Source of the DNA: Bathymodiolus brooksi
Lineage: Eukaryota; Mollusca; Bivalvia; Mytilida; Modiolidae
Assembly (NCBI GenBank): GCA_963680875.1
Contig: OY804580.1
Location: forward strand, 95,943,353-96,007,352
Direction: 5' to 3'
Length of the DNA stretch: 64,000 nucleotides
In this document: positions 1-64,000 of the stretch, in pieces
How positions within the stretch are numbered: the first letter of the stretch is position 1
Layout: the number at the start of each line of letters is the position of its first letter
The notes under the pieces: model-generated
Seen by the model: the letters and a program-made list of their open reading frames with translations, nothing else
What the model was told of the DNA's origin: nothing
Databases searched by the model: none
Position numbers and translations under genes: made by a program

Positions 1-740
1 TTTTGTTAATATGTAAATAATGGCAAAAATAAAAATAAAAGTCTGGAGATCGGAAAACACTGACACCTAAAAAGTCGTGAGAGAGAATTGATAAAGATCT
101 TTTAAAAGTACATTCTACACATTTTCATTCCTTTGCATCGCAGCATTCGTGCTTATCATCTCGATATAACAAATATCTGTTCAGTGTTTGTGGAACGTCA
201 AACTATATATAGAATAAAGGTAGTTTATTATATAGATATCGATGAAATACCGTGATTTCCGAGTTGAATACAAACGATAATTTCACTAGTGAAATTACCA
301 TTTTTATTTCACTCTCGCTATATATCGCGCCATTTCGTTGTCGACGTCATATGAAGATTTCCAGTTTGAAACGTAACAATTAGACGTTATTTGGCTTCGT
401 GTACGCTTCAATTTGGATCAAATTTAACTAAAATAATATTTCAAGGTAAGCATTTTAATTATTTTATTGTCGTGGGTTGGTGGCGCCATGCTTTTTGAAG
501 CGATACACATTATAGTATATCCCTACGCTACACACGTAATATAGTGCAATTAAGCTCATTTTATATTAAATTCGATTCGAAACATTTTTTTTTTATCAAT
601 ATAATAAATACTATAACTAATTGACGAGTTTCATTATCAAAAATATGTCAGTCATGACCAAATAACGTTGTAACTCACTCATGCGCTGGAATTGGTGAAA
701 ATTGGATGCATTTTCATGATATTGTCTAGACATATATATG
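1..740. other. AT-rich sequence, no gene seen
   Basis: No coding pattern is visible on either strand. The stretch contains short local palindromes, such as the one around 285-297, and A/T runs. It ends where a LINE 3' tail begins. Nothing supports a promoter or an RNA gene. Confidence 0.5.
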
Positions 741-744
741 TTGT

Positions 745-822
745 TGTGTTGATTTCTTTTTGCCCCTTGTGGGCCCTTTAATTTGGAAAATAAAAATTCT
801 ATTCTATTCTATTCTGTTCAGG
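745..822 (+). mobile_element. 3' tail of a 5'-truncated LINE
   Basis: A motif reading TGCCCCTTGTGGGCCCTTTA is followed by an A-rich stretch and a short (ATTCT)n microsatellite. The same 3'-terminal motif occurs at about 52498-52520, just after a recognisable LINE C-terminal coding fragment, there with a (TTCTTCTTA)-type tail. I therefore read this as a very short copy of the same family, keeping only its last 60-80 bases. Confidence 0.55.
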
Positions 823-1560
823 CTGCATACCACAAAAAGTAACGATAGAAATATAAATCCAGTGTTAACCACGAGGTCTTCAACATGTGGAACAAGAGTT
901 TTGTTCATGAGATAACGACCTAAAACGCACGAAATGCAAATGTCTACTCTGAAGGGGACCTTTAAAATAGATTTAATTTGACTTATACCTGATATATTTT
1001 GCATTTATAGAGCAACTAGCAAATTTTTAACTAATCTGAAGTTATTCTTGCACCACATATTATGAACATTGTCGTTATCACTCTGTAAGAATTATTTTAA
1101 GAAAACTAGCACCAACCATTTGTGTCCTATACCTCGAGTCTCCAACCAAAGCAAATCTTACTTAGTAACAAATCGTTATTTTAGGCTTAAATACAATAAT
1201 TGAATATACAGAAATGGTCCTTTTATGTACCCATGACAAAAAATATCGTGTTTCGCCGGTCGGTTTTATGTCAATAGCTTTGTTTAGAGCAAACCGATGT
1301 CCTAACACAAACACACATTGTCATAACTGACATTGGATTGCGCATGTCCGCGGGAACAGACGTTTTCTCCAAAGCTCATCAAACTTTCAATTTTTTGGGA
1401 ATTCTAGTTTCGATTGGAAAACCGACCATATCCACTACAACTAATACTAACAGGCTGCATATTTATCAGGAAGATTCATATTTATCAGACATTTAAACCG
1501 TTGTCACTATTTGTATTTATGAACATTTGTTGCTTGGTAAGGCACAGAATGCTAATCCTA
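823..1560. other. Intergenic, no feature seen
   Basis: Unremarkable AT-rich sequence between a LINE tail and the first LINE copy. The short ORFs here have no recognisable domain and no splice context that I trust. Confidence 0.45.
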
Positions 1561-1605
1561 CTTCCGGTTTACCGACAATAACATTACATCCGGTGTAAAC
1601 GAACC

Positions 1606-1857
1606 ATGCACAGATTGTTGTTACTCGTAGGTGTTTTACTGGTAATAGTTGGGAGCCCACCGGCCCCTTCACAACCTGAACACATCAGTCTAAAGCAAGC
1701 AAACACCACCCAAGTGATAAACATTGCACCCATAATAACCAAAGGGTATTCCATCAATTATGGCAACATCAGTGCCCCAAGATCAAGACACTTGTATATC
1801 ACATGCTTTTTACTCTCTGATAACACGGAAGTAGACATATATACTCAGCTATTATAA
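1606..1857 (+). pseudogene. Leader ORF of LINE 1 with hydrophobic N-terminus
   Basis: This 83-codon ORF starts with a signal-peptide-like stretch (Met-His-Arg then a Leu/Val-rich run, residues 4-16). It has no recognised domain and ends about 20 bases before the 2A-like segment, which is in a different frame. It may be the degraded 5' part of the LINE ORF, since related elements carry hydrophobic leaders before 2A. It could also be a chance ORF. I keep it only because of its position. Confidence 0.3.
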
Positions 1858-1876
1858 ACGCAATAAGCGACACTTT

Positions 1877-2256
1877 ATGTTATTGTTACTACTCAGTGGA
1901 ATTGAACCTAACCCAGGTACGAGGCCCCCTAAATATCCATGCGGAGTTTGTAAAAAAGCTGTTAAAAATATGGGTCAAAGAGCCATAGATAATATCTAGA
2001 AATGAACACTATAGAATTTGACGAGCTAGCAAATAACAGCCTACCGTGGTATTGTCCGTCATGCAACTCGTTAAATCGTACAACCGTAGTATATGATCTC
2101 CCGACAGTAGATTACTGCGCACATATTGTCAATTCGACAAGCATACAACCACAAACACCATCCAAATCAGATGATAACCTAACTCATTCATCTACAGGAT
2201 CAAGTGGCATTATTGATAGCTTATCCTCAATTGAACAACAATCTTCAATACTCTAG
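1877..2256 (+). pseudogene. 2A-like peptide and broken PHD-like finger of LINE 1
   Basis: From ATG 1877 a Leu-rich run leads into S-G-I-E-P-N-P-G-T, a decayed form of the 2A ribosome-skipping motif D-[VI]-E-x-N-P-G-P; the first Asp is Gly and the last Pro is Thr. A C-x2-C pair follows directly (K-Y-P-C-G-V-C), then a stop near 2000. The distal half of a PHD-like finger (W-Y-C-P-S-C) resumes in another frame from 2002. The middle of the finger, with its C-x2-C and W-x-H ligands, is missing. Molluscan and echinoderm LINEs are known to carry 2A and PHD-type fingers in this position. Not functional as it stands. Confidence 0.6.
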
Positions 2257-5194
2257 AAACATCAGTAATAGTGAACATGACGACTCGTGGGGTTCATTGG
2301 GAAGCCCAGCTGTAGCTTCTTCACCTAAGCCAAAACCAAATACCTATAAACCAACAAGGAATAGTAAAGCACTGCGATTCCTATGCATTAACTTTCAGAG
2401 TGCACGAAAGAAAGGAAAGGACATTTCAGCACTTGTTGAATCTGTTCAACCTGACATTATTATGGGTACGGAAACCTGGCTTCGTGAAGACGTTTGTAGT
2501 AATGAATTTTTCGAAACCTCACTAGGCTTTGATATCCATCGGAACGATAGAGCAAGTGACCCACATGGACGAGTACTTTTGGCCGTTAAGAAAGATCTGG
2601 AACTGAGTAACGTTAAAAAAAGTAAGAGCTTAGAACTAATCAGTGGAACCATAAAAACCAGTCAAAATAAAAAGATGATAATTGGATCCTACTATAGACC
2701 ACCGAATCGCACTGACGATGACTACCTTATTAAAACAAAGGAGGAGATATCAACATTAAGGAAAACCAATAAGAATGCAGTATTTATACTAGGCGGCGAT
2801 TTTAATGCACCTGATATTAACTGGCAAAGTAACAACATAACAGGAGCTAAACACTACTCAAAGAAAGTGAACCAAACCTACCTGGACTTAGCAGCAGAAC
2901 ACAGTTTGGAACAAATGGTTGATTTCCCTACCAGAGGTGACAATACACTGGACTTGGTATTCACATCACATCTAAGTTATGTTGAACGCTGTAAACCACT
3001 ACCACATATCGCTGACAAAAGTGACCACGACATAGTCCTTTTTGACACATCACACTAACCTGTAAGAACTAGACCCAAGAGACGAACAATTTACTTATGG
3101 AAGAAAGCTAACATCATGGAAATTAAAAGGTCCCTGCAGGAGTATTATAAACCTTTCCAGTCTAAGTCCTTTTCATCTGTCGACGAGATGTGGAATAATA
3201 TTAAAGAGGAGATAACAAAAACAATCCAAGATCATGTACCAACTAAGAGAACATTGGCCAGACAAACTCACCCTTGGGTAGACGAGAACATCAGGAAAGC
3301 TCCTCGTAGGAAATTAAGAGCCTTTAATAAAGCTAAGAGAACATCTAACCCTGCAGACTGGAAAAGATACAGGAATATCAAAGCACAAAACCAGAGGGAA
3401 TTACGATCAGCCTATAGGAAATACATGAATGATGTTATCAGCACTGACCTAAAGGAAAATCCCAAACGTTTCTGGGCAGCGATTAAGAGTAAAAAGCAGG
3501 AATCTACAGGAGTGGCACCGTTGAAAAACAAGGAAGGCTTTATACACAGTGACACAACATCTAAAGCTGAAATACTTAACGAACAGTTTCAGTCAGTATA
3601 CACAAAAGAAAACACAAGTACAATGCCAGATAAAGGACAGAGTAAATACCCATCCATGAAAGACATTGTTATCAACACAAAAGGCGTATTCAAGTTGCTA
3701 AAAGATCTAAACCCTCATAAAGCCACAGGACCTGACTGTATACCATCATTTATACTAAAGAGTGCTGCGGACGAACTGGCACCAATTTTATCGCAACTAT
3801 ACCAGTACTCACTAGCCGAAGGCGAAATACCATCTGATTGGAGAGATGCTCATATTGTTCCTGTATTCAAGAAAGGCGAAAAACACCTTCCGTCAAATTA
3901 CAGACCCATATCCTTGACATCGATTGTCTGTAAATTACTTGAACACATCATCCACAGCAACATTATGAGTCACTTTGACCGGTACAACATCCTGACCGAT
4001 AAGCAACATGGGTTCAGAAGCAAGCGTTCCTGTGAAACCCAACTGGTAACAACAATACAGAAGATAGCCCAGAACCTCACATCTAAAGGACAGGTCGATG
4101 TCATATTACTTGACTTTGCCAAGGCTTTTGATAAAGTCCCTCATCGCAGGCTTCTACATAAACTCAAGTTCTATGGAGTTGAAGGAACCACGCAGGCCTG
4201 GAAATCTTCATTTCTTAGTAGCCGGAAACAGCTGGTGCTCCTAGATGGAGTGAAGTCTTCCGAGAAAGAAGTACTCTAAGGAGTACCTCAAGGGACAGCC
4301 CTGGGACCCTTGCTCTTTTTGTCATTTATTAATGACCTACCGGATGTTACCACCTCATCGGATGCACATTTGTTTGCAGATGACTGCCTCCTCTATCGTC
4401 ACGTCAACAGCCAGAACGACTCAGACCTGCTGCAAAAAGACCTTTCAGCACTTGAAAAATGGGAAGAGGAGTGGCAAATGAGTTTCCACCCACAGAAATG
4501 CACAGTCGTCAGGATAGCTACAAACCAACGATATGTCATACCAGCACAATGCACTCTACATGGTCACACTCTAGAAGTTGTCGACAGTGCCAAGTACCTA
4601 GGAGTCACCATTAGCGAGGACTTACAGTGGTCCAAGCACATTGACAACACAGTCTCCAAGGCTAACAGGACAATGGGTTTTATCCGGAGAAACCTCAGAG
4701 ACTGCACCAAACCAGTCAAAGCTGCGGCTTACACTACAATGGCAAGACCGACACTCGAGTATGCATCCACTGTCTGGGACCCACACTCATCTGCAGAAAC
4801 CCATAAACAAGAGCAAGTGTAGAGGAGAGCCGCTAGGTTTGTCCACAACAACTACACGGAGCGCACATCTGGCTGCGTGACGCATATGGTACAGAACCTC
4901 GGCTGGCAACCACTTCAATAAAGACGATATAACAACCGTCTCATCATCATGTTCAAGATCATACATGAGTTTGTTGATGTCCAGACAGACGTAATCAGAA
5001 CCGGGGACAGTAGGACGAGAGGTTCCAACCGCCTGTACCAACCAGTGGCACAAAAGGATGTTTATAAGTTCTCCTTTTTCCCTCGCACCATCAGGAAATG
5101 GAACCTTTTGCCAGCCTCAGTCACTGATGCAGACAAATTAGAGGAATTCAGGGGTAGAATTCAGAACCTGCCGGAACCCCTCTACGCATACTAG
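2204..5194 (+). pseudogene. APE endonuclease-reverse transcriptase ORF of LINE 1
   Basis: One reading frame runs from about 2260 to 5194, interrupted only by stops at 3056-3058, 4277-4279, 4820-4822 and 4919-4921. AP-endonuclease motifs are clear: N-F-Q-S-A-R near 2390, G-T-E-T-W-L near 2464, S-Y-Y-R-P-P, G-G-D-F-N-A-P, and S-D-H-D near 3025. The RT shows A-T-G-P-D, N-Y-R-P-I-S-L-T, the D-F-A-K-A-F-D block near 4110, G-V-P-Q-G-T just after the second stop, and the catalytic F-A-D-D near 4373. The C-terminal domain has the F-F-P-R-T-I-R-K-W-N signature. Catalytic residues are intact, but the stops should truncate the protein. I saw no indel across about 2.9 kb. Confidence 0.88.
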
Positions 5195-5433
5195 TGACCA
5201 GAGCCGTGTACATAGTTTTATCATTGTATATATTCCAGTGAACTTTTAATTGTATAGCAAAGGAGACTCGTCTGTTCCCGAGGGCCTGCGGAGTTTTTAA
5301 TCACAGGACACAAACATTCATTTATTGAATTTCGTCCTTTATCTGGAAGAAGAAGAAGAACTGATAGTTGCCGAAACGCTATGGTATTAAAGCACACATT
5401 TCAATGAAACACCGACCATAGCAGAGAATGCAG

Positions 5434-6112
5434 TAGATACGATAACGTAACCCTCAGTCCGCCTTTGCTCCCAGCGAGGGTTACGAATCGGTCCCATTCA
5501 ACGTATGGGAGCAGCGACCGGAGTGATTCATACCGGGCGGTTTTTTGTCCTAATTCCGTTGCAAGTGGTTGGAAAAATTAACGGGGGTGAAAGATAAATA
5601 TATTTAGGTAAACCTTGAGGTGTTAAGTAAACGCTGCATCAATCCATGGTAGACTTACATCCATCTGAAAATTTGAATGCATGAAATCTTCTTTCTGTCC
5701 GACATTTTGTTTACAAGTTGCTATTTCACGTGCACTTGCCTCGTTTTGGAGATATCCTTATTTTGATCAATCGTAGTAAAACATCGTAGTAACGTTTTTC
5801 TTATTTGACATTCAGATCCATATATGGATAGGCTCCGCCCACCACGAGAGTATACGCAAGGTGCCATGGCGGACAAGAAACAATTTTCGAATACTAAATC
5901 GATCGTGAAGGTAGAAACAGGTATTGTAACACTTATTTCGTATCGCCATTACTTAAAAATTGTAGGGAATAATAAGTTATGACCAGATATGCAAAAAGAA
6001 AGTTGAAATATTCACTTAACGAAAATTTTAATTTGCTCCCATACGTTGAATGGGACCGATTCGTAACCCTAAGTGGAGCACAAGCGGAATGAGGGTTACG
6101 TTATCGTATCTA
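5434..6112. mobile_element. 679-bp inverted-repeat DNA element with 9-bp target duplication
   Basis: The ends are inverted copies of TAGATACGATAACGTAACCC. The arms extend imperfectly for about 78 bases (5434-5513 against 6034-6112), including an inner block reading TGCTCCCATACGTTGAATGG. The flanks carry an identical 9-bp direct repeat, AGAATGCAG, at 5425-5433 and 6113-6121, so both boundaries are fixed to the base. Long inverted repeats with a 9-bp duplication fit the Mutator/MULE superfamily best; Merlin-type elements are the alternative. There is no transposase inside, so it is non-autonomous. Confidence 0.85.
5826..5910 (+). pseudogene. Promoter/first-exon-like segment inside the inverted-repeat element
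   Basis: Between the inverted repeats lies a GC-box-like CTCCGCCC (about 5832) and then GCCATGG, a strong start context with ATG at 5866. It is followed by 15 clean codons (M-A-D-K-K-Q-F-S-N-T-K-S-I-V-K) and then GTAGAA at 5911, a plausible splice donor. This resembles the 5' end of a host gene captured by a transposon, as in Pack-MULEs. It could instead be exon 1 of the lost transposase gene. The peptide matches nothing I recognise. Confidence 0.35.
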
Positions 6113-6377
6113 AGAATGCAGCTACCGGTGTGGAAATTTGACGTTTTCTTCCGCCATATTGTTGGTCTCCAACCTAAATAACCCTTTCTTCAACCAAACA
6201 GGTTCGACCCCCTGATAATAATCTTTCAACGCCAGTTTTTAATTTATGCATCAGTAAACCACAGAAGAATCTTGAAACGCCAGGATCTTGCATTCACAGT
6301 GCGCAAAACTCGATTAGGCGAATATTTCTAATAAGAACAGATATCTTATTTTCCTAGATTAGCCATTAAATGTACTT

Positions 6378-6436
6378 AGTGTGTCGGACTGTCGGACTAC
6401 CGGACTAACGGACTGTCGGATTATAGGTCTGACCCC
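6378..6436 (+). repeat. Short GGACTGTC-type minisatellite (copy 1)
   Basis: Five or so degenerate units of about 8-9 bases built on TCGGACTG / CGGACTAC, bounded by TGTACTTAGT on the left and ATAGGTCTGACCCC on the right. The same block, with the same flanks and more units, occurs inverted at 11641-11756. The boundaries therefore look like those of one dispersed repeat family rather than simple drift. Confidence 0.7.
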
Positions 6437-7470
6437 TGTAATATGACCTCATGTGTTTTTTTCTTCTAAATCATGTTTTTCATGTTCTCATGGAAATTGT
6501 TTTGGCATTAATCGCCAGTGTACCAATATATATTGTATTATTGAATTTCTGTATTTTGCAATTGTAATCCCATGTTCATTTTGTCATATTTTTGCTTTAT
6601 ATTTGTACATGTAATATGACCTCATGTTGCACATTTTCATGTCTCCGAGTGAAAATCTTGAAATCTTGACCAAAATTGCATTGAATTAATTTGAATCATC
6701 CTCAAATACTTTGAAGTATTATCTTTGTGGTTCTTATCCGGATTACGCTACAATTTTTAACATTTCAGTGAAAACGAGGTGTAAACAAACCAACCCTCGA
6801 TTTTTGACAAATGTTGCAACGTCCGGTGATATCGCGCATGCATACTTTGGATGGTTCTTAAAATGAATAAAGGAAAGATTTTATTTTGAAAGTTTTCGAA
6901 ATTGAAGTTTATACCTATTCCTTCAAAATAAGCTCAAATTTAAAAACATTTCATATCTTTTAATATAATTAGAGTTAATCCTCACATACATTTGTAGCAG
7001 AAGTCTCCATCTTAACCTTTTCAATGATTTTGCTTTTGACATGTAAAATACACGTGCGCTAAATCACCGGTGCCAAGACAGTATATGTTCTTCTCCAGCA
7101 CATATATAAATCCAAGTCCAATTGATTATTAATTTTACAGGATGAATACCCTATTGTGAATTGATTTCTGAAAAAAAAGTAATAACCCAATAATCAATGT
7201 AAAGCTTATATGAAGCACTGGGTAAGCTAGGAAGATTTCGTTGTTACTCTTCTTTGTTTATTTGTATATGTAGGAATTGTGATTGTTTCTTGCAATGATT
7301 ATTAGGGCCACTGCTTTGTAAACAAGTTTTATTTTCACACTGTCCCCGCAGTTCGACGTTTAAAGGGGCTTTGTACATGGACCAAATTTTCCCATGCAAA
7401 AGCCGAAATTCCGCTTTCATTATCTACCTGTTCTTGGGGACCTTGACCGACTTCTGTGCATTGCCATTTT
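6437..7470. other. AT-rich interval with a duplicated short segment
   Basis: No gene seen. A segment reading GTAATATGACCTCATG appears twice, at about 6439 and 6611, followed by partly similar T-rich sequence. This suggests an old short tandem duplication of about 170 bases. The remainder is featureless. Confidence 0.4.
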
Positions 7471-7474
7471 TATG

Positions 7475-7580
7475 CTAGGCAAAAAGGCAGGGGGGGGGGG
7501 GGTCATGAAAAAAATTGGAAATTGATAGAGGAGGGGGGTCACTGCTTTTCTGGTTGATCAAGCAGGGGGGGTCATGATTT
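7475..7580. repeat. G-tract repeat, left copy
   Basis: Three G-runs of 7-13 bases are spaced about 30-60 bases apart, each followed by GTCA and a T/A-rich run. A related arrangement occurs at about 9244-9335. These probably belong to a decayed transposon terminus, but I could not find matching target duplications. Confidence 0.4.
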
Positions 7581-7788
7581 TTTTTTAATCTATTTGCATG
7601 TAAAATGAAAATAGATATATTCAGCCGAACAAAATTTCTCCTTGTCATACATTTTGCCAAATATCAAACTGTCACTATTTATAAATAATATATGTATAGA
7701 GTACATATGAACGAGGCTTTTTGATTCACTACATTACAGTTCCAGAGTCAACCCAGAAAGACAGATCAATGCACGAACATAGGATATG

Positions 7789-7966
7789 CAGTGTTCTCTC
7801 AAGGCCCATATGGCACCATGGTACCATGGTGCTATATTTTCTACCATGGTGCTATTTTGTGAAATTTTATGATAGAATGTATTAGGGCAATGGTGCTTTA
7901 ATTTTAAGAAAACCAGGGCTACCTTAATTTCCATGGTACTATTTGAAAATCCTTGGGAGAACACTG
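7789..7966. mobile_element. 178-bp MITE, hAT-like termini
   Basis: The element begins CAGTGTTCTCTCAAGG and ends in the inverted match CCTTGGGAGAACACTG. The immediate flanks are ATATG on the left and AAATG on the right, a possible 5-bp duplication with one mismatch. The interior has repeated TACCATGGTGCTAT units. The CAG...CTG termini suggest a hAT (possibly hAT5) or Chapaev-type non-autonomous element. Confidence 0.6.
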
Positions 7967-8271
7967 AAATGTTTTAGATATTCTTGACAAACCATGTTTT
8001 TGATAATATATTCTTTTCAAACGAAACACCAAGATAGGCTTCCTTTCAACATCTCAAACATGAAAAAAAACATGGTTTTAAAGGTAACTATTTAATTGCT
8101 AAAAACAAATCTGAAACACTTTAATAACATTCACATTTCAATCCAGAGGAATACAAAAACTGACTAGGTAGTAATATATTCATATGTATAATACTGCATT
8201 TACATAAATTAAATAATTCTGACTAGATTATGAAACTTGTTAAAATTAAATGCATCACAAAATAACAAAAT

Positions 8272-8544
8272 GTGCTGCCCAACAAAAATATAAATAAAAC
8301 AAAGGGGAATGAGGATGAGAATATTGTATTGGCTGAAATAGGTGGTGATGAATCTGTTGACAATGATGATGAGATTGGTGGTTATGAATCAGATGATGGT
8401 ATTGTTCATTTTACAACCAGAAGTGAAAGACAGGCCACACGATTAAATTTGCATAAATTATTATTAATAAATGTTATGATATTTGTTATATTTCTATTCA
8501 TTTTGTTTTTAATATTTTATTTTCTTTCTCAATTTACATTTTAA
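8272..8544 (+). CDS. Unrecognised ORF, acidic then hydrophobic
   Basis: A 90-codon ORF. Residues 13-45 are rich in Asp and Glu. A short basic patch follows (T-T-R-S-E-R-Q-A-T-R), then a hydrophobic C-terminal stretch (residues about 64-90) that could span a membrane. I recognise no family. It sits between two G-tract repeats and may be a decayed transposon exon; the hydrophobic tail could simply be read-through into AT-rich noncoding sequence. I give it little weight as a real gene. Confidence 0.15.
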   Translation: MLPNKNINKTKGNEDENIVLAEIGGDESVDNDDEIGGYESDDGIVHFTTRSERQATRLNLHKLLLINVMIFVIFLFILFLIFYFLSQFTF

Positions 8545-9243
8545 CACTTTAAAAGACTGCAATAGAGCCATATAACTATAAAATGATGTTTAACTTCACA
8601 TAATGCACTTACTTAAGCGTGCTGCTTTCTATTTGTGTTGTATTAAATTTAATTGAAATTTGATTTGGCCTCTTAACTTCTTTCTGCATTTTTTTCTATT
8701 TTTTCCTTTTTTTGGTTGTGTGTAATACTATTCATTGAACTGTCTTGGAAAAAAACTTTGGTGTTGGAATCATCTCTGAAATAAACCCATCAAGTGAAAC
8801 TTTAAAATACATTATCTTTTGATAATTTTTGCACTATGAATACTTTTTCAATTGTTTTGTTGTATTATAAAGTATTTTGTAATTTGCAAATTTCTGTTAT
8901 CATAATACTGTTGATTTGAGATTAATTGTGAAACTGATGATTAAAATAATATTTCAATATATTAAAAAAACTATTGTCATATTACATTGTATTTATGGCA
9001 AATATTCTTGATGCAGCTTCTTTAAATAGTGGGCTCATAGATTGTTGAAGACTGTGAAGACAAAACATTACAACAAAGTGACTTAAGGGTATCCTTTTCA
9101 TTAGATGTGGTTGTGATTGCCTTCATGAACAAAGAAGGATCTTTAGTTCCATTTCCTATGAGCTACTATCCTTGTTGAAAGGAATTTATAGCAACATATG
9201 AAATTAGAAGCCTTTCAACAATAATCAGGAAAGTACTTGAAAG

Positions 9244-9350
9244 AGGGGGGGGTGATTTTTTTTAACACAACTTAAAAATGGGGGGGTCAGTTATGTTTGC
9301 TCATTCCAAATTTACATTTTGCCCCCCCCCCCCCTCCTGGAGATAAATAA
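9244..9350. repeat. G/C-tract repeat, right copy
   Basis: G-runs at about 9246 and 9284 and a 14-base C-run at about 9322-9335, followed by CTCCTGG. It resembles 7475-7580 in composition and spacing. No target duplication links the two, so I list them as separate repeats. Confidence 0.35.
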
Positions 9351-9359
9351 TGGCCGGTC

Positions 9360-10900
9360 CCTTAGATATACGAACCATTGTGTCATATGTATGTGATCAG
9401 ATGAATCGGTTCTACTTGCGTGATGTCTGCGGCGAGGTTGCTAAATGATTTCATGTTAATTTCCAACGTTTTTCTAAATTTTTCATTTTTAAGGCGATTT
9501 TTATGAGTTATAGAACTAATAAAAGATACTTAAACAGATGAAACCAGAACAAAATTAGAGTTGCTAGGGAATTAAAAAATTAACAATGTAGAAATTTCCA
9601 GAGAAAACCCGATTTTTCTCTGTTTAATGGAGCGACTGTGCTTATACATTATACCAGGGTTGAACATGACAACTAATTTGAATATGAAGACAAACTAATT
9701 GATAATAATTATTCATTGTTTAATCCAATTGATTATTTCATTTGTGTGGATATAACATGCCTGTCCGGGAGTATGAAGCCCGCGTAGCGTACGGGACCGT
9801 ACGTATGCATCGTATATGTTTTTCATCGCCATTAACAAATAACATAAGAGCTACAGTTCCGCGATTAGTAGTCCGGTGGTGAATGATTGTCATCTTCACG
9901 TATTTCTGTTGTAGACAGTCTTTTCTTACTTGTTTTTGCTTATTTCTCCCTTTTTGAATTAAGGCCTTGGTAATAGCAGATGGGAAAGTTTGAAGATACC
10001 AAGGGCTCCACCAGAACATACACTGTAAATCGAAGGGCAGATAATATTACTATGACCAAAAGAAAAAAGGTAAAAAGACAAACAACGAATGATCCAACAA
10101 GAATCAGCTAAACACTAGAAAATGTTGATTTAGTACGTATACGTATATGTACAGTCGAAAGTGTGGTATATATACCTTAGCAGTTAAAGATTTACATTTC
10201 ATATATACAAATCTTAAAACAATTTGATTTCAAAATATCTTAACTCCAACCTTGGTAAATATCCTGAAAGATATTCAAAACTGTTGTTTTCTTTTAGACT
10301 GGCTACAGGTTGCAGCAGAATTGCTCTTTTTGTTTTCTGAATCCCGTATCCGTTTTGCAGCAGACAGGTCATTGGTTACTATTTTGACTGACACAGATTT
10401 TTTTTTAACCAAAAAGTAGATGTGTTACAAAAGGGTTCTGGTGGTAATTGTCATTGTAGTATTACCTTATTCAGGTCCAACAATTTTATGTCCAGTTCAT
10501 ATTTTATTAAAATATTCGGATAAAGCTGTCGGAGTAATACCCAAACAGGCTTTTTGTTACTATTGAAAAGGAACAAAATGACATAACTGCAAGCAATCCT
10601 TCTCTTCGTGGATTGACACTACTGTCATGTTGGATACAAATCCGCTGGAATTGCATTACCAAGATATAGAGATCAAGTTACTGCCCATAAAGTAATATAA
10701 GGACAATATCTTCATATTGGGATATTTTTAATTCTGTATTCTTTCACAGATATTTTATAAGCTGGACATTGGAGGTCACTTTCTTTTATCGTTACTTTCG
10801 TTTCATGCCACAACATACCGATGATCTCTATAAATTACTTTGGGCATTTAGTTTCAGTGCAAAAAGTATTTTTCCTCCTACTAGTTAATATACATTTAGG
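9360..10900. other. Intergenic, no feature seen
   Basis: About 1.5 kb of AT-rich sequence. The 93-codon minus-strand ORF at 9738-10019 has no domain, splice context or codon pattern to support it. Confidence 0.4.
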
Positions 10901-10981
10901 GGATTCAGTAGGTCCAAAATAAGAAAAACCATGAGAACTGTAGCAACGGTCTGTGTGGGTAAACATGTCTCTCCCTCCTCA

Positions 10982-11157
10982 GACACATGCTGATTCCGAC
11001 CCAACAGTCTTTGTTCTTATTCATTAAAGCTGCATGCGTAGCAGAGAAGCAGCACATACCAATTTTATTATCTTTGATTTGACTCGACCGGAGACCAAAC
11101 CCATGATCTACTACCCTCGAGGCCAGCACTCAAACATTTACACCACCGATGTGGTTT
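10982..11157 (-). mobile_element. tRNA-headed SINE, family A, 3'-truncated
   Basis: Read on the minus strand it has an A-box-like GGTGTAAATG and a B-box-like region near 11090-11100 followed by CGAGTCAAATC, then the family-A body containing TGCTTCTCTGCT and GCATGCAGCTTTAAT. It matches the head half of the fuller copy at 37566-37940. The tail half is missing here. Confidence 0.6.
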
Positions 11158-11640
11158 TATCCTGAAGTCAATTAATGTCCGATTTTGAAATTACAACTTA
11201 AATGCAGATCCAAAATAATTTTTATTAACTAATATGTTTGAGAAATTACAAGCTAAACACACAAAAAATATTTTCGTCCAAATCACAATACATTGACAGC
11301 ACATAAAAAAAAAAAATTCAAGTTCGTTTTTAAATCATGAAGATTAAAACATCAGTGGTGGATTCAAAGATCTCCTTCTCGCCCTTTAAAAGGAAACGAA
11401 GGAAAAGGAAACAAGAGAGAACATCTTTCTAAGCCCTTCTGTCGTTTTATGTGAATGAACTATCGTAGTATCGAAGGGGGGAAATACATTTATGTGGTTG
11501 ACAGTGCATTGTTTACAGGCTTGGTTATTGTATTTTAACCGTGCTTCAATCTAATTTATATGGCGCTTGTCGTTATTTTGATCTGCTTGTTTTACATCTT
11601 AGCAATGACAAGTACCCACTATGGACAATATGTAAAAGGG

Positions 11641-11756
11641 GTCAGACCTATAATCCGACATTCCAATATCCGACAATCCAGTAGTCGGACAGTCCGGTAC
11701 TCCGACAGTCCGGCAGTCCGACAGTTCGATAGTCCGACAGACTAAGTACATTTAAT
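11641..11756 (-). repeat. GGACTGTC-type minisatellite (copy 2, inverted)
   Basis: About ten degenerate 8-9 base units reading TCCGACAGTCCGG on the plus strand. They are bounded by GGGGTCAGACCTATAATCC on the left and GACTAAGTACATTTAA on the right, the exact inverse of the flanks of the block at 6378-6436. It has roughly twice as many units as copy 1. Confidence 0.7.
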
Positions 11757-11759
11757 AGA

Positions 11760-12720
11760 GTTTCTATGAAAATGAAATATAATTATGTTCTTTACAAGAA
11801 ATATTCGCTTCGAAATAACTGAAGTATTTTTGAAAGTTGCGTTAAACACCAAAACAGACCTTTTCCAAATCTATATGAATTTGGAATGTTGTTAAGATAA
11901 GGAGGAGTGTGCCAAAAGAACTACACATTTTTGTCTAATTCATGTTTCACTATTACTGGTCAGATATGGGAATTCTTAGGGCATCTTCTTAAAGTGGCAT
12001 TATCTGCCAAAATCGTAAATTTTGTTACCCATAAAAACTATCAGATATGATTGATGCCTTAATAAAACGTGTTTCTGTAACTTATAAATGTTATGAAATG
12101 TATGCACATCGGGGAAAAAATGTGCAACTGCTCATGTTTTGAGATCGATCAAGTAATGGACGCCATCTTATTAATTATCGGCATTGTTTACGGAGTTTGC
12201 CGAATCGTCATTAAATCAGTACAACAATGCACTTATTTCTTATTTTCTGTGAATCTGCTTTTAGTCAGCGTTAATTACGGGTAAAGAACCATGCAAGTTT
12301 GTAGTTAATGAGCAACAAAATACAAATTATTCGTTTTTACATGTCACTAGTAAGGTCAGTTGCATATGGAGAATGCAAGGTCAAATTAATGGCTTGCAAG
12401 ACAATAATAAATCGATGGTAATTTTCGTTCTCAAAAGGTGGAAAATGGTACGATAAGCTGTTTAATGTGAAATATTTACCTTTATTTCATCATTTTAAAG
12501 CTATTTACCAATTTCCAAAACATATAATTGTTTTGGTCAAAATCGTAGCTAATGCAGCTTTAAAGTAGCATTTTGTATTTTACTGAAATGTTGCCTTTTC
12601 TATATATTTAATGCGTTAGATGTTAGTGACATTTTTATATCCACCGAATTCCTTAATTGTAGAATTATAGAGATTCATCTTCGAAGTTGCATACAGATAG
12701 ACACCTCATTGAAACAATAG
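11760..12720. other. Intergenic, no feature seen
   Basis: AT-rich. A 63-codon ORF at 12093-12284 with Cys residues and a hydrophobic middle has no recognised domain and no supporting context. Confidence 0.4.
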
Positions 12721-12721
12721 T

Positions 12722-12862
12722 CCATGCTGACACATTATTCTGACTGAGCCAACTATGATCTCTGCCCTTACCACTTACTGTTGTGCGCTTAGCAGAGAAG
12801 TAGCAAATAACAGTTTAATAGCTTTTGCTTCATCCGATCCGGGATCGACAAATTTGCTTAGC
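12722..12862 (-). mobile_element. Degraded family-A SINE fragment
   Basis: Contains the family-A body words CACATTATTCTGACT, GAGCCAAC, CTTAGCAGAGAAG and AGCAAATA in the right order and spacing, ending near a decayed TTCATCCGATCCGGGATC. It lacks a clear A box and lies just outside the inverted terminus at 12893. Confidence 0.5.
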
Positions 12863-12892
12863 GGGCACGTTTTGTTAACTAATACGCAGTCC

Positions 12893-13030
12893 AGCGGACC
12901 GGTTGTTCAAAACAGTGGATAAAGGTATCCACTGGATAAATCATCTATCTGTCCACTGGATAAATGTGGTTGTTCAAAAGTTGTCCGACGGACAAATATG
13001 CTTTATCCTGGACAACTTGTGTCCAGTCTA
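12893..13030. repeat. Left inverted terminus of a larger DNA element
   Basis: Begins ACCGGTTGTTCAAAACAGTG and continues with repeated TATCCACTGGATAAA palindromic words. Its inverse lies at 18116-18258. The body between them is about 5.1 kb and is mostly occupied by a LINE. No clean target duplication was found. Confidence 0.55.
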
Positions 13031-13474
13031 ATTTGATACGGATAATTTGGTGGTGTCTCTCAATATTATTTATTCTATTTGTTTTGACAACAGTATGAAA
13101 AAGGTCATTCAGTGTACGTGTGTAGATTTCTGTGAAAATATCCGATCCCAAGACATATGTGTTAAATGTCCCAACATCCAATCAACATATTTTGTGAACC
13201 GAGATATTTACGTGTATATGTGGAGTATCGCTTAGTCCAAAAAAGTTCACTTATTTCAGGCCAGCCCACTCCAATGTCTTACAGAACACAATTTGGATTG
13301 TATTGTTGTCTATGACTTGAAAAAAAATATATGTAGGTTATAAATTCCCAGCTCCAACACAAAGATAACAAAATGATTGGTCATAAATCATTTGCAGATC
13401 GCAACAAATTAACTGAACTGTGTGAAAAATAACTTTAAATGTCGCTGAACTTAGCAGACCTTCTTTTTTATTTT

Positions 13475-16400
13475 TAGTTTAAACATATTTTATTTGCATA
13501 AAAGTTGCAAATGGGATTGGACACAAGTTATGACAAAATTAGTGAAGTCCTTTCCCTTTTACAAAGATATAAACAAAAAATAATTGTACATAATTGCGAT
13601 AATTATATAAATAAATTTTACATGATATATTTAGACGTTAATAATAAAGTAAATATAAAGAAAAATAAGGTGAAATAAAATATTCAAAAACATAAGGATA
13701 GAAAGAAGGATAGAAAGAAGAAGAAAGGTTTCAAACAAACAAAAACAACAAAAAACAACATGGACTGGAGTGAGTAAGCTAGTATATTAGTTAAAGTGCT
13801 GGGTGCTTCTAATAAAAGAATAAACAACAGAGAAGATTTCAATGTTTTGGTTAGGAGTCAAATTTTCATCACCAGCTAATATCAATTCAATTGTAACTAC
13901 GTAATTCTTTAATTTATTAAACAAGATTGCCCTATTTTCATTGTAAAAGGGACATTCAAGGAAAAAGTGTATACAGTCTTCAAAACCATGACCACAGATA
14001 CATGCAGGACTAGGTTTTAAACTGACAAGGTGCAAATCTGCATTGAGCCAACTGCACATATTTCTAAGTCTGCTATGAATAATATTTAGTTTTCTATCAC
14101 CCCAACCGAAATAAAAAGGCACTTTTTCAAGCAATATTTTAATTTTTCTTTTAAATATGTTAATATTACCAGAATTTCTAATTTCCGGACTTAGATTGTT
14201 CCAGTCCCGGGTAGTAAAAGGGAAGAAGGACTTTTTGTTAATTTCTAATCGACAATTAGGTAAAACATAATTATTACTATTTCGTAAATTATACTGGGAA
14301 AGACTACCAACCGGAAGGGGCATCAAATCACAATGATAGTCTGGGGCAGATTTGTTGTGAATAGAATAAAATAAGCTGAGCCTTCTTACCCTTCACCTAT
14401 CAGATAGTAATTCCCAACCCGTTTCAGAATAGATAGATTGACGACTTGCAAATAGAGGCAGTCCAGTTACTATTCGTCCTGCCTCTATTTGAAGCTTTTC
14501 TAAATTATCAGAGTCTTGTTGACTACAACCATCCCAAAGTTCACATTTGTATTCCAACATAGGCCTTATAAAGATCAAATAAATACGAGAAAGATAATGT
14601 CTATTTAATGCATATTTAAGTTTTCTTAGGGCACACAACCTCTGACTTGCTGATTTAATAATATTAACTATATGGGTATGAATTTTTCCATTGTTGTCAA
14701 AAGTAATACCCAAATGTTTGTGACAGGTAACAAATTCTACTAAATTGTCTTGGAATGTTATTTCTATATCGTTGGGAAGATTAATGTTGGAAAATACCAT
14801 TGCTTTAGTTTTTTGAGGATTAAAATTTACTAACCATTGCTTAGACCATATAGATATAGATTCCAAATCACTATTTATTACATCTTCTATAGTATATGGA
14901 CTTTGACTAGAATATGAAAGAGAAGTATCATCTGCAAACATTCTAGTAAGACTTAAAAGGTTATCTGCAATATCATTAACATATAATAAGAAAAGTAGCG
15001 GATCAAGCACTGAACCCTGGAGGACTCCTGCATTTGTATTTACTAAGGGGGATTTGGAATTGTTTATAAATACACATTGTTTCCTACTGGAAATATAGCT
15101 TTCAAACCATTTAAATAATTTACCATATACCCCGTAAGCTTTAAGTTTCAGTAAAAGCCCTGTATGCCAGACTCGATCAAATGCTTTAGAAATATCACAT
15201 AAAATAAGGGTAGTAATACAATGATCATCCAGAGACATACATATTCTGTAATAGATTTCTATTAGCTGGTGAACGGTAGAGTAACCTGGGATGAAACGTG
15301 ATTGAAATTTATACAATAAGTTATTTGATATTAAATGATTAAAAACTTCCTTAAAAACAATTCTTTCGAATACTTTGCCAACTGCTGATAGTAATGATAT
15401 TGGTCTATAGTTAGATATTAATGATTTGTCTCCCTTTTTGAAGAGTGGCATAACAGATGCGGTTTTCCATTGCGTTGGAAATTCCGATTTAGAAAGCGAT
15501 AAATTAAACAAGAGAGAGAGGGGAACACAAACAGCAGTATTACACGTTTTCTTAAGCATTTGATGACTAATGGAATCCAGACCTGACGCTTTTCCAAGTT
15601 TTAAAATTTGTAAAATATCAAGAACTTTACTCAGAGTAATTTGAAAGAAATCTTGTGTTGCATTTGTTCTGAGAGGAAAGTCGGGTTTTGATGTATTACT
15701 GTCATTTAATGTAGATATAGAACAGAAATAATTATTTAGAAGACATGCTTTTTCGTAATCATCTGAGATGAGGTCATTATTTTCTTTTTTTAATTGACTA
15801 ATTGGTGACATATCACTAGACGATTTAACCAATTTTTTAATCAATGACCAGTAGGATTTTGAATTTGAACTTGAAAAATCATCTAGTATAGTATTAACAT
15901 TAAAATAAAATTGTTCTTTAGCATGCTTTTTTAAATTATTTACATGATTTCTTTGTTTCTTGTATTTATTGATATTGAAATCACTATTAGATCTACGAGC
16001 CAGTTTTCGAAGTCTGTCTCTTTTTCTTATTTCCCTTCTTAATTCGGAATTGAACCAAACTTTATCATTTAGTCTTATTGTAACTTCTTTTTGGGGCACA
16101 CAATTTTTAATTATTTCAATAAATGTTTTTGTAAATGTTTGACAGTTTTCCTCCATACTATTTTCTGGAGATATAATTGAGTTCCAATTTAAGGAGGATA
16201 TACAATCGTTACAGGTCTCAAAATCAGCATTTCGATAATCCCAGACTAATCGTTTATCAGTATTGATTGATTTAAGAGGAACTTTTAGGTAGACAATTGT
16301 TGCTTCATGGTCACTATATTTTCTATCTACTTGAATTACATACGACTCAAGGACATTACAATTATCAGATACTAAAACAGGGTCAATTAAAGATTGGCGC

Positions 16401-17040
16401 GTGTTACATGTTCTGGTAGGTTCAGTAATCATGTTTTTCAGATCATTCAACCTCATAATATCAAATAATTTGTGAGAATGTTCACTAAGAAAATCTACAT
16501 TTAAATCTCCCGTTATCACAACGTTTGACGAGTAATTCGTGGCGTTTTCCACGGACTGTTGAAACTTGTCCCAGAATGGATATAGTTCGCATTAGGTTGG
16601 CGATATACAACACAAAGGAGCATTTTGTATGCAGGAAAAACAATTTCCAGCCAAATAGCTTCACTATCAAAATTTAAATCTGTTCTGGGTTTGACAATTA
16701 GATGATTACTAAAATATACTATTACACCCCCCCCCCCCCCTGAATTATTTCGATCTTTCCTAAATGGATCTTTGAAGTATCCCTCTATAAAAATGCCATC
16801 ATTTGTTATATTTTGATCAAGATGTGTTTCTGTTAAACATATAATATCTGCTTCATTACAAATGCTTTCTATGTAATCTAATTTATGACGCATACTTCTA
16901 GTTTTTAAATGAAAAATTGAGAGTTCACCTTCCTTTGTAGGGCCTGGGTTTAGCTCAACATCATTACTAAGCAGTATCAGCAATAAAATTATAAATGTTG
17001 AAACTGGATTCTGTAATAGAAGTTCCAGATAAATTTAATG
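13475..17040 (-). mobile_element. Non-LTR retrotransposon with a canonical 2A peptide (LINE 2)
   Basis: On the minus strand the order is 2A peptide (about 16980-16935), AP-endonuclease (16915-16250), reverse transcriptase (about 15700-14600), C-terminal zinc-binding region (about 14000), and a 3' UTR ending near 13478 in an A/T-rich tail. The 3' end reads CCAATCCCATTTGCAAC and is related to the LINE tail at 61905-61990. Damage is light: one 1-base deletion near 16580 and one TGA at 14393-14395. It is among the best preserved elements in the window and lies between the inverted repeats at 12.9 and 18.2 kb. Confidence 0.88.
13787..16983 (-). pseudogene. 2A-endonuclease-reverse transcriptase ORF of LINE 2
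   Basis: The N-terminus has a Leu/Ile-rich run followed by S-N-D-V-E-L-N-P-G-P, an exact match to the 2A consensus. The endonuclease shows L-T-E-T-H-L, V-Y-R-Q-P-N, G-D-L-N-V-D and S-D-H-E. A 1-base deletion between V-Y-R-Q-P-N and G-D-L-N (near 16580) splits it. The RT shows N-Y-R-P-I-S-L-L, the D-I-S-K-A-F-D block, G-V-L-Q-G-S-V and the catalytic F-A-D-D near 14930. An in-frame TGA at 14393 follows S-D-R; a CGA-to-TGA change would explain it. The same frame resumes to 13787 with C-x-C-x7-C-x-H-x5-C, a typical LINE C-terminal zinc-binding pattern. No ATG precedes the 2A in frame, so the true start has been lost or lies upstream. Confidence 0.85.
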
Positions 17041-17629
17041 ACAAAAATTAAAAATCTTTGAAAACATATTCTAATTATTAACATTAATAATATATATAGC
17101 ACTAAATGATTATTTGATCTAAAAAAAAAAATGTCTTTTGAAAAACACAGAATGCGTATTGAAGTTAAAATGACCTATCGAAGTGCGGTATGACTGTAAG
17201 TCATTATCCATTGTCAAATATATCTAAATTACATATGAAAACACAAGATAGGTCAATAAACAACTGATAAACAAATAAACGGTACATACATGAAACAGAT
17301 AGTCAAAAAATACATGGATTGTGACAATAGAAAAACAACAGCTAATTCAAGCTGTATCATTGATATGGTAAGGGTTTTGTACAATATAGCTAACATATAA
17401 AAAAAAAATAATAATTGGGGGGTATTGAAAAATTTAAAGAAAAAAAGAAATGAAAAAAAAAAACAAACAAACAAAAAACATGATCAACATTATTCATAAG
17501 AATTTCTATTAAAAGCAGAACAAATATGGTTATGTTGATTTGTTTATCAATAGTGATTGATGATTTGGTAACATGGAACACGTGGTACGCAATTAGTTAT
17601 GTGTTTGGAATTACACAATTTTTTTTTTA

Positions 17630-17656
17630 TTTATTATTATTATTATTATTATTTCT
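17630..17656. repeat. (TTA)n microsatellite
   Basis: A short pure run of TTA units, roughly eight copies, just outside the LINE 2 5' side. Confidence 0.8.
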
Positions 17657-18115
17657 ATGTAGGAGCAATAATTTATATTTAAGACAATCGTCTTTAGTTT
17701 TTTAACAAGTTCTTTAAAAGAAAACAACAACAACAAAAAACAAACCCAGTAAAGTTAGTGTTTGGAATCGAGTGCTCCTTTTCAATCGGTCACATGCAAA
17801 CACGTGTACAAAGGTAAATAAATAAAAACCAGGTGTCGACTATACAATGTTGTTGACAAAATGATTATAACAGTGAACATATATTTAATTACTTGGATAT
17901 AATACATGAAGTAGGTAAGTAAGAATATACATATATCTAATTTATCAAGTAAACTATTTCAAGGAGTAATTCAAGTAAATATATTGATATTCAGGTAAAT
18001 TGATAAAGCAAGTTTGGGATAATACTGACAAAAAATTGTTGTAAAAATCAAAAGTCTGAATGTTCCGTATTTGATCTGGATTGCTTTAGACAGGAAGTGT
18101 AAAGAATCATGGGAG

Positions 18116-18258
18116 TAGTCCACTGGACAAAATGTTATCCACTGGATAGCTAGCCAACCATTGTCTTTGCTTTTGAACAACCAATGTTCTCCAATGGCTA
18201 GCTGTCCACTGGGTTGTCCAGTGGACAAATTTATCCAGTATTTTAAACAACCGACCCA
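18116..18258. repeat. Right inverted terminus of a larger DNA element
   Basis: Ends TTAAACAACCGACCC, the inverse of the 12893 terminus, and carries the same TCCACTGGATA / TCCAGTGGACA words in inverted order. With the left copy it defines a candidate 5.4-kb element, later hit by LINE 2. Confidence 0.55.
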
Positions 18259-18299
18259 GGCGGTTAAAACAAACATGAGAAAAAATTGATTTGAAATAA

Positions 18300-19800
18300 T
18301 ATTTTTAAATGTATACAGGCTATCAAAATAGATTTTTTTTTATACATTAAAAGTTGCCAATATTCGATGTTTTATACTAATTGCAGTTGAAATTTTTCAT
18401 AATATCATACGTAAATAGCCTAGAACAAAGGAAATGCGTCGCTGTTTAATTCTCTTGCATCCAGTAAAGCATGCAATGCTTACTCACACGATATTCATAC
18501 ATTCAAATGACCTACACAGTGACCTCATTCGGTAAAGCGTTTGTGCTTGTGCGATATTGTCTGTTGGAAAAAAAAGAACATGGCACAAACCAAAACATTG
18601 ACGGATTCTACACGAAAACGACACAAAAAGGAGGATTCAGCAAGCTTTGTGTAAAAATTAAAAAGGATGTTATACCAACCCACTCCATTTTTCAACACGC
18701 ATTAAGCATAATTTAGTATCTTTTTCGGCCGAATCCTATTTTGACAGTATAGAATTGCATAGTAGTTTTTTAAATATTCTTTTTTTTTTTCAGGAGAAAA
18801 CGCTATGTGATATCTCTTTTAAATTAGAGACTTAAATAATGAACTTCATGTCTGTTTTTTTCGAAAAAAAATATAATCAAGCCAACTCAAGTGTTGTCAA
18901 TAATATGCAATACAATTTGTTTACAATTTTCCCTTGATCGGACCCCTTTGCAGAGTTTGGGTTTGTTTTTATTGATTTCATCACGTATTTCCGATTTTAA
19001 GTGTTATTCTCAATAAATACCACTATATAATATTAACTGATTACCCGGGGATCCAATTTCATAGATATATTTCTTAAATTATATTAATTCTAACGAATTT
19101 AGGGTCGAATTTACATGCAATATACAGAAGAACATGCTTTCTGGTTATTTATAGCAGTTATTAGTATTCGGCAAACTTCAGAAAAGAAACCGACTTATAA
19201 TTAGGTGTGTTAATGGCGATTCCACCGACAGACATTCAAATTCTTTTCACTAATTACGACATTATAGCATATTTTTTAAACCTGGCTCCTTGTTCAGAAC
19301 ATTTTATTAGTATAAAACATCAAATATTGGCAACTTGTAATAAAAAAAAAAAAAATCAGTATGCCTTTAATCAAGGATTTATGCTTTAATCAAAAACATC
19401 AAAACTAAATAACAAGCAAATAATTAATTAATCATATTTATTTGTAAAATTTATAATAAATTAATCACTAAAATTCTATATTATCATAATTAAAATTAAA
19501 TTAAATAATAAAATTAATTTTATACATTAAAAGAAAATAATAATAAATTAGCATACTAAACCCAGCAGTGGTTCGACACACGAAAGTCCCAAAATAAGTA
19601 AAATACGTTTTTAAGCCTAAAACAGTAAAAGATTAAAGTTCATATATTCAAGGACAAAAGAATAAACGGTAGATTCTTAAAAATAATCCACTGTTCGAAC
19701 AATACTGTGACGTCAGAGAAATGTATTATCTGTAATTCATGTTACAATTTCAGTGTTAATTTCAAGGAGGATTTATAATAGTCCGACGTCATTTCCTGCA
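18300..19800. other. AT-rich interval, no gene seen
   Basis: Strongly AT-rich, especially 19400-19560. It lies downstream of the stop codon of the HEPN gene, so it may hold its 3' UTR and poly(A) site. A minus-strand AATAAA is present near 19440, but no signal close to the stop was obvious. Confidence 0.4.
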
Positions 19801-19817
19801 GCATGACGAGCATGCTC

Positions 19818-20220
19818 CTAATTGCCACATAACTTCAAGGACCCTTCAGGAACATGGCCGACTAACAAGACTACCTTAAATTTGTTAGCAAAATTGTGAA
19901 ATTTGCGGATTGAATCTTCATCCCTAAAATTATCTATGTACCGATATCTATTTTCTTCCCTACTGAGATCAATGATTTCAATATTTAATGGTAACTTATC
20001 CTTCTGAATTTTAACAATTCGTCCTTTACTGTTACTTCGGAAAGAATTCATAGCTTCCCAGCTTCCACATGTCGAAATATATTTTGACGGTGGTCCATAG
20101 CTCCCTGTAATGACGTGATCAAAAACGAGTGTTGTAGAATAGGGATTTTTGGCATGTAATCCACCCCCAGAAGATTCACGTGGATGTAGAAGCCTGTACA
20201 AAATGTTTGAGTCTTCTTTC
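19818..20220 (-). other. Exon 6 of the HEPN gene (ART-like / DUF7587-like domain)
   Basis: The terminal exon of 403 bases begins after TTCATTCTGTTTTAG and ends with TAG at 19818-19820. It encodes residues 367-500. The pattern L-Y-R-L-L-H-P, then G-L-H-A-K-N-P, then a His, then S-K-Y-I-S-T, then I-I-D-L-S, then V-L-L-V-G-H-V-P resembles DUF7587, whose Arg / Ser-Thr-containing strands recall ADP-ribosyltransferase folds. The third ART position (usually Glu) is not obvious, since K480-F-K-V-V precedes the last strand. Enzymatic activity is therefore uncertain. Confidence 0.75.
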
Positions 20221-23200
20221 CTAAAACAGAATGAAAATGACAATAGTTTGTGAGACTAAACAATATATGGAGGAAGCAGAATATCTTGAACTCAAAGTCA
20301 CCATCAGGGAAATCTCTTTAAACATTGTCAACTACTACTGTCCTAATGATAAGAAGCTCTCACTAGACACCATACAGATCTCAGACAGTAAATATCTCAT
20401 GGTAGGAGATTTTAACAGCCAGTCACAGAGTTTGGGATACAACACAATAAGCCAAAGAGGAGAAACCATAGAAGATTGGCAAGATGAACACCACCTTATT
20501 CTTGTCAATGACCCAACTGACACACCTACCTTTTACTCTCGTCGCTGGCACAAAACAACTACACCAGACCTAGCCTTCTGTACCGATGACATTCACAAGA
20601 ACATCAATAGAAATATATGTGACCAGCTAGGAGGAAGTGATCATCGCCCAGTTATATTATCAATTACAGAGACAACAACACCAGTGCATTCTCAACTTCC
20701 AAGATGGAATTACAAGAAGGCAAACTGGGAAATATTTGAAACATGCACTGATGAGCTTAAAACGGACATAGTTACAAAAGGAAAGAATATCAACAATGTT
20801 GTCAATATATTCTATGCAAGCATTGTAAAAGCTGCAAAAGAAAGTATACCCAGGGGTGTGAGAAAGGACTGACTATAAACCATACTGGTCCAATGAGATG
20901 CAGAAAACACATGACACACTCACCAGAGCAAGAGAGGAGGCTGAGACAAACCCCAGCCAGGAGAACAACATCAAACTCCAGCAAAGCAAAGCAAAGCATC
21001 TCAGAACAAAGCTTGAAAGCCAAAGAAGGGGATGGAGAGAAGAAAATATGTCATCTCTTAATATGAAAAAGGACACAACAATGCTATGGAATTTGACAAA
21101 ACACTAAATGATGAGGGAAGTAAATGCCAAAAGAACACATTAGAAGACGAAGGAAGAACAATCACAGGCAAAGCTGCTGCAAATGCGTTTGCAAAAGGTG
21201 ATGAGACAGAAAGCAATACTAACATTCCACTTGCACGTAAAAAAAAGGAGAAAGAGCATAAGAAATAGAAAGAACAAAAACAGCTGCACATGACATCATG
21301 CAGAATGACATCACAATGCCGGAGCTGAAAAAGTCAATTAAAAAGCTGAAGAAGAAAAAGCCTCCAGGTCCAGATAACATCACAAATAAGATGCTTCAAC
21401 ACCTAGGTAACTCAGCACTCGGAACACTGCTGAATATATTCAATCTTAGCTGGAGGCAAGGTCAAGTACCCCAATGCAGGAAGGAAGTTATTATGATGCC
21501 AATATTAAAGAAAGGAAAGAGCAGGTCAAAAGTCTTGAGTTATCGTTCAATAAGCCTGAATAGCAGTTGTTGTAAGTTGATGGAGCATATAATCAACAAG
21601 AGCATGCAGATGTACATAGAATCAGAGAATATCATTGGACATGAACAATATAAAAGTACAGAAGACCAGACAACACATCTATCACAAGTAATTAACGATG
21701 CCTTTCAAGCCAAAAAAGTAACAGCTGTTTTCATAGATCTACAGAAAGCATTCGATAAAGTATGGAAAGATGGACTCCTGGTAAAACTTCTTTGATATGG
21801 CATTAGTAGAAGAATTTACAACTGGACCAAATCATATCTGTACAATGGAAGAACCAGAGTGCTGGTAGATGGACAGTGTGGACGGAAAGTTCTTTTAAAA
21901 CAAGGGATTCGTCCTCAAGGAGGAGTACTACCACCTACGTATTCTATTCATACTCTATATGGTTTCAGATTAATAAGCATCGGGATGCGAAGACGCTTCC
22001 ATTTTATTCAATAGTACCGAGTGTGCATTTACTTTCGTTGAAATCAATTTTCGTGGAATGGTGGAAAAAGAGTTGCTTGTTGATTTTGTTTTCAACGCTT
22101 TGATTCTTTTTTACAACATCTCTTGTTATATATGCCTCGTGCAGACTGCTGTACTGAATTTCTGGAGGATGACCAAGCTATTTGTAGAGTAGGTGCTTTC
22201 CATTGCCTGGCATTTCATTGCAAGATATTAAACATGCCCTGATATGTTGACAGAACGTAGAGCAATCATGTACATTTAAGAAAATATATGGTCTTGGAAA
22301 GGTTAAACTTAAGATATAGTGGCCAGGTAGGCTCGAAAAAAACACAAATTTAGTAGAAAATGTAAAAGAAATTAATTAGTGGTATATTAAACCTTAGTGT
22401 AATTGTTGGCCATCACTGTTTAAACTTTCTTTAGGTGAGAGGTGATTGTTGGTTTTGTTGATATTGGTGTAATTGATGACCATCACTGTTTAAACTTTCT
22501 TTAGGTGAGAGGTGATTGTTAATTTTGTTGATATTGGTGTAATTGTTGACCATCACTGTTTAAACTTTCTTTAGATGAGAGGTGATTGATCGTGTTGTTG
22601 ATATCAGTGTAATTGTTGTCCATGACTGTTTAAACTTTCTTTAGGTGAGAGGTGATTGTTCGTTTTGTTGATATCAGTGTGATTATTGTCCATGACTGTT
22701 TAAACTTTCTTTTCATAATTAGGTAATCCAAATTTAAGTCTAAATCTGGTATATATGTATGTACATTATTCGCTAATCTTGAACCAAAGTACATGTAGTA
22801 TACATCTATCTATTCATTATCATATTTATTGACTGACTCACGTTTTATCTTCCTGTGTCGCCCTTGCATCTTTATCTTCAGGCAAAGCAGTGCCTGCTGC
22901 TCCTTCTGTGAAAATAACAAAAAAATGAGCTATGAAAACATATTTTAAATAAACAGTGTAATGTGTGTTGTAATAAAATATGTATCCATGCCAACTGTAA
23001 TAAAAACGTAGATATCCAAGTTATTGCGCACGCCACCTTTCTGTAATAACATTCATCAGGTCCTCAAAAGATTGTAGAAAATGATAAGTCTTTTGGAGCA
23101 AGTAAACCAAAAGGTCTAAATAAAATAGACAAAATCAGTAATGGTCACCTGAGGGAGAATAACCTTAGTTTTTATTAATAATTACATTATTTATAAATTG

Positions 23201-26200
23201 TAAATTTCAATTATTCAATGACTAATATAAATACCACACTGTGAGATGAGGAATATCGTATTCTTATATACAGACAATGGGCATTTAATTGCTACATTTT
23301 TAGAGAATTTTCTTGCTTTTGCTACATTTTGTTCTTTGCTACATTTTTGGTTATTGTTCCTTTTGCTACATTTTTGGTTATTTGGTGAAATTTAAAACCA
23401 AACCGTTGGCAAGTCAGATTCAACATCAGATAAACTGACTTTACTTAATTTTGAAATATTAGTGGTCGCAGTCGTAACCCAGTTCCTACTAGGATACTTA
23501 AGACCTTCGTCCATAGAACTTCAGTCCGAAAACTGTGATATTGTGGAAGCACACGTTCAAGCTCGAACACTAGCTACATCTTTTCTCGAGATACGAGAAA
23601 ATGCCGAGGAAGCATTTGATGGACTTTTCAGTAGAGCATGTACAATCGCCAATAAGAACGAAATTACGATCAACAAACCGTGACCATCTGGACGCCGACG
23701 GCATAGGGCAAATGCAGCAGCTGAAACTGTGGAACAGCATTTCAGGATAAACATTTTTAAGCATTTTTAAACATTAAGCCAATGCTTTATGGATTCTACT
23801 TGCTTCCACGGTATTTCCAGAATTTGACGGACGACCTTGTAGGTTCTATTGTTGATGAATATCAAAATGACATCCCATACCCTGATGACTTACCCCAAGA
23901 GGTTCGCAGGTGGACAACTTTGACTCCTAATAAGGAAATCGGATCAAAATGTACCATAGAACTAGCGATTACACATACGCAGTTCTATCCAAATATAAGA
24001 CAAATACAGTGGTGGATTCAAGGGGGATGGGGGAGGGGGGGATGGGGGGGGGATGGGGGGGGGGGCATTGAATAATAAGCCAAGCATATATATTAACATA
24101 CGTTTTTCAGGGCTATTTAACATCACGATATGGCTTTTAATCGAATGATTCCGATTTGTGTGAATTGATGAAAGTAAATATCATACAAATTAATTTCTTT
24201 GTGTTGATTAATCTTCAAAGAGGTAATTAAATCAAATTTTTTATTTATTTGAAGTTTTTATGAATGTATCTCAAAAGACCAATTAATCAGGTATTGTCCT
24301 AAACCGTTATATAAACATGTCTAGTGTCATAATTTCGGTGTGTCAACTTTCTTAAAATTACATATGGTACATATTGTCGTTTTAGCAATTATAATCTATT
24401 AAATTGAGGTTCAGTAAGGAAGCACAAGGGTACATGTATGTTACCTGAACATCAACTTGATAAAAAAAATTATTTCAATAACACATAAAATCATTACAAA
24501 AATAAGGTTTTATTTTAGAATATCAAAATTTAAATAAAAAATAATTTAGATAAATACTGAAATCAATTAGATTATTATATTTATTTAATTTTAATATAAA
24601 TTTAGCATATTTATTTAATTTTAATATAAATTTAGCATATTTGTTTAATTTTAATATAAATTTAGCTTATTTATTTAATTTTAATATAAATTTAGGATAT
24701 TTATTTTATTTTGATATCAAATTAATTTTAATAAGTACAATTATTTTGTATATTTCAATGTAATATTAGGGAAAACAATAATTATCTTTGAGTCACTGAT
24801 AATTAATGGTGAGAATAGTTAAGTAATCAATTCTTTGATGAGGATGATATGTTCAGCTTCCAAGCTAAGTTTAAAGTGAACACATTTTACATTTGATTCA
24901 TACATTGTTATCAATTGTCCAAGCCAACTGAGCAGTCCAAGCTATTTTAAGGTATAAATAAGATAACAGATGAGAACATGTACTTTTCATTCTAATTCAC
25001 CAACCAATATGGCAAATGCACATCTCAATGTTAGCTTCATAGCGAACAGAAAATGTGGGCAGAATATTGCATACAATGGTTACATTTATAGAAAAATACG
25101 CAAAAATGATGACAGAACATTTTGGAGATGCACAGTGACTGGTTGTCCAGGTTCCCTTTCAACTCTAAACAACATACCAGTTGGATTTGGCAGACAGGTA
25201 CACACTCACCCAGCAGACCATACAGGAATCATCACCAAACAAACATTGAATCACAAGTTTTATTTCCATACTTGTGCTTAAAGTAATATTACATCAGTTT
25301 TGGGTGAAGAACATTTTTCCCTGAAAATTCAATTTGGAATACGGTGGTACCTTTACTAAGCTATTCATGCATGTTTCAAGTCGAAATATGTTCACAACAA
25401 CTAGAAATCTGCAAATCCATGTGCATATTTGTCGTCCTAGCCATTGTTGTGGAGACTGATTAACTTTCGGTTGTTTTGTTCCGATGATTGCCGATCATGA
25501 CCTCGTGAAGAAACGTTTTGGTCCGATGATTGCCGATCATGACCATGTGAAGAAAAGATAAACAAGCATGGATGCTGCGATAAGCACGCACACATTCCTG
25601 ACAATGATTATTCAGGAATCTGTCTGTTTCCTACCAAGCTTCAGTACATTTGGCCAAACGGTTTCAGAGCGGAAGAATATAAAAAAATCAGCCAATCAGA
25701 AACAAGAATCGCCTGTGGCGGCCATGTCTGTTAACGGATCGGGATGCAATGAGTAATCTTTATAAATCACCTCCCATACATGCATCCTACCAAGTTTCGG
25801 ATCATTTGATCAAGCGATTTCTGAGGAGAAGATTTTTTAGAAATCGACCAATCAGAAACAAGAATTGCCTGTGGCAGCTATGTTTGTTAATGGATCGGGA
25901 CGAAATGAGTAATCTTTATAGAGGACCTCCCATAAATGCATCCTATCAAGTTTCGGTACATTTGACCGAGTGGTTTCAGAGGAGAAGATTTTTAAAAATA
26001 GGCCAATCACAAACAAGAATTGTCTGCGGTGGCCATGTTTGTGAACGGATCGGAACGGAATGAGCAATAGCAACAGAGGAATTTCCATAGATGCTTCCTA
26101 CCAAGTTTCGGTACATTTGGCCAAACGGTTTCAGAGGAAAAGAATTTTTGAAATAAATCAGGCAATAAGAAACACGAATCGCCTGTGGCAGCCATGTTTG

Positions 26201-29200
26201 TTAATGGATCAGGAAGGAATGAGCATTCGTCATAGAGGACCGCCCATAGATGCTTCCTACCAAGTTTCGGTTCATTTGGCCAAGCGGTGTCAGAGGAGAA
26301 GATTTTTAGAAATCGACCAATCAGAAATAAGAATTGCCTGTGGCGGCCATGTTTGTTACTGGATCGGAACGAAATGATCACTCTTTATAGAGGACCGCCC
26401 ATAGATGCATCCTACCAAGTTTCGGTTCATTTGGCCATGCGGTTTCAAAAGAGAAGAATTTTTAAAATCACCCAATTAGAAACAAGAGTCTCCTGTGGCG
26501 GCTATGTTTGTTAGCGGATCGAGACGAAATGAGAAATCTTTATAGAGGACCTTCCATAGATGGTGCCTACCAAGTTTCAGTTCATTTGGCATATTTATCT
26601 ATAATTCAATTCATAGAGATAGCTGCATTTTGAATACAGATATCTATATTTAAACTAGAGTTATCTCCCTTTTAACAGAAACAAATTATTTCAGAGGAGA
26701 AGAATTTTAGAAATCGACCAATCAGAAACAATAATTGCCTGTGGTAGCCATGTTTGTTAATGGATCGGGACAAAATGAGCATTCGTAACAGAGGACTTTC
26801 CATAGATGCTTCCTACCAAGTGTCGGTTCATTTGGCCAAATGGTTTCAGAGGAGAAGAATCTAAAAATCAGCCAATCAGAAAAAAAATCGCCTGTGGCAG
26901 CAATGTTTGTTAACGGATCGGGACGGAATGAGCAATCTTTATAGAGTACCTTCCATAGATGCTTCCTACCAAGTTTCGGTCTATTTGGCCAAGCTGTGTC
27001 AGAGTAGAAGATTTTTAGAAATCGACCAATCAGAAACAATAATTTAAACTAGAGGCTCCCAGGAGCCTGTATAGCTCACCTGGGTATAACAACATCAGTC
27101 AATAAAACTTGATAACTTCGGTAAAAAAATTAACAAATGTAGCCTTCGTCATTGCAGACCCCTTCTACCAAAAAATTTGGGCAGGGGTTCCCCCTTTAAT
27201 ATAAGTTATCAAAATTGCTGTAAAAAAACATATATGTCAATGATTCTCAAAATTTAGCTTTTCCTACTTCACATTTTGTAATAGAGTTGCTTCCCTTTGA
27301 TTATTTGAGTAACCAAAAGCAGTGAGTCAACAAAAAAATGCATTTCAAGAGGAATAACTCTTCACACAGTTGTCGCACATTTTTAACTGTGGGAAATGTT
27401 TTGTAGATCTTGACATGCTGAACATTTTTGCAGTTTCAACTTTCCCTCTATCTCTAATAGTTTTTGAGATATAAGATGATAGTATTAAAATTGAGAACAT
27501 TTTGATGAAAAAAGGGCAATAACTCCAAAATGGGTAATGGGATTTACTTCAAAATTGCAGGGTAGGTAGATCTCGACATGGTGCACATTTTTGCAATTTA
27601 AACTTAACATCTATCTCTTATAGTTTTTGATATATAACACGAAAGGTATTAAAATTAAAAAAAAAAAATGATCGAAGGGCCGAACCGCCGGACACATTTT
27701 TGGAAGAGAACCATCCAATGATTATTTCATCAAAATTTTGTTCTTATTGAGCAAATGGTTTCAGACAAGAAGATTTTTATGGGAATTTCCCATAGGGTCC
27801 TATGTTAAACTAAGTTCGGCTGTGGCGGCCATCTTGGTCAGTGTTCTGAAATGCCGGACACAATTTTGGAAGAGGACCACCCAAGAATCATTTCAGCAAA
27901 GTTTGGTTGAGATTGGTTCAGTAGTTTCAGAGGAGAAGATTTTTTAAAAATTTCATCCCCCCTTTTTTCTAATTTGCATAATCGGTCAAAATAGGCAAAA
28001 GTTCAAAGTTCATAAAAAATCCGGTAATACATGTTAAAAAGCTCTTCATTATGCTTATACAGTTCAAATTTGGGCACTTTCTGGCTTAAAATAGAGCAGT
28101 TTTGGCCATTTGAAGAAATTTCAATTTTTAGTCATGGTGGCCATCTTGGATACAGGACGGCGCTGACGGACACAATTTGAAAGGGGACCACCCAAGGATC
28201 ATTTCAGCAAAGTTTGGTTGAGATTGGCTCAGTAGTTTCAGAGGAGAAGATTTTTTTTAATTTCATCCCCCCTTTTTTCTAATTTGCATAATCGGTCAAA
28301 ATAGGCAAAAGTTCAAAGTTCATAAAATTTCCCGTAATATATGTTAAAACGCTCATCATTATGCTTATACAGTTCAAATTTGGGCACTTTTTGGCTTAAA
28401 ATAGAGCAGTTTTGACCATTTGAAAAAATTTCTATTTTTAGTAATGGTGGCCATCTTGGATACAGGACGGCACTGACGGACACAATTTTGAAAGGGGACC
28501 ACCCAAGGATCATTTCAGCAAAGTTTGGTTGAGATTGGCTCCGTAGTTTCAGAGGAGAAGATTTTTTTTAAATTTCATCCCCCTTTTTTCTATTTTTAGC
28601 TTGGAGGCCATCTTGGTTGGAAGTCGGGATCACCGGACACAATTTTGGAAGGGGGCCATCCAAGGATCATTCCACAAAAGTTTAGTTGCAATTGGCCCAG
28701 TGGTTTCTGAGGAGAAGATTTTTATGTGAATTTCCCATAGGGTCCTATGTTAAGCTAAGTTCGGCTGTGGGGGCCATCTTGATCGAAGGGCCGAACCGCC
28801 GGACATATTTTTGGAAGAGAACCATCCAATGATTATTTCATCAAAATTTTGTTCTTATTGAGCAAATAGTTTCAGACAAGAAGATTTTTATGGGAATTTC
28901 CCATAGGGTCCTATGTAAAACTAAGTTCGGTTGTGGCGGCCATCTTGGTCGGTGTTCTGAAATGCCGGACACAATTTTGGAAGAGGACCACCCAAGAATC
29001 ATTTCAGCAAAGTTTGGTTGAGATTGGCTCAGTAGTTTCAGAGGAGAAGATTTTTTTTAATTTCATCCCCCCTTTTTTCTAATTTGCATAATCGGTCAAA
29101 ATAGGCAAAGTTCATAAAAAATCCTGTAATATATGTTAAAAAGCTCGTCATTATGCTTATACAGTTCAAATTTGGGCACTTTCTGGCTTAAAATAGAGCA

Positions 29201-32200
29201 GTTTTGGCCATTTGAAGAAATTTCTATTTTTAGTAATGGCGGCCATCTTGGATACAGGACGGCGCTGACAGACACAATTTTGAAAGGGGACCACCCAAGG
29301 ATCATTTCAGCAAAGTTTGGTTGAGATTGGCTCAGTAGTTTCAGAGGAGAAGATTTTTTTTAATTTCATCCCCCCTTTTTTCTAATTTGCATAATCGGTC
29401 AAAATAGGCAAAAGTTCAAAGTTCATAAAATTTCCCGTAATATATGTTAACACGCTCATCATTATGCTTATACAGTTCAAATTTGGGCACTTTCTGGCTT
29501 AAAATAGAGCAGTTTTGACCATTTGAAGAAATTTCTATTTTTAGTAATGGTGGCCATCTTGGATACAGGACGGCACTGACGGACACAATTTTGAAAGGGG
29601 ACCACCCAAGGATCATTTCAGCAAAGTTTGGTTGAGATTGGCTCAGTAGTTTCAGAGGAGAAGATTTTTTTTAAATTTCATCCCCCTTTTTTCTATTTTT
29701 AGCTTGGAGGCCATCTTGGTTGGAAGTCGGGATCACCGGACACAATTTTGGAAGGGGGCCATCCAAGGATCATTCCACAAAAGTTTAGTTGCAATTGGCC
29801 CAGTGGTTTCTGAGGAGGAGATTTTTATGTGAATTTCCCATAGGGTCCTATGTTAAGCTAAGTTCGGCTGTGGGGGCCATCTTGATCGAAGGGCCGAACC
29901 GCCGGACATATTTTTGGAAGAGAACCATCCAATGACTATTTCATCAAAATTTTGTTCTTATTGAGCAAATGGTTTCAGACAAAAAGATTGTTATGGGAAT
30001 TTCCCATAGGGTCCTATGTTAAACTAAGTTCAGCTGTGGTGGCCATCTTGGTCGGTGTTCTGAAATGCCGGACACAATTTTGGAAGAGGACCACCCAAGA
30101 ATCAATTCAGCAAAGTTTGGTTGAGATTGGCTCAGTAGTTTCAGAGGAGAAGATTTTTTTTAATTTCATCCCCCCTTTTTTCTAATTTGCATAATCGGTC
30201 AAAATAGGCAAAGTTCATAAAAAATCCCGTAATATATGCTAAAAAGCTCATCATTATGCTTATACAGTTCAAATTGGGGCACTTTCTGGCTTAAAATAGA
30301 GCAGTTTTGGCCATTTGAAGAAATTTCTATTTTTAGTAATGGCGGCCATCTTGGATACAGGCGCTGACGGACACAATTTTGAAAGGGGACCACCTAAGGA
30401 TCATTTCAGCAAAGTTTGGTTGAGATTGGCTAAGTAGTTTCAGAGGAGAAGATTTTTTTTAAATTTCATCCCCCCTTTTTTATAATTTGCATAATCGGTT
30501 AAAATGGGTAATGGGATTTACTTCAAAATTGCAGGGTAGGTAGATCTTGACATGCCGAACATGTTTGCAGTTTCAACTTACCATCTGTCTCTTATAGTTT
30601 TTGAAATAAAGGACGAAAAGTATTAAAATGTTGAAAATTTGATGAATAAAGGGAAATAACTCCACAATGGGTAATGGGATTTACTTCAAAATTGCAGGGT
30701 GGGTAGATCTTGATATGCCGCACATTTTTGCAATTTAAAGTTAACCATTATCTCTTATAGTTTTTGAAATACAAGACGAAAAGTATTAAAATTTTACAAA
30801 TTTGATGAAAAAAAGGGCAATAACTCCAAGATGGGTAATCAGATTTACTTCAAAATTGCAGGGTAGGTAGATCTTAATGTGCTGATCATTTTTATCCCAT
30901 GTCAGATTTTTGATATTATTAACGGTTTTTGAGTTATTACCCAAAACCATGTTGGTTGGTGCACGGCATCACCGGACACAATTTTGAAACTAGACACCCT
31001 AGGGATGATTCAGACCAAGATTGGATTCCATTGGTCTAGTACTTTCAGAGGAAAAGATTTTTGAAAAAGTTTGCGACGGACGATGACGACGGACGCCAAG
31101 TGATGGCAATAGCTCACATGACCCTTTGTTTGTTAACGGATCGGGACGAAATGAGCATTCGTAACAGAGGACTTTCCATAGATGCTTCCTACCAAGTTTC
31201 GGTTCATTTGGCCAAATGGTTTCAGAGGAGAAGAATCTAAAAATCAGCCAATCAGAAACAAAATCGCCTGTGGCGGCCATGTTTGTTAATGGATCGGGAC
31301 GGTATGAGCAATCTTTATAGAGTACCTTCCATAGATGCTTCCTACCAAGTATCGATCTATTTGGCCAAGCTGTGTCAGAGTAGAAGATTTTTAGAAATCG
31401 ACCAATCAGAAACAAGAATTGCCTGTGGCTGCCATGATAGTTAATGGATCGGGACAAAATGAGCACTCTTTATAGAGAACCTTCCATAGATGCTTCCTAC
31501 CAAGTTTCGGTTCATTTGGCAAAGCGGTTTCAGAGGAGAAGATTTTTTTAGAAATCAACCATTCAGAAACAAGAATTGTCTGTGGCGGCCATGTTGACAA
31601 AATGAGCAATCTTTACAAGATGACTTTCCATAGATGTTTCCTACCAAGTTTCGGATCATTTGTCCATGCGGTTTCAGAGGAGAAGATTTTTAGAAATCGA
31701 CCAATCAGAAACAACAATCGCCTGTGGTGGCCATGTTTGTCAATGGATCGGGACGGAATGAGCAATCTTTATAGAGGACCTTCCATAGATGCTTCCTACC
31801 AAGTTGCGGATCAGTTGGCCATGTGGTTTCAGAGGAGAAGATTTTTAGAAATAGCCCAATCAGAAACAAGAATCACCTGTGGCAGCCATGTTTGTTAATG
31901 AAATCAGAACGAAATGAGTACTCTTTATAGAGGACTGCCCATAGATGCTTCCTACCAAGTTTCGGATCATTTGGCCAAGCGGTTTCAGAGAAGAAGAATT
32001 TAAAAAAATCAGCCAATCAGAAACAATATTTTTTTTTGTTAATGGATCGGGACGGAATGAGCACTCTTTAAAGAGGACCTTCCATAGATGCTTCCTACTA
32101 AGTTTCGGATCATTTGGCTAAGCGGTTTCGGAGGAGAAGATTTTTAGAAATCGGCCAATCAGAAATAAGAATTGCCTGTGGCCGCCATGTTTGTAAATGG

Positions 32201-35200
32201 ATCCTAACGTAATGAGCACTCTTTATAGAGGACCGCCCATAGATGCTTCCTACCAAGTTTCGGTTCATTTAGGCAAGCGGTTTCAGAAGAGAATCTTTTT
32301 TTTTAAATCAGCCAATCAGAAACAAGAGTTGCCTGTTGCGGCCATGTTTGATAACGGATCGGGACGAAATGAACAATCTTTATAGAGAACCTTCCATAGA
32401 TGGTGCCTACCAAGTTTCAGTTCATTCAGTTGAGGGGTTTTAGAGGCATATCTATCTGTAATTCAATTCATAGAGATAGCTGCATTTTGAATACAGATAT
32501 CTATATTTAAACTAGAGTTATCTCCCTTTTAACAGAACAAAATGATTTTTTTTAGATATCAATCAATCAGAAACAAGAATCGCTTGTGGTGGCCATGTTT
32601 GTTAACAGATCGGAATGAAATTAGCAATCTTTTTAGAGGGCCTTCCATAGATGCTTTCTACCAAGTGTCAGTTTATTTGGCTGAGGGGTTTCAGAGGAGA
32701 AGATTAAAATGTGAAAAGTTAACGGACGACAGATGACGGCCGCCAATTGATGGCAAAAGCTTACATTGCCTTTGGCAAGGTGAGCTAAAAAGATGGAGAA
32801 GGTATAAGAGAAGATGGCATGTGCTTTCATGGTTTTATTTTCATTATCTCTCATTTTAAATAAATTTCCAGAAGAAGTGCATTGAGCTTATATTGAAATC
32901 ATCTGTCATTCTAAATATCTTCATAATCATCTGACACCTCATGGAATTTAAAAACAAACTTTTATTCCATTATTGTTATCATCGCACTATAAAACTAAAG
33001 CCAAGTTGATTAACAACGAACTTTGATGACAATATAATCCAACATATGCACTATTTATCATAAAATGTTTTTACTGCTTAACTTCTCTTATCCTATAGTC
33101 TAGTTTAATTATTTTATGTCTGTTTCATCAACATATCTTGACATTTATTATTGCAACTATCAGCTGAACAAGTGCAGAATTTCATTCATGTGTGGAAAAG
33201 AGGCTGTTATCCGAAAAATTCATTTAAACACATAAGTTGCTTTTGACATAATGCTCTTATCTAAGTCTTTGTCTAGAAAATTTCATTTATAGAAATAAAA
33301 TGCTTATTAATATAATTTTCTGAGAAGAAAGTGTTTGCATATTTCCAATAGTCCTACATGTCCTACATTAATATATATATTGGATCAAATTAGTGCAATG
33401 GTTTCAGAGGGGGATTTCCGACTTATTTTTTGTCGAAATCAACCCAATTTGTACATTTTCTGCAATAATCGACAAAATCAGTGACATCCAATTACACAAT
33501 GGATAAAATTAAATGTGTATAAAACTAGCATTTTAGATTACATGTACAATGTATTAATAAAAATCCAGATCACTACGTGGACTACATACATAAAACTTGT
33601 ACCGGACCAAGTATATAAAATCAACACCCAGAAACACTATAAAATCTAATCTGGACCCGGAATCAGTACATAAAATATGGAACAGACCCATAAGATAAAA
33701 TACTGACCCCGGACAGGAGAAAGATCGATGGATAACGTGATAATATCTCCTTTTTCGTATTTTTGCACCTTAAGAGATTCTTGTTTCGAAACGGGTATGA
33801 TTAAAATACCCCCTAAAAATATAAATCCCAACAGTTATTCTTGTGCCAAAAATTTGTGTGCTAAAAATTCAGAAGGATGTGTCAACTAATAATAAATCCA
33901 TTGCATGGAAACCATTTTGTCATCAGACAGATACTAATCACGACGAGGGGCCCGGGTGGCTCAATGAGTTAAATCGTTGGATCTAACAGCTCATACAAGC
34001 CTATCACCAATGCGGCGTGGGTTCGCGCCCAGCTTTGTAAATTACAAAAAAGGTGCACTCGACTCGCAGCGCAAGTGATAAAGTATACCTGTTGCTTGTC
34101 CAGGGTCGGTGGTTCTCTCCGGGTACTCCGGCTTCCTCCACCACTAAAACTAACTGAAATACTGCTAAAAGTGCCGTTAAAACACCAAAAATAAAATCAA
34201 CCAATCACGATGACAGACCCAGAACTGCAAAATATTTGACATCATATAAAAATCCCTGGAATTAAATTTTATAAAATATAAATTTACTGAATGTTTACAC
34301 AGAGTCATACCATCAACGTGTTGACTTCCCCTCTCATCAAGTTCCAATCCTAATGGCTCTTGATCATTTTTCTCTTCATTATCTAAAAAAGACAGATTTA
34401 AAAATGAATATGGCATACAAAATATAGTAAGCATCAAATATTATCAATCTGATGATATAAATCAAATCTCGCACTTGATCTCCTCATAGTCTTGTCAATT
34501 TGACCCCAAAAATGGCTGTGATCGTATGGTGGATGGATTTACAACTACCTATGCAATCAGTGCCTATAACCACTGATTCTGAGTTCGAATCTCGATCAGG
34601 GCGATATAACTGAAATATTGTTGAAAGTGGCATTAAACATCATCAAACAAACAAACAAAAACTCACTTGATCCCCTTATAGTCTTCATTTTAGCCCTAAA
34701 AATTGCCCAACCTGCAACTAATTGCAACACAAGGTTTTTGCATTAAAAATATACATAAACATAAATATAAATTGCAGAAAATGGTATTTTAGGATGAAAT
34801 ATGTGGAGTTTATTTTTGTGAAAATCACCGAAAACTAGAAATGAAGAGGAACTCGGTTATTGATGGGCAAATTGTTATAATCCAAGCTTTAATGGGAGAG
34901 AGTATTTAAGAAATAATTCATGGAAGCCATAGTTTGTAGGCTATTATAATACCGGTATATTTTCTTTAAAATATTCATCCGAGCGATAAATAATTGTTAT
35001 ATGAAGGTGTCATCTTTGTCCCCATAACTGCCTCATTAATAGCAAGGAAATGGCCTCCATTAGAGATACAGTTTGTTGTGTTTTAACACCAAAGTAGCGA
35101 TATGGACTAATTATGCAGTGGGTGGTATCAGATTGTGGTAAATTCCTTGAATCCACTTCCTCTAGGAACTATTCATGTTTCCATGGACGTTCTGCAGTGA

Positions 35201-38200
35201 TGAGAACAATGCCAAAATATTAGATGGAAGAAAAACAATGCTATAGTATTATTTGTTTCATATATGTGTTGCCACTGTGGAAAAAATAATAAAAGAATTA
35301 TGCCCTCATCTGAGGTAGACATTCAGATTTGTCAGCCCATGACAGGTTGTGCCTATCACCACTGATGTTGTGAGTTCAAATCTCGATCAGGGCAAAGTGT
35401 ACAACATTATGTGATAAAGTTTGTCGGTGACTTACGACAGGTCAGTGGTTTTCTCCGGGTTCTCCGGTTTCCTCCATCAATAAAACAGACAGCCACGATA
35501 TACTAGTAATTGAAATATTGTTGAAAGTGGCATTAAACACCATCAAACAAACAACAGATATATATATACCCACAAGGAAATGACGACATTTTGGATAGGG
35601 CCAGAAAATGATCCATTTGACCTGAAGATTGATTTGATTTCATTTTTGATGTTACACACCACGTTCAGCAATAGTTCAGATATATCATGGCGACCAGTTT
35701 TAGTGGTGGAAAAAGCCGGAGTACCCGGATAGAACCACCGATCATGGGCAAGCAACTGGTAAGCTTTATGACTTGCGGCTACGAGTCAAGTGCACCATTT
35801 TTGTAATTTACTAAGCTGGGCGCGACCCCACGCCGTATTAGTGATAGGCTTGTATGAGTTTTTATGCAATCCAACTACCTAACTCAATGGGTCACCCAGA
35901 CCCTTGACCTGAAGACAATTAATTCAAAGCTAAAATGTACATAATGATAAACCAAACCTGAGATAATATAACTGTCACATTCAGTTAAAACTACTGTCAT
36001 AATATGCTGTTCTAAACTACCATTGATGGGGGTAAACACTTTTCGCAGAAATTCTTTAATCGCTTTGTGTAGAGAATCTTTATTACTGAAGCAAATGTTA
36101 TTTATTTCAACTTGAAAAACAAAACTTCCACTTCCAGCTTTCAGCAGTATTATCCTACAAGACCCTTCATTAGGGCTCTTCTTCAGCTGTTCCAACATTT
36201 CTCTGATGGCATGATCATTTATATTTTCACCTCTAATATGTATTGTGTATGGAGAAGAATCAGTGTCTAATCAACAAAACAAAAACAATATGAGTAGAAA
36301 ATAAAAAAAGATACAGTGAAACCTGTCTACACTGAATAAACTAGAATCCTGTATAAATAGAACTTTAAATGAAGTCCCAACGTAGAAAATCTTGGTTACT
36401 TTAACATGTATGATCAAAACACCTGTCTATTACCACCACAAACGTTGGCTCCAAGTAGATTCAGTTTAGACAGGTTTTACTGTATATTATTACAATTATA
36501 AAATGTTTCTTGAAGATGGATTTTAAATTCCTTAAATAAAATTCGTATAACATATGTTCTGCTTAATTAATATATATTTTTGATAAAGTTTGTCAGTGAC
36601 TTGCGACAGGTCGGTGGTCTTGAAAGTGCCGTTAAACACCATCAAACAAACAAAAAATTATTTTTTTCATTTCAAATCACTATTTCTATTTCACCTTTAC
36701 TTACTAAGAACATCCCCAGTCCTTAAAATGAAAATTTGAATTTACTGGTCCGAATCAATTTATCTTTATATAGTTCTGAATAAAAATTGACAAAAACTAC
36801 CGGTCCGAACAAAGTTTTACTGGTGCTGGGCCGGAGGACTGGTGCTCATTGTGAGGACTGCATCCCTTAACCCTTTAATTGACTTTATATATTATTTTGA
36901 ATATGAACTGATATTTTTACTTTTACCCTGTAAAATGTGTGAGATTGAAATGATATCAAATAGACCTTTAGGTGTCAAACCACCAATTCAACCAATCGGA
37001 GCTTAGAACATATACGAAAGTAGTCCTTTTTAAAGAAAATAGTTCCTTTCACTTTGTAGTATTGTGAGAAATACTGAATGGAATGGAAAAATTAAAATTG
37101 ATAATTGAAGAAGAATATATCAGGATTAATTTGAGCCCAAATTTGATGGATTTAGTTGTATTTTAACACCTATATGGAGGATTTGATGCATGAGCTATAA
37201 ATACTAAATTTCTGGGGGATGACGGAGCTATTTTTAAGGTAGGTGTTTCCCATAGCCTGGCATTTCACTGCAAGATTTTAAACATGGCCTCAAATTTTGA
37301 CAGAACGTAGAGGAATCATGTACGTTTCAGAAAATATATGGTCTTCGAAAGGTTAAACTTAAGATAAAATGGCCAGGTAGGCTCGAAAAAACACAAATTT
37401 AGTAGAAAACCTTAAAGAAATTAATTGGTGGTTTTACACCTGTTGCACAGTCCTGATTTGATTCTAAAATTATACTGTTTTTATTAGAGTTATTTCCCTT
37501 ATGACTGGTTAAATGGTACCCTTTCTAAAACGACAAAGAATTTGAGTAAAATTTTTTTATAATAGGGAGTGAGTAAGTGATTATTGTTTAACGCCAACTC
37601 AGCAATTTTTCAGCTATATCATCGCGAGAACAAGTTAATTTTCAATGAGATGATGATGAGGTTCCCTTTGTTCTAGACCAACACGCTGAGTTGGATTTGT
37701 ATAGTGCTAGCTCACTGAAACAACAGGCCGCGGATAGACATGTCGCTACACTCGGACACATTATTCTGATCCCGAGCCAACCAGTCAGTCTTGGCTCCTA
37801 CTCCTTAATGCTGCATGCTTAGCGGAGACGCAACAAATACCAATTTAATAGTCTTTGGTTTGACCCGATGGGGACTCGAACCCAAGATCTACCACACTCG
37901 AGGCGAGCACGCTATCCATTACACCACCGATGCGGTTCTCTTATAAAATGTAGATAATTGAACCTAGGATAATTTTATCAATGTAGCATCTAAAAAATTC
38001 ACAAGTTGTTACATTAAAATTTTATATTCATTAACTTTGTATAAAAGGGGACCTTTTGGTCATCATAAAGGGAAATAACTCCAATTAAAATCTGTAAAAA
38101 CGTATAATTATCTACTTATCAAGTCAGAAGTGTGCAAATGGTCTATTAGATAGTTATGGAATATTTTCAATTTTGAACAGGTTATACGATATAACCTGGT

Positions 38201-39675
38201 TTGAGACAGTTTACGCTTAATAAACCTCGATTTTAATTACAATTATTTCATGGGACTTTTTGAATTTGTTGTTGGCGAATGAATATGTTGGTGACGTCAC
38301 AATACCAACCAAGGTTATCAAATATCAAGTGTAACCAATTTTCTCCAGGCGGATCAGCCAATCACATGGCAGTATTCACATCAAATTAAATCATTTATTA
38401 TTATACATACCAGGTGATTCTTGGTGTCCTAGTTTCATTTCAATGTCAATGCCATAATAGAAATCAAATTGATTTATCCCTGATATATCCTTCAGTTGTT
38501 CTGAATATGAAGAAAATAAAAATTATAATGATAACAAAAATTACAAAACTTACAGGAAAAGTTTTTTTAATAATTTTGTTCAAATTATGCCTAATTTGCA
38601 TATTTGAGTTTAGGTTTCAGTGAATGGATGTTATTCACAGTAATTTTTTATAATGTCCACCAAACTCATTGGGGAGGAAAGGCATACAGCAATAAGGAAT
38701 TGAACGCTGAAATAACAGTCACTGGGTAGGTGTCTACAAATATTAAAACTTCAGGTGGGTATCGGTGCGAATTACAAATTTTAACAAAAAAAAACTGGGT
38801 TACATATTAGTGTTAATCAACTCATTATAATGTACCTCAAGTTTAGTTTTTATTCCAGCCCATTTCAGTAAAAAAAGTATCATTTTTAAGATATTCCTAT
38901 TTTTAGTAATAGATGTTAACGTGGCCATCTTAGATATAGGTGGGGCTGCCAGTTACAATATTTAAAGAATAAAGAGTATCACCCAAGGACAATCTCTGCA
39001 AAGTTGGATTTGAACTTGGCCGATAGGCTTCAAAGGAGATGATAGCAAAGCTCACTTGGCATTTCACAAGGTAAGCATTATTTCTGTAATTTGGGGAATA
39101 TTAAACTTACCCCGATGTACTGGACACTTTTTCAGTGCTTGTTTGCTTTGTTCTTCTGTAATGGGATACTTCTTGACAATTTCTATTTGTCCTACAAATC
39201 TATTGGTACTTTCACCAATCATTTGGTCCACACTACATGCAATTTCAATACTTTCCTTGAAAAATGTGTCTACTTCTTTGTTTGATAAACTAGCTTGTGG
39301 TCGATGAACAAGATCGTTGTGGTTAATTCTCATTCTTTCCATATCATCTCCTTGGTTGAAATATTTGTCTAATGATGGTCTTTTCCCCCAATTCTCTGAA
39401 GGTGCAGGGATTACATTGAAACGTCGCATCAGTTTGTACAAAAGTGGTATGTCCAACATGTTATATCCATTAGTGTTTAGTGTTGGTATTAACATTTTTT
39501 CTGAATTATTAAGAGATTTCATAAATTTATTCTTTGGATCATTTTCTATCATCCTCAAAACTATATTCGACGGGAAGTTGTTTATCATTATCATTGCCAT
39601 CTGTGGATAAATTTCCAATGCCACAAACAAGCAAGAAGCATGTGGTTCAATTTCTGTTGGCACTGCAGTAGCCAT
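19818..39675 (-). CDS. Six-exon gene: HEPN (DZIP3-like) + middle domain + C-terminal ART-like/DUF7587-like domain
   Basis: Spliced model (minus strand): 39675-39111, 38500-38411, 36266-35958, 34382-34311, 22905-22842, 20220-19818. Every intron has AG/GT borders and phases agree (1,1,1,1,2). The total is 1503 nt, giving 500 residues plus TAG. Domains: residues about 60-155, HEPN of the DZIP3-like type ([18 protein letters not shown]); about 219-321, an alpha/beta domain with G-S-F-V-F; 322-367, acidic linker; 368-500, a domain with L-Y-R (R376), S-K-Y-I-S-T (412-417) and V-L-L-V-G-H-V-P (484-491). HEPN domains often act as RNases or scaffolds in immunity and RNA decay. I infer a cytosolic defence-type role; there is no signal peptide or membrane span. 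Further in-phase exons in the 11-kb intron 4 cannot be excluded. Confidence 0.78.
20231..21945 (+). mobile_element. Jockey-like LINE fragment in intron 5 (LINE 3)
   Basis: A 5'-truncated non-LTR element, antisense to the HEPN gene. It carries the second half of an AP-endonuclease ([27 protein letters not shown]) and the first half of an RT (P-P-G-P-D, S-Y-R-S-I-S-L, a D-L-Q-K-A-F-D block near 21740, and R-P-Q-G-G-V-L near 21915). The F-A-D-D block and the 3' end are missing: the similarity stops near 21945, so the 3' part was lost by rearrangement rather than by incomplete reverse transcription. The 5' edge falls within about 25 bases of the splice acceptor of exon 6. Confidence 0.8.
20231..21945 (+). 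pseudogene. Endonuclease-RT coding remnant of LINE 3
   Basis: The frame changes at about 20870 (a 4-base insertion before Y-K-P-Y-W), near 21090 (within L-W-N-L-T-K), and near 21265-21300. A stop at 21793 precedes Y-G-I-S-R-R-I-Y. The coding order is otherwise that of elements usually annotated as mobile element jockey in invertebrates. It is not translatable as one protein. Confidence 0.75.
22149..22395 (+). repeat. Dispersed repeat shared with 37195-37435
   Basis: About 245 bases, roughly 85 percent alike by eye to 37195-37435, including AATTTCTGG, GGATGAC, GCCTGGCATTTCA, TTGACAGAACGTAGAG, ATATATGGTCTT and GGCCAGGTAGGCTCG. There are no coding signs or termini. One copy lies in intron 5 and the other in intron 2 of the HEPN gene. 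Confidence 0.7.
22397..22712 (+). repeat. 70-bp minisatellite, 4.5 copies
   Basis: Units start at 22397, 22467, 22537, 22607 and 22677 with an exact 70-base period and few substitutions. Each contains CATCACTGTTTAAACTTTCT (or CATGACTG...) and GAGAGGTGATTG. It lies in intron 5. Spacers do not differ from repeats, so it is not CRISPR-like. Confidence 0.92.
22842..22905 (-). other. Exon 5 of the HEPN gene (linker)
   Basis: A 64-base exon with acceptor TTTTCACAG and donor AAAAC followed by GTGAGT. It encodes [12 protein letters not shown] and so on, enters in phase 1 and leaves in phase 2, exactly the phase required by the last exon. It lies 11.4 kb from exon 4 because of the repeats in between. 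Confidence 0.68.
23420..24004 (+). pseudogene. hAT-type transposase remnant (P52rIPK/ZMYM1-like)
   Basis: Two overlapping frames give a hAT transposase middle region. The first has [20 protein letters not shown], then S-G-R-R-R-H-R-A-N after a stop at 23681 and V-E-Q-H-F. The second (from about 23782) has [29 protein letters not shown]. These match the usual order in P52rIPK-like transposases just before the dimerisation region, which is absent. Stops and a frameshift make it dead. It lies in intron 4 of the HEPN gene, on the opposite strand. Confidence 0.75.
24008..24067. repeat. G-rich terminus-like repeat
   Basis: CAGTGGTGGATTCAAGGGGG followed by alternating G-runs. The CAGTGG-GGAT-CAAGGGG words resemble the termini of hAT5-type elements and recur at 11355-11370 and, inverted, near 43563-43578. 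It directly follows the hAT coding remnant and may be its end or a separate insertion. Confidence 0.45.
24577..24724 (+). repeat. 30-bp AT-rich tandem repeat, about 5 copies
   Basis: Units of ATATTTATTTAATTTTAATA plus AATTTAGC, period 30, with a few substitutions in the last copy. Intron 4 of the HEPN gene. Confidence 0.85.
24953..24960 (+). promoter_or_regulatory. TATA-box-like sequence upstream of the FLYWCH ORF
   Basis: TATAAATA lies 17 bases before ATG 24970 and 56 bases before ATG 25009. If used, transcription would start near 24983, making 25009 the more likely start codon. Confidence 0.3.
25009..25281 (+). CDS. Single FLYWCH zinc-finger ORF
   Basis: From ATG 25009 (in a longer frame open from 24970) the protein is 90 residues. 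It contains one FLYWCH finger: F-I-A-N-R-K at the start, [15 protein letters not shown] (the two Cys ligands) and V-H-T-H-P-A-D-H (the two His ligands). FLYWCH fingers bind DNA and are common at the N-terminus of MULE transposases and of genes derived from them. No MULE catalytic domain follows, and the C-terminal 20 residues after the finger are unrecognised. It lies in intron 4 of the HEPN gene on the opposite strand. It may be a solitary transposon exon or a small host gene; the intact frame and zinc ligands argue against long neutral decay. Confidence 0.6.
   Translation: MANAHLNVSFIANRKCGQNIAYNGYIYRKIRKNDDRTFWRCTVTGCPGSLSTLNNIPVGFGRQVHTHPADHTGIITKQTLNHKFYFHTCA
25440..25560 (+). repeat. 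Short direct duplication
   Basis: TCCGATGATTGCCGATCATG occurs twice, about 50 bases apart (25480 and 25532), each followed by ACC(T/A)-TGTGAAGAAA-like sequence. It lies just before the satellite block. Confidence 0.7.
25600..27046 (+). repeat. 155-bp satellite, block 1 (about 9 units)
   Basis: Taking the word CCTACCAAG as register, units lie at 25630, 25786, 25942, 26097, 26256, 26411, 26566, 26812 and 26965, a period of 153-159 bases. Consensus words are GGATCGGGACGAAATGAG, TTTATAGAGGACC, CATAGATGCTTCCTACCAAG, TTTGGCCAAGCGGTTTCAGA and CAATCAGAAACAAGAAT. A 91-base extra segment (about 26590-26690) interrupts one unit. Because the unit is close to 52 codons, both strands stay open for two or three units, giving spurious ORFs. 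Confidence 0.92.
27047..31127 (+). repeat. Compound higher-order repeat module (about 4.1 kb)
   Basis: Begins with a small palindrome, AGGCTCCCAGGAGCCT, and CTGTATAGCTCACCTGGG, and ends near AATAGCTCACATGACCC. Inside is a higher-order repeat of about 1.1 kb, marked by GATCGAAGGGCCGAACCGCC at 27670, 28781 and 29884. Each large unit contains roughly 320-base subunits with TTTGCATAATCGGTCAAAAT, GGGCACTTTCTGGCTTAAAA, GCCATCTTGGATACAGGACG and GATTGGCTCAGTAGTTTCAG. Flanking stretches (27400-27660 and 30500-30930) carry another repeat with GGGTAATGGGATTTACTTCA. The GAGGACCACCCA...TTTCAGAGGAGAAGATTTTT text is shared with the 155-bp satellite, so the two are related. Confidence 0.88.
31127..32790 (+). 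repeat. 155-bp satellite, block 2 (about 10 units) and terminus
   Basis: Units at 31188, 31341, 31496, 31640, 31795, 31951, 32094, 32249, 32406 and 32657, period mostly 153-157. The same 90-100 base insertion as in block 1 is present at about 32430-32540, in the same unit context (GATGGTGCCTACCAAGTTTC). The first 300 bases are nearly identical to 26750-27046. It finishes with GACGGCCGCCAATTGATGGC, then CAAGGTGAGCTAAAAA, a typical end of this repeat family. Confidence 0.9.
32800..33940. other. Intron 4 sequence, no feature seen
   Basis: AT-rich. Around 33570-33710 there are loosely repeated ACATAAAA / ATAAAAT words but no clear unit. No exon-like segment with good splice borders on the minus strand was spotted. 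Confidence 0.4.
33949..34203 (+). mobile_element. tRNA-headed SINE, family C
   Basis: The head reads GGGTGGCTCAATGAGTTAAA (A-box region) and GTGGGTTCGCGCCC (B box). The body has GTAAATTACAAAAAAGGTGC and the shared core GGTGGTTCTCTCCGGGTACT. The tail AACTGAAATACTGCTAAAAG ends in GCCGTTAAAACACCAAA. About 255 bases, apparently full length. Intron 4 of the HEPN gene. Confidence 0.82.
34311..34382 (-). other. Exon 4 of the HEPN gene (acidic linker)
   Basis: A 72-base exon with acceptor TTTTTTAG and donor GATG followed by GTATGA. It encodes an acidic 24-residue linker containing E-E-K-N-D-Q-E-P. Phase 1 in and out. Confidence 0.7.
34522..34655 (+). mobile_element. SINE, family B, internally deleted
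   Basis: The head GTATGGTGGATGGATTTACA and the B-box-like GAGTTCGAATCTC join directly to the tail TATAACTGAAATATTGTTGA...GGCATTAAAC and (CAAA)n. The central core is missing. It lies between two imperfect 50-base copies of a CTTGATC...TAGTCTT segment. Confidence 0.75.
35325..35556 (+). mobile_element. SINE, family B
   Basis: Head with GCCTATCACCACTGATGTTG, B-box-like GAGTTCAAATCTC, core CAGGTCAGTGGTTTTCTCCG, tail TAATTGAAATATTGTTGAAA then GGCATTAAACACCATCAAAC. Intron 3 of the HEPN gene. Confidence 0.8.
35690..35907 (-). mobile_element. SINE, family C
   Basis: Reverse orientation: core GTGGTGGAAAAAGCCGGAGT, body GTGCACCATTTTTGTAATTT, B-box GGGCGCGACCCCACG (decayed), head CTAACTCAATGGGTCACCC. 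The tail is truncated. It reaches to about 50 bases from the 3' border of exon 3. Confidence 0.78.
35958..36266 (-). other. Exon 3 of the HEPN gene (middle domain)
   Basis: A 309-base exon with acceptor TTGATTAG and donor CTCAG followed by GTTTGG. It encodes residues 219-321. The pattern is beta (Y-T-I-H-I-R-G), helix (A-I-R-E-M-L-E-Q-L), beta (C-R-I-I-L-L-K), beta (G-S-F-V-F-Q-V-E-I), helix (L-H-K-A-I-K-E-F-L), beta (M-T-V-V-L-T). A ferredoxin-like TRADD-N-type adaptor domain is one possibility; I am not sure of the family. Confidence 0.75.
36580..36655 (+). mobile_element. SINE fragment, core and tail only
   Basis: GATAAAGTTTGTCAGTGACT followed by CGACAGGTCGGTGGT, then a jump to the tail GAAAGTGCCGTTAAACACCA. 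The head is lost. Intron 2 of the HEPN gene. Confidence 0.7.
37195..37435 (+). repeat. Dispersed repeat, second copy
   Basis: Partner of 22149-22395, same order of shared words. It lies in intron 2 of the HEPN gene. Confidence 0.7.
37566..37940 (-). mobile_element. tRNA-headed SINE, family A, near full length
   Basis: On the minus strand it starts CGCATCGGTGGTGTAATGGA (A box) and has TTGGGTTCGAGTCCCC (B box). The body contains GAGCCAAGACTG and GTGTCCGAGTGTAGCGACAT, and the tail reads CGATGATATAGCTGAAAAAT then GGCGTTAAACAATAATC and (ACTC)n. This is the reference copy for family A in this window. Confidence 0.85.
38411..38500 (-). other. Exon 2 of the HEPN gene
   Basis: A 90-base exon with acceptor ATATTCAG and donor GTATGT. 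It encodes 30 residues beginning E-Q-L-K-D-I-S-G, joining HEPN to the middle domain. Phase 1 on both sides. It is too short for ordinary ORF calling, but the splice sites and phase are clean. Confidence 0.75.
38875..39070 (+). repeat. Degraded fragment of the compound repeat
   Basis: TTCCTATTTTTAGTAATAG, GTGGCCATCTTAGATA, ATCACCCAAGGACAATCTC, CAAAGTTGGATTTGAACTTG and AGCTCACTTGGCATTTCACA match, in order, the units of 27047-31127. It sits in intron 1 of the HEPN gene, ending about 40 bases from exon 1. Confidence 0.65.
39111..39675 (-). other. Exon 1 of the HEPN gene (HEPN domain)
   Basis: ATG at 39675-39673, the first Met of the open frame, encodes residues 1-188 and ends at CATCGGG followed by GTAAGT. 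The HEPN region has the conserved N-x-W-G-x-x-P and D-x-E-R-x-R landmarks of DZIP3-like HEPN. At the usual R-N-x3-H site it reads H119-N-D-L-V-H124, so the catalytic-type Arg is replaced by His. The residue after the split G is completed in exon 2. Confidence 0.8.
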
Positions 39676-40003
39676 GACTACTGTATTACTGTACTATTTA
39701 AATTACTAGATTATTACAATTTATGTGTAAACAAGTCTTGACGTTTATTTCTACAAAATTTCAAATATTTTTCTAGCTCGTTTTGAATTTACAAGAACTT
39801 TTTTGTTTATTTTGAAACTTCTTTACAGAAGGTGCAACTTCATCAAACTATGTTTGATCTTTAACATGTGTGGTATGCAAGACAAGTCCAACCATTCTGA
39901 AAAAAAAAGAAGAATTTCTGAATTCTAGGTAGTGTTATATAATAACTGTATGACATGATACAATAGATTAGATTTCATCAATAATAAAATCAATTTGATT
40001 AAA

Positions 40004-40088
40004 ATTAGATCCCCGCACTTGCTCCCTATTTTCTATCGCGACGACTGCAAAAGACCGATAGAAAATAGGGAGCAAGTGCGGAGATTTA
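40004..40088. repeat. Nearly perfect hairpin (about 38-bp arms)
   Basis: The left arm AGATCCCCGCACTTGCTCCC...TATTTTCTATCG and its inverse CGATAGAAAATAGGGAGCAA...GTGCGGAGAT enclose a 17-base loop. Outer AT-rich flanks extend the pairing. It looks like a foldback MITE or a structured RNA source. About 330 bases upstream of the HEPN gene start codon. Confidence 0.85.
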
Positions 40089-40189
40089 ATTTTAATTAGA
40101 TTGTAATAAAATTATAATCTATTAACTCCAAGCAGGAATATAATTAATAACACTGAGTTATATGTAAAAAAAAAAATACCAGTGTTTCT

Positions 40190-40343
40190 GCTCACTCTAC
40201 CAACCCTAATATTTTATTGCTCACCCTAAAGTTTGTATTGCTTACCCTAAAGTTTTTATTTCTGACCCTAATATTTTATTGCTTACCCTAATGTTTTTAT
40301 TGCTGACCCCAATATTTTATTGCTGACCCTAATGTTTGTATTG
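40190..40343. repeat. 22-bp minisatellite with an ACCCTAA core
   Basis: Seven or so units, alternately ACCCTAATATTTTATTGCT and ACCCTAAAGTTTTTATTGCT types. Each carries CCCTAA, the telomere motif of molluscs, but separated by AT-rich spacers, so not a telomere array. Confidence 0.75.
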
Positions 40344-40494
40344 CCATTTTTTGGACAAGACCTGCTAAAGTCAGACCCTTGTCCAGTAAGCCATAGGTAA
40401 AACATTTAGAACAGTTTTGCCAGCCTACATGTACATATCCTATACTTTTTTCAAGAATATTAGCAGAAACACACATAATGTTTTGATTGGTTTA

Positions 40495-40733
40495 GCTTTA
40501 TGGTGTTTAATGCCATTTTCAACAATATTTCAGTTATATCGCTTCGGTCGGTTTTATTGGTGGAGGAAATCGGAGTACTTGACTGACCTGTCGCAAGTCA
40601 CTGACAAACTTTATCACATAAGGTTGCATCGAGTACACCTTGTCATGCACGGGGTTCGAACTCACAACTTAAGTGGTGATAGGCACTGATTGCACAGGTA
40701 GTTGTAAATCCAACCGCCATACGATCAGCATTG
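40495..40733 (-). mobile_element. SINE, family B
   Basis: The tail TGGTGTTTAATGCCATTTTC...AACAATATTTCAGTTATATC, the core GGTGGAGGAAATCGGAGTAC, the B-box inverse GGGGTTCGAACTCACAA and the head TTGTAAATCCAACCGCCATA are all present in reverse order. Near full length. Confidence 0.82.
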
Positions 40734-40849
40734 ATTGAAACTCATGATGAGCATTTTACAAGAAAATGCTTAAAAATAGGATGATAAACAAGAAATTCAA
40801 ATCCAGGAATTTGGCCCGTTCAGTTGAGTTTATCGTGAAAATATCACGA

Positions 40850-41700
40850 CATTCTACTGGTATGAACATAATCTATTTAGAACATTTAGTTTTGTCTATT
40901 CTGGCCATTAACAGAGAACAAAGCAGTGTGAGCATTAGTCCATTGTTGAAGACTGTTTGGCGTTCTCTATATAATATTTTGTATTTTGCTGTATTGTTGA
41001 ATCGTTGTCTCATGGACATTTATTCCACATCTCAGTATTTTCCACTCATCACATATTTGTACACGTCGAGGGTATGTGCTAATCAACTCCTCCATCCATT
41101 TTTCCTTCAAAGATTTATCAAAGTCAGTGTCCCAAATTCACCATTTAAAAACTTAAGGTTATTTGAAGGGTTACTGCTATTAAAGTTTTGGTGAATGAAG
41201 AGTACGTGTACATTTCTAGCCTATGACTTATTATAAAAAGTACGGATATGTGGTAGATGCCAAAGAGACAATCGCCTACTCTTCACCAATAAAACAATTT
41301 AGAAAGACCAAAAGAAAATTACTATTAAAGAACACTGTAAAATCTTCAACGAATGATGAGTATACTCAATTCTACGCAGTAACCTCTAGAAAGCCCCAAA
41401 TATATAAAAAAAAATATGTACAAAATCAAAACAAAAAAACGGCAGAACATCTTATTAACAAATACAATAAATGAAACTAAAAGATGAAAATCAGACGGGG
41501 TAAAATCACTGGCCAACATTCACCTGACTTGGGACAAGCACATGAAATGTGACGGGGTTACATCAGTTACATGAGCACTCAACCCTCCCCCTGAATGCAG
41601 ACCAGTGATAAAAAAATAAGAACAAATAAGACACAGCAAAAATCAGAACGAACCAGTGTCTAATACGAGACAAAACAAGAAACATAAAAGATCAACAACA
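40850..41700. repeat. Two degraded dispersed-repeat copies in inverted arrangement
   Basis: On the minus strand near 41010 the sequence reads GATGTGGAATAAATGTCCATG then AGACAACGAT. On the plus strand near 41244 it reads ATATGTGGTAGATGCCAAAG then AGACAATCGCC. A GACGGGGTTACATCAG...CTCAACCCTCCCCC segment follows at about 41550. These words resemble a repeat I remember from mussel sequences. The ORFs across here (142 and 83 codons) are not protein-like. Confidence 0.45.
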
Positions 41701-41719
41701 GATTGAACAAGTTTAAACA

Positions 41720-42800
41720 AATTGAAAACGAGTAGGGTCTCACAACTGAATAATCGAATTTAACTGACAACTACATGTAGCTTAAGACAAAAAGGTCCTC
41801 TGACAAAAAGCTATACTTTTTTCACACACATTAGTCGTGCTGTCTCTAATAAAAGCTTTAATATCACGAAATCACAAACCGCGAGGGGAAAAAAATACAT
41901 GACTGTGCGATGCCTTGCATCTTAACAACGATTTATGTTTTAACCTTTAAAAAACCAAGTATAGGCCAAGGTGCTCCGAAATGTTAAGCGGCCTCTGCTC
42001 CGCATATCGGACATGCTGGGTTGTCCAATGTCACCCCAGTATAGAGTCTAATCCGAGAAATTCAACCACCGAACATGTCCATGCTCTATACTTTCTGTCT
42101 CATATCGGCTGTACAGTAACAATAAATCGCGTAAGAAAGTCCCCGAAAAGATGTCACTCCATTGGCTGAAAGCGACCTTGTGATAATCAAAAATGCAATC
42201 GAAAGGAGTACTTTACAAAAAGTCTGCGAGTTTTTCAGACGGCAACAGTTCGGAATCTATTGACCCGACAACAGTCATATAGGTTTTATTATCAAGAATG
42301 AGAAAGTAGTAATTATATCAGTTGTTTAAAATTTCATATAGAAAAAAAATGTTGTGGTATAATAAATTTGGATAATCATTATAGTATAAAACCGGGAACC
42401 CTTTAAGTCTTCTAAATTTGGATAATCAATATATTATAAACCCTCTTAGTCTTCATGCCATATTGATTTTTTCATATTTTTTTTTCGTTACATTTTGCTT
42501 TGGAAAAATTTCGTTTCGTTTCATTTCGATTCGCTGCGTTCCGTTTTTATTTCGTTTCGCACTTTACAGGTGCCCCAAAAATACACCTGAAATAAAAAAA
42601 AAAAAAAAAAAAAATCTATCATCATGCAAAACATGGATGCCTTTGATCTAATGAATATTAATATGAAAATGCATAGTTCTTGCAAACAAAAAAAAGTATT
42701 GTAAAGGATTTTCACAGGAGGAGGATTTTGTTGCAGAGAAATTCTCTCGGCAAATAATAAGAAATTCCCTCATGGAAGATCATTATGGCTAGAACAAGTT
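41720..42800. other. Intergenic with simple repeats
   Basis: Two near-identical GGATAATCAATATATTATAAA-type words occur at about 42370 and 42420. A TTTCG-rich microsatellite lies at 42488-42562, followed by a poly(A) run at 42590-42614 that may mark a retroposon end. No gene seen. Confidence 0.45.
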
Positions 42801-42809
42801 ACTTTTCGA

Positions 42810-43085
42810 TGAGATGATTTTTCGATGAGATGATATCTGTTTTATACTAGATCAACACACCGAGTTTGATGTTTATTGTACTAACTCACTGAAACAACAG
42901 CCCACAGTAAGCTACAGAAATGTTGCATCACTCAAGACATTAACCTGACTACGAGTCATCGTGTCTTTATTCCTGAATGCTGCATGCTTAGTGAAGAAGC
43001 AGCAAATACACATTTTATTGGTAAATTGGGTTGACCCGACAAGATCTACGGCAATAAAGTCAAACACGCTTACCATGACATCACA
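42810..43085 (-). mobile_element. Degraded SINE, family A
   Basis: TAGATCAACACACCGAGTTT, CTAACTCACTGAAACAACAG, GAATGCTGCATGCTTAGTGA and TTGACCCGACAAGATCTAC follow the family-A order. The tRNA-like head is badly decayed. Confidence 0.65.
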
Positions 43086-43449
43086 GAAGCAGAAAATTCA
43101 ACTATGGTAAACTTAGGATGCATAACTATTGCAACCAAACTTTATATGTAAAGGGGCCGTCGTAGTAGATTCTTACACAAGTCCATATTTGAGATCAGCT
43201 ATATCTTCCTCGCGGTATGAGTGACGTGTCGTCGTTATCGTATGGTAAATTAGATTGATAACTACAAATGTACCTACATGTATGCAATGAGTGCAAAAAA
43301 AATGACTCAAAATCGCAGTGCGTTCTAACCCATTAAACAAGCATATACCATGGGACTGACAATATCATTAAACAGAGTTTCATTTCTTCCTCTTCCTGTC
43401 CGAAATAATATTTTCTATGAAATTGAGACGTCGAGTACCACCGGATTAT

Positions 43450-43582
43450 ACAACACCGGACTGGGTGCATAGTCTACAGGAGGGGGCAGGTCCCCGTTTT
43501 TGGCGAAAAACCTTTAAAAACGACGGAAAATTTGGGTTTGGGTCCCCCTATTTGCCCCCTCTTTTGAGAAAGTCTGGATCCG
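43450..43582. repeat. Possible hAT-like terminal repeat fragment
   Basis: Contains CAGGAGGGGGCAGGTCCCC and, 110 bases on, CTGGATCCGCCCCCGG. The latter is the inverse of a CGGGGGCGGATCCAG-type terminus familiar from hAT5 elements. The two ends do not pair well, so the boundaries are uncertain. Confidence 0.35.
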
Positions 43583-43599
43583 CCCCCGGTCTACTTTGA

Positions 43600-44445
43600 A
43601 ATAACATTATAGGTCCATATATCTTAGTTAATATTGCTTAATTTTTTTTATTGAACTTCGTCCCAAGTTAGGTAAGACCTATATTATCATATTAACTCTT
43701 CTGCAAGGTGTCCAGATATATGACACAACTAGGTAGAATATTGCTTTACTGATTTTATAATAACGACTGTCTGTCATTTTGCCTTGAAGTGATCAATTCT
43801 TTATAACTTGTAACCATACCCTCCATCTTTTTTCCTCTTTGGCTGGTTTTGGTTACAATTCAGTTGACTTCATAATTTAGTTAATTTTATGTATTGGAGG
43901 TGTCAATCAAACAAGACATATTTTAAGCAATCAATAAACTGTAAAATTTACTTAGTGGTGTCACTCACTCACTAAACTGGCTTCATTGCATTCACTCAAT
44001 ACAAATTACAATAGACGGATTGTGTCCGTGAGCGACATCATTTTTTAACTTTCCATAAAAGTAATAATTTTAGTACTATTTAAAGTGAATGACTCAATTC
44101 AAGAAGTGCATATTTGATTACATTTGGGATATATCTTGCATATTTTGCCGTAAAACATGTTCTGACTGTCATCAGTTATTTACATTCAATAAAGTCAAAT
44201 GTGGGCACGAACATATTGGATTACCTGCCCTTACCTTTTCCGTCCCTATCATTAATTTAAACATTGAGATTAGTGTCTAAGGAACACATCCATGTAAAAT
44301 GTCAGACGGTTTAACAGGTAGAACTACCTCGTTGAACTGAGAAAGTGGTGACCTACCAGGGGTGTGGAAGTCATTCAAAACGCACTGACTTTATGTTCCA
44401 AGGCCCATTGAAAAAGAAAAAAGCAAATTTCAAGATTTGGATATA
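43600..44445. other. Intergenic, no feature seen
   Basis: AT-rich sequence before the integrase relic. The 63-codon ORF at 44089-44280 contains several Cys residues but no recognised zinc-finger spacing. Confidence 0.4.
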
Positions 44446-44454
44446 TAGATAAGT

Positions 44455-45305
44455 TGATAACAGACAATAGTCCACAATTTGCTAGTGGAGAATTCGCAAA
44501 GTTTGCGAAATAATATGGATTTATTCATATTAAAACTAGTCCTCATTTTCCACAAGCAACTGGACAAGCGGAAAGATCTGTACAAACATTAAGAAGAGTA
44601 AAGATTCGAACAAAGCATTGCTCGATTATAGGAATACACGGCTAGAAGGAATTGAACTATCACCAGCTCAACTACAAATAGGACGACGATTAAAATCAAG
44701 TCTACCAACATCATCCGCACTATTGGAACCACCATTTGTCAACGGAAAGAAAGTGAAAAAAAACTGTTAAACAAATTAAAAGGCAACACAATCAGGAACA
44801 CTATTTCAACAAACGTAGTGGAAAACCGTTGAAAGAACTCAAAAATAATGAAACAGTTATGATTGAACATAACAACCAGTTAACACCAGGAAAGGTTGTA
44901 AGAAAACATGGAACACCTCGATCGAACATTGTGGAAACTCTAGGAGGTAAACGCTTCAGAAGAAATCGAAAACATCTGAAAGGAAAAGCATTGTTTCAAC
45001 CTGAAAATGAAATTGAACAATACCAATTTAAAAAAAAACCACTTGTAACCGAACAGGAAATCACAAATGAGCTGACTGACATAGCCGAAAATAGTATAAA
45101 CGACAATCAACCAACTGAAGTTACTCAATCTGTCCAAACTCAGAAAACACCTTTGAAACCAAAATCCACCGAAACAATTTGCAATACAAGATATGGAAGA
45201 GCCGTTAAGATGCTGACAAAATATAGTGATTATGTATGTAATTCAATCAGTGTAAATTTAAATGGAAATGAAGTGTTATGTGTAAATTGGAAAAAGCTAG
45301 AATAG
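44455..45305 (+). pseudogene. Ty3/mdg4-type integrase relic (LTR retrotransposon pol end)
   Basis: The first frame shows I-T-D-N-S-P-Q-F, then F-I-H-I-K-T-S-P-H-F-P-Q-A-T-G-Q-A-E-R, the integrase core around its second Asp and Glu, with one stop (TAA near 44513). After a frame change come L-L-D-Y-R-N-T, L-S-P-A-Q-L-Q-I-G-R-R-L-K. After another frame change, a 158-codon frame (44829-45305) holds the C-terminal region with G-T-P-R-S-N-I-V-E-T and R-R-N-R-K-H-L. This matches the K02A2.6-like Ty3 lineage. The protease, RT and first Asp region are missing, and no LTR was recognised downstream. Confidence 0.75.
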
Positions 45306-45636
45306 GAATAAATGTGTGAATAGAATTTAGTGAAGGCAAAAGTACAAATATATATTAAAAATGTTTATTTGAAGTGGAATCAGAAAATCAATCATATGTG
45401 AATTCAAATCAAATATATATATTTGGTGAAAAAAGTGTATTATCAGAAAATATCAAGTGAAAATATTAATATGAAATGTGAAAATATATCAAAATAGTGA
45501 AAATGAAAATACCAGGAGTGAAAATCATATTGAAGTTGAAATAAGTGCATCTGAAAATATCAGTATTATAAAAGTGTTTTGTTGAGATAAAATAAGATCA
45601 AGTCAATGTAAATCAAGTGTTGATAGTATATTGTGT

Positions 45637-45842
45637 TTAGTGGTGGAAGACGCCGGAGTACCCGTAGAGAACCACCGACCATGGGCAAACAACTGGAAAC
45701 CTTTATCACTTGTGGCTACGAGTCGTGTGCACCCATTTTTGTAATTTACAAAGCCGGGCGCGAACCCACGCCGTATTGGTGATAAGCTTGTCTGAGTTGT
45801 TAGGTAATCCAACTTCCTAACTCATTGAGCCACCTGGGCCCT
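45637..45842 (-). mobile_element. SINE, family C
   Basis: Core AGTGGTGGAAGACGCCGGAG, TGGGCAAACAACTGGAAACC, GTAATTTACAAAGCCGGGCG, B-box inverse GCGCGAACCCACG, head AACTCATTGAGCCACCTGGG. The tail is missing. Confidence 0.8.
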
Positions 45843-46251
45843 CCATTGTTTATATGTTCAACGAACAGCGTCGTATAATAATATAAGAGAAAGTTTTAAA
45901 GGTACAAAAAAGGGCAATCAAGGGTCGTAAATTAAAGACGGAGAGTGAGTGAGTGATTGTTGTTTAACGCCAAATCAGCAATTTTTCAGTTATAAATGAC
46001 GAAAACAAGTAAATTTTCAATGAGACGATGATGAGTTCCGCTTTGTACTAGACCAACACGCTGTGTTGTATTTTAATAGTGCTAGCTCACTGAAACAACA
46101 GTCCGCGGGAAGACATGTCGCTCCACTCGGACACATTATTCTGATTCCGAGCCAACCAGCATTGCTCTTTCTCCTTAATGCTGCATGCTTAGCGGAGAAG
46201 CGACAAATACCAATTTTAAAGTCTTTGGTCTGACCCGACCTGGGCTCAAAC

Positions 46252-46803
46252 CAGGGAACAAAATTAACGCTGGTCCGCTAGCCCGAGGCTAGTAAAATCA
46301 GCGTCGGGCTAGAAGAACTCTCTTAGAAGCTAGTCCGATGGGCTAGTTAAAATTTCCTATTGTCAATTATTGTTTCCACTTCATTAATTTTAATGACATA
46401 ATTGAAAATCATAATTAGTCATTCATATTACTGTGCAGGGCACGAAATTAACGCTGGTCCGCTAGCCCGAGGCTAGTAAAATCAGCGTCGGGCTAGAAGA
46501 ACTCTCTTAGAAGCTAGTCCGATGGGCTAGTTAAAATTTCCTATTGTCAATTATTGTTTCCACTTCATTAATTTTAATGACATAATTGAAAATCATAATT
46601 AGTCATTCATATTACTGTGCAGGGCACGAAATTAACGCTGGTCCGCTAGCCCGAGGCTAGTAAAATCAGCGTCGGGCTAGAAGAACTCTCTTAGAAGCTA
46701 GTCCGATGGGCTAGTTAAAATTTCCTATTGTCAATTATTGTTTCCACTTCATTAATTTTAATGACATAATTGAAAATCATAATTAGTCATTCATATTACT
46801 GTG
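46252..46803 (+). repeat. 184-bp tandem triplication
   Basis: Three copies with an exact 184-base period; copies 2 and 3 are identical as far as I compared, and copy 1 differs only near its first few bases (CAGGGAACA against CAGGGCACG). The third copy stops before the next CAGGG. Such identity points to a very recent event. Confidence 0.95.
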
Positions 46804-46936
46804 TACACAATTTACCTGTGGGGAATTCCCTCGATATCAATTAGATCCTACAGAGTGGTATGCGAATTTATCAAATTACTCTATAATCCGGGTAACTGAG
46901 TGAGCGTTCTTAACAACATAATCTAAGGTTCAAGAA

Positions 46937-47236
46937 ATGTGGCGACACATTACCGGCGTAGAGCAACCAGCGAAAAAAATTAAATTAGATAATAATGAAA
47001 AATTGGAGAGAAAAGGGACGTATGATCAGATCAAAAGAAAAAGAAAATTTCAAACAAGCTGGCAGAAAAACCGCAACTGGTTAGTTCACAACAGTGAAAT
47101 AGACAAAATGACATGTTCAGTTTGCATACAGTATGCTTCTTCCGACAGGATGATGGTGACACTGGTGATGATGATGTTTCAAGTGATGACAATACTGACA
47201 TTCTTTCTTCATTATAATTTTTTCAAAATAAAATAA
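46937..47236 (+). pseudogene. N-terminal fragment of a hAT-associated protein
   Basis: From ATG 46937 the protein has a basic region (P-A-K-K-I-K-L), then K-R-K-F-Q-T-S-W-Q-K-N-R-N-W-L-V, then D-K-M-T-C-S-V-C, the start of the zinc-finger-like module seen in ZNF862/C17orf113-type hAT proteins. After A-S-S-D the frame becomes hydrophobic. A different frame over 47149-47217 reads a D/S-rich tail ending in a stop, and a CGACAG acceptor-like site precedes it. So either splicing or a frameshift joins them. The transposase core is missing. Confidence 0.6.
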
Positions 47237-47439
47237 TTATTATATAATTTTTAGTAATTGTCCCCATGGCCCATGATCGTCGGGCTAGTAGAATATCTGG
47301 GGGGCTAGTTGATTTTTATATCTACTAGTCCTGCTGGCTAATTGAAATTTTTGCTTAAATTCTACCCCTGGCTCAAACCCACGATCTTCCCCACTCGAGG
47401 TCAGAACGCTAACCAGTGTGCCACTAATGTGGTTTTAAA

Positions 47440-48970
47440 GACGGAGAAGAAAATACAATGGCCATAAGAAGAATGACGAAAAGACTAACAATATTCTACA
47501 AAACACTACAGTGCACAACAATCTACAGATTGAGCAAACCGACCCTTGTAAAACATTGGGGGCTATTAAAAACATGGATTATTTGTGGCGGGGGGGGGAG
47601 GGGAAGTTCACAAAATTTTAGTTGAATAAGAAAACAAATAATATTGAGCAAATATAACGTTTAATGGCAAGTGTTTAGTAAAAAAAATTGGATAAAAAGT
47701 GGAATTATTTTTCTTATTGACGTTTTAGATGAATATGGTCTTAAAGAAGGACAGAATATGCATACTTTGACATGCATATAAAACAAACTTTATGTTTCAC
47801 TCTTACTTATTTAAAGGTAAATAATTAAAAATGCTTAAATGAAAACTTATTCACTTTATATTACCATGCAAATAATTGTTAAACAATAGAAAATAGTAAA
47901 TGATGGTGAATGTCTGGTATGTGACGAAAAAGAAACATACTAAATATTTACTTTGATTGTAAATCTAACAAATCATAAATTTTAAGTACTATATAATTGT
48001 ACTTAAAATGTAATGGGACACTTTGTCGTTTTCCATAAACGCCTTGTGTTCATGCACTGGAATGAAAATGTTAATAGGGAATTTACATCTGTATGAAAAT
48101 CAAGAAACCCTAATGCACCAGCTACACAAAAAGGGAAAAAAAGTTTACAAAAAACTAACTTATAATTATATAATTATTGGATAAACATCTGGAAGTGTTA
48201 CTTTCAAGTTTCTTTTAAAATGAAATATATTAATGATAGTTAACTTGACACATGCTTACTATTGATACTTTTGATAATTAGTTATTATTTTACTGTACAA
48301 TTTTATTATTTACAGTGGATCAGTAATATATTTAATCTGGATTATACATCTACACAAAGGTAAAAACCACATGTGTTTGTTTCTATCTTGCCATGCTGAC
48401 TTCTATTAATAACTGATAAGATAGATAAGCCCCTCCCACCGTTCCTTATTAGCTATCCAACCAGATTTGTATCTAGGTCAGCCTTGGCCTTTAAACATTG
48501 TGACGGGAATACATCGTTTTTGAAAAACTGCATTGTCGGCAATTCTATTTAATCGTACTTACATTTAATTTCCTCCTTTGTGCTTGGAGTACACTTTCAC
48601 GCATGCGTGTAAATGTGAATTTTTTTCCTCTTATGTTCTGTTGACAGGTGCTTGTGGACAGGGCACAGTATCACCCCTTTTTACACCCTACCCCCCTTTT
48701 TCAATTGTTTTTCTTTTTTTTTCATTTCCATGGCTTAGAAATATGTAAAACAGCAATAATATGCCGTTTTCTGATTGCATAAGTCGACTGTTATGTATAT
48801 AGAGATGCCGTTTTCTGATTGCATCAGTCGACTGATATGCATAGCTCTCTATATACATATCAGTCATATGTCACATTGACATAATACATTTAACAACAAT
48901 GGTTGTCAAGATGAATTTAATAAGACATTCTGGTATCTCAATGATGGTTCATGATACGGAAGTTAGGAAT
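47440..48970. other. Intergenic with small duplications
   Basis: There is a G-run at about 47591. At 48763-48870 the word ATGCCGTTTTCTGATTGCAT occurs twice, followed by TCGACTG(T/A)TATG, and a partly inverted ATATACATATCAGTC follows. No gene seen. Confidence 0.45.
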
Positions 48971-48974
48971 ATGT

Positions 48975-50040
48975 CAGGGGCGTAGCCAGAATAATAGAGA
49001 AGAGAAGTATAGACACAAGCTGCTTCGGGGGAGGGGGGTCCTAGGGCCGCTCAAATGTCTCCATGTGGCGAAGCCCCCCGGAAGCTCACGGGTTATACAA
49101 CAGAAAGAGTGACGTTTTTGATCATTTTGGAAGTGCTTTTAACAACTTGAAATTTATATTATTTTGTCCCTTTTTGACAATACCACCGTATGTATGCACA
49201 GACTAACTATATAACTTCCTTGACTACCCAGACAGATCTCTCGCGGACGAGTGGATGGTCACGTTACTTTATACCCTTTATGCCGTAAGGGATAACAAAA
49301 TGCATGTATGATAGAGGTTACTCTCTGAACTTTTATTCATCATGAATTATTCATTGTTTTTCACTTGTATAAGTTTATAACATTCATCAATTACCATATC
49401 CATGTCGACTTGCACATGTCTGTGAAAAGTTGGACAGTCATTCATCGCCAATAGTCGACCTTGCGCATGATTTCACGTGTCTAATTGCACTGAAAGATCT
49501 CTCATTTGTTGCCCGCCATTGTCAGTAAGATACAGACGATGCTGTATATAACCGTGTATTATATAAGTCACGGTTTGCTGCATGCATAGTGTCTAGTAGT
49601 CTCTCTGGCTTATCATCTACAAGAGCCTATCTGATTTTCCACCGCTCAAACACACCCACAAAATCTACTTCCCTTTGTAAGTCTGTCTGATATAGGGCAT
49701 TGAACAATCTATCAACTATTTCAGGTGTTAGGTTTAGAAGACTTGCAGGGTTTAGATAAGATGCCAAAAAAACTCCCCTCATTGCTTACTACTCGCTTTG
49801 ATATCTTGTCCACTAAATGATCCAAGAAGACAAGGCATAGGAATATTCTCCAGTAGTCAAATGGGTTGTCTACAGGATAATACGCTCTGTACATATATAT
49901 TATGCATTATAGATTTAATCATGGAACATGTATGCGTATTCCAGTGGGAAAGTGGAGCATTGATTTATAAAACAAAATTGTCAAATTTATGTATAGGCGC
50001 GCGCCTACTTGAGCCTAACGTAGCACTAGCTACGCCCCTG
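48975..50040 (-). mobile_element. hAT-like element, 1066 bp
   Basis: The left end is CAGGGGCGTAGCCAGAA and the right end CTAGCTACGCCCCTG, an inverted pair of about 14 bases. The immediate flanks are both TATGT (48970-48974 and 50041-50045), a 5-bp target duplication as described for hAT5-type elements. Around 49640-49780 the minus strand reads N-L-T-P-E-I-V-D-R-L-F-N, then F-E-R-W-K, plausibly a fragment of a P52rIPK/ZMYM1-like transposase. Otherwise there is no coding capacity. Confidence 0.75.
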
Positions 50041-50045
50041 TATGT

Positions 50046-51205
50046 GGTGATGGCTGTTCATTAAGGGAGTTGCCTAGCCGCGTTCCAAGTGGCGGATAGG
50101 ATATGCCATCTCGATATGGTGGGGGGGGAGGGTAGGTTATCAAACTGCTTGTTGACCATAGTAGGTCGTGTCGTGGGAGTGCCACGCTTCATGCATGTTA
50201 AAAGCTTCTTTTGTAGATTATGAAAAAGAGACGGCATATTGTAGCCGTGAATTAGGGACTGCTTGGCTCAGGAATAGCGACAGTACCCTCAACACAGACT
50301 GAGACGCTTGATTCACGGAATGAGGAGACGTGTTCAGGAACTGTACAGGATGCGAGGCGGTAATACTCGTTATTGGTTGGCTGTATCATGAGTAGTAAAT
50401 GTTGAAAATTGATTAGTTTTTATTTTCCAACCAGATTAAACGTGTTTTTGTTGTGCATGTTTTCTTAACAGAGCTCCGAACTGAAACTTTTTTCATTTAA
50501 TTTTTTGTTCACTTTTGCATACTCACTTTGAAAACAGCGAGCCATAGTACTTCCGATTACTTATGTTTGAAAAAATACCTTATCTTTTTTTGGTGGTCTG
50601 GGTTATATTGTGTTCATCCATAAAAGGATTTGTTGTGTGCAACTGCAGGTTTGTTCGCACATTTGAGAAGAATATTCAAGTTTAGCTACACTGAAAAACT
50701 GGTGGTCCCTAACTTATTGCCAAGTGTATAGTATGTGTAATGTTCAAGATTATATCGTTCTTTGTAATAACGCTGTTCGCATGGTTATAATGTGAGGCTT
50801 GGAATTTTACTCACATGTTAAAAACAGCTGGGATGATTTCACTAAGAAGGGTGCTAAGGTCCATACAACTACCGGTAGTTTAACACCGCCACTAATTATT
50901 GAAGCGACTGTATCAAGCCCCTGAGCCTTCAAAGGGAGCGGTCACATTAATTTTGTGTGTTATGCATGGGTATCGATTACGCCTCTTTCTACGATTTTTT
51001 TTTAATTTGAAACCCTTACGAAAGTGTAGTATTAAAAAAACTAAACAAAATATATGTGTCATGCACTGATTGCGTATGTTGGCGTTATTCTTATAAATGA
51101 GTTGCCATTTATCTCCAAATTATGATTATGATGAAACAGTTGCGGTGCATTTTCCTTTGCGATACTTCCAACAAATAAAGGCTCAATATTGATTTTTAGT
51201 TTTTT
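50046..51205. other. Intergenic, no feature seen
   Basis: A G-run at 50120-50129 and otherwise plain AT-rich sequence. No coding or RNA signal. Confidence 0.4.
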
Positions 51206-51212
51206 AGTGTTA

Positions 51213-51490
51213 TGGTGTGTTAACGACACTTTCCACAATATTTCAGTTATATCGTGGCGGTCAGTCTTGTTGGTGGGGGAAACCGGAGTGCGGGCCGTAG
51301 AAAACCACCTACATTTCCTACATTTATGTACCTGTCGCAAATCACTGACAAACTTTATCACATAATGTTGTATTGAGCACACCTCCCCATGAACGGGATT
51401 CGATCTCACAATGTTAGAAATGATAAGCACTGATTGCACAGGTAGTTGTAAATCCAACTACCATACTATCACGACCACGCCGGCCCCTCT
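51213..51490 (-). mobile_element. SINE, family B
   Basis: Tail TTATGGTGTGTTAACGACAC, core GGTGGGGGAAACCGGAGTGC, B-box inverse GGGATTCGATCTCACAA, head TTGTAAATCCAACTACCATA. A short ACATTTCCT direct duplication sits in the core. Near full length. Confidence 0.8.
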
Positions 51491-51889
51491 CAATTTCGAT
51501 AAGTAACGGATTGATTACTGTGCCCTCTTATCGACAATCGTTAATGTACGATTTACTACTAAGTAGAAATTCCGTTATTATACAGCTTGTATTTCCTTAT
51601 AATTGTTTTGTACATTCCTTGTTAACATTAACAATTAATGCTAACAAGGAAGCTACAAAACTAGGAATTCCTAGTGGTCATATTTATATTGAAACATTTT
51701 CCATTGAACGAACCCCAACGGCCAATCCGAACACTATTCCAGATTTTCGTAAAAAATGTTATTCTATACGAGTTATCGTTCTTGCTTGTAGGTATTTTGG
51801 ATTTCCGGTATTGAGAAATGGAAAGCAAATGTCACGCGTCCTGAACACTTCCAAAATCCAATCATAAAATCGGGGGAAAAAATACGCAA

Positions 51890-52555
51890 AATACATATCC
51901 CTATCGCATATACATGACCCATTTTGGGAAAGAGAAATATTTACAAATTAATAATTTTAAAATTCGACAGTCTATATGTAAGATAAGAGTCAGTGCTCAT
52001 TCATTAAATATTGAAACTGGCAGATATAAGAACATTATAAAATCAGAAAGAAAATGCACAAATTGTTCTAAGGGAGATGTTGAAGATGAGAAACATTTTA
52101 TTGTCGACTGTCCCTTATATGAAAATATTAGAGTAAAATTTTTTGATAAAGTTATTGACTTATGTCCAAATTTTAGTTATATGGACACATCATCAAAATT
52201 TATCTGGCTATTTACAAATGAACATGAACAAGTTTTAATAAAATTAGGTAGCTTTATTGAAGAATGTTGTTTGCTGCGAGGACACAACTGATCCTATAGA
52301 TATCATTAGGTTAGGTGAATTATTATAGTTATTATACATGTTATATTAAATGTGAATTGATTTATGGTGGTATTTGATAGGCTCTGATCTGGCCGTGCAG
52401 TCACTGAACATAAATATGTTTTCCTGTTTTTTTTTGTGTGTGTTTACATGTATCTTTGTATGTCTCCAATCATTTCAATCATTGTATTAAATTGTTTGCC
52501 CCTTGTGGGACCTTAATTGGCAATACAAAATTCTTCTTCTTATTCTTATTATACT
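51890..52555 (+). mobile_element. 5'-truncated LINE (LINE 5)
   Basis: The coding fragment at 51914-52291 is the C-terminal end of a LINE ORF. It is followed by a 3' UTR ending in GCCCCTTGTGGGACCTTAAT and a (TTCTTCTTA)n-type tail at about 52533-52552. The tail motif equals that at 745-822, so both belong to one family. Confidence 0.8.
51914..52291 (+). pseudogene. C-terminal RT fragment of LINE 5
   Basis: An open frame of 125 codons with T-H-F-G-K-E-K-Y-L, R-V-S-A-H-S-L-N-I-E-T-G-R-Y, then C-x2-C-x10-H-x4-C (C-T-N-C...K-H-F-I-V-D-C-P-L-Y), the zinc-binding motif seen at the end of many invertebrate LINE proteins, and F-I-W-L-F. No RT catalytic region is present. The open frame suggests a fairly young truncated copy. 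Confidence 0.8.
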
Positions 52556-52559
52556 AGAG

Positions 52560-53725
52560 ATGACGGCACAATCTCCTGACTTGGTACAATTTCTTAATAC
52601 TTTGAACTGTATAGATCAAGTGACATATATAGCGATAAAACATTACATTTAACATTGATTTTATTCTCGGACTTTGTATGTATAGATAAACTGTATCATG
52701 GTGTGACAAAATGTATATGATTAGCATAATAAACGGGCTAAGGTTAGGGTTATGGTGTTTAACGCCACTTTCAACAATATTTCAGTTATATCGTTGTGGT
52801 CAGTTTTTAGGGTGGAGGAAACCGGAGTACCCGGAGAAAGGAGTGGATATGATAAGGGTAGATTTTGGCCCAATCTCAGAAACTGTTTATATAGATATAA
52901 TATTAAACACAATCATTGAAAGGTAAGAACAATATTTTTTGGGATGATATCACTTTGTCCTTTGTTGCTTAGCAACGTAAATGGAGGAGGGTCCAATTAA
53001 TCATTGGAAATTCAAATATGGTGGTTTTATTTTACATATCTTGTATAGTCTTTTCGACAAAATGTTATATTCTGTGTATGTACACTCTACAAATTAATAT
53101 TCCAATTCTCTATGGTAGCATATAGTATTTTTGTGTTGTTTTGTCACCCTAGCAACGGTTTTGTAAACATTAAATTAGCCTATATTATTGCAATTAATGG
53201 TTGAATTTTGACATCTACGATCTTTTGACTTGTTATTTGACTAAGCGGTACATTTTTGTCAAGCTAGACACACTACAAATGTCATTTCATATTTCAAAAA
53301 TACATTTTGATATTTTTATTCATAGTTATGCCCCGTCCATAGCAACAGGTTTCCCTATGCACAGTATTTTCCTGTAGATCTCATGGATCTTTTATTTAAT
53401 CAAGAACAAAAATTCTACAACAGCACCTTAGAAGATTTAGAGACATCTTATCATTTACTAACCAGTATATATTATAAGAATTCCTTAAACCTTACAATGT
53501 CCCTAGTAACCAAATAGTATCCCTAGCAACCGCAGAAACTCGTCAATGCTGAGCTCTGTAAATTGCTTTTTTTTTTCTTTTTATAACCGAATGTTGATCT
53601 TTTTATCTTTTAAATCATGAGAGGAAATTATTCTCAGTAATTAGAATGTCAAAGGAACCAAGTCAACTGCATAACATGGTAAAGCAGCGCTACAGCTGCA
53701 GGAGAGGATATCAATTCATGTTGAA
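52560..53725. other. Intergenic with a SINE stub
   Basis: Apart from the SINE tail at 52745-52842 nothing is recognised. GCAACG/CTAGCAAC words recur at 52975, 53150, 53340, 53500 and 53525, a diffuse low-copy motif. Confidence 0.4.
52745..52842 (-). mobile_element. SINE fragment, tail and core
   Basis: GTTATGGTGTTTAACGCCAC...TTTCAACAATATTTCAG then GGGTGGAGGAAACCGGAGTA. The head is missing, so the family (B or C) is undetermined. Confidence 0.75.
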
Positions 53726-53731
53726 TAATTA

Positions 53732-53889
53732 AGAAATAAATCATGGAAGTCAGAATGTGTTGGGAGTTTTAACATGGATTGGCGGATATTAGTATTTTAT
53801 CCCGAGCCAGAAGCGAGGGATACAATTTACTAATATCCGCCAATCCATGTTAAAACTCAAAACACATTCTGGCTTCCATGATTTATTTC
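53732..53889. repeat. Long hairpin element (about 73-bp arms)
   Basis: The left arm, containing TTTTAACATGGATTGGCGGA and TATTAGTA, pairs with the inverse at 53815-53889. The centre reads TCCCGAGCCAGAAGCGAGGGA. Only a few mismatches. A foldback MITE is likely; transcripts would form a stable long stem. Confidence 0.88.
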
Positions 53890-53987
53890 GATTCTGATAT
53901 GTCCAAGAGTACAAATACGGTAGTATACTTTGATTGGAAGACGGTAATTTATATTTACGCTTGCAGAAAATGTCGCACACAATTTAT

Positions 53988-54036
53988 GTAACTCGAATAA
54001 TACTGCGCCCTTTATCGGCATTATTCGGGTTACAAT
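53988..54036. repeat. Short hairpin
   Basis: GTAACTCGAATAATACTGCG and its inverse, with CGGCATTATTCGGGTTAC, arms about 19 bases, about 100 bases from the previous hairpin. Confidence 0.65.
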
Positions 54037-54039
54037 TTA

Positions 54040-54490
54040 TGCTGCCAATGGAAAAGTCAGTCACATTCACCGGCCCATGTGCTAATGATATTATACCGAA
54101 TGAATAACAAGCTCGTTTGTTAACAAAGCGAAAGAAGGGGGTCATGTTAGAATACACAATTTAAAATGTGTCCATGGACACGGATACCCTTCTGACTGAT
54201 AAACCCTTCACTCAATATACCCCAAAATCTAGTTGATCTGTCATTTGTTGCTATAAACAACATATCCATATATCAAATCAATTTGTTGAGGCTTCGAACG
54301 TTATGGTACGGAAACATCGTTTGGACGAACGTACGTCGCGTAAGTTCGTACGAACGAGATAACACGTAAACATCAAACAGAAAAGAAAAAATGACAAACG
54401 TAGACCTTGAGATGTCAAATCTTCTTAATTTTATTTTACCTGCATACCTTAAAAAACTAGAATATTATAATAATAAAATAAATCAATAAA
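54040..54490. other. Intergenic, no feature seen
   Basis: No coding or repeat pattern until the LINE begins near 54497. Confidence 0.4.
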
Positions 54491-54496
54491 AAGGGG

Positions 54497-55616
54497 TGTC
54501 ATTAAAGGCACAAACATTGAAAATGGGACCAGATATGTTCAGATATTAAATTGTGCACCAATTCTTCCAGTTAGAACCAATTTTGGGCGATTCGAAATCC
54601 GACTGTATGCAGATAACAACAGGACGGAATGTTCATACTGCCAACAGACAAACCATCCCTACTACAGATGTCCTACTAAACCGACATCAATAAAAACTTG
54701 TTATAACTGCAATAAATAAGGACACATAGCCAAGTACTGTAAATATGATATCTTGTGCAAGCATTGTGGTGAGTGTGGCCACATACAACGTGACTGCCCT
54801 GCTCATAAAGAAGAAACAGCTAGGATGGAATATGGTGATTATTTTCATGAAATCATAGAGGGTAGAAATACTCGAGACAACTCAAGCTTGGATGACGAAA
54901 CAGAACGTAAAGACACATCAGGACAGGCTGACAGTAATCCTACTACAGACGACAACAATTCAGTAAATGTTTTACTAGGGGCTTCTAACTGTAAAAGACT
55001 TGGGAAAGTTTCCCAAAATTGCATAAATGCCTCAATTTCAGATGCAACATTAGAAAATATAGATGAGACAATAAAACTAGCCAAATCTAAAGTGTTTGAT
55101 AAAACTGTAGATAAAGTAGTAATATCCTTAGGTACAAACGACATTACAAAGTCTAAAGGTGATCATGACCAGGTTAATATTAATCTTACACATGCAATAC
55201 ACCAAGTAAAATGTAATTTCCCGAATTCTGTAGTTGGTATATGTACTATTCTCCCTAGAAAAGGGAAAGGTCCAAACATAACAAAATGTAATGACACAGT
55301 TTTAAATGTCAACATATTTTTGAAAAAGTTGTGTATTAGAGAACAAACTGAATGTGTAGATGCTTATGAATTGTTCACGAAACAAGGAAATGTGTTAAAG
55401 TCATTATTTGATAATACTGACTCCTCAGGTGTCCATATTAGCGTTGAAGGTTGTACGAAAATTAGAGACGAAATTGTAACCTTTTTCGATTCAGATAAAG
55501 TAATAAGTGTAGAGTTGAAAACCCCACGTAAACGCACAAACAGTGCGCTTTCGTCGACACCAAATTCTGTAGACAGACAAAACAAACAAACCCGAATTGT
55601 ATCGCCACCAGTGTAG
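54497..55616 (+). pseudogene. ORF1 of LINE 4: CCHC zinc knuckles + SGNH esterase
   Basis: Three C-x2-C-x4-H-x4-C type knuckles lie in a row: C-S-Y-C...H-P-Y-Y-R-C, C-Y-N-C-N-K-(stop)-G-H-I-A-K-Y-C, and C-K-H-C...G-H-I-Q-R-D-C. The stop is TAA at 54716-54718 inside the second knuckle. The rest is open from 54753. The esterase has G-A-S-N (Ser block), S-L-G-T-N-D (Gly/Asn block), and S-G-V-H-I-S-V-E-G (Asp/His block position). SGNH esterases in LINE ORF1 proteins may aid membrane or RNP handling. The nucleophile Ser and the His are in place. Confidence 0.82.
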
Positions 55617-56045
55617 TAATTTAATATTTGTACTGCTTTATTATGATAGTATTCATGTTTTTATTTTGTATAAATTATTACATTTGTGTGTATACAAATA
55701 TTACAAGAGACTGTATTGTTTTGCAACAATTGATGTTATGATTTATTGTCAAGAATACGGTATTGTTACCGGTTGTAAACAAATAGTAGAAGTTGTAAGA
55801 TTGAGCAATCAAGCGATAATAAAACAAATTAAAATTTCTCGTTATCGCATGAGACCTTTAAACACAAAATTATACATATTCTCCCACTATATGATTTATT
55901 GTAAGATACATGTTACTGTTGTTTGTTCCATACAAATGAAAAATCGTAAAATCGTGGAATTAAGCGATATATATCTATATATATGTTATTTTTTTCTATC
56001 GCATGAGGCTTTAGATCATAATATTACACTTTATTTATTTATGTC

Positions 56046-59000
56046 ATGTCAATTTCTATTGCAACTATAAATATAAATGGGCTGAGAGATGATAAAAAAC
56101 GTAGAACTTTTTTTGATTGGTTGATTAGTAAAAAAATCAATGTAATATGTGTTCAAGAGACGCACTGTACATTTTCTGAAATAGAATCATGGCAAAACTT
56201 GTGGAAAAGGTTCTGGTGGATGCGAAAGTAGTTGGAATTGTGGAGTAAGGGCATCGCGAGGGGTAGGGGATTTATTATATGATATTGATGCTACTGTTAA
56301 AGAAATTAGTTCCGATGATTTTGGGCGTATATTGTCATGTGAATTAAAATACGAAAATAAAACTTATATAATAACAAACGTGTATTGTCCAAATGATAGT
56401 GGGGTTAGAAAAACTTCTATTAGAGATATTGATCCATATGTGACAGATGGGAGTCTTACTGAAAAAATGCATATACTCACTGGCGATTTTAATTGTGTTT
56501 TAGATAAGGAAATAGATCGTTATCCTTCTCGTAATTATGATGAGACGGGGGGAAAAGAACTTAAGACTATTATGACGAAAAATAATCTAATCGATATTTG
56601 GAGAGAAAAAAATCCGTCAGTGAAAAAATACACGTTTAGAAGAGGTAATTCTAAATCACGTATAGACTTAATATTGATCAGTGAAGAACTTTCCTGTCAT
56701 ATCATTAACATTAAAATAATTCATTGTCCGTTCAGTGATCATGATATTAAAATTATGAAATTAAACGTATGCGATATCACTAGAGGGTCTGGTACCTGGA
56801 TAATGAATTTGCATACAATTAGATCTGATTATTTTCGACAAGTGTTTACAAATTGGTGGGTATATTGGAAATTAGAAAAGAAATCTTTTTCAAATTTGAG
56901 GGAATGGTGGGACATAGCCAAAATTAAGATTAAATCGATAACTATAGAAGCGTCTAAAAAGGTAAACACTACTGACGACAAGATAAAGGCTCTAGAAAAT
57001 AAATTAGAGACGCAAGGTTAAGAGCTTAAGTTGACTGGTACGAGAAGGGGGAACAATCAACTAAATATTTTTTTAATCTAGAGAGAAAAAATGAGCAAAA
57101 TAAATTATGGCAAAAAATCAGGGGTCTAAATGGTAATTTAAAATATGATATCGACGAGATACTAGATGAACAGATAAATTTTTACCCAAATCTATTTTCA
57201 ACAGAAGGGTGGGATAAAAATGTAGCAGAGGAACTGGTTACTCATATGGATAGAAAATTAACATGCGACGAAAGTGAAGATTTAGAAAAAGACTTGACAA
57301 TTAATGAAATTAAGAAAATAATTTTTTCGATGAAACAATACAAATCACCTGGATTAGACGGGATTATAAATGAATTTTATCAGATATATTGGGATACAAT
57401 AAAGGAAGATTTATATGAAGTATTACTAGAAATTTTTGATAAATTTGAAATATGTGATTCCCAGTGTCGAGGAATGTTGACACTACTCCATAAAGGGGGG
57501 GATAGAGATAACATACGTAACTGGAGTCCAATAACATTATTAAATAGTGATTATAAAATCATATCAAAACTTTTAGCAAATCGCATGAAGCCAGTATTAA
57601 ACAAAATTATTCATACGGATCAAAAAGGATTCGTAGCAGGGAGAAATATAAGCGAAAATAATCGTATGATTGATGATATTATAGAATTTGTAGATAATGA
57701 AGATGAGGAAGGTGTAATTATTTTTGTTGATCAGCAAAAAGCATTTGATAGAATGGAATGGGGGTGGCTAAATTATGTTATGGAATGTTTTAATTTTGGA
57801 CTGAAATTTCGTGAATGGGTTTATATGTTATTTAAAAAGGGAAAAACCTGTATAAAAACAAATGGTTTCATATCCAAATTTTTCGCAATATCGCGTTCAG
57901 CCAGACAAGGATGTCCTGCTGCACCGATTTTGTACATTATTCAGGCAGAGCCGATGGCTTGTGCTATCCGAAACACTCCGGAAATACATGGTATCAAACT
58001 ACCCGACTGTGAGGGGCAGCCCGTAAAGGAAGCAAAAATATGCATGTTTGCAGACGACACGCAACTCTTAAACAAAAACGAAGAATCTGTTGAACAATGC
58101 TTTTTAATTCTTTCGAAATTTGAAAAGGCATCCGGCTCTAAGATAAATTATGAAAAAACAAAAGGATTATTTATTGGTAGATTAAGGGGGAAACGACCCA
58201 GATTAACTAACATATCATGGATTTCAGATAATTTAAAGACTTTAGGTGTTTTTCACGGGTACAATATAGACACTGATGACATTTGGAAAAAAATTATAAA
58301 TAAAATGAAAAGCTGCACTCAGGTTTGGAAAACCAGAAATTTAACCTTTAAGGGAAAAACTTTAATAGTTAAAAATTTTCTGTTAGCTAAAATGGGATTT
58401 GAAACTGAAATGAGGGGGATACCAGAGAAATATAAAAAAGAGGTGAATGATTTGATTTGGAAATTTCTTTGGGACAATAAACCAAACCAAATAGAAAGAA
58501 ACGTATGTTGCTTAAATATTAATGAAGGGGGGATGGGAATGATTAACATAGACAATTTTGTCAAAAGTAAACAGATAAAATTTATATACAAAATAATCAA
58601 CAGTGAGATGAACTCATGGAATGCGATAGGTAAACACTGGTTACAGAAATACGATAAAAAATTTGGAGTTGATTTTTTTCTTTGTAAATGCTCCGATATT
58701 AAAGGTTTAGATATTGCATCCATTCCAAAATACTATCAAGACGCTATACAAGCATGGAACAATTTTTTGGGGTCATGTTCTACGGAGTCTAAAAATGACA
58801 TTTTAGATAAAAACATATTTGGTAACTCTGAGATCAAATTTAATAGAAATCCACTTTTTTTTCAATCGTTTTTGAGAAATAATATATTTAAAATAAACGA
58901 TATATGGGATAAAAACAATAATACCTTTGTTGATAATCAGACTATATTTAATAGACTGGATGATAAAAGGAACTGGATATCAGAATGGGCAAAAATAAAA

Positions 59001-59754
59001 AAATCAATACCAGAAAATTTTGTAAAGAAATTAAAATCCGATGATAACGAAAAGATAAACAATTCATTAGGTTTAAAAATAGATAGTAATTTGAATATTA
59101 GAAATCATAATAATAAAATCATTGTTCCAAAAGAGCTGAAACTGAAGAATATCCAGAAAGAAATACATAAACCAATTACGCCAAAATGTCAATTCAAATG
59201 GGATACAATTTATGAAAAGAAATTTAACTGAACATCAATTTGGTATATTTTTGAACAAGATTAAATGTAAACAAAGCATTATCCAGTTCCAATGGAAATG
59301 TTTGCATAACATTGTCTATTCAGAATATAGATTACAAAAAATGGGAAAATCAAATGGTCAATGTCATTTTTGTAAAAATGAAATAGAGTCCCTTATGCAT
59401 TTGTTTTACAGGTGTCATAAAATTAAACATGTCTTAGATGAATTAAAACACATTTTTAATAGCATTTTTGAAAAAAATATAGTACTTGTTGAGGAAAACT
59501 TAATCAGTGGGGTGTATGAGGGAGAAATAACTGAAAATCTACTTTTAATGAATTTAGTAATTTGTATATTAAAATGGGTAATTTGGAAAACAAGAAATTA
59601 TATAAAATATAATAAAGGTACTTACAGGGAAGCAATAGTTATCACAAATCTCAAAAATGAACTCGGAAGTAATATACAAATGATGATTAAGAACCCAGAA
59701 GTTCGAAACTTATATAATATTAGGAAATTACAGCTATTATTGGATACATTATGA
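56046..59754 (+). pseudogene. ORF2 of LINE 4: APE endonuclease + RT + zinc-binding C-terminus
   Basis: Start M-S-I-S-I-A-T-I-N-I-N-G-L-R at the second ATG of the frame (56046). Endonuclease motifs: V-Q-E-T-H-C, N-V-Y-C-P-N-D, G-D-F-N-C, S-R-I-D, S-D-H-D. RT motifs: K-S-P-G-L-D-G, N-W-S-P-I-T-L-L-N, V-D-Q-Q-K-A-F-D near 57730, R-Q-G-C-P-A-A near 57905, F-A-D-D-T near 58046. C-terminus: C-H-F-C-K-N-E-I-E-S-L-M-H-L-F-Y-R-C. Frame changes near 56203 (within W-K-G-S-G-G), near 57020, and at about 59218, where one extra A splits Y-E-K / N-L-T-E-H-Q. The 661-codon stretch 57246-59231 is uninterrupted. Confidence 0.88.
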
Positions 59755-59990
59755 ATTTAGTTGTATTAATAATTCCTTTCATTGTTTACTGTGTAAAAAT
59801 GTATGTTTATAAATTGAATATGAGAGATAAAATATGATTTATTTGCTTATGGTATTGTATTCTTACTACAACTGTACCAGTATTTATTTATTTAATTATA
59901 TTGTTCATTGTAAATATTTGTAAACCTTTGAGGTTTCCTGGCACCCAGAGGTAAATTGTTCACAGGTGTAATATAGATATAATAATTAAA

Positions 59991-61175
59991 AAAAAAGAAG
60001 ATGTATACACCCAGAAAAAAAAAATCAAAAAAAAAATCATGAAAACCTATGAAATCAATGTTCAGATATTTTTTTTTCTTTAAATTAATAATACCCGAGA
60101 TACAACATCTTAGACAACACAATGGCCAAAAGAAATGTACTATCGGGGAATTATATAATGCCCGCATATGATTGCTAAGCTATATTTAGTAGCTGATGTC
60201 TAGTCTTAAAGGCACAACATTGTATTCGAACTCTCAGTTAACAGTGACCTAACCATTAGTAAATACTGTTGTGCTTTTTATCAAAATCCATTGCTTAATC
60301 ATACCTATCTAGTAAATGAAAATTGAACCTATTCCTATATAATTAGGAATGGTGCTTAAGGGTAACACGGAGGCAACAATGACATATCAAGGACAAAATC
60401 AGGCATTATCCAATACAAAATATCATTAATGTACTATCGTGACTATACCATTTATTATATTCAAGATCTTGACGTATATCCATAAGCTAACCAAAACCTA
60501 GGGTGCATGGTCGTATGGACCTGCAGATCGATGGACAAGGGTACATACTTGTACTTCTTTGTGATAATGGTAATCAAAAATAATAATGCTTATCGAAAAA
60601 ATCCAATATCATAGGTGCATTATATACTTCAGTAGAAACTTTACTTCATTGTCATCATCAATTAACTTTTAGTGTCGGTGAGATTTGCACTCCAGTCATT
60701 ACGAAAGTCAATATCCATATGACGAGCACATCACAGTAACCACACAACAATCTCTGGTCACAATAATGCAACATTTAGGAAGTCTTATATATTACCCTTT
60801 CTAACGTTTTTTTTTCTTTTTTTTTCTGAACTTTATAGTTTCTCCTTTTTCTGCTTTTGAGTTTTAATGTACATGTATAATATGCTATTAACATTTGAAA
60901 AAAATATTCTGCCATATACGAACACAATATGTTTACCGTAAATATATATTTCTGTATGAGAATAAGTCGTGTTCTTTGCTTTTTTAAACACTTTTTATGG
61001 TGTAAATTGTATAAAAGTGATCAATTTCAGTTCATTATATCAGATTTTTTCAGTCGGCACTAAACAAGGCAACGATAGCAATGTTAACCTTTATTATACG
61101 ATCCGTTTTCCTTACTTTATTTCTCTAACGTTATTTCTTTTTTATTCTTGTAATTAAAAGTTGTATACAATTGGT
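59991..61175. other. Intergenic, no feature seen
   Basis: AT-rich. A-runs at 60017-60040 follow the LINE 4 tail and may be a second poly(A)-like remnant. No gene seen. Confidence 0.4.
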
Positions 61176-61182
61176 ATGTGTT

Positions 61183-61435
61183 GCATCTCTGCTAAGCACA
61201 CGACAGTAAAGCATTAGAACAAAAACTGGTTGGCTCGGAATCATGATAATGTGTGAATCCCCATGTCTATCCGCGGAGCAGTGAGATGGCACTAACAATT
61301 CCAACTAAGTGTGTTAGTCTAGAACAAACCAGACAGCACCATTTTGAAATAAACTTAACTTCCTCTCGCCATGGTATAGCTGAAGAATTGTTCACTTGGC
61401 GGTAAGCAACGATCACTTTTTAGTTTTACTAATGA
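61183..61435 (+). mobile_element. SINE, family A, without tRNA-like head
   Basis: Plus-strand order: GTTGCATCTCTGCTAAGCAC, TGGTTGGCTCGGAATCATGA, CCATGTCTATCCGCGGAGCA, AAGTGTGTTAGTCTAGAACA, CATGGTATAGCTGAAGAATTG. It matches the body and part of the tail of 37566-37940 in the opposite orientation. Confidence 0.7.
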
Positions 61436-61879
61436 TTAAGAATTTGTAAGTTAGAAAATTATCAGCTATTTTTCTATCTTATTATGTTACCCAACATTTC
61501 ACAATTTAAAGAACTGGGGAATGTATAGGCGTCAATAGATTCATACATGCTATTTAATAATCAGTATTGTTCCAATGTTTTTAAAATGATGCTTTGTGTT
61601 TTTGCATTGTGGAGGAAAGCCATGTTTTTTATTCTCATTATGGTCCATGTTCATAAATTACTTGCAATAATCCATCAAGATTAAACTTACATTCTAACAC
61701 TCCAATGAATGAATACTGAAGTTCCGATATTAAATAAGTATCTGTATGTAAATTGTAATATCATGGAAAATGTGGAAAAACTTTAATATAATGACAATCT
61801 ATCAAAATAATCATTAATCAGTTCTCAAAATCTGAACATGTGAATTTCATTTTGTGTCTATAATAAATATAAAGTTATT

Positions 61880-61992
61880 TTATTTCAATTCAATTCAATT
61901 TTCAATTCAAATATTTTATTGAATAAATGTATAAATAAAATATCCAATGGGATTGCACATCAGGCATAGCCTATGTAAGTGCTCTCCCTCAA
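61880..61992 (-). mobile_element. LINE 3' tail, minus strand
   Basis: Read on the minus strand: GCCTGATGTGCAATCCCATT, then AATAAAATATTTGAATTG and a (TTGAA)n microsatellite. The CAATCCCATT...AATAAAATAT order resembles the 3' end of LINE 2, so this is a short copy of a related family. Confidence 0.55.
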
Positions 61993-62194
61993 TAACAAGT
62001 TATTTTATTTGTCATGCTTTAAAAAAGTGTGCTCTGAGTAGTTAACTCAAAATGAAGTGCTATAATCTATGGACATTTGATATTTTGTCTTAACGGTTAT
62101 TTTAACATTAAATAATGTTAGCACATCAACAACTTTTTCTAATGATGCATAATAATTTTGTCTAAAAAAAAAAAACCAAAAACAGAAAAACATT

Positions 62195-62266
62195 CGGCGG
62201 TTCGATCTTATGATGTTGATATCGGCAGTCATGTGTGCTAACCATTACGCCACCGCAACGTGAATA
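62195..62266 (-). other. tRNA-like relic
   Basis: The minus strand reads TGGCGTAATGGTTAGCACAC (A-box-like) and, 30 bases on, AAGATCGAACCGCCG (B-box-like). The flanking acceptor-stem bases do not pair convincingly and the loops are wrong for a working tRNA. A decayed SINE head or a tRNA pseudogene is likely. Confidence 0.35.
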
Positions 62267-62655
62267 TTGAAAAGGTAGAATTAAGCTATATATAAATGAA
62301 AATTACGTTATTACAATTATTCATCGGGAATTCACTTTGCGAAAGAGCTAAAATGAAATACATTTGTCGATTTCTCTTTCTGTCTATTACGGATGAAAAC
62401 GGTCAATAAAAAATGGCCGACGACGAGAAATCTGCGACATCCGAAAATCAAATTTATGTCTAAAATGCTTCCATCTTTAGTGTGGCCATCAAGGCCAATA
62501 TCAGATAATATTTTCCATTTCTTTTCTGTTACCATTATTTATATGGCAGCTATCACATAATTGAATCAATGTTTTGTCTGAAATGATCAAAATACGCTTA
62601 ACTTTGAAAGACTGAGCTGTTATGGTAACGCACTATCCGACCTGGCGTGTCACAA

Positions 62656-62771
62656 GTAATATTTAGAATATGTTTTAATTTCGTGTATGTGCTGATAAAC
62701 TGATCGAGGGCGTGCCCGAGATCAGTTTATCTGCGCATACACGAAATTAAAAGTACTCTAAATGTTTTGTA
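62656..62771. repeat. Long palindrome upstream of the Crypton-derived gene
   Basis: TTTTAATTTCGTGTATGTGC...TGATAAACTGATCGAGGGC pairs with GCCCGAGATCAGTTTATCTG...CGCATACACGAAATTAAAA, near-perfect arms of about 38 bases with imperfect extensions to about 57. It ends about 150 bases before the start codon at 62922. Confidence 0.85.
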
Positions 62772-62849
62772 TCATAACCAATCAAACGGAAGCAAATGTG
62801 TGATTGACGTCTGTCGCACTTGACCAACTTTTGAGAAGACTGATCTTGG

Positions 62850-62921
62850 TCACGTACGCCAGCAGTCAGTGACGTTGGAAAAAGTTTTTAATAGAACACG
62901 TGGTTAACATCAAAACATAAA
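62850..62921 (+). promoter_or_regulatory. Putative proximal promoter/5' UTR of the Crypton-derived gene
   Basis: Contains GTCACGTACG and a TGACGT CRE-like site near 62870, then CACGTGG (E-box) at about 62899. There is no TATA box at the expected distance. Assignment rests on position only. Confidence 0.25.
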
Positions 62922-63867
62922 ATGGCAGCGATGACGGAGGACGATATTTTGAACGATGATTTAGATTTTATTCTATCACAGGTGGCAGAGGAAATGGAGA
63001 ACGAATACAAATGTGAGCAAGATTTGAATAACTTAACAATTTCACAGTGTATCACCAGTTACTTTGACGACGATGATTTGAATGACTTAACATTTGATGT
63101 TGGTTATCATTTTGACACTAACATGACTGAGTCGTCGGAACTTGAGTTGGAAAGCGACAATTCCGACCGTGAAAAACAACAACCTGAACAGAAAAGATTC
63201 GGAGACCCAGTTGGTCAGAGTGAAATAGACGCGCTTCTCGACTCGCAGAAAAATAAGAACACGGAAAAGAACACGAAATGGGCCATTGAAGTTTTGAACA
63301 AATGGCGAGAGGTGAGAACTTACAATAATACGATTCCACCGCTTGATGAAATGGATGCAGAGACAATGAACTTGTGTCTACAAAAGTTCGTGATTGAAGT
63401 GAGAAAGCAAGATGGACAAGAATATCCACCTAGATCTTTGTATTATATTATTTGTGGACTTCTGCGCTTTCTTCGAGATCGTGACATTTACGATAAGAAT
63501 TTTTTGGATGAAAATGACAGTAGATTTGCAGTGTGGCGAAAAGTATTAGATGCCAAGATGAAAGAGTTGTTGTCCCGCGGCTTTGGAACGAAAGTAAAAC
63601 AAGCCGATCCAATACTTCCAGGCTCAAGTGTTCGGAATGCATTCAGCGCAGAGTTTACAATATACAGTCTTTTTCTACAATTGCAAACTATTTGGTCTCC
63701 GTGCTTTCGATGAACACAGAAGTCGTGAGTGTGAACAGCTTGAAATCGGAAGTGATAATCACAGGAAATACGTACATTTCATAGGGAGAAGTAACAAAAC
63801 ATTCAAAGGAGGAATAAAACAAATGCAGTTACAGAACAAAGACATTAAAAACACTATTGCACTGATG
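62922..63867 (+). CDS. First exon of a ZMYM2/QRICH1-like (Crypton-derived) gene, one frameshift
   Basis: ATG 62922 (M-A-A-M-T-E-D-D) opens an acidic N-terminus (residues 1-90) and then a tyrosine-recombinase-like N-terminal region: N-T-K-W-A-I-E-V-L-N-K-W-R, F-V-I-E-V-R-K-Q-D-G, Y-P-P-R-S-L-Y-Y-I-I-C-G-L-L-R-F-L-R. Between about 63610 and 63630 the similarity moves to another frame, continuing G-M-H-S-A-Q-S-L-Q-Y-T-V-F-F-Y-N and H-F-I-G-R-S-N-K-T-F-K-G-G, a DUF3504-type segment. This ends at A-L-M and GTAAGT, a good donor at 63868 in phase 0. ZMYM2/3/4 and QRICH1 carry this domicile of Crypton ancestry and act as nuclear cofactors. The single indel could be sequencing error or true decay. Confidence 0.72.
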
Positions 63868-63897
63868 GTAAGTTTAGATTTTTTCTTTAATTTTGAA

Positions 63898-64000
63898 TTT
63901 TGGTGTTTAACGCCACTTTCAGCTATATCATGGCGACCAGTTTTAGTGGTGGGGGAAGCCGGAGAGAACCACCGACCCTGGGAAAGCAACTGGTAAACTT
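63898..64000 (-). mobile_element. SINE tail and core, cut by the window edge
   Basis: TTTGGTGTTTAACGCCACTT, CTATATCATGGCGACCAGTT, GGGGAAGCCGGAGAGAACCA and CTGGGAAAGCAACTGGTAAA follow the shared tail/core. The wording is closest to family C. It lies in the first intron of the Crypton-derived gene; the head is beyond the window. Confidence 0.8.

What the first reader, a model, noticed from the sequence alone, without database searches (positions are those of the whole stretch)
19818..39675. A six-exon gene joins a DZIP3-like HEPN domain to an ART-like/DUF7587-like domain
Six minus-strand segments with AG/GT borders join with agreeing phases (1,1,1,1,2) to exactly 501 codons. The parts are a HEPN domain, an alpha/beta middle domain with a G-S-F-V-F strand, an acidic linker and a C-terminal domain with L-Y-R / S-K-Y-I-S-T / V-L-L-V-G-H-V-P. 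HEPN is known from RNA-targeting defence proteins, and the C-terminal pattern recalls ADP-ribosyltransferase folds. A single protein pairing the two suggests an uncharacterised invertebrate immune effector or sensor. The splice model is seen in the sequence; the domain names rest on remembered family patterns and the function is inference.
Basis: partly seen in the sequence, partly recalled or inferred. Interest (0 to 1): 0.88.

Follow-up and report, generated by a model that had tools for sequence, protein, structure and literature searches.

The report
Mussel gene fusing HEPN, toxin-like ART
A mussel-like genome carries a spliced gene that joins an RNA-enzyme-like domain to a domain related to a bacterial weapon toxin; both have lost a key active-site residue, yet copies of the gene differ unusually fast in protein sequence, as expected of a molecule in a conflict with microbes.

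Summary
The six-exon model is real: it rebuilds exactly, two probably transcript-derived relatives cover exons 1-5, a third joins a similar linker to exon 6 at the same residue, and the exon order recurs at two near-identical loci on the same contig. Domains: DZIP3-type HEPN (Pfam, just under cut-off); a domain with the Gly-Ser of TRADD-N (likely, not proven); an acidic linker; and a DUF7587-type domain modelled as an ADP-ribosyltransferase and related to the RNA-modifying Rhs toxin RhsF-CT (PDB 9ZDM). Window and locus B differ at 13.2% of exon but 4.1% of aligned intron positions, dN/dS about 3. Best reading: a disarmed, fast-diversifying sensor, decoy or regulator of the bivalve HEPN/TRADD-N kind with a toxin-related module. 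Mechanism is inferred.

The parts
39111..39675 (-). Exon 1: start codon and HEPN_DZIP3-type domain
   Evidence: donor GGG|gtaagt; P0001, P0002 and loci A, B, C, D align from the same start
39253..39507 (-). Stretch matching Pfam HEPN_DZIP3 (residues 57-141)
   Evidence: 26.2 bits, E 7.5e-6, cut-off 27
39304..39330 (-). HEPN motif region R-I-N-H-N-D-L-V-H: the position that is Arg in P0002 and loci A, B, D is His here; the last His is kept
38411..38500 (-). Exon 2: connector
35958..36266 (-). Exon 3: middle alpha/beta domain, probably TRADD-N-like; symmetrical 1-1 exon
36124..36129 (-). Invariant Gly-Ser between the second and third strands
   Evidence: Invariant in 22 of 22 rows; matches the uS motif of TRADD-N in PMC8195603
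34311..34382 (-). Exon 4: acidic linker, symmetrical 1-1 exon; missing in locus C with frame kept
22842..22905 (-). Exon 5: linker shared by relatives with different ends
19818..20220 (-). Exon 6: DUF7587/ART-like domain and stop
20193..20195 (-). Arg of Y-R, aligned with R1403 of RhsF-CT
   Evidence: Arg in 69 of 74 rows, the other 5 being gaps; alignment, residue numbers matched by counting
20073..20075 (-). Ser of I-S-T, aligned with S1445 of RhsF-CT
   Evidence: Ser in 64 of 74 rows
19872..19874 (-). Val where 64 of 74 rows have Glu; aligned with E1497 of RhsF-CT
20225..22100 (+). Retroelement-like open frames inside intron 5, on the other strand; probably older than the split from locus B
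   Evidence: element label recalled; intron 5 is 98.2% identical to that of B along its 2621 bases

Best explanation
A real host gene of a mussel-like bivalve, one of a small duplicated family, built from exchangeable cassettes: HEPN (exon 1), probable TRADD-N adaptor (exon 3), linker exons 4-5, and a C-terminal cassette that here is an ART-fold domain related to bacterial Rhs toxins. Most likely mechanism (inferred): the protein is catalytically weak or dead at both ends and works by binding. The HEPN module binds RNA or a partner, the TRADD-N-like domain oligomerises or links to death/NF-kB-type signalling or to active paralogues, and the disarmed toxin-like domain serves as a recognition surface (decoy or sensor for microbial ART toxins, their partners or substrates). 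Its fast amino-acid change reflects a conflict with microbes. Shown: gene structure, recurrence of the fusion, predicted ART fold and toxin kinship, missing key residues, dN above dS and above intron divergence for window versus locus B. Inferred: immune role, binding mode, TRADD-N signalling, decoy function.
For: Structure. HEPN. ART fold: pLDDT 91.3, pTM 0.85; Foldseek gives 5 of 318 matches at E up to 0.001, all PltA or pertussis-type ARTs (best 2.8e-4, TM 0.58), with Rhs toxins TreX and TreTu at E 0.018-0.07. Toxin kinship: profile A4 (74 rows, one of them the Rhs-like P0095) hits 9ZDM_B at E 4.4e-7; profile A7 (65 rows, without P0093-P0095) at 5.1e-4, and it gives P0095 79.6 bits and a Gilliamella cassette 61.2 bits. 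Missing residues; in RhsF-CT, E1497A abolished toxicity (PMC13324451 section 8). The window groups with P0003-P0006, all with Val there (94/76, not starred), within a starred set of 10 rows (95/84) whose other 5 keep Glu. Diversification, window versus locus B: 4.1% of aligned intron and 13.2% of exon positions differ, dN/dS 2.9-3.0 (bootstrap 1.9-5.4), codon positions 73/80/35. Setting: HEPN, TRADD-N and effector modules shuffle in bivalve immune families (PMC8195603, PMC9646362, passages).
Against: No expression or infection data. TRADD-N rests on motif and topology: PF20694 matched 4 of 22 members, best E 0.03, while an unrelated family matched 18 of 22 at 0.026; the model is poor (pLDDT 58.1) and the second-look rows show a common ferredoxin-like fold without TRADD. 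dN/dS was by my own NG86 code and is not above 1 in all pairs (exon 1: W-D 1.03, B-D 0.82, A-D 0.55; exon 3: A-D 0.49, A-E 0.53; exon 2: W-D 0.83, B-D 0.47, A-D 0.96); for exon 6 alone it is 1.71, Fisher 0.19. The Val label is not clustered on the tree beyond shuffles (91 of 500 as low). Loss of the catalytic residues could be decay in a dying copy. Only window, B and C carry the ART exon among the six loci of the middle domain within the stretches seen, and B and C are nearly identical, so two independent cases. A genome-wide count of the ART exon did not complete.
Confidence: 0.5

Rival explanations
1. An active two-enzyme immune effector: HEPN cuts RNA and the ART modifies protein or RNA, with other residues standing in for the missing ones.
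For: Arg and Ser of the ART site are kept; residues 41-77 of the ART domain are identical between window and locus B; locus B keeps the HEPN Arg; the closest solved relative modifies RNA in vitro (PMC13324451).
Against: Val replaces the Glu in the three ART-bearing loci and in the nearest relatives P0003-P0006; window HEPN has lost the Arg and B the His. In RhsF-CT, alanine at the Glu abolished toxicity.
Confidence: 0.15
2. A decaying duplicate: relaxed constraint after loss of both active sites, in a repeat-rich region.
For: Both sites are changed; locus C lacks exon 4; the introns hold retroelement-like frames and tandem arrays.
Against: The exons are open with AG/GT borders in window and B; relaxation gives dN/dS near 1, not about 3, and does not make exons diverge three times faster than introns; the Val-bearing class persists in several sequences at 59-72% identity to the window.
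Confidence: 0.12
3. Exons 1-5 and exon 6 belong to different genes, or alternative splicing picks different C-terminal exons.
For: P0001 and P0002 carry exons 1-5 with another C-terminus; P0003 carries the ART domain with another N-terminus.
Against: Exon 6 follows exon 5 on the same strand at window, B and C, and the frames fit; P0003 shows the linker-to-ART junction; the P0001 C-terminus was not found in the window or in the 40 kb fetched at each of five other copies.
Confidence: 0.08
4. Exon divergence above intron divergence comes from gene conversion that homogenised introns and flanks or replaced exons with cassettes from distant paralogues, not from point-mutation selection.
For: Modular exons and dispersed copies; exon dS (0.057 over exons 1, 2, 3, 6) is somewhat above intron 5 and flank divergence (0.017-0.027).
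Against: Imported exons would bring synonymous change too; only 4 of 113 fourfold sites differ. The pattern also appears against locus A in exon 1 (ratio 2.38, Fisher 0.006).
Confidence: 0.15

Closest known systems
Bivalve TRADD-N expansions (Kaur et al. 2021, eLife, PMC8195603; passages read)
   Same: Lineage-specific bivalve families that combine HEPN, a TRADD-N domain and a variable effector or sensor; the paper also reports PARP-14-like ARTs with TRADD-N and, in cnidarians, TRADD-N with Macro, PARP and N-terminal HEPN.
   Different: Here the C-terminal module is a DUF7587-type, Rhs-toxin-related ART, Pfam matched no DED in the exons scanned, and both active sites are incomplete; TRADD-N membership is not proven.
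DZIP3/hRUL138-like HEPN proteins of pearl oyster (PMC9646362; passages read)
   Same: Same HEPN class, expanded in bivalves.
   Different: There 194 of 202 keep Rx4-6H; here the in-register Arg is lost, and in locus B the His. No NACHT in the model.
RhsF-CT of Chromobacterium violaceum, PDB 9ZDM (PMC13324451; passages and section 8 read)
   Same: Significant profile match; aligned Arg and Ser; it modifies RNA in vitro.
   Different: Bacterial T6SS toxin with its Glu in place and a triad assigned as R-Y-E; the mussel copy has Val and is fused to other domains.
Pfam DUF7587 (PF24494)
   Same: 40 of 74 alignment members match at E up to 0.01.
   Different: The window exon itself does not; Pfam gives the family no function, and the term returned 0 papers in the library held.

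Membership tests
HEPN, DZIP3/hRUL138-like (PF18738) | Profile match | tested here: inconclusive
   26.2-26.5 bits, E 7.5e-6 and 6.3e-6, but below the gathering cut-off of 27; relatives P0001 and P0002 22.5 and 24.1 bits. I take it as a divergent member
HEPN, DZIP3/hRUL138-like (PF18738) | Rx4-6H RNase motif in register (common, not universal: 194 of 202 in pearl oyster) | tested here: not met
   Window has His at the Arg position; P0002 and loci A, D have R-N-x3-H; locus B lacks the His. A chance R-x4-H earlier in the stretch is out of register. This weakens the RNase claim, not fold membership
TRADD-N | Profile match to TRADD-like_N | tested here: inconclusive
   PF20694 in 4 of 22 members, best E 0.03; noise of equal size present
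TRADD-N | Conserved tiny-Ser (uS) motif in the beta2-beta3 turn | tested here: met
   Gly-Ser invariant in 22 of 22 rows, between the second and third strands of a low-confidence model
TRADD-N | RRM/ACT-like fold | tested here: inconclusive
ART superfamily | ART fold | tested here: met
   Predicted model pLDDT 91.3; of 50 Foldseek rows shown, rows 1-46 and 50 are ARTs or KptA/Tpt1 and DarT enzymes (fold kinship of these names recalled), rows 47-49 are an unrelated xylosidase; only rows 1-5 have E up to 0.001
ART superfamily, R-S-E type | Arg, Ser and catalytic Glu | tested here: not met
   Arg and Ser present; Val at the Glu position. 64 of 74 rows have the Glu
Rhs-type ART toxins (RhsF-CT) | Sequence homology of the toxin domain | tested here: met
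   E 4.4e-7 with A4, 5.1e-4 with A7; the two-row profile A3 alone did not find it
Rhs-type ART toxins (RhsF-CT) | Rhs core before the toxin domain | tested here: not met
   The window protein has HEPN, a middle domain and linkers instead: a relative of the domain, not an Rhs toxin
DUF7587 (PF24494) | Profile match | tested here: inconclusive
   Relatives: 40 of 74 at E up to 0.01, best 1.4e-8; the window exon alone matched no family

The most novel reading that the evidence does not exclude
Bivalves took up a bacterial Rhs-type ART toxin domain, disarmed it and fused it to an equally disarmed HEPN and a TRADD-N-like adaptor, making an integrated decoy or sensor for microbial toxins or their RNA or protein targets that now evolves under strong diversifying selection, as integrated decoys do in plant immune receptors (that comparison is recalled).
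Probability: 0.2. Interest if true: 0.92.

Novelty: new variant of a known kind. Interest (0 to 1): 0.74.

Why it matters
It would show an animal immune family using a bacterial weapon domain as a non-catalytic part, and it links a domain of unknown function (DUF7587) to an experimentally studied RNA-modifying toxin fold. The exon-intron contrast between duplicates gives a directly testable claim of an arms race, and natural copies with complete and incomplete sites allow a comparison without engineering.

Tried and rejected
Considered and rejected or left open: weak Pfam rows for exon 3 (ATP-synt_ab_C, NleG, DsbG_N and others, E 0.029-0.14) are taken as noise. PDB sequence searches of the whole protein, exon 3, the HEPN exon and the two-row exon 6 profile gave nothing convincing. 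PF24494 in the whole own genome: 0 matches, and the 14 control genomes rang in none, so uninformative. No second HEPN, middle or ART copy in the window beyond chance-level rows. ARAGORN found no tRNA. TRADD is not among the 50 entries shown in the second look. Papers: 'DUF7587' 0 papers; three of 'positive selection', HEPN, bivalve, TRADD: 5 papers, 4 listed (of these I read passages of PMC8195603 only, and not for this point). Other paper searches: used as listings except the four papers of which I read passages (PMC8195603, PMC9646362, PMC3710099, PMC13324451). Direction and date of any transfer between bacteria and bivalves were not tested; the tree has few columns, long bacterial branches and 2 bacterial rows, and the source organism of most rows is not named.

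Rows dropped: of 104 hits, 73 entered A4 and 64 entered A7 (left out of A4: short or redundant rows by my choice; further left out of A7: P0059, P0080-P0082, P0089, P0092-P0095). Of 22 hits, 21 entered A5 (P0108 is the window's own). dN/dS totals cover exons 1, 2, 3 and 6; one search covers all six. Introns 2, 3 and 4 and the 3' flank were only partly alignable (951 of 2144, 1332 of 1575, 8142 of 11405, 431 of 3000 bases). One search printed rows at E under 0.5 only. A first dN/dS script stopped on a division by zero at exon 4 and was redone.

Full report
Observation. The six minus-strand exons were rebuilt from the sequence: 1503 nt, 500 residues plus stop, phases 1,1,1,1,2, AG/GT borders. 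The weakest point, exon 5 in an 11.4 kb intron with 352 possible right-phase open exons of 20-300 nt, is the best of 352 by splice score (weights recalled) and is 82% identical to the same stretch in two relatives. P0001 and P0002 align from the window's start codon.

Independent support. A protein search returned 3 proteins at E up to 1 among 4368 candidates. P0001 and P0002 run through exons 1-5 with no gap at the junctions (indels lie inside the exons) and then into another C-terminal region without a Pfam match above cut-off. Their source contigs (2861 and 3571 bases) are too short for the introns, so they are probably transcripts (inference). P0003 has another N-terminal region but joins an exon-5-like linker to an exon-6 homologue at the identical residue. 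So the exon-5 linker joins exchangeable N- and C-terminal cassettes.

Recurrence. In the window's own 2.0 Gb genome the middle domain has 6 matches (the window's own, three more on contig C6, two on C14, a lower bound). I fetched 40 kb at each of the five others. Two loci, B (C6 near 94.08 Mb) and C (C6 near 96.31 Mb), carry HEPN, exon 2, middle, exon 5 and ART exons in the same order and strand; B also has exon 4, while C lacks about 2 kb including exon 4 with the frame kept. B and C are 99.4-99.8% identical in the two long matching pieces, so they count as one independent case. In B the frame runs past the window's stop position; its own stop was not located. Loci A and D have HEPN, exon 2, middle and exon 4 (A also exon 5) but no ART exon in the 40 kb; locus E showed only the middle domain.

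HEPN. Pfam HEPN_DZIP3 matches at 26.2-26.5 bits, just below the cut-off of 27. In pearl oyster 194 of 202 such domains keep Rx4-6H, with Asn typically after the Arg (PMC9646362, passages). P0002 and loci A and D have R-N-x3-H; the window has His for that Arg, P0001 Leu, and locus B has the Arg but Asn for the His. So neither of the two independent ART-bearing genes keeps the pair.

C-terminal domain. An alignment search gave 104 relatives at E up to 1, four with an organism name, all Mytilus; 40 of the 74 rows aligned match DUF7587, the window exon itself not. The model is confident (pLDDT 91.3); 5 of 318 PDB matches have E up to 0.001 and all five are PltA or pertussis-type ARTs, and rows 1-46 of the 50 shown are ART-type folds. 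The profile A4 matches 9ZDM_B at E 4.4e-7, and A7, built without P0093-P0095, at 5.1e-4; the two-row profile A3 had not found it. 9ZDM is RhsF-CT of Chromobacterium violaceum, which modifies RNA in vitro (PMC13324451, passages). A7 also scores P0095 (79.6 bits), whose N-terminal part looks like an Rhs core (recalled; Pfam gave only DUF7587), and a Gilliamella cassette (61.2 bits) that sits with two other open frames of similar start, as in polymorphic-toxin cassette arrays (label recalled). R1403 and S1445 align with the mussel Arg and Ser, and E1497 with the position that is Glu in 64 of 74 rows and Val in the window. In RhsF-CT the triad was assigned as R-Y-E: R, Y and E to Ala abolished toxicity and S to Ala reduced it. 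The window groups with P0003-P0006, all with Val there (94/76, not starred), inside a starred set of 10 whose other 5 keep Glu; the Val label needs three changes on the tree and is not clustered beyond shuffles (91 of 500 as low).

Selection. Window and B differ at 564 of 13646 aligned intron positions (4.1%) but 196 of 1488 exon positions (13.2%), Fisher 5.5e-39. Over all six exons, 495 codons: protein identity 70%, dN/dS 3.0 (bootstrap 1.9-5.4, 0 of 2000 at or below 1), differences at codon positions 73/80/35, and 4 of 113 fourfold sites. Other pairs are mixed. Exon 1: W-B 2.73 (Fisher 0.0036), W-A 2.38 (0.0062), B-A 1.82, W-D 1.03, B-D 0.82, A-D 0.55. Exon 2: W-B 1.82, W-A 4.81, B-A 1.12, W-D 0.83, B-D 0.47, A-D 0.96. 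Exon 3: W-B 11.0 (one synonymous change, Fisher 0.0007), W-A 2.27, W-D 1.94, W-E 2.00, B-A 1.85, B-D 1.20, B-E 1.66, A-D 0.49, A-E 0.53, D-E 1.26. Exon 6: W-B 1.71 (Fisher 0.19). High ratios thus involve the window and B, the ART-bearing genes, more than A, D and E. In the ART domain residues 41-77 are identical and changes lie on either side. Relaxed constraint does not explain nonsynonymous change well above introns; gene conversion remains a partial rival.

Conclusion. The gene is a new variant of the modular HEPN/TRADD-N proteins known from bivalves (PMC8195603, PMC9646362), with a toxin-related ART-fold end. Missing key residues at both ends together with diversifying change favour a binding role (sensor, decoy or regulator) over an active effector. 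No functional data exist here, and the immune role is inference from family context.

Noticed in passing
2183-4819 (+), 13790-17034 (-), 20225-22100 (+), 54720-59751 (+): Long open frames that read like LINE-type endonuclease and reverse transcriptase (label recalled, not searched); one fragment lies in intron 5 and ends next to the exon 6 acceptor.
   Followed up: partly
25629-32444: Large tandem arrays of roughly 155- and 310-base units fill much of intron 4.
   Followed up: no
46252-46803: Three nearly identical 184-base tandem copies (99% matches).
   Followed up: no
62895-63710 (+): Open frame that may be a tyrosine-recombinase-like mobile-element protein (recalled impression only).
   Followed up: no
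35887-35957 (-): The stretch just after the exon 3 donor is recognisable in other copies, apparently in two different reading frames, which fits an intron in recent duplicates rather than coding sequence.
   Followed up: partly
L001:394-792, 1465-1875, 2939-3190: Gilliamella contig with three open frames sharing a similar start, separated by small genes: looks like a polymorphic-toxin cassette array (label recalled); the middle one holds the DUF7587-like domain.
   Followed up: partly
P0001 residues 382-517, P0003 residues 1-215: Two further unidentified modules attached to the same linker in relatives; no Pfam match above cut-off.
   Followed up: partly
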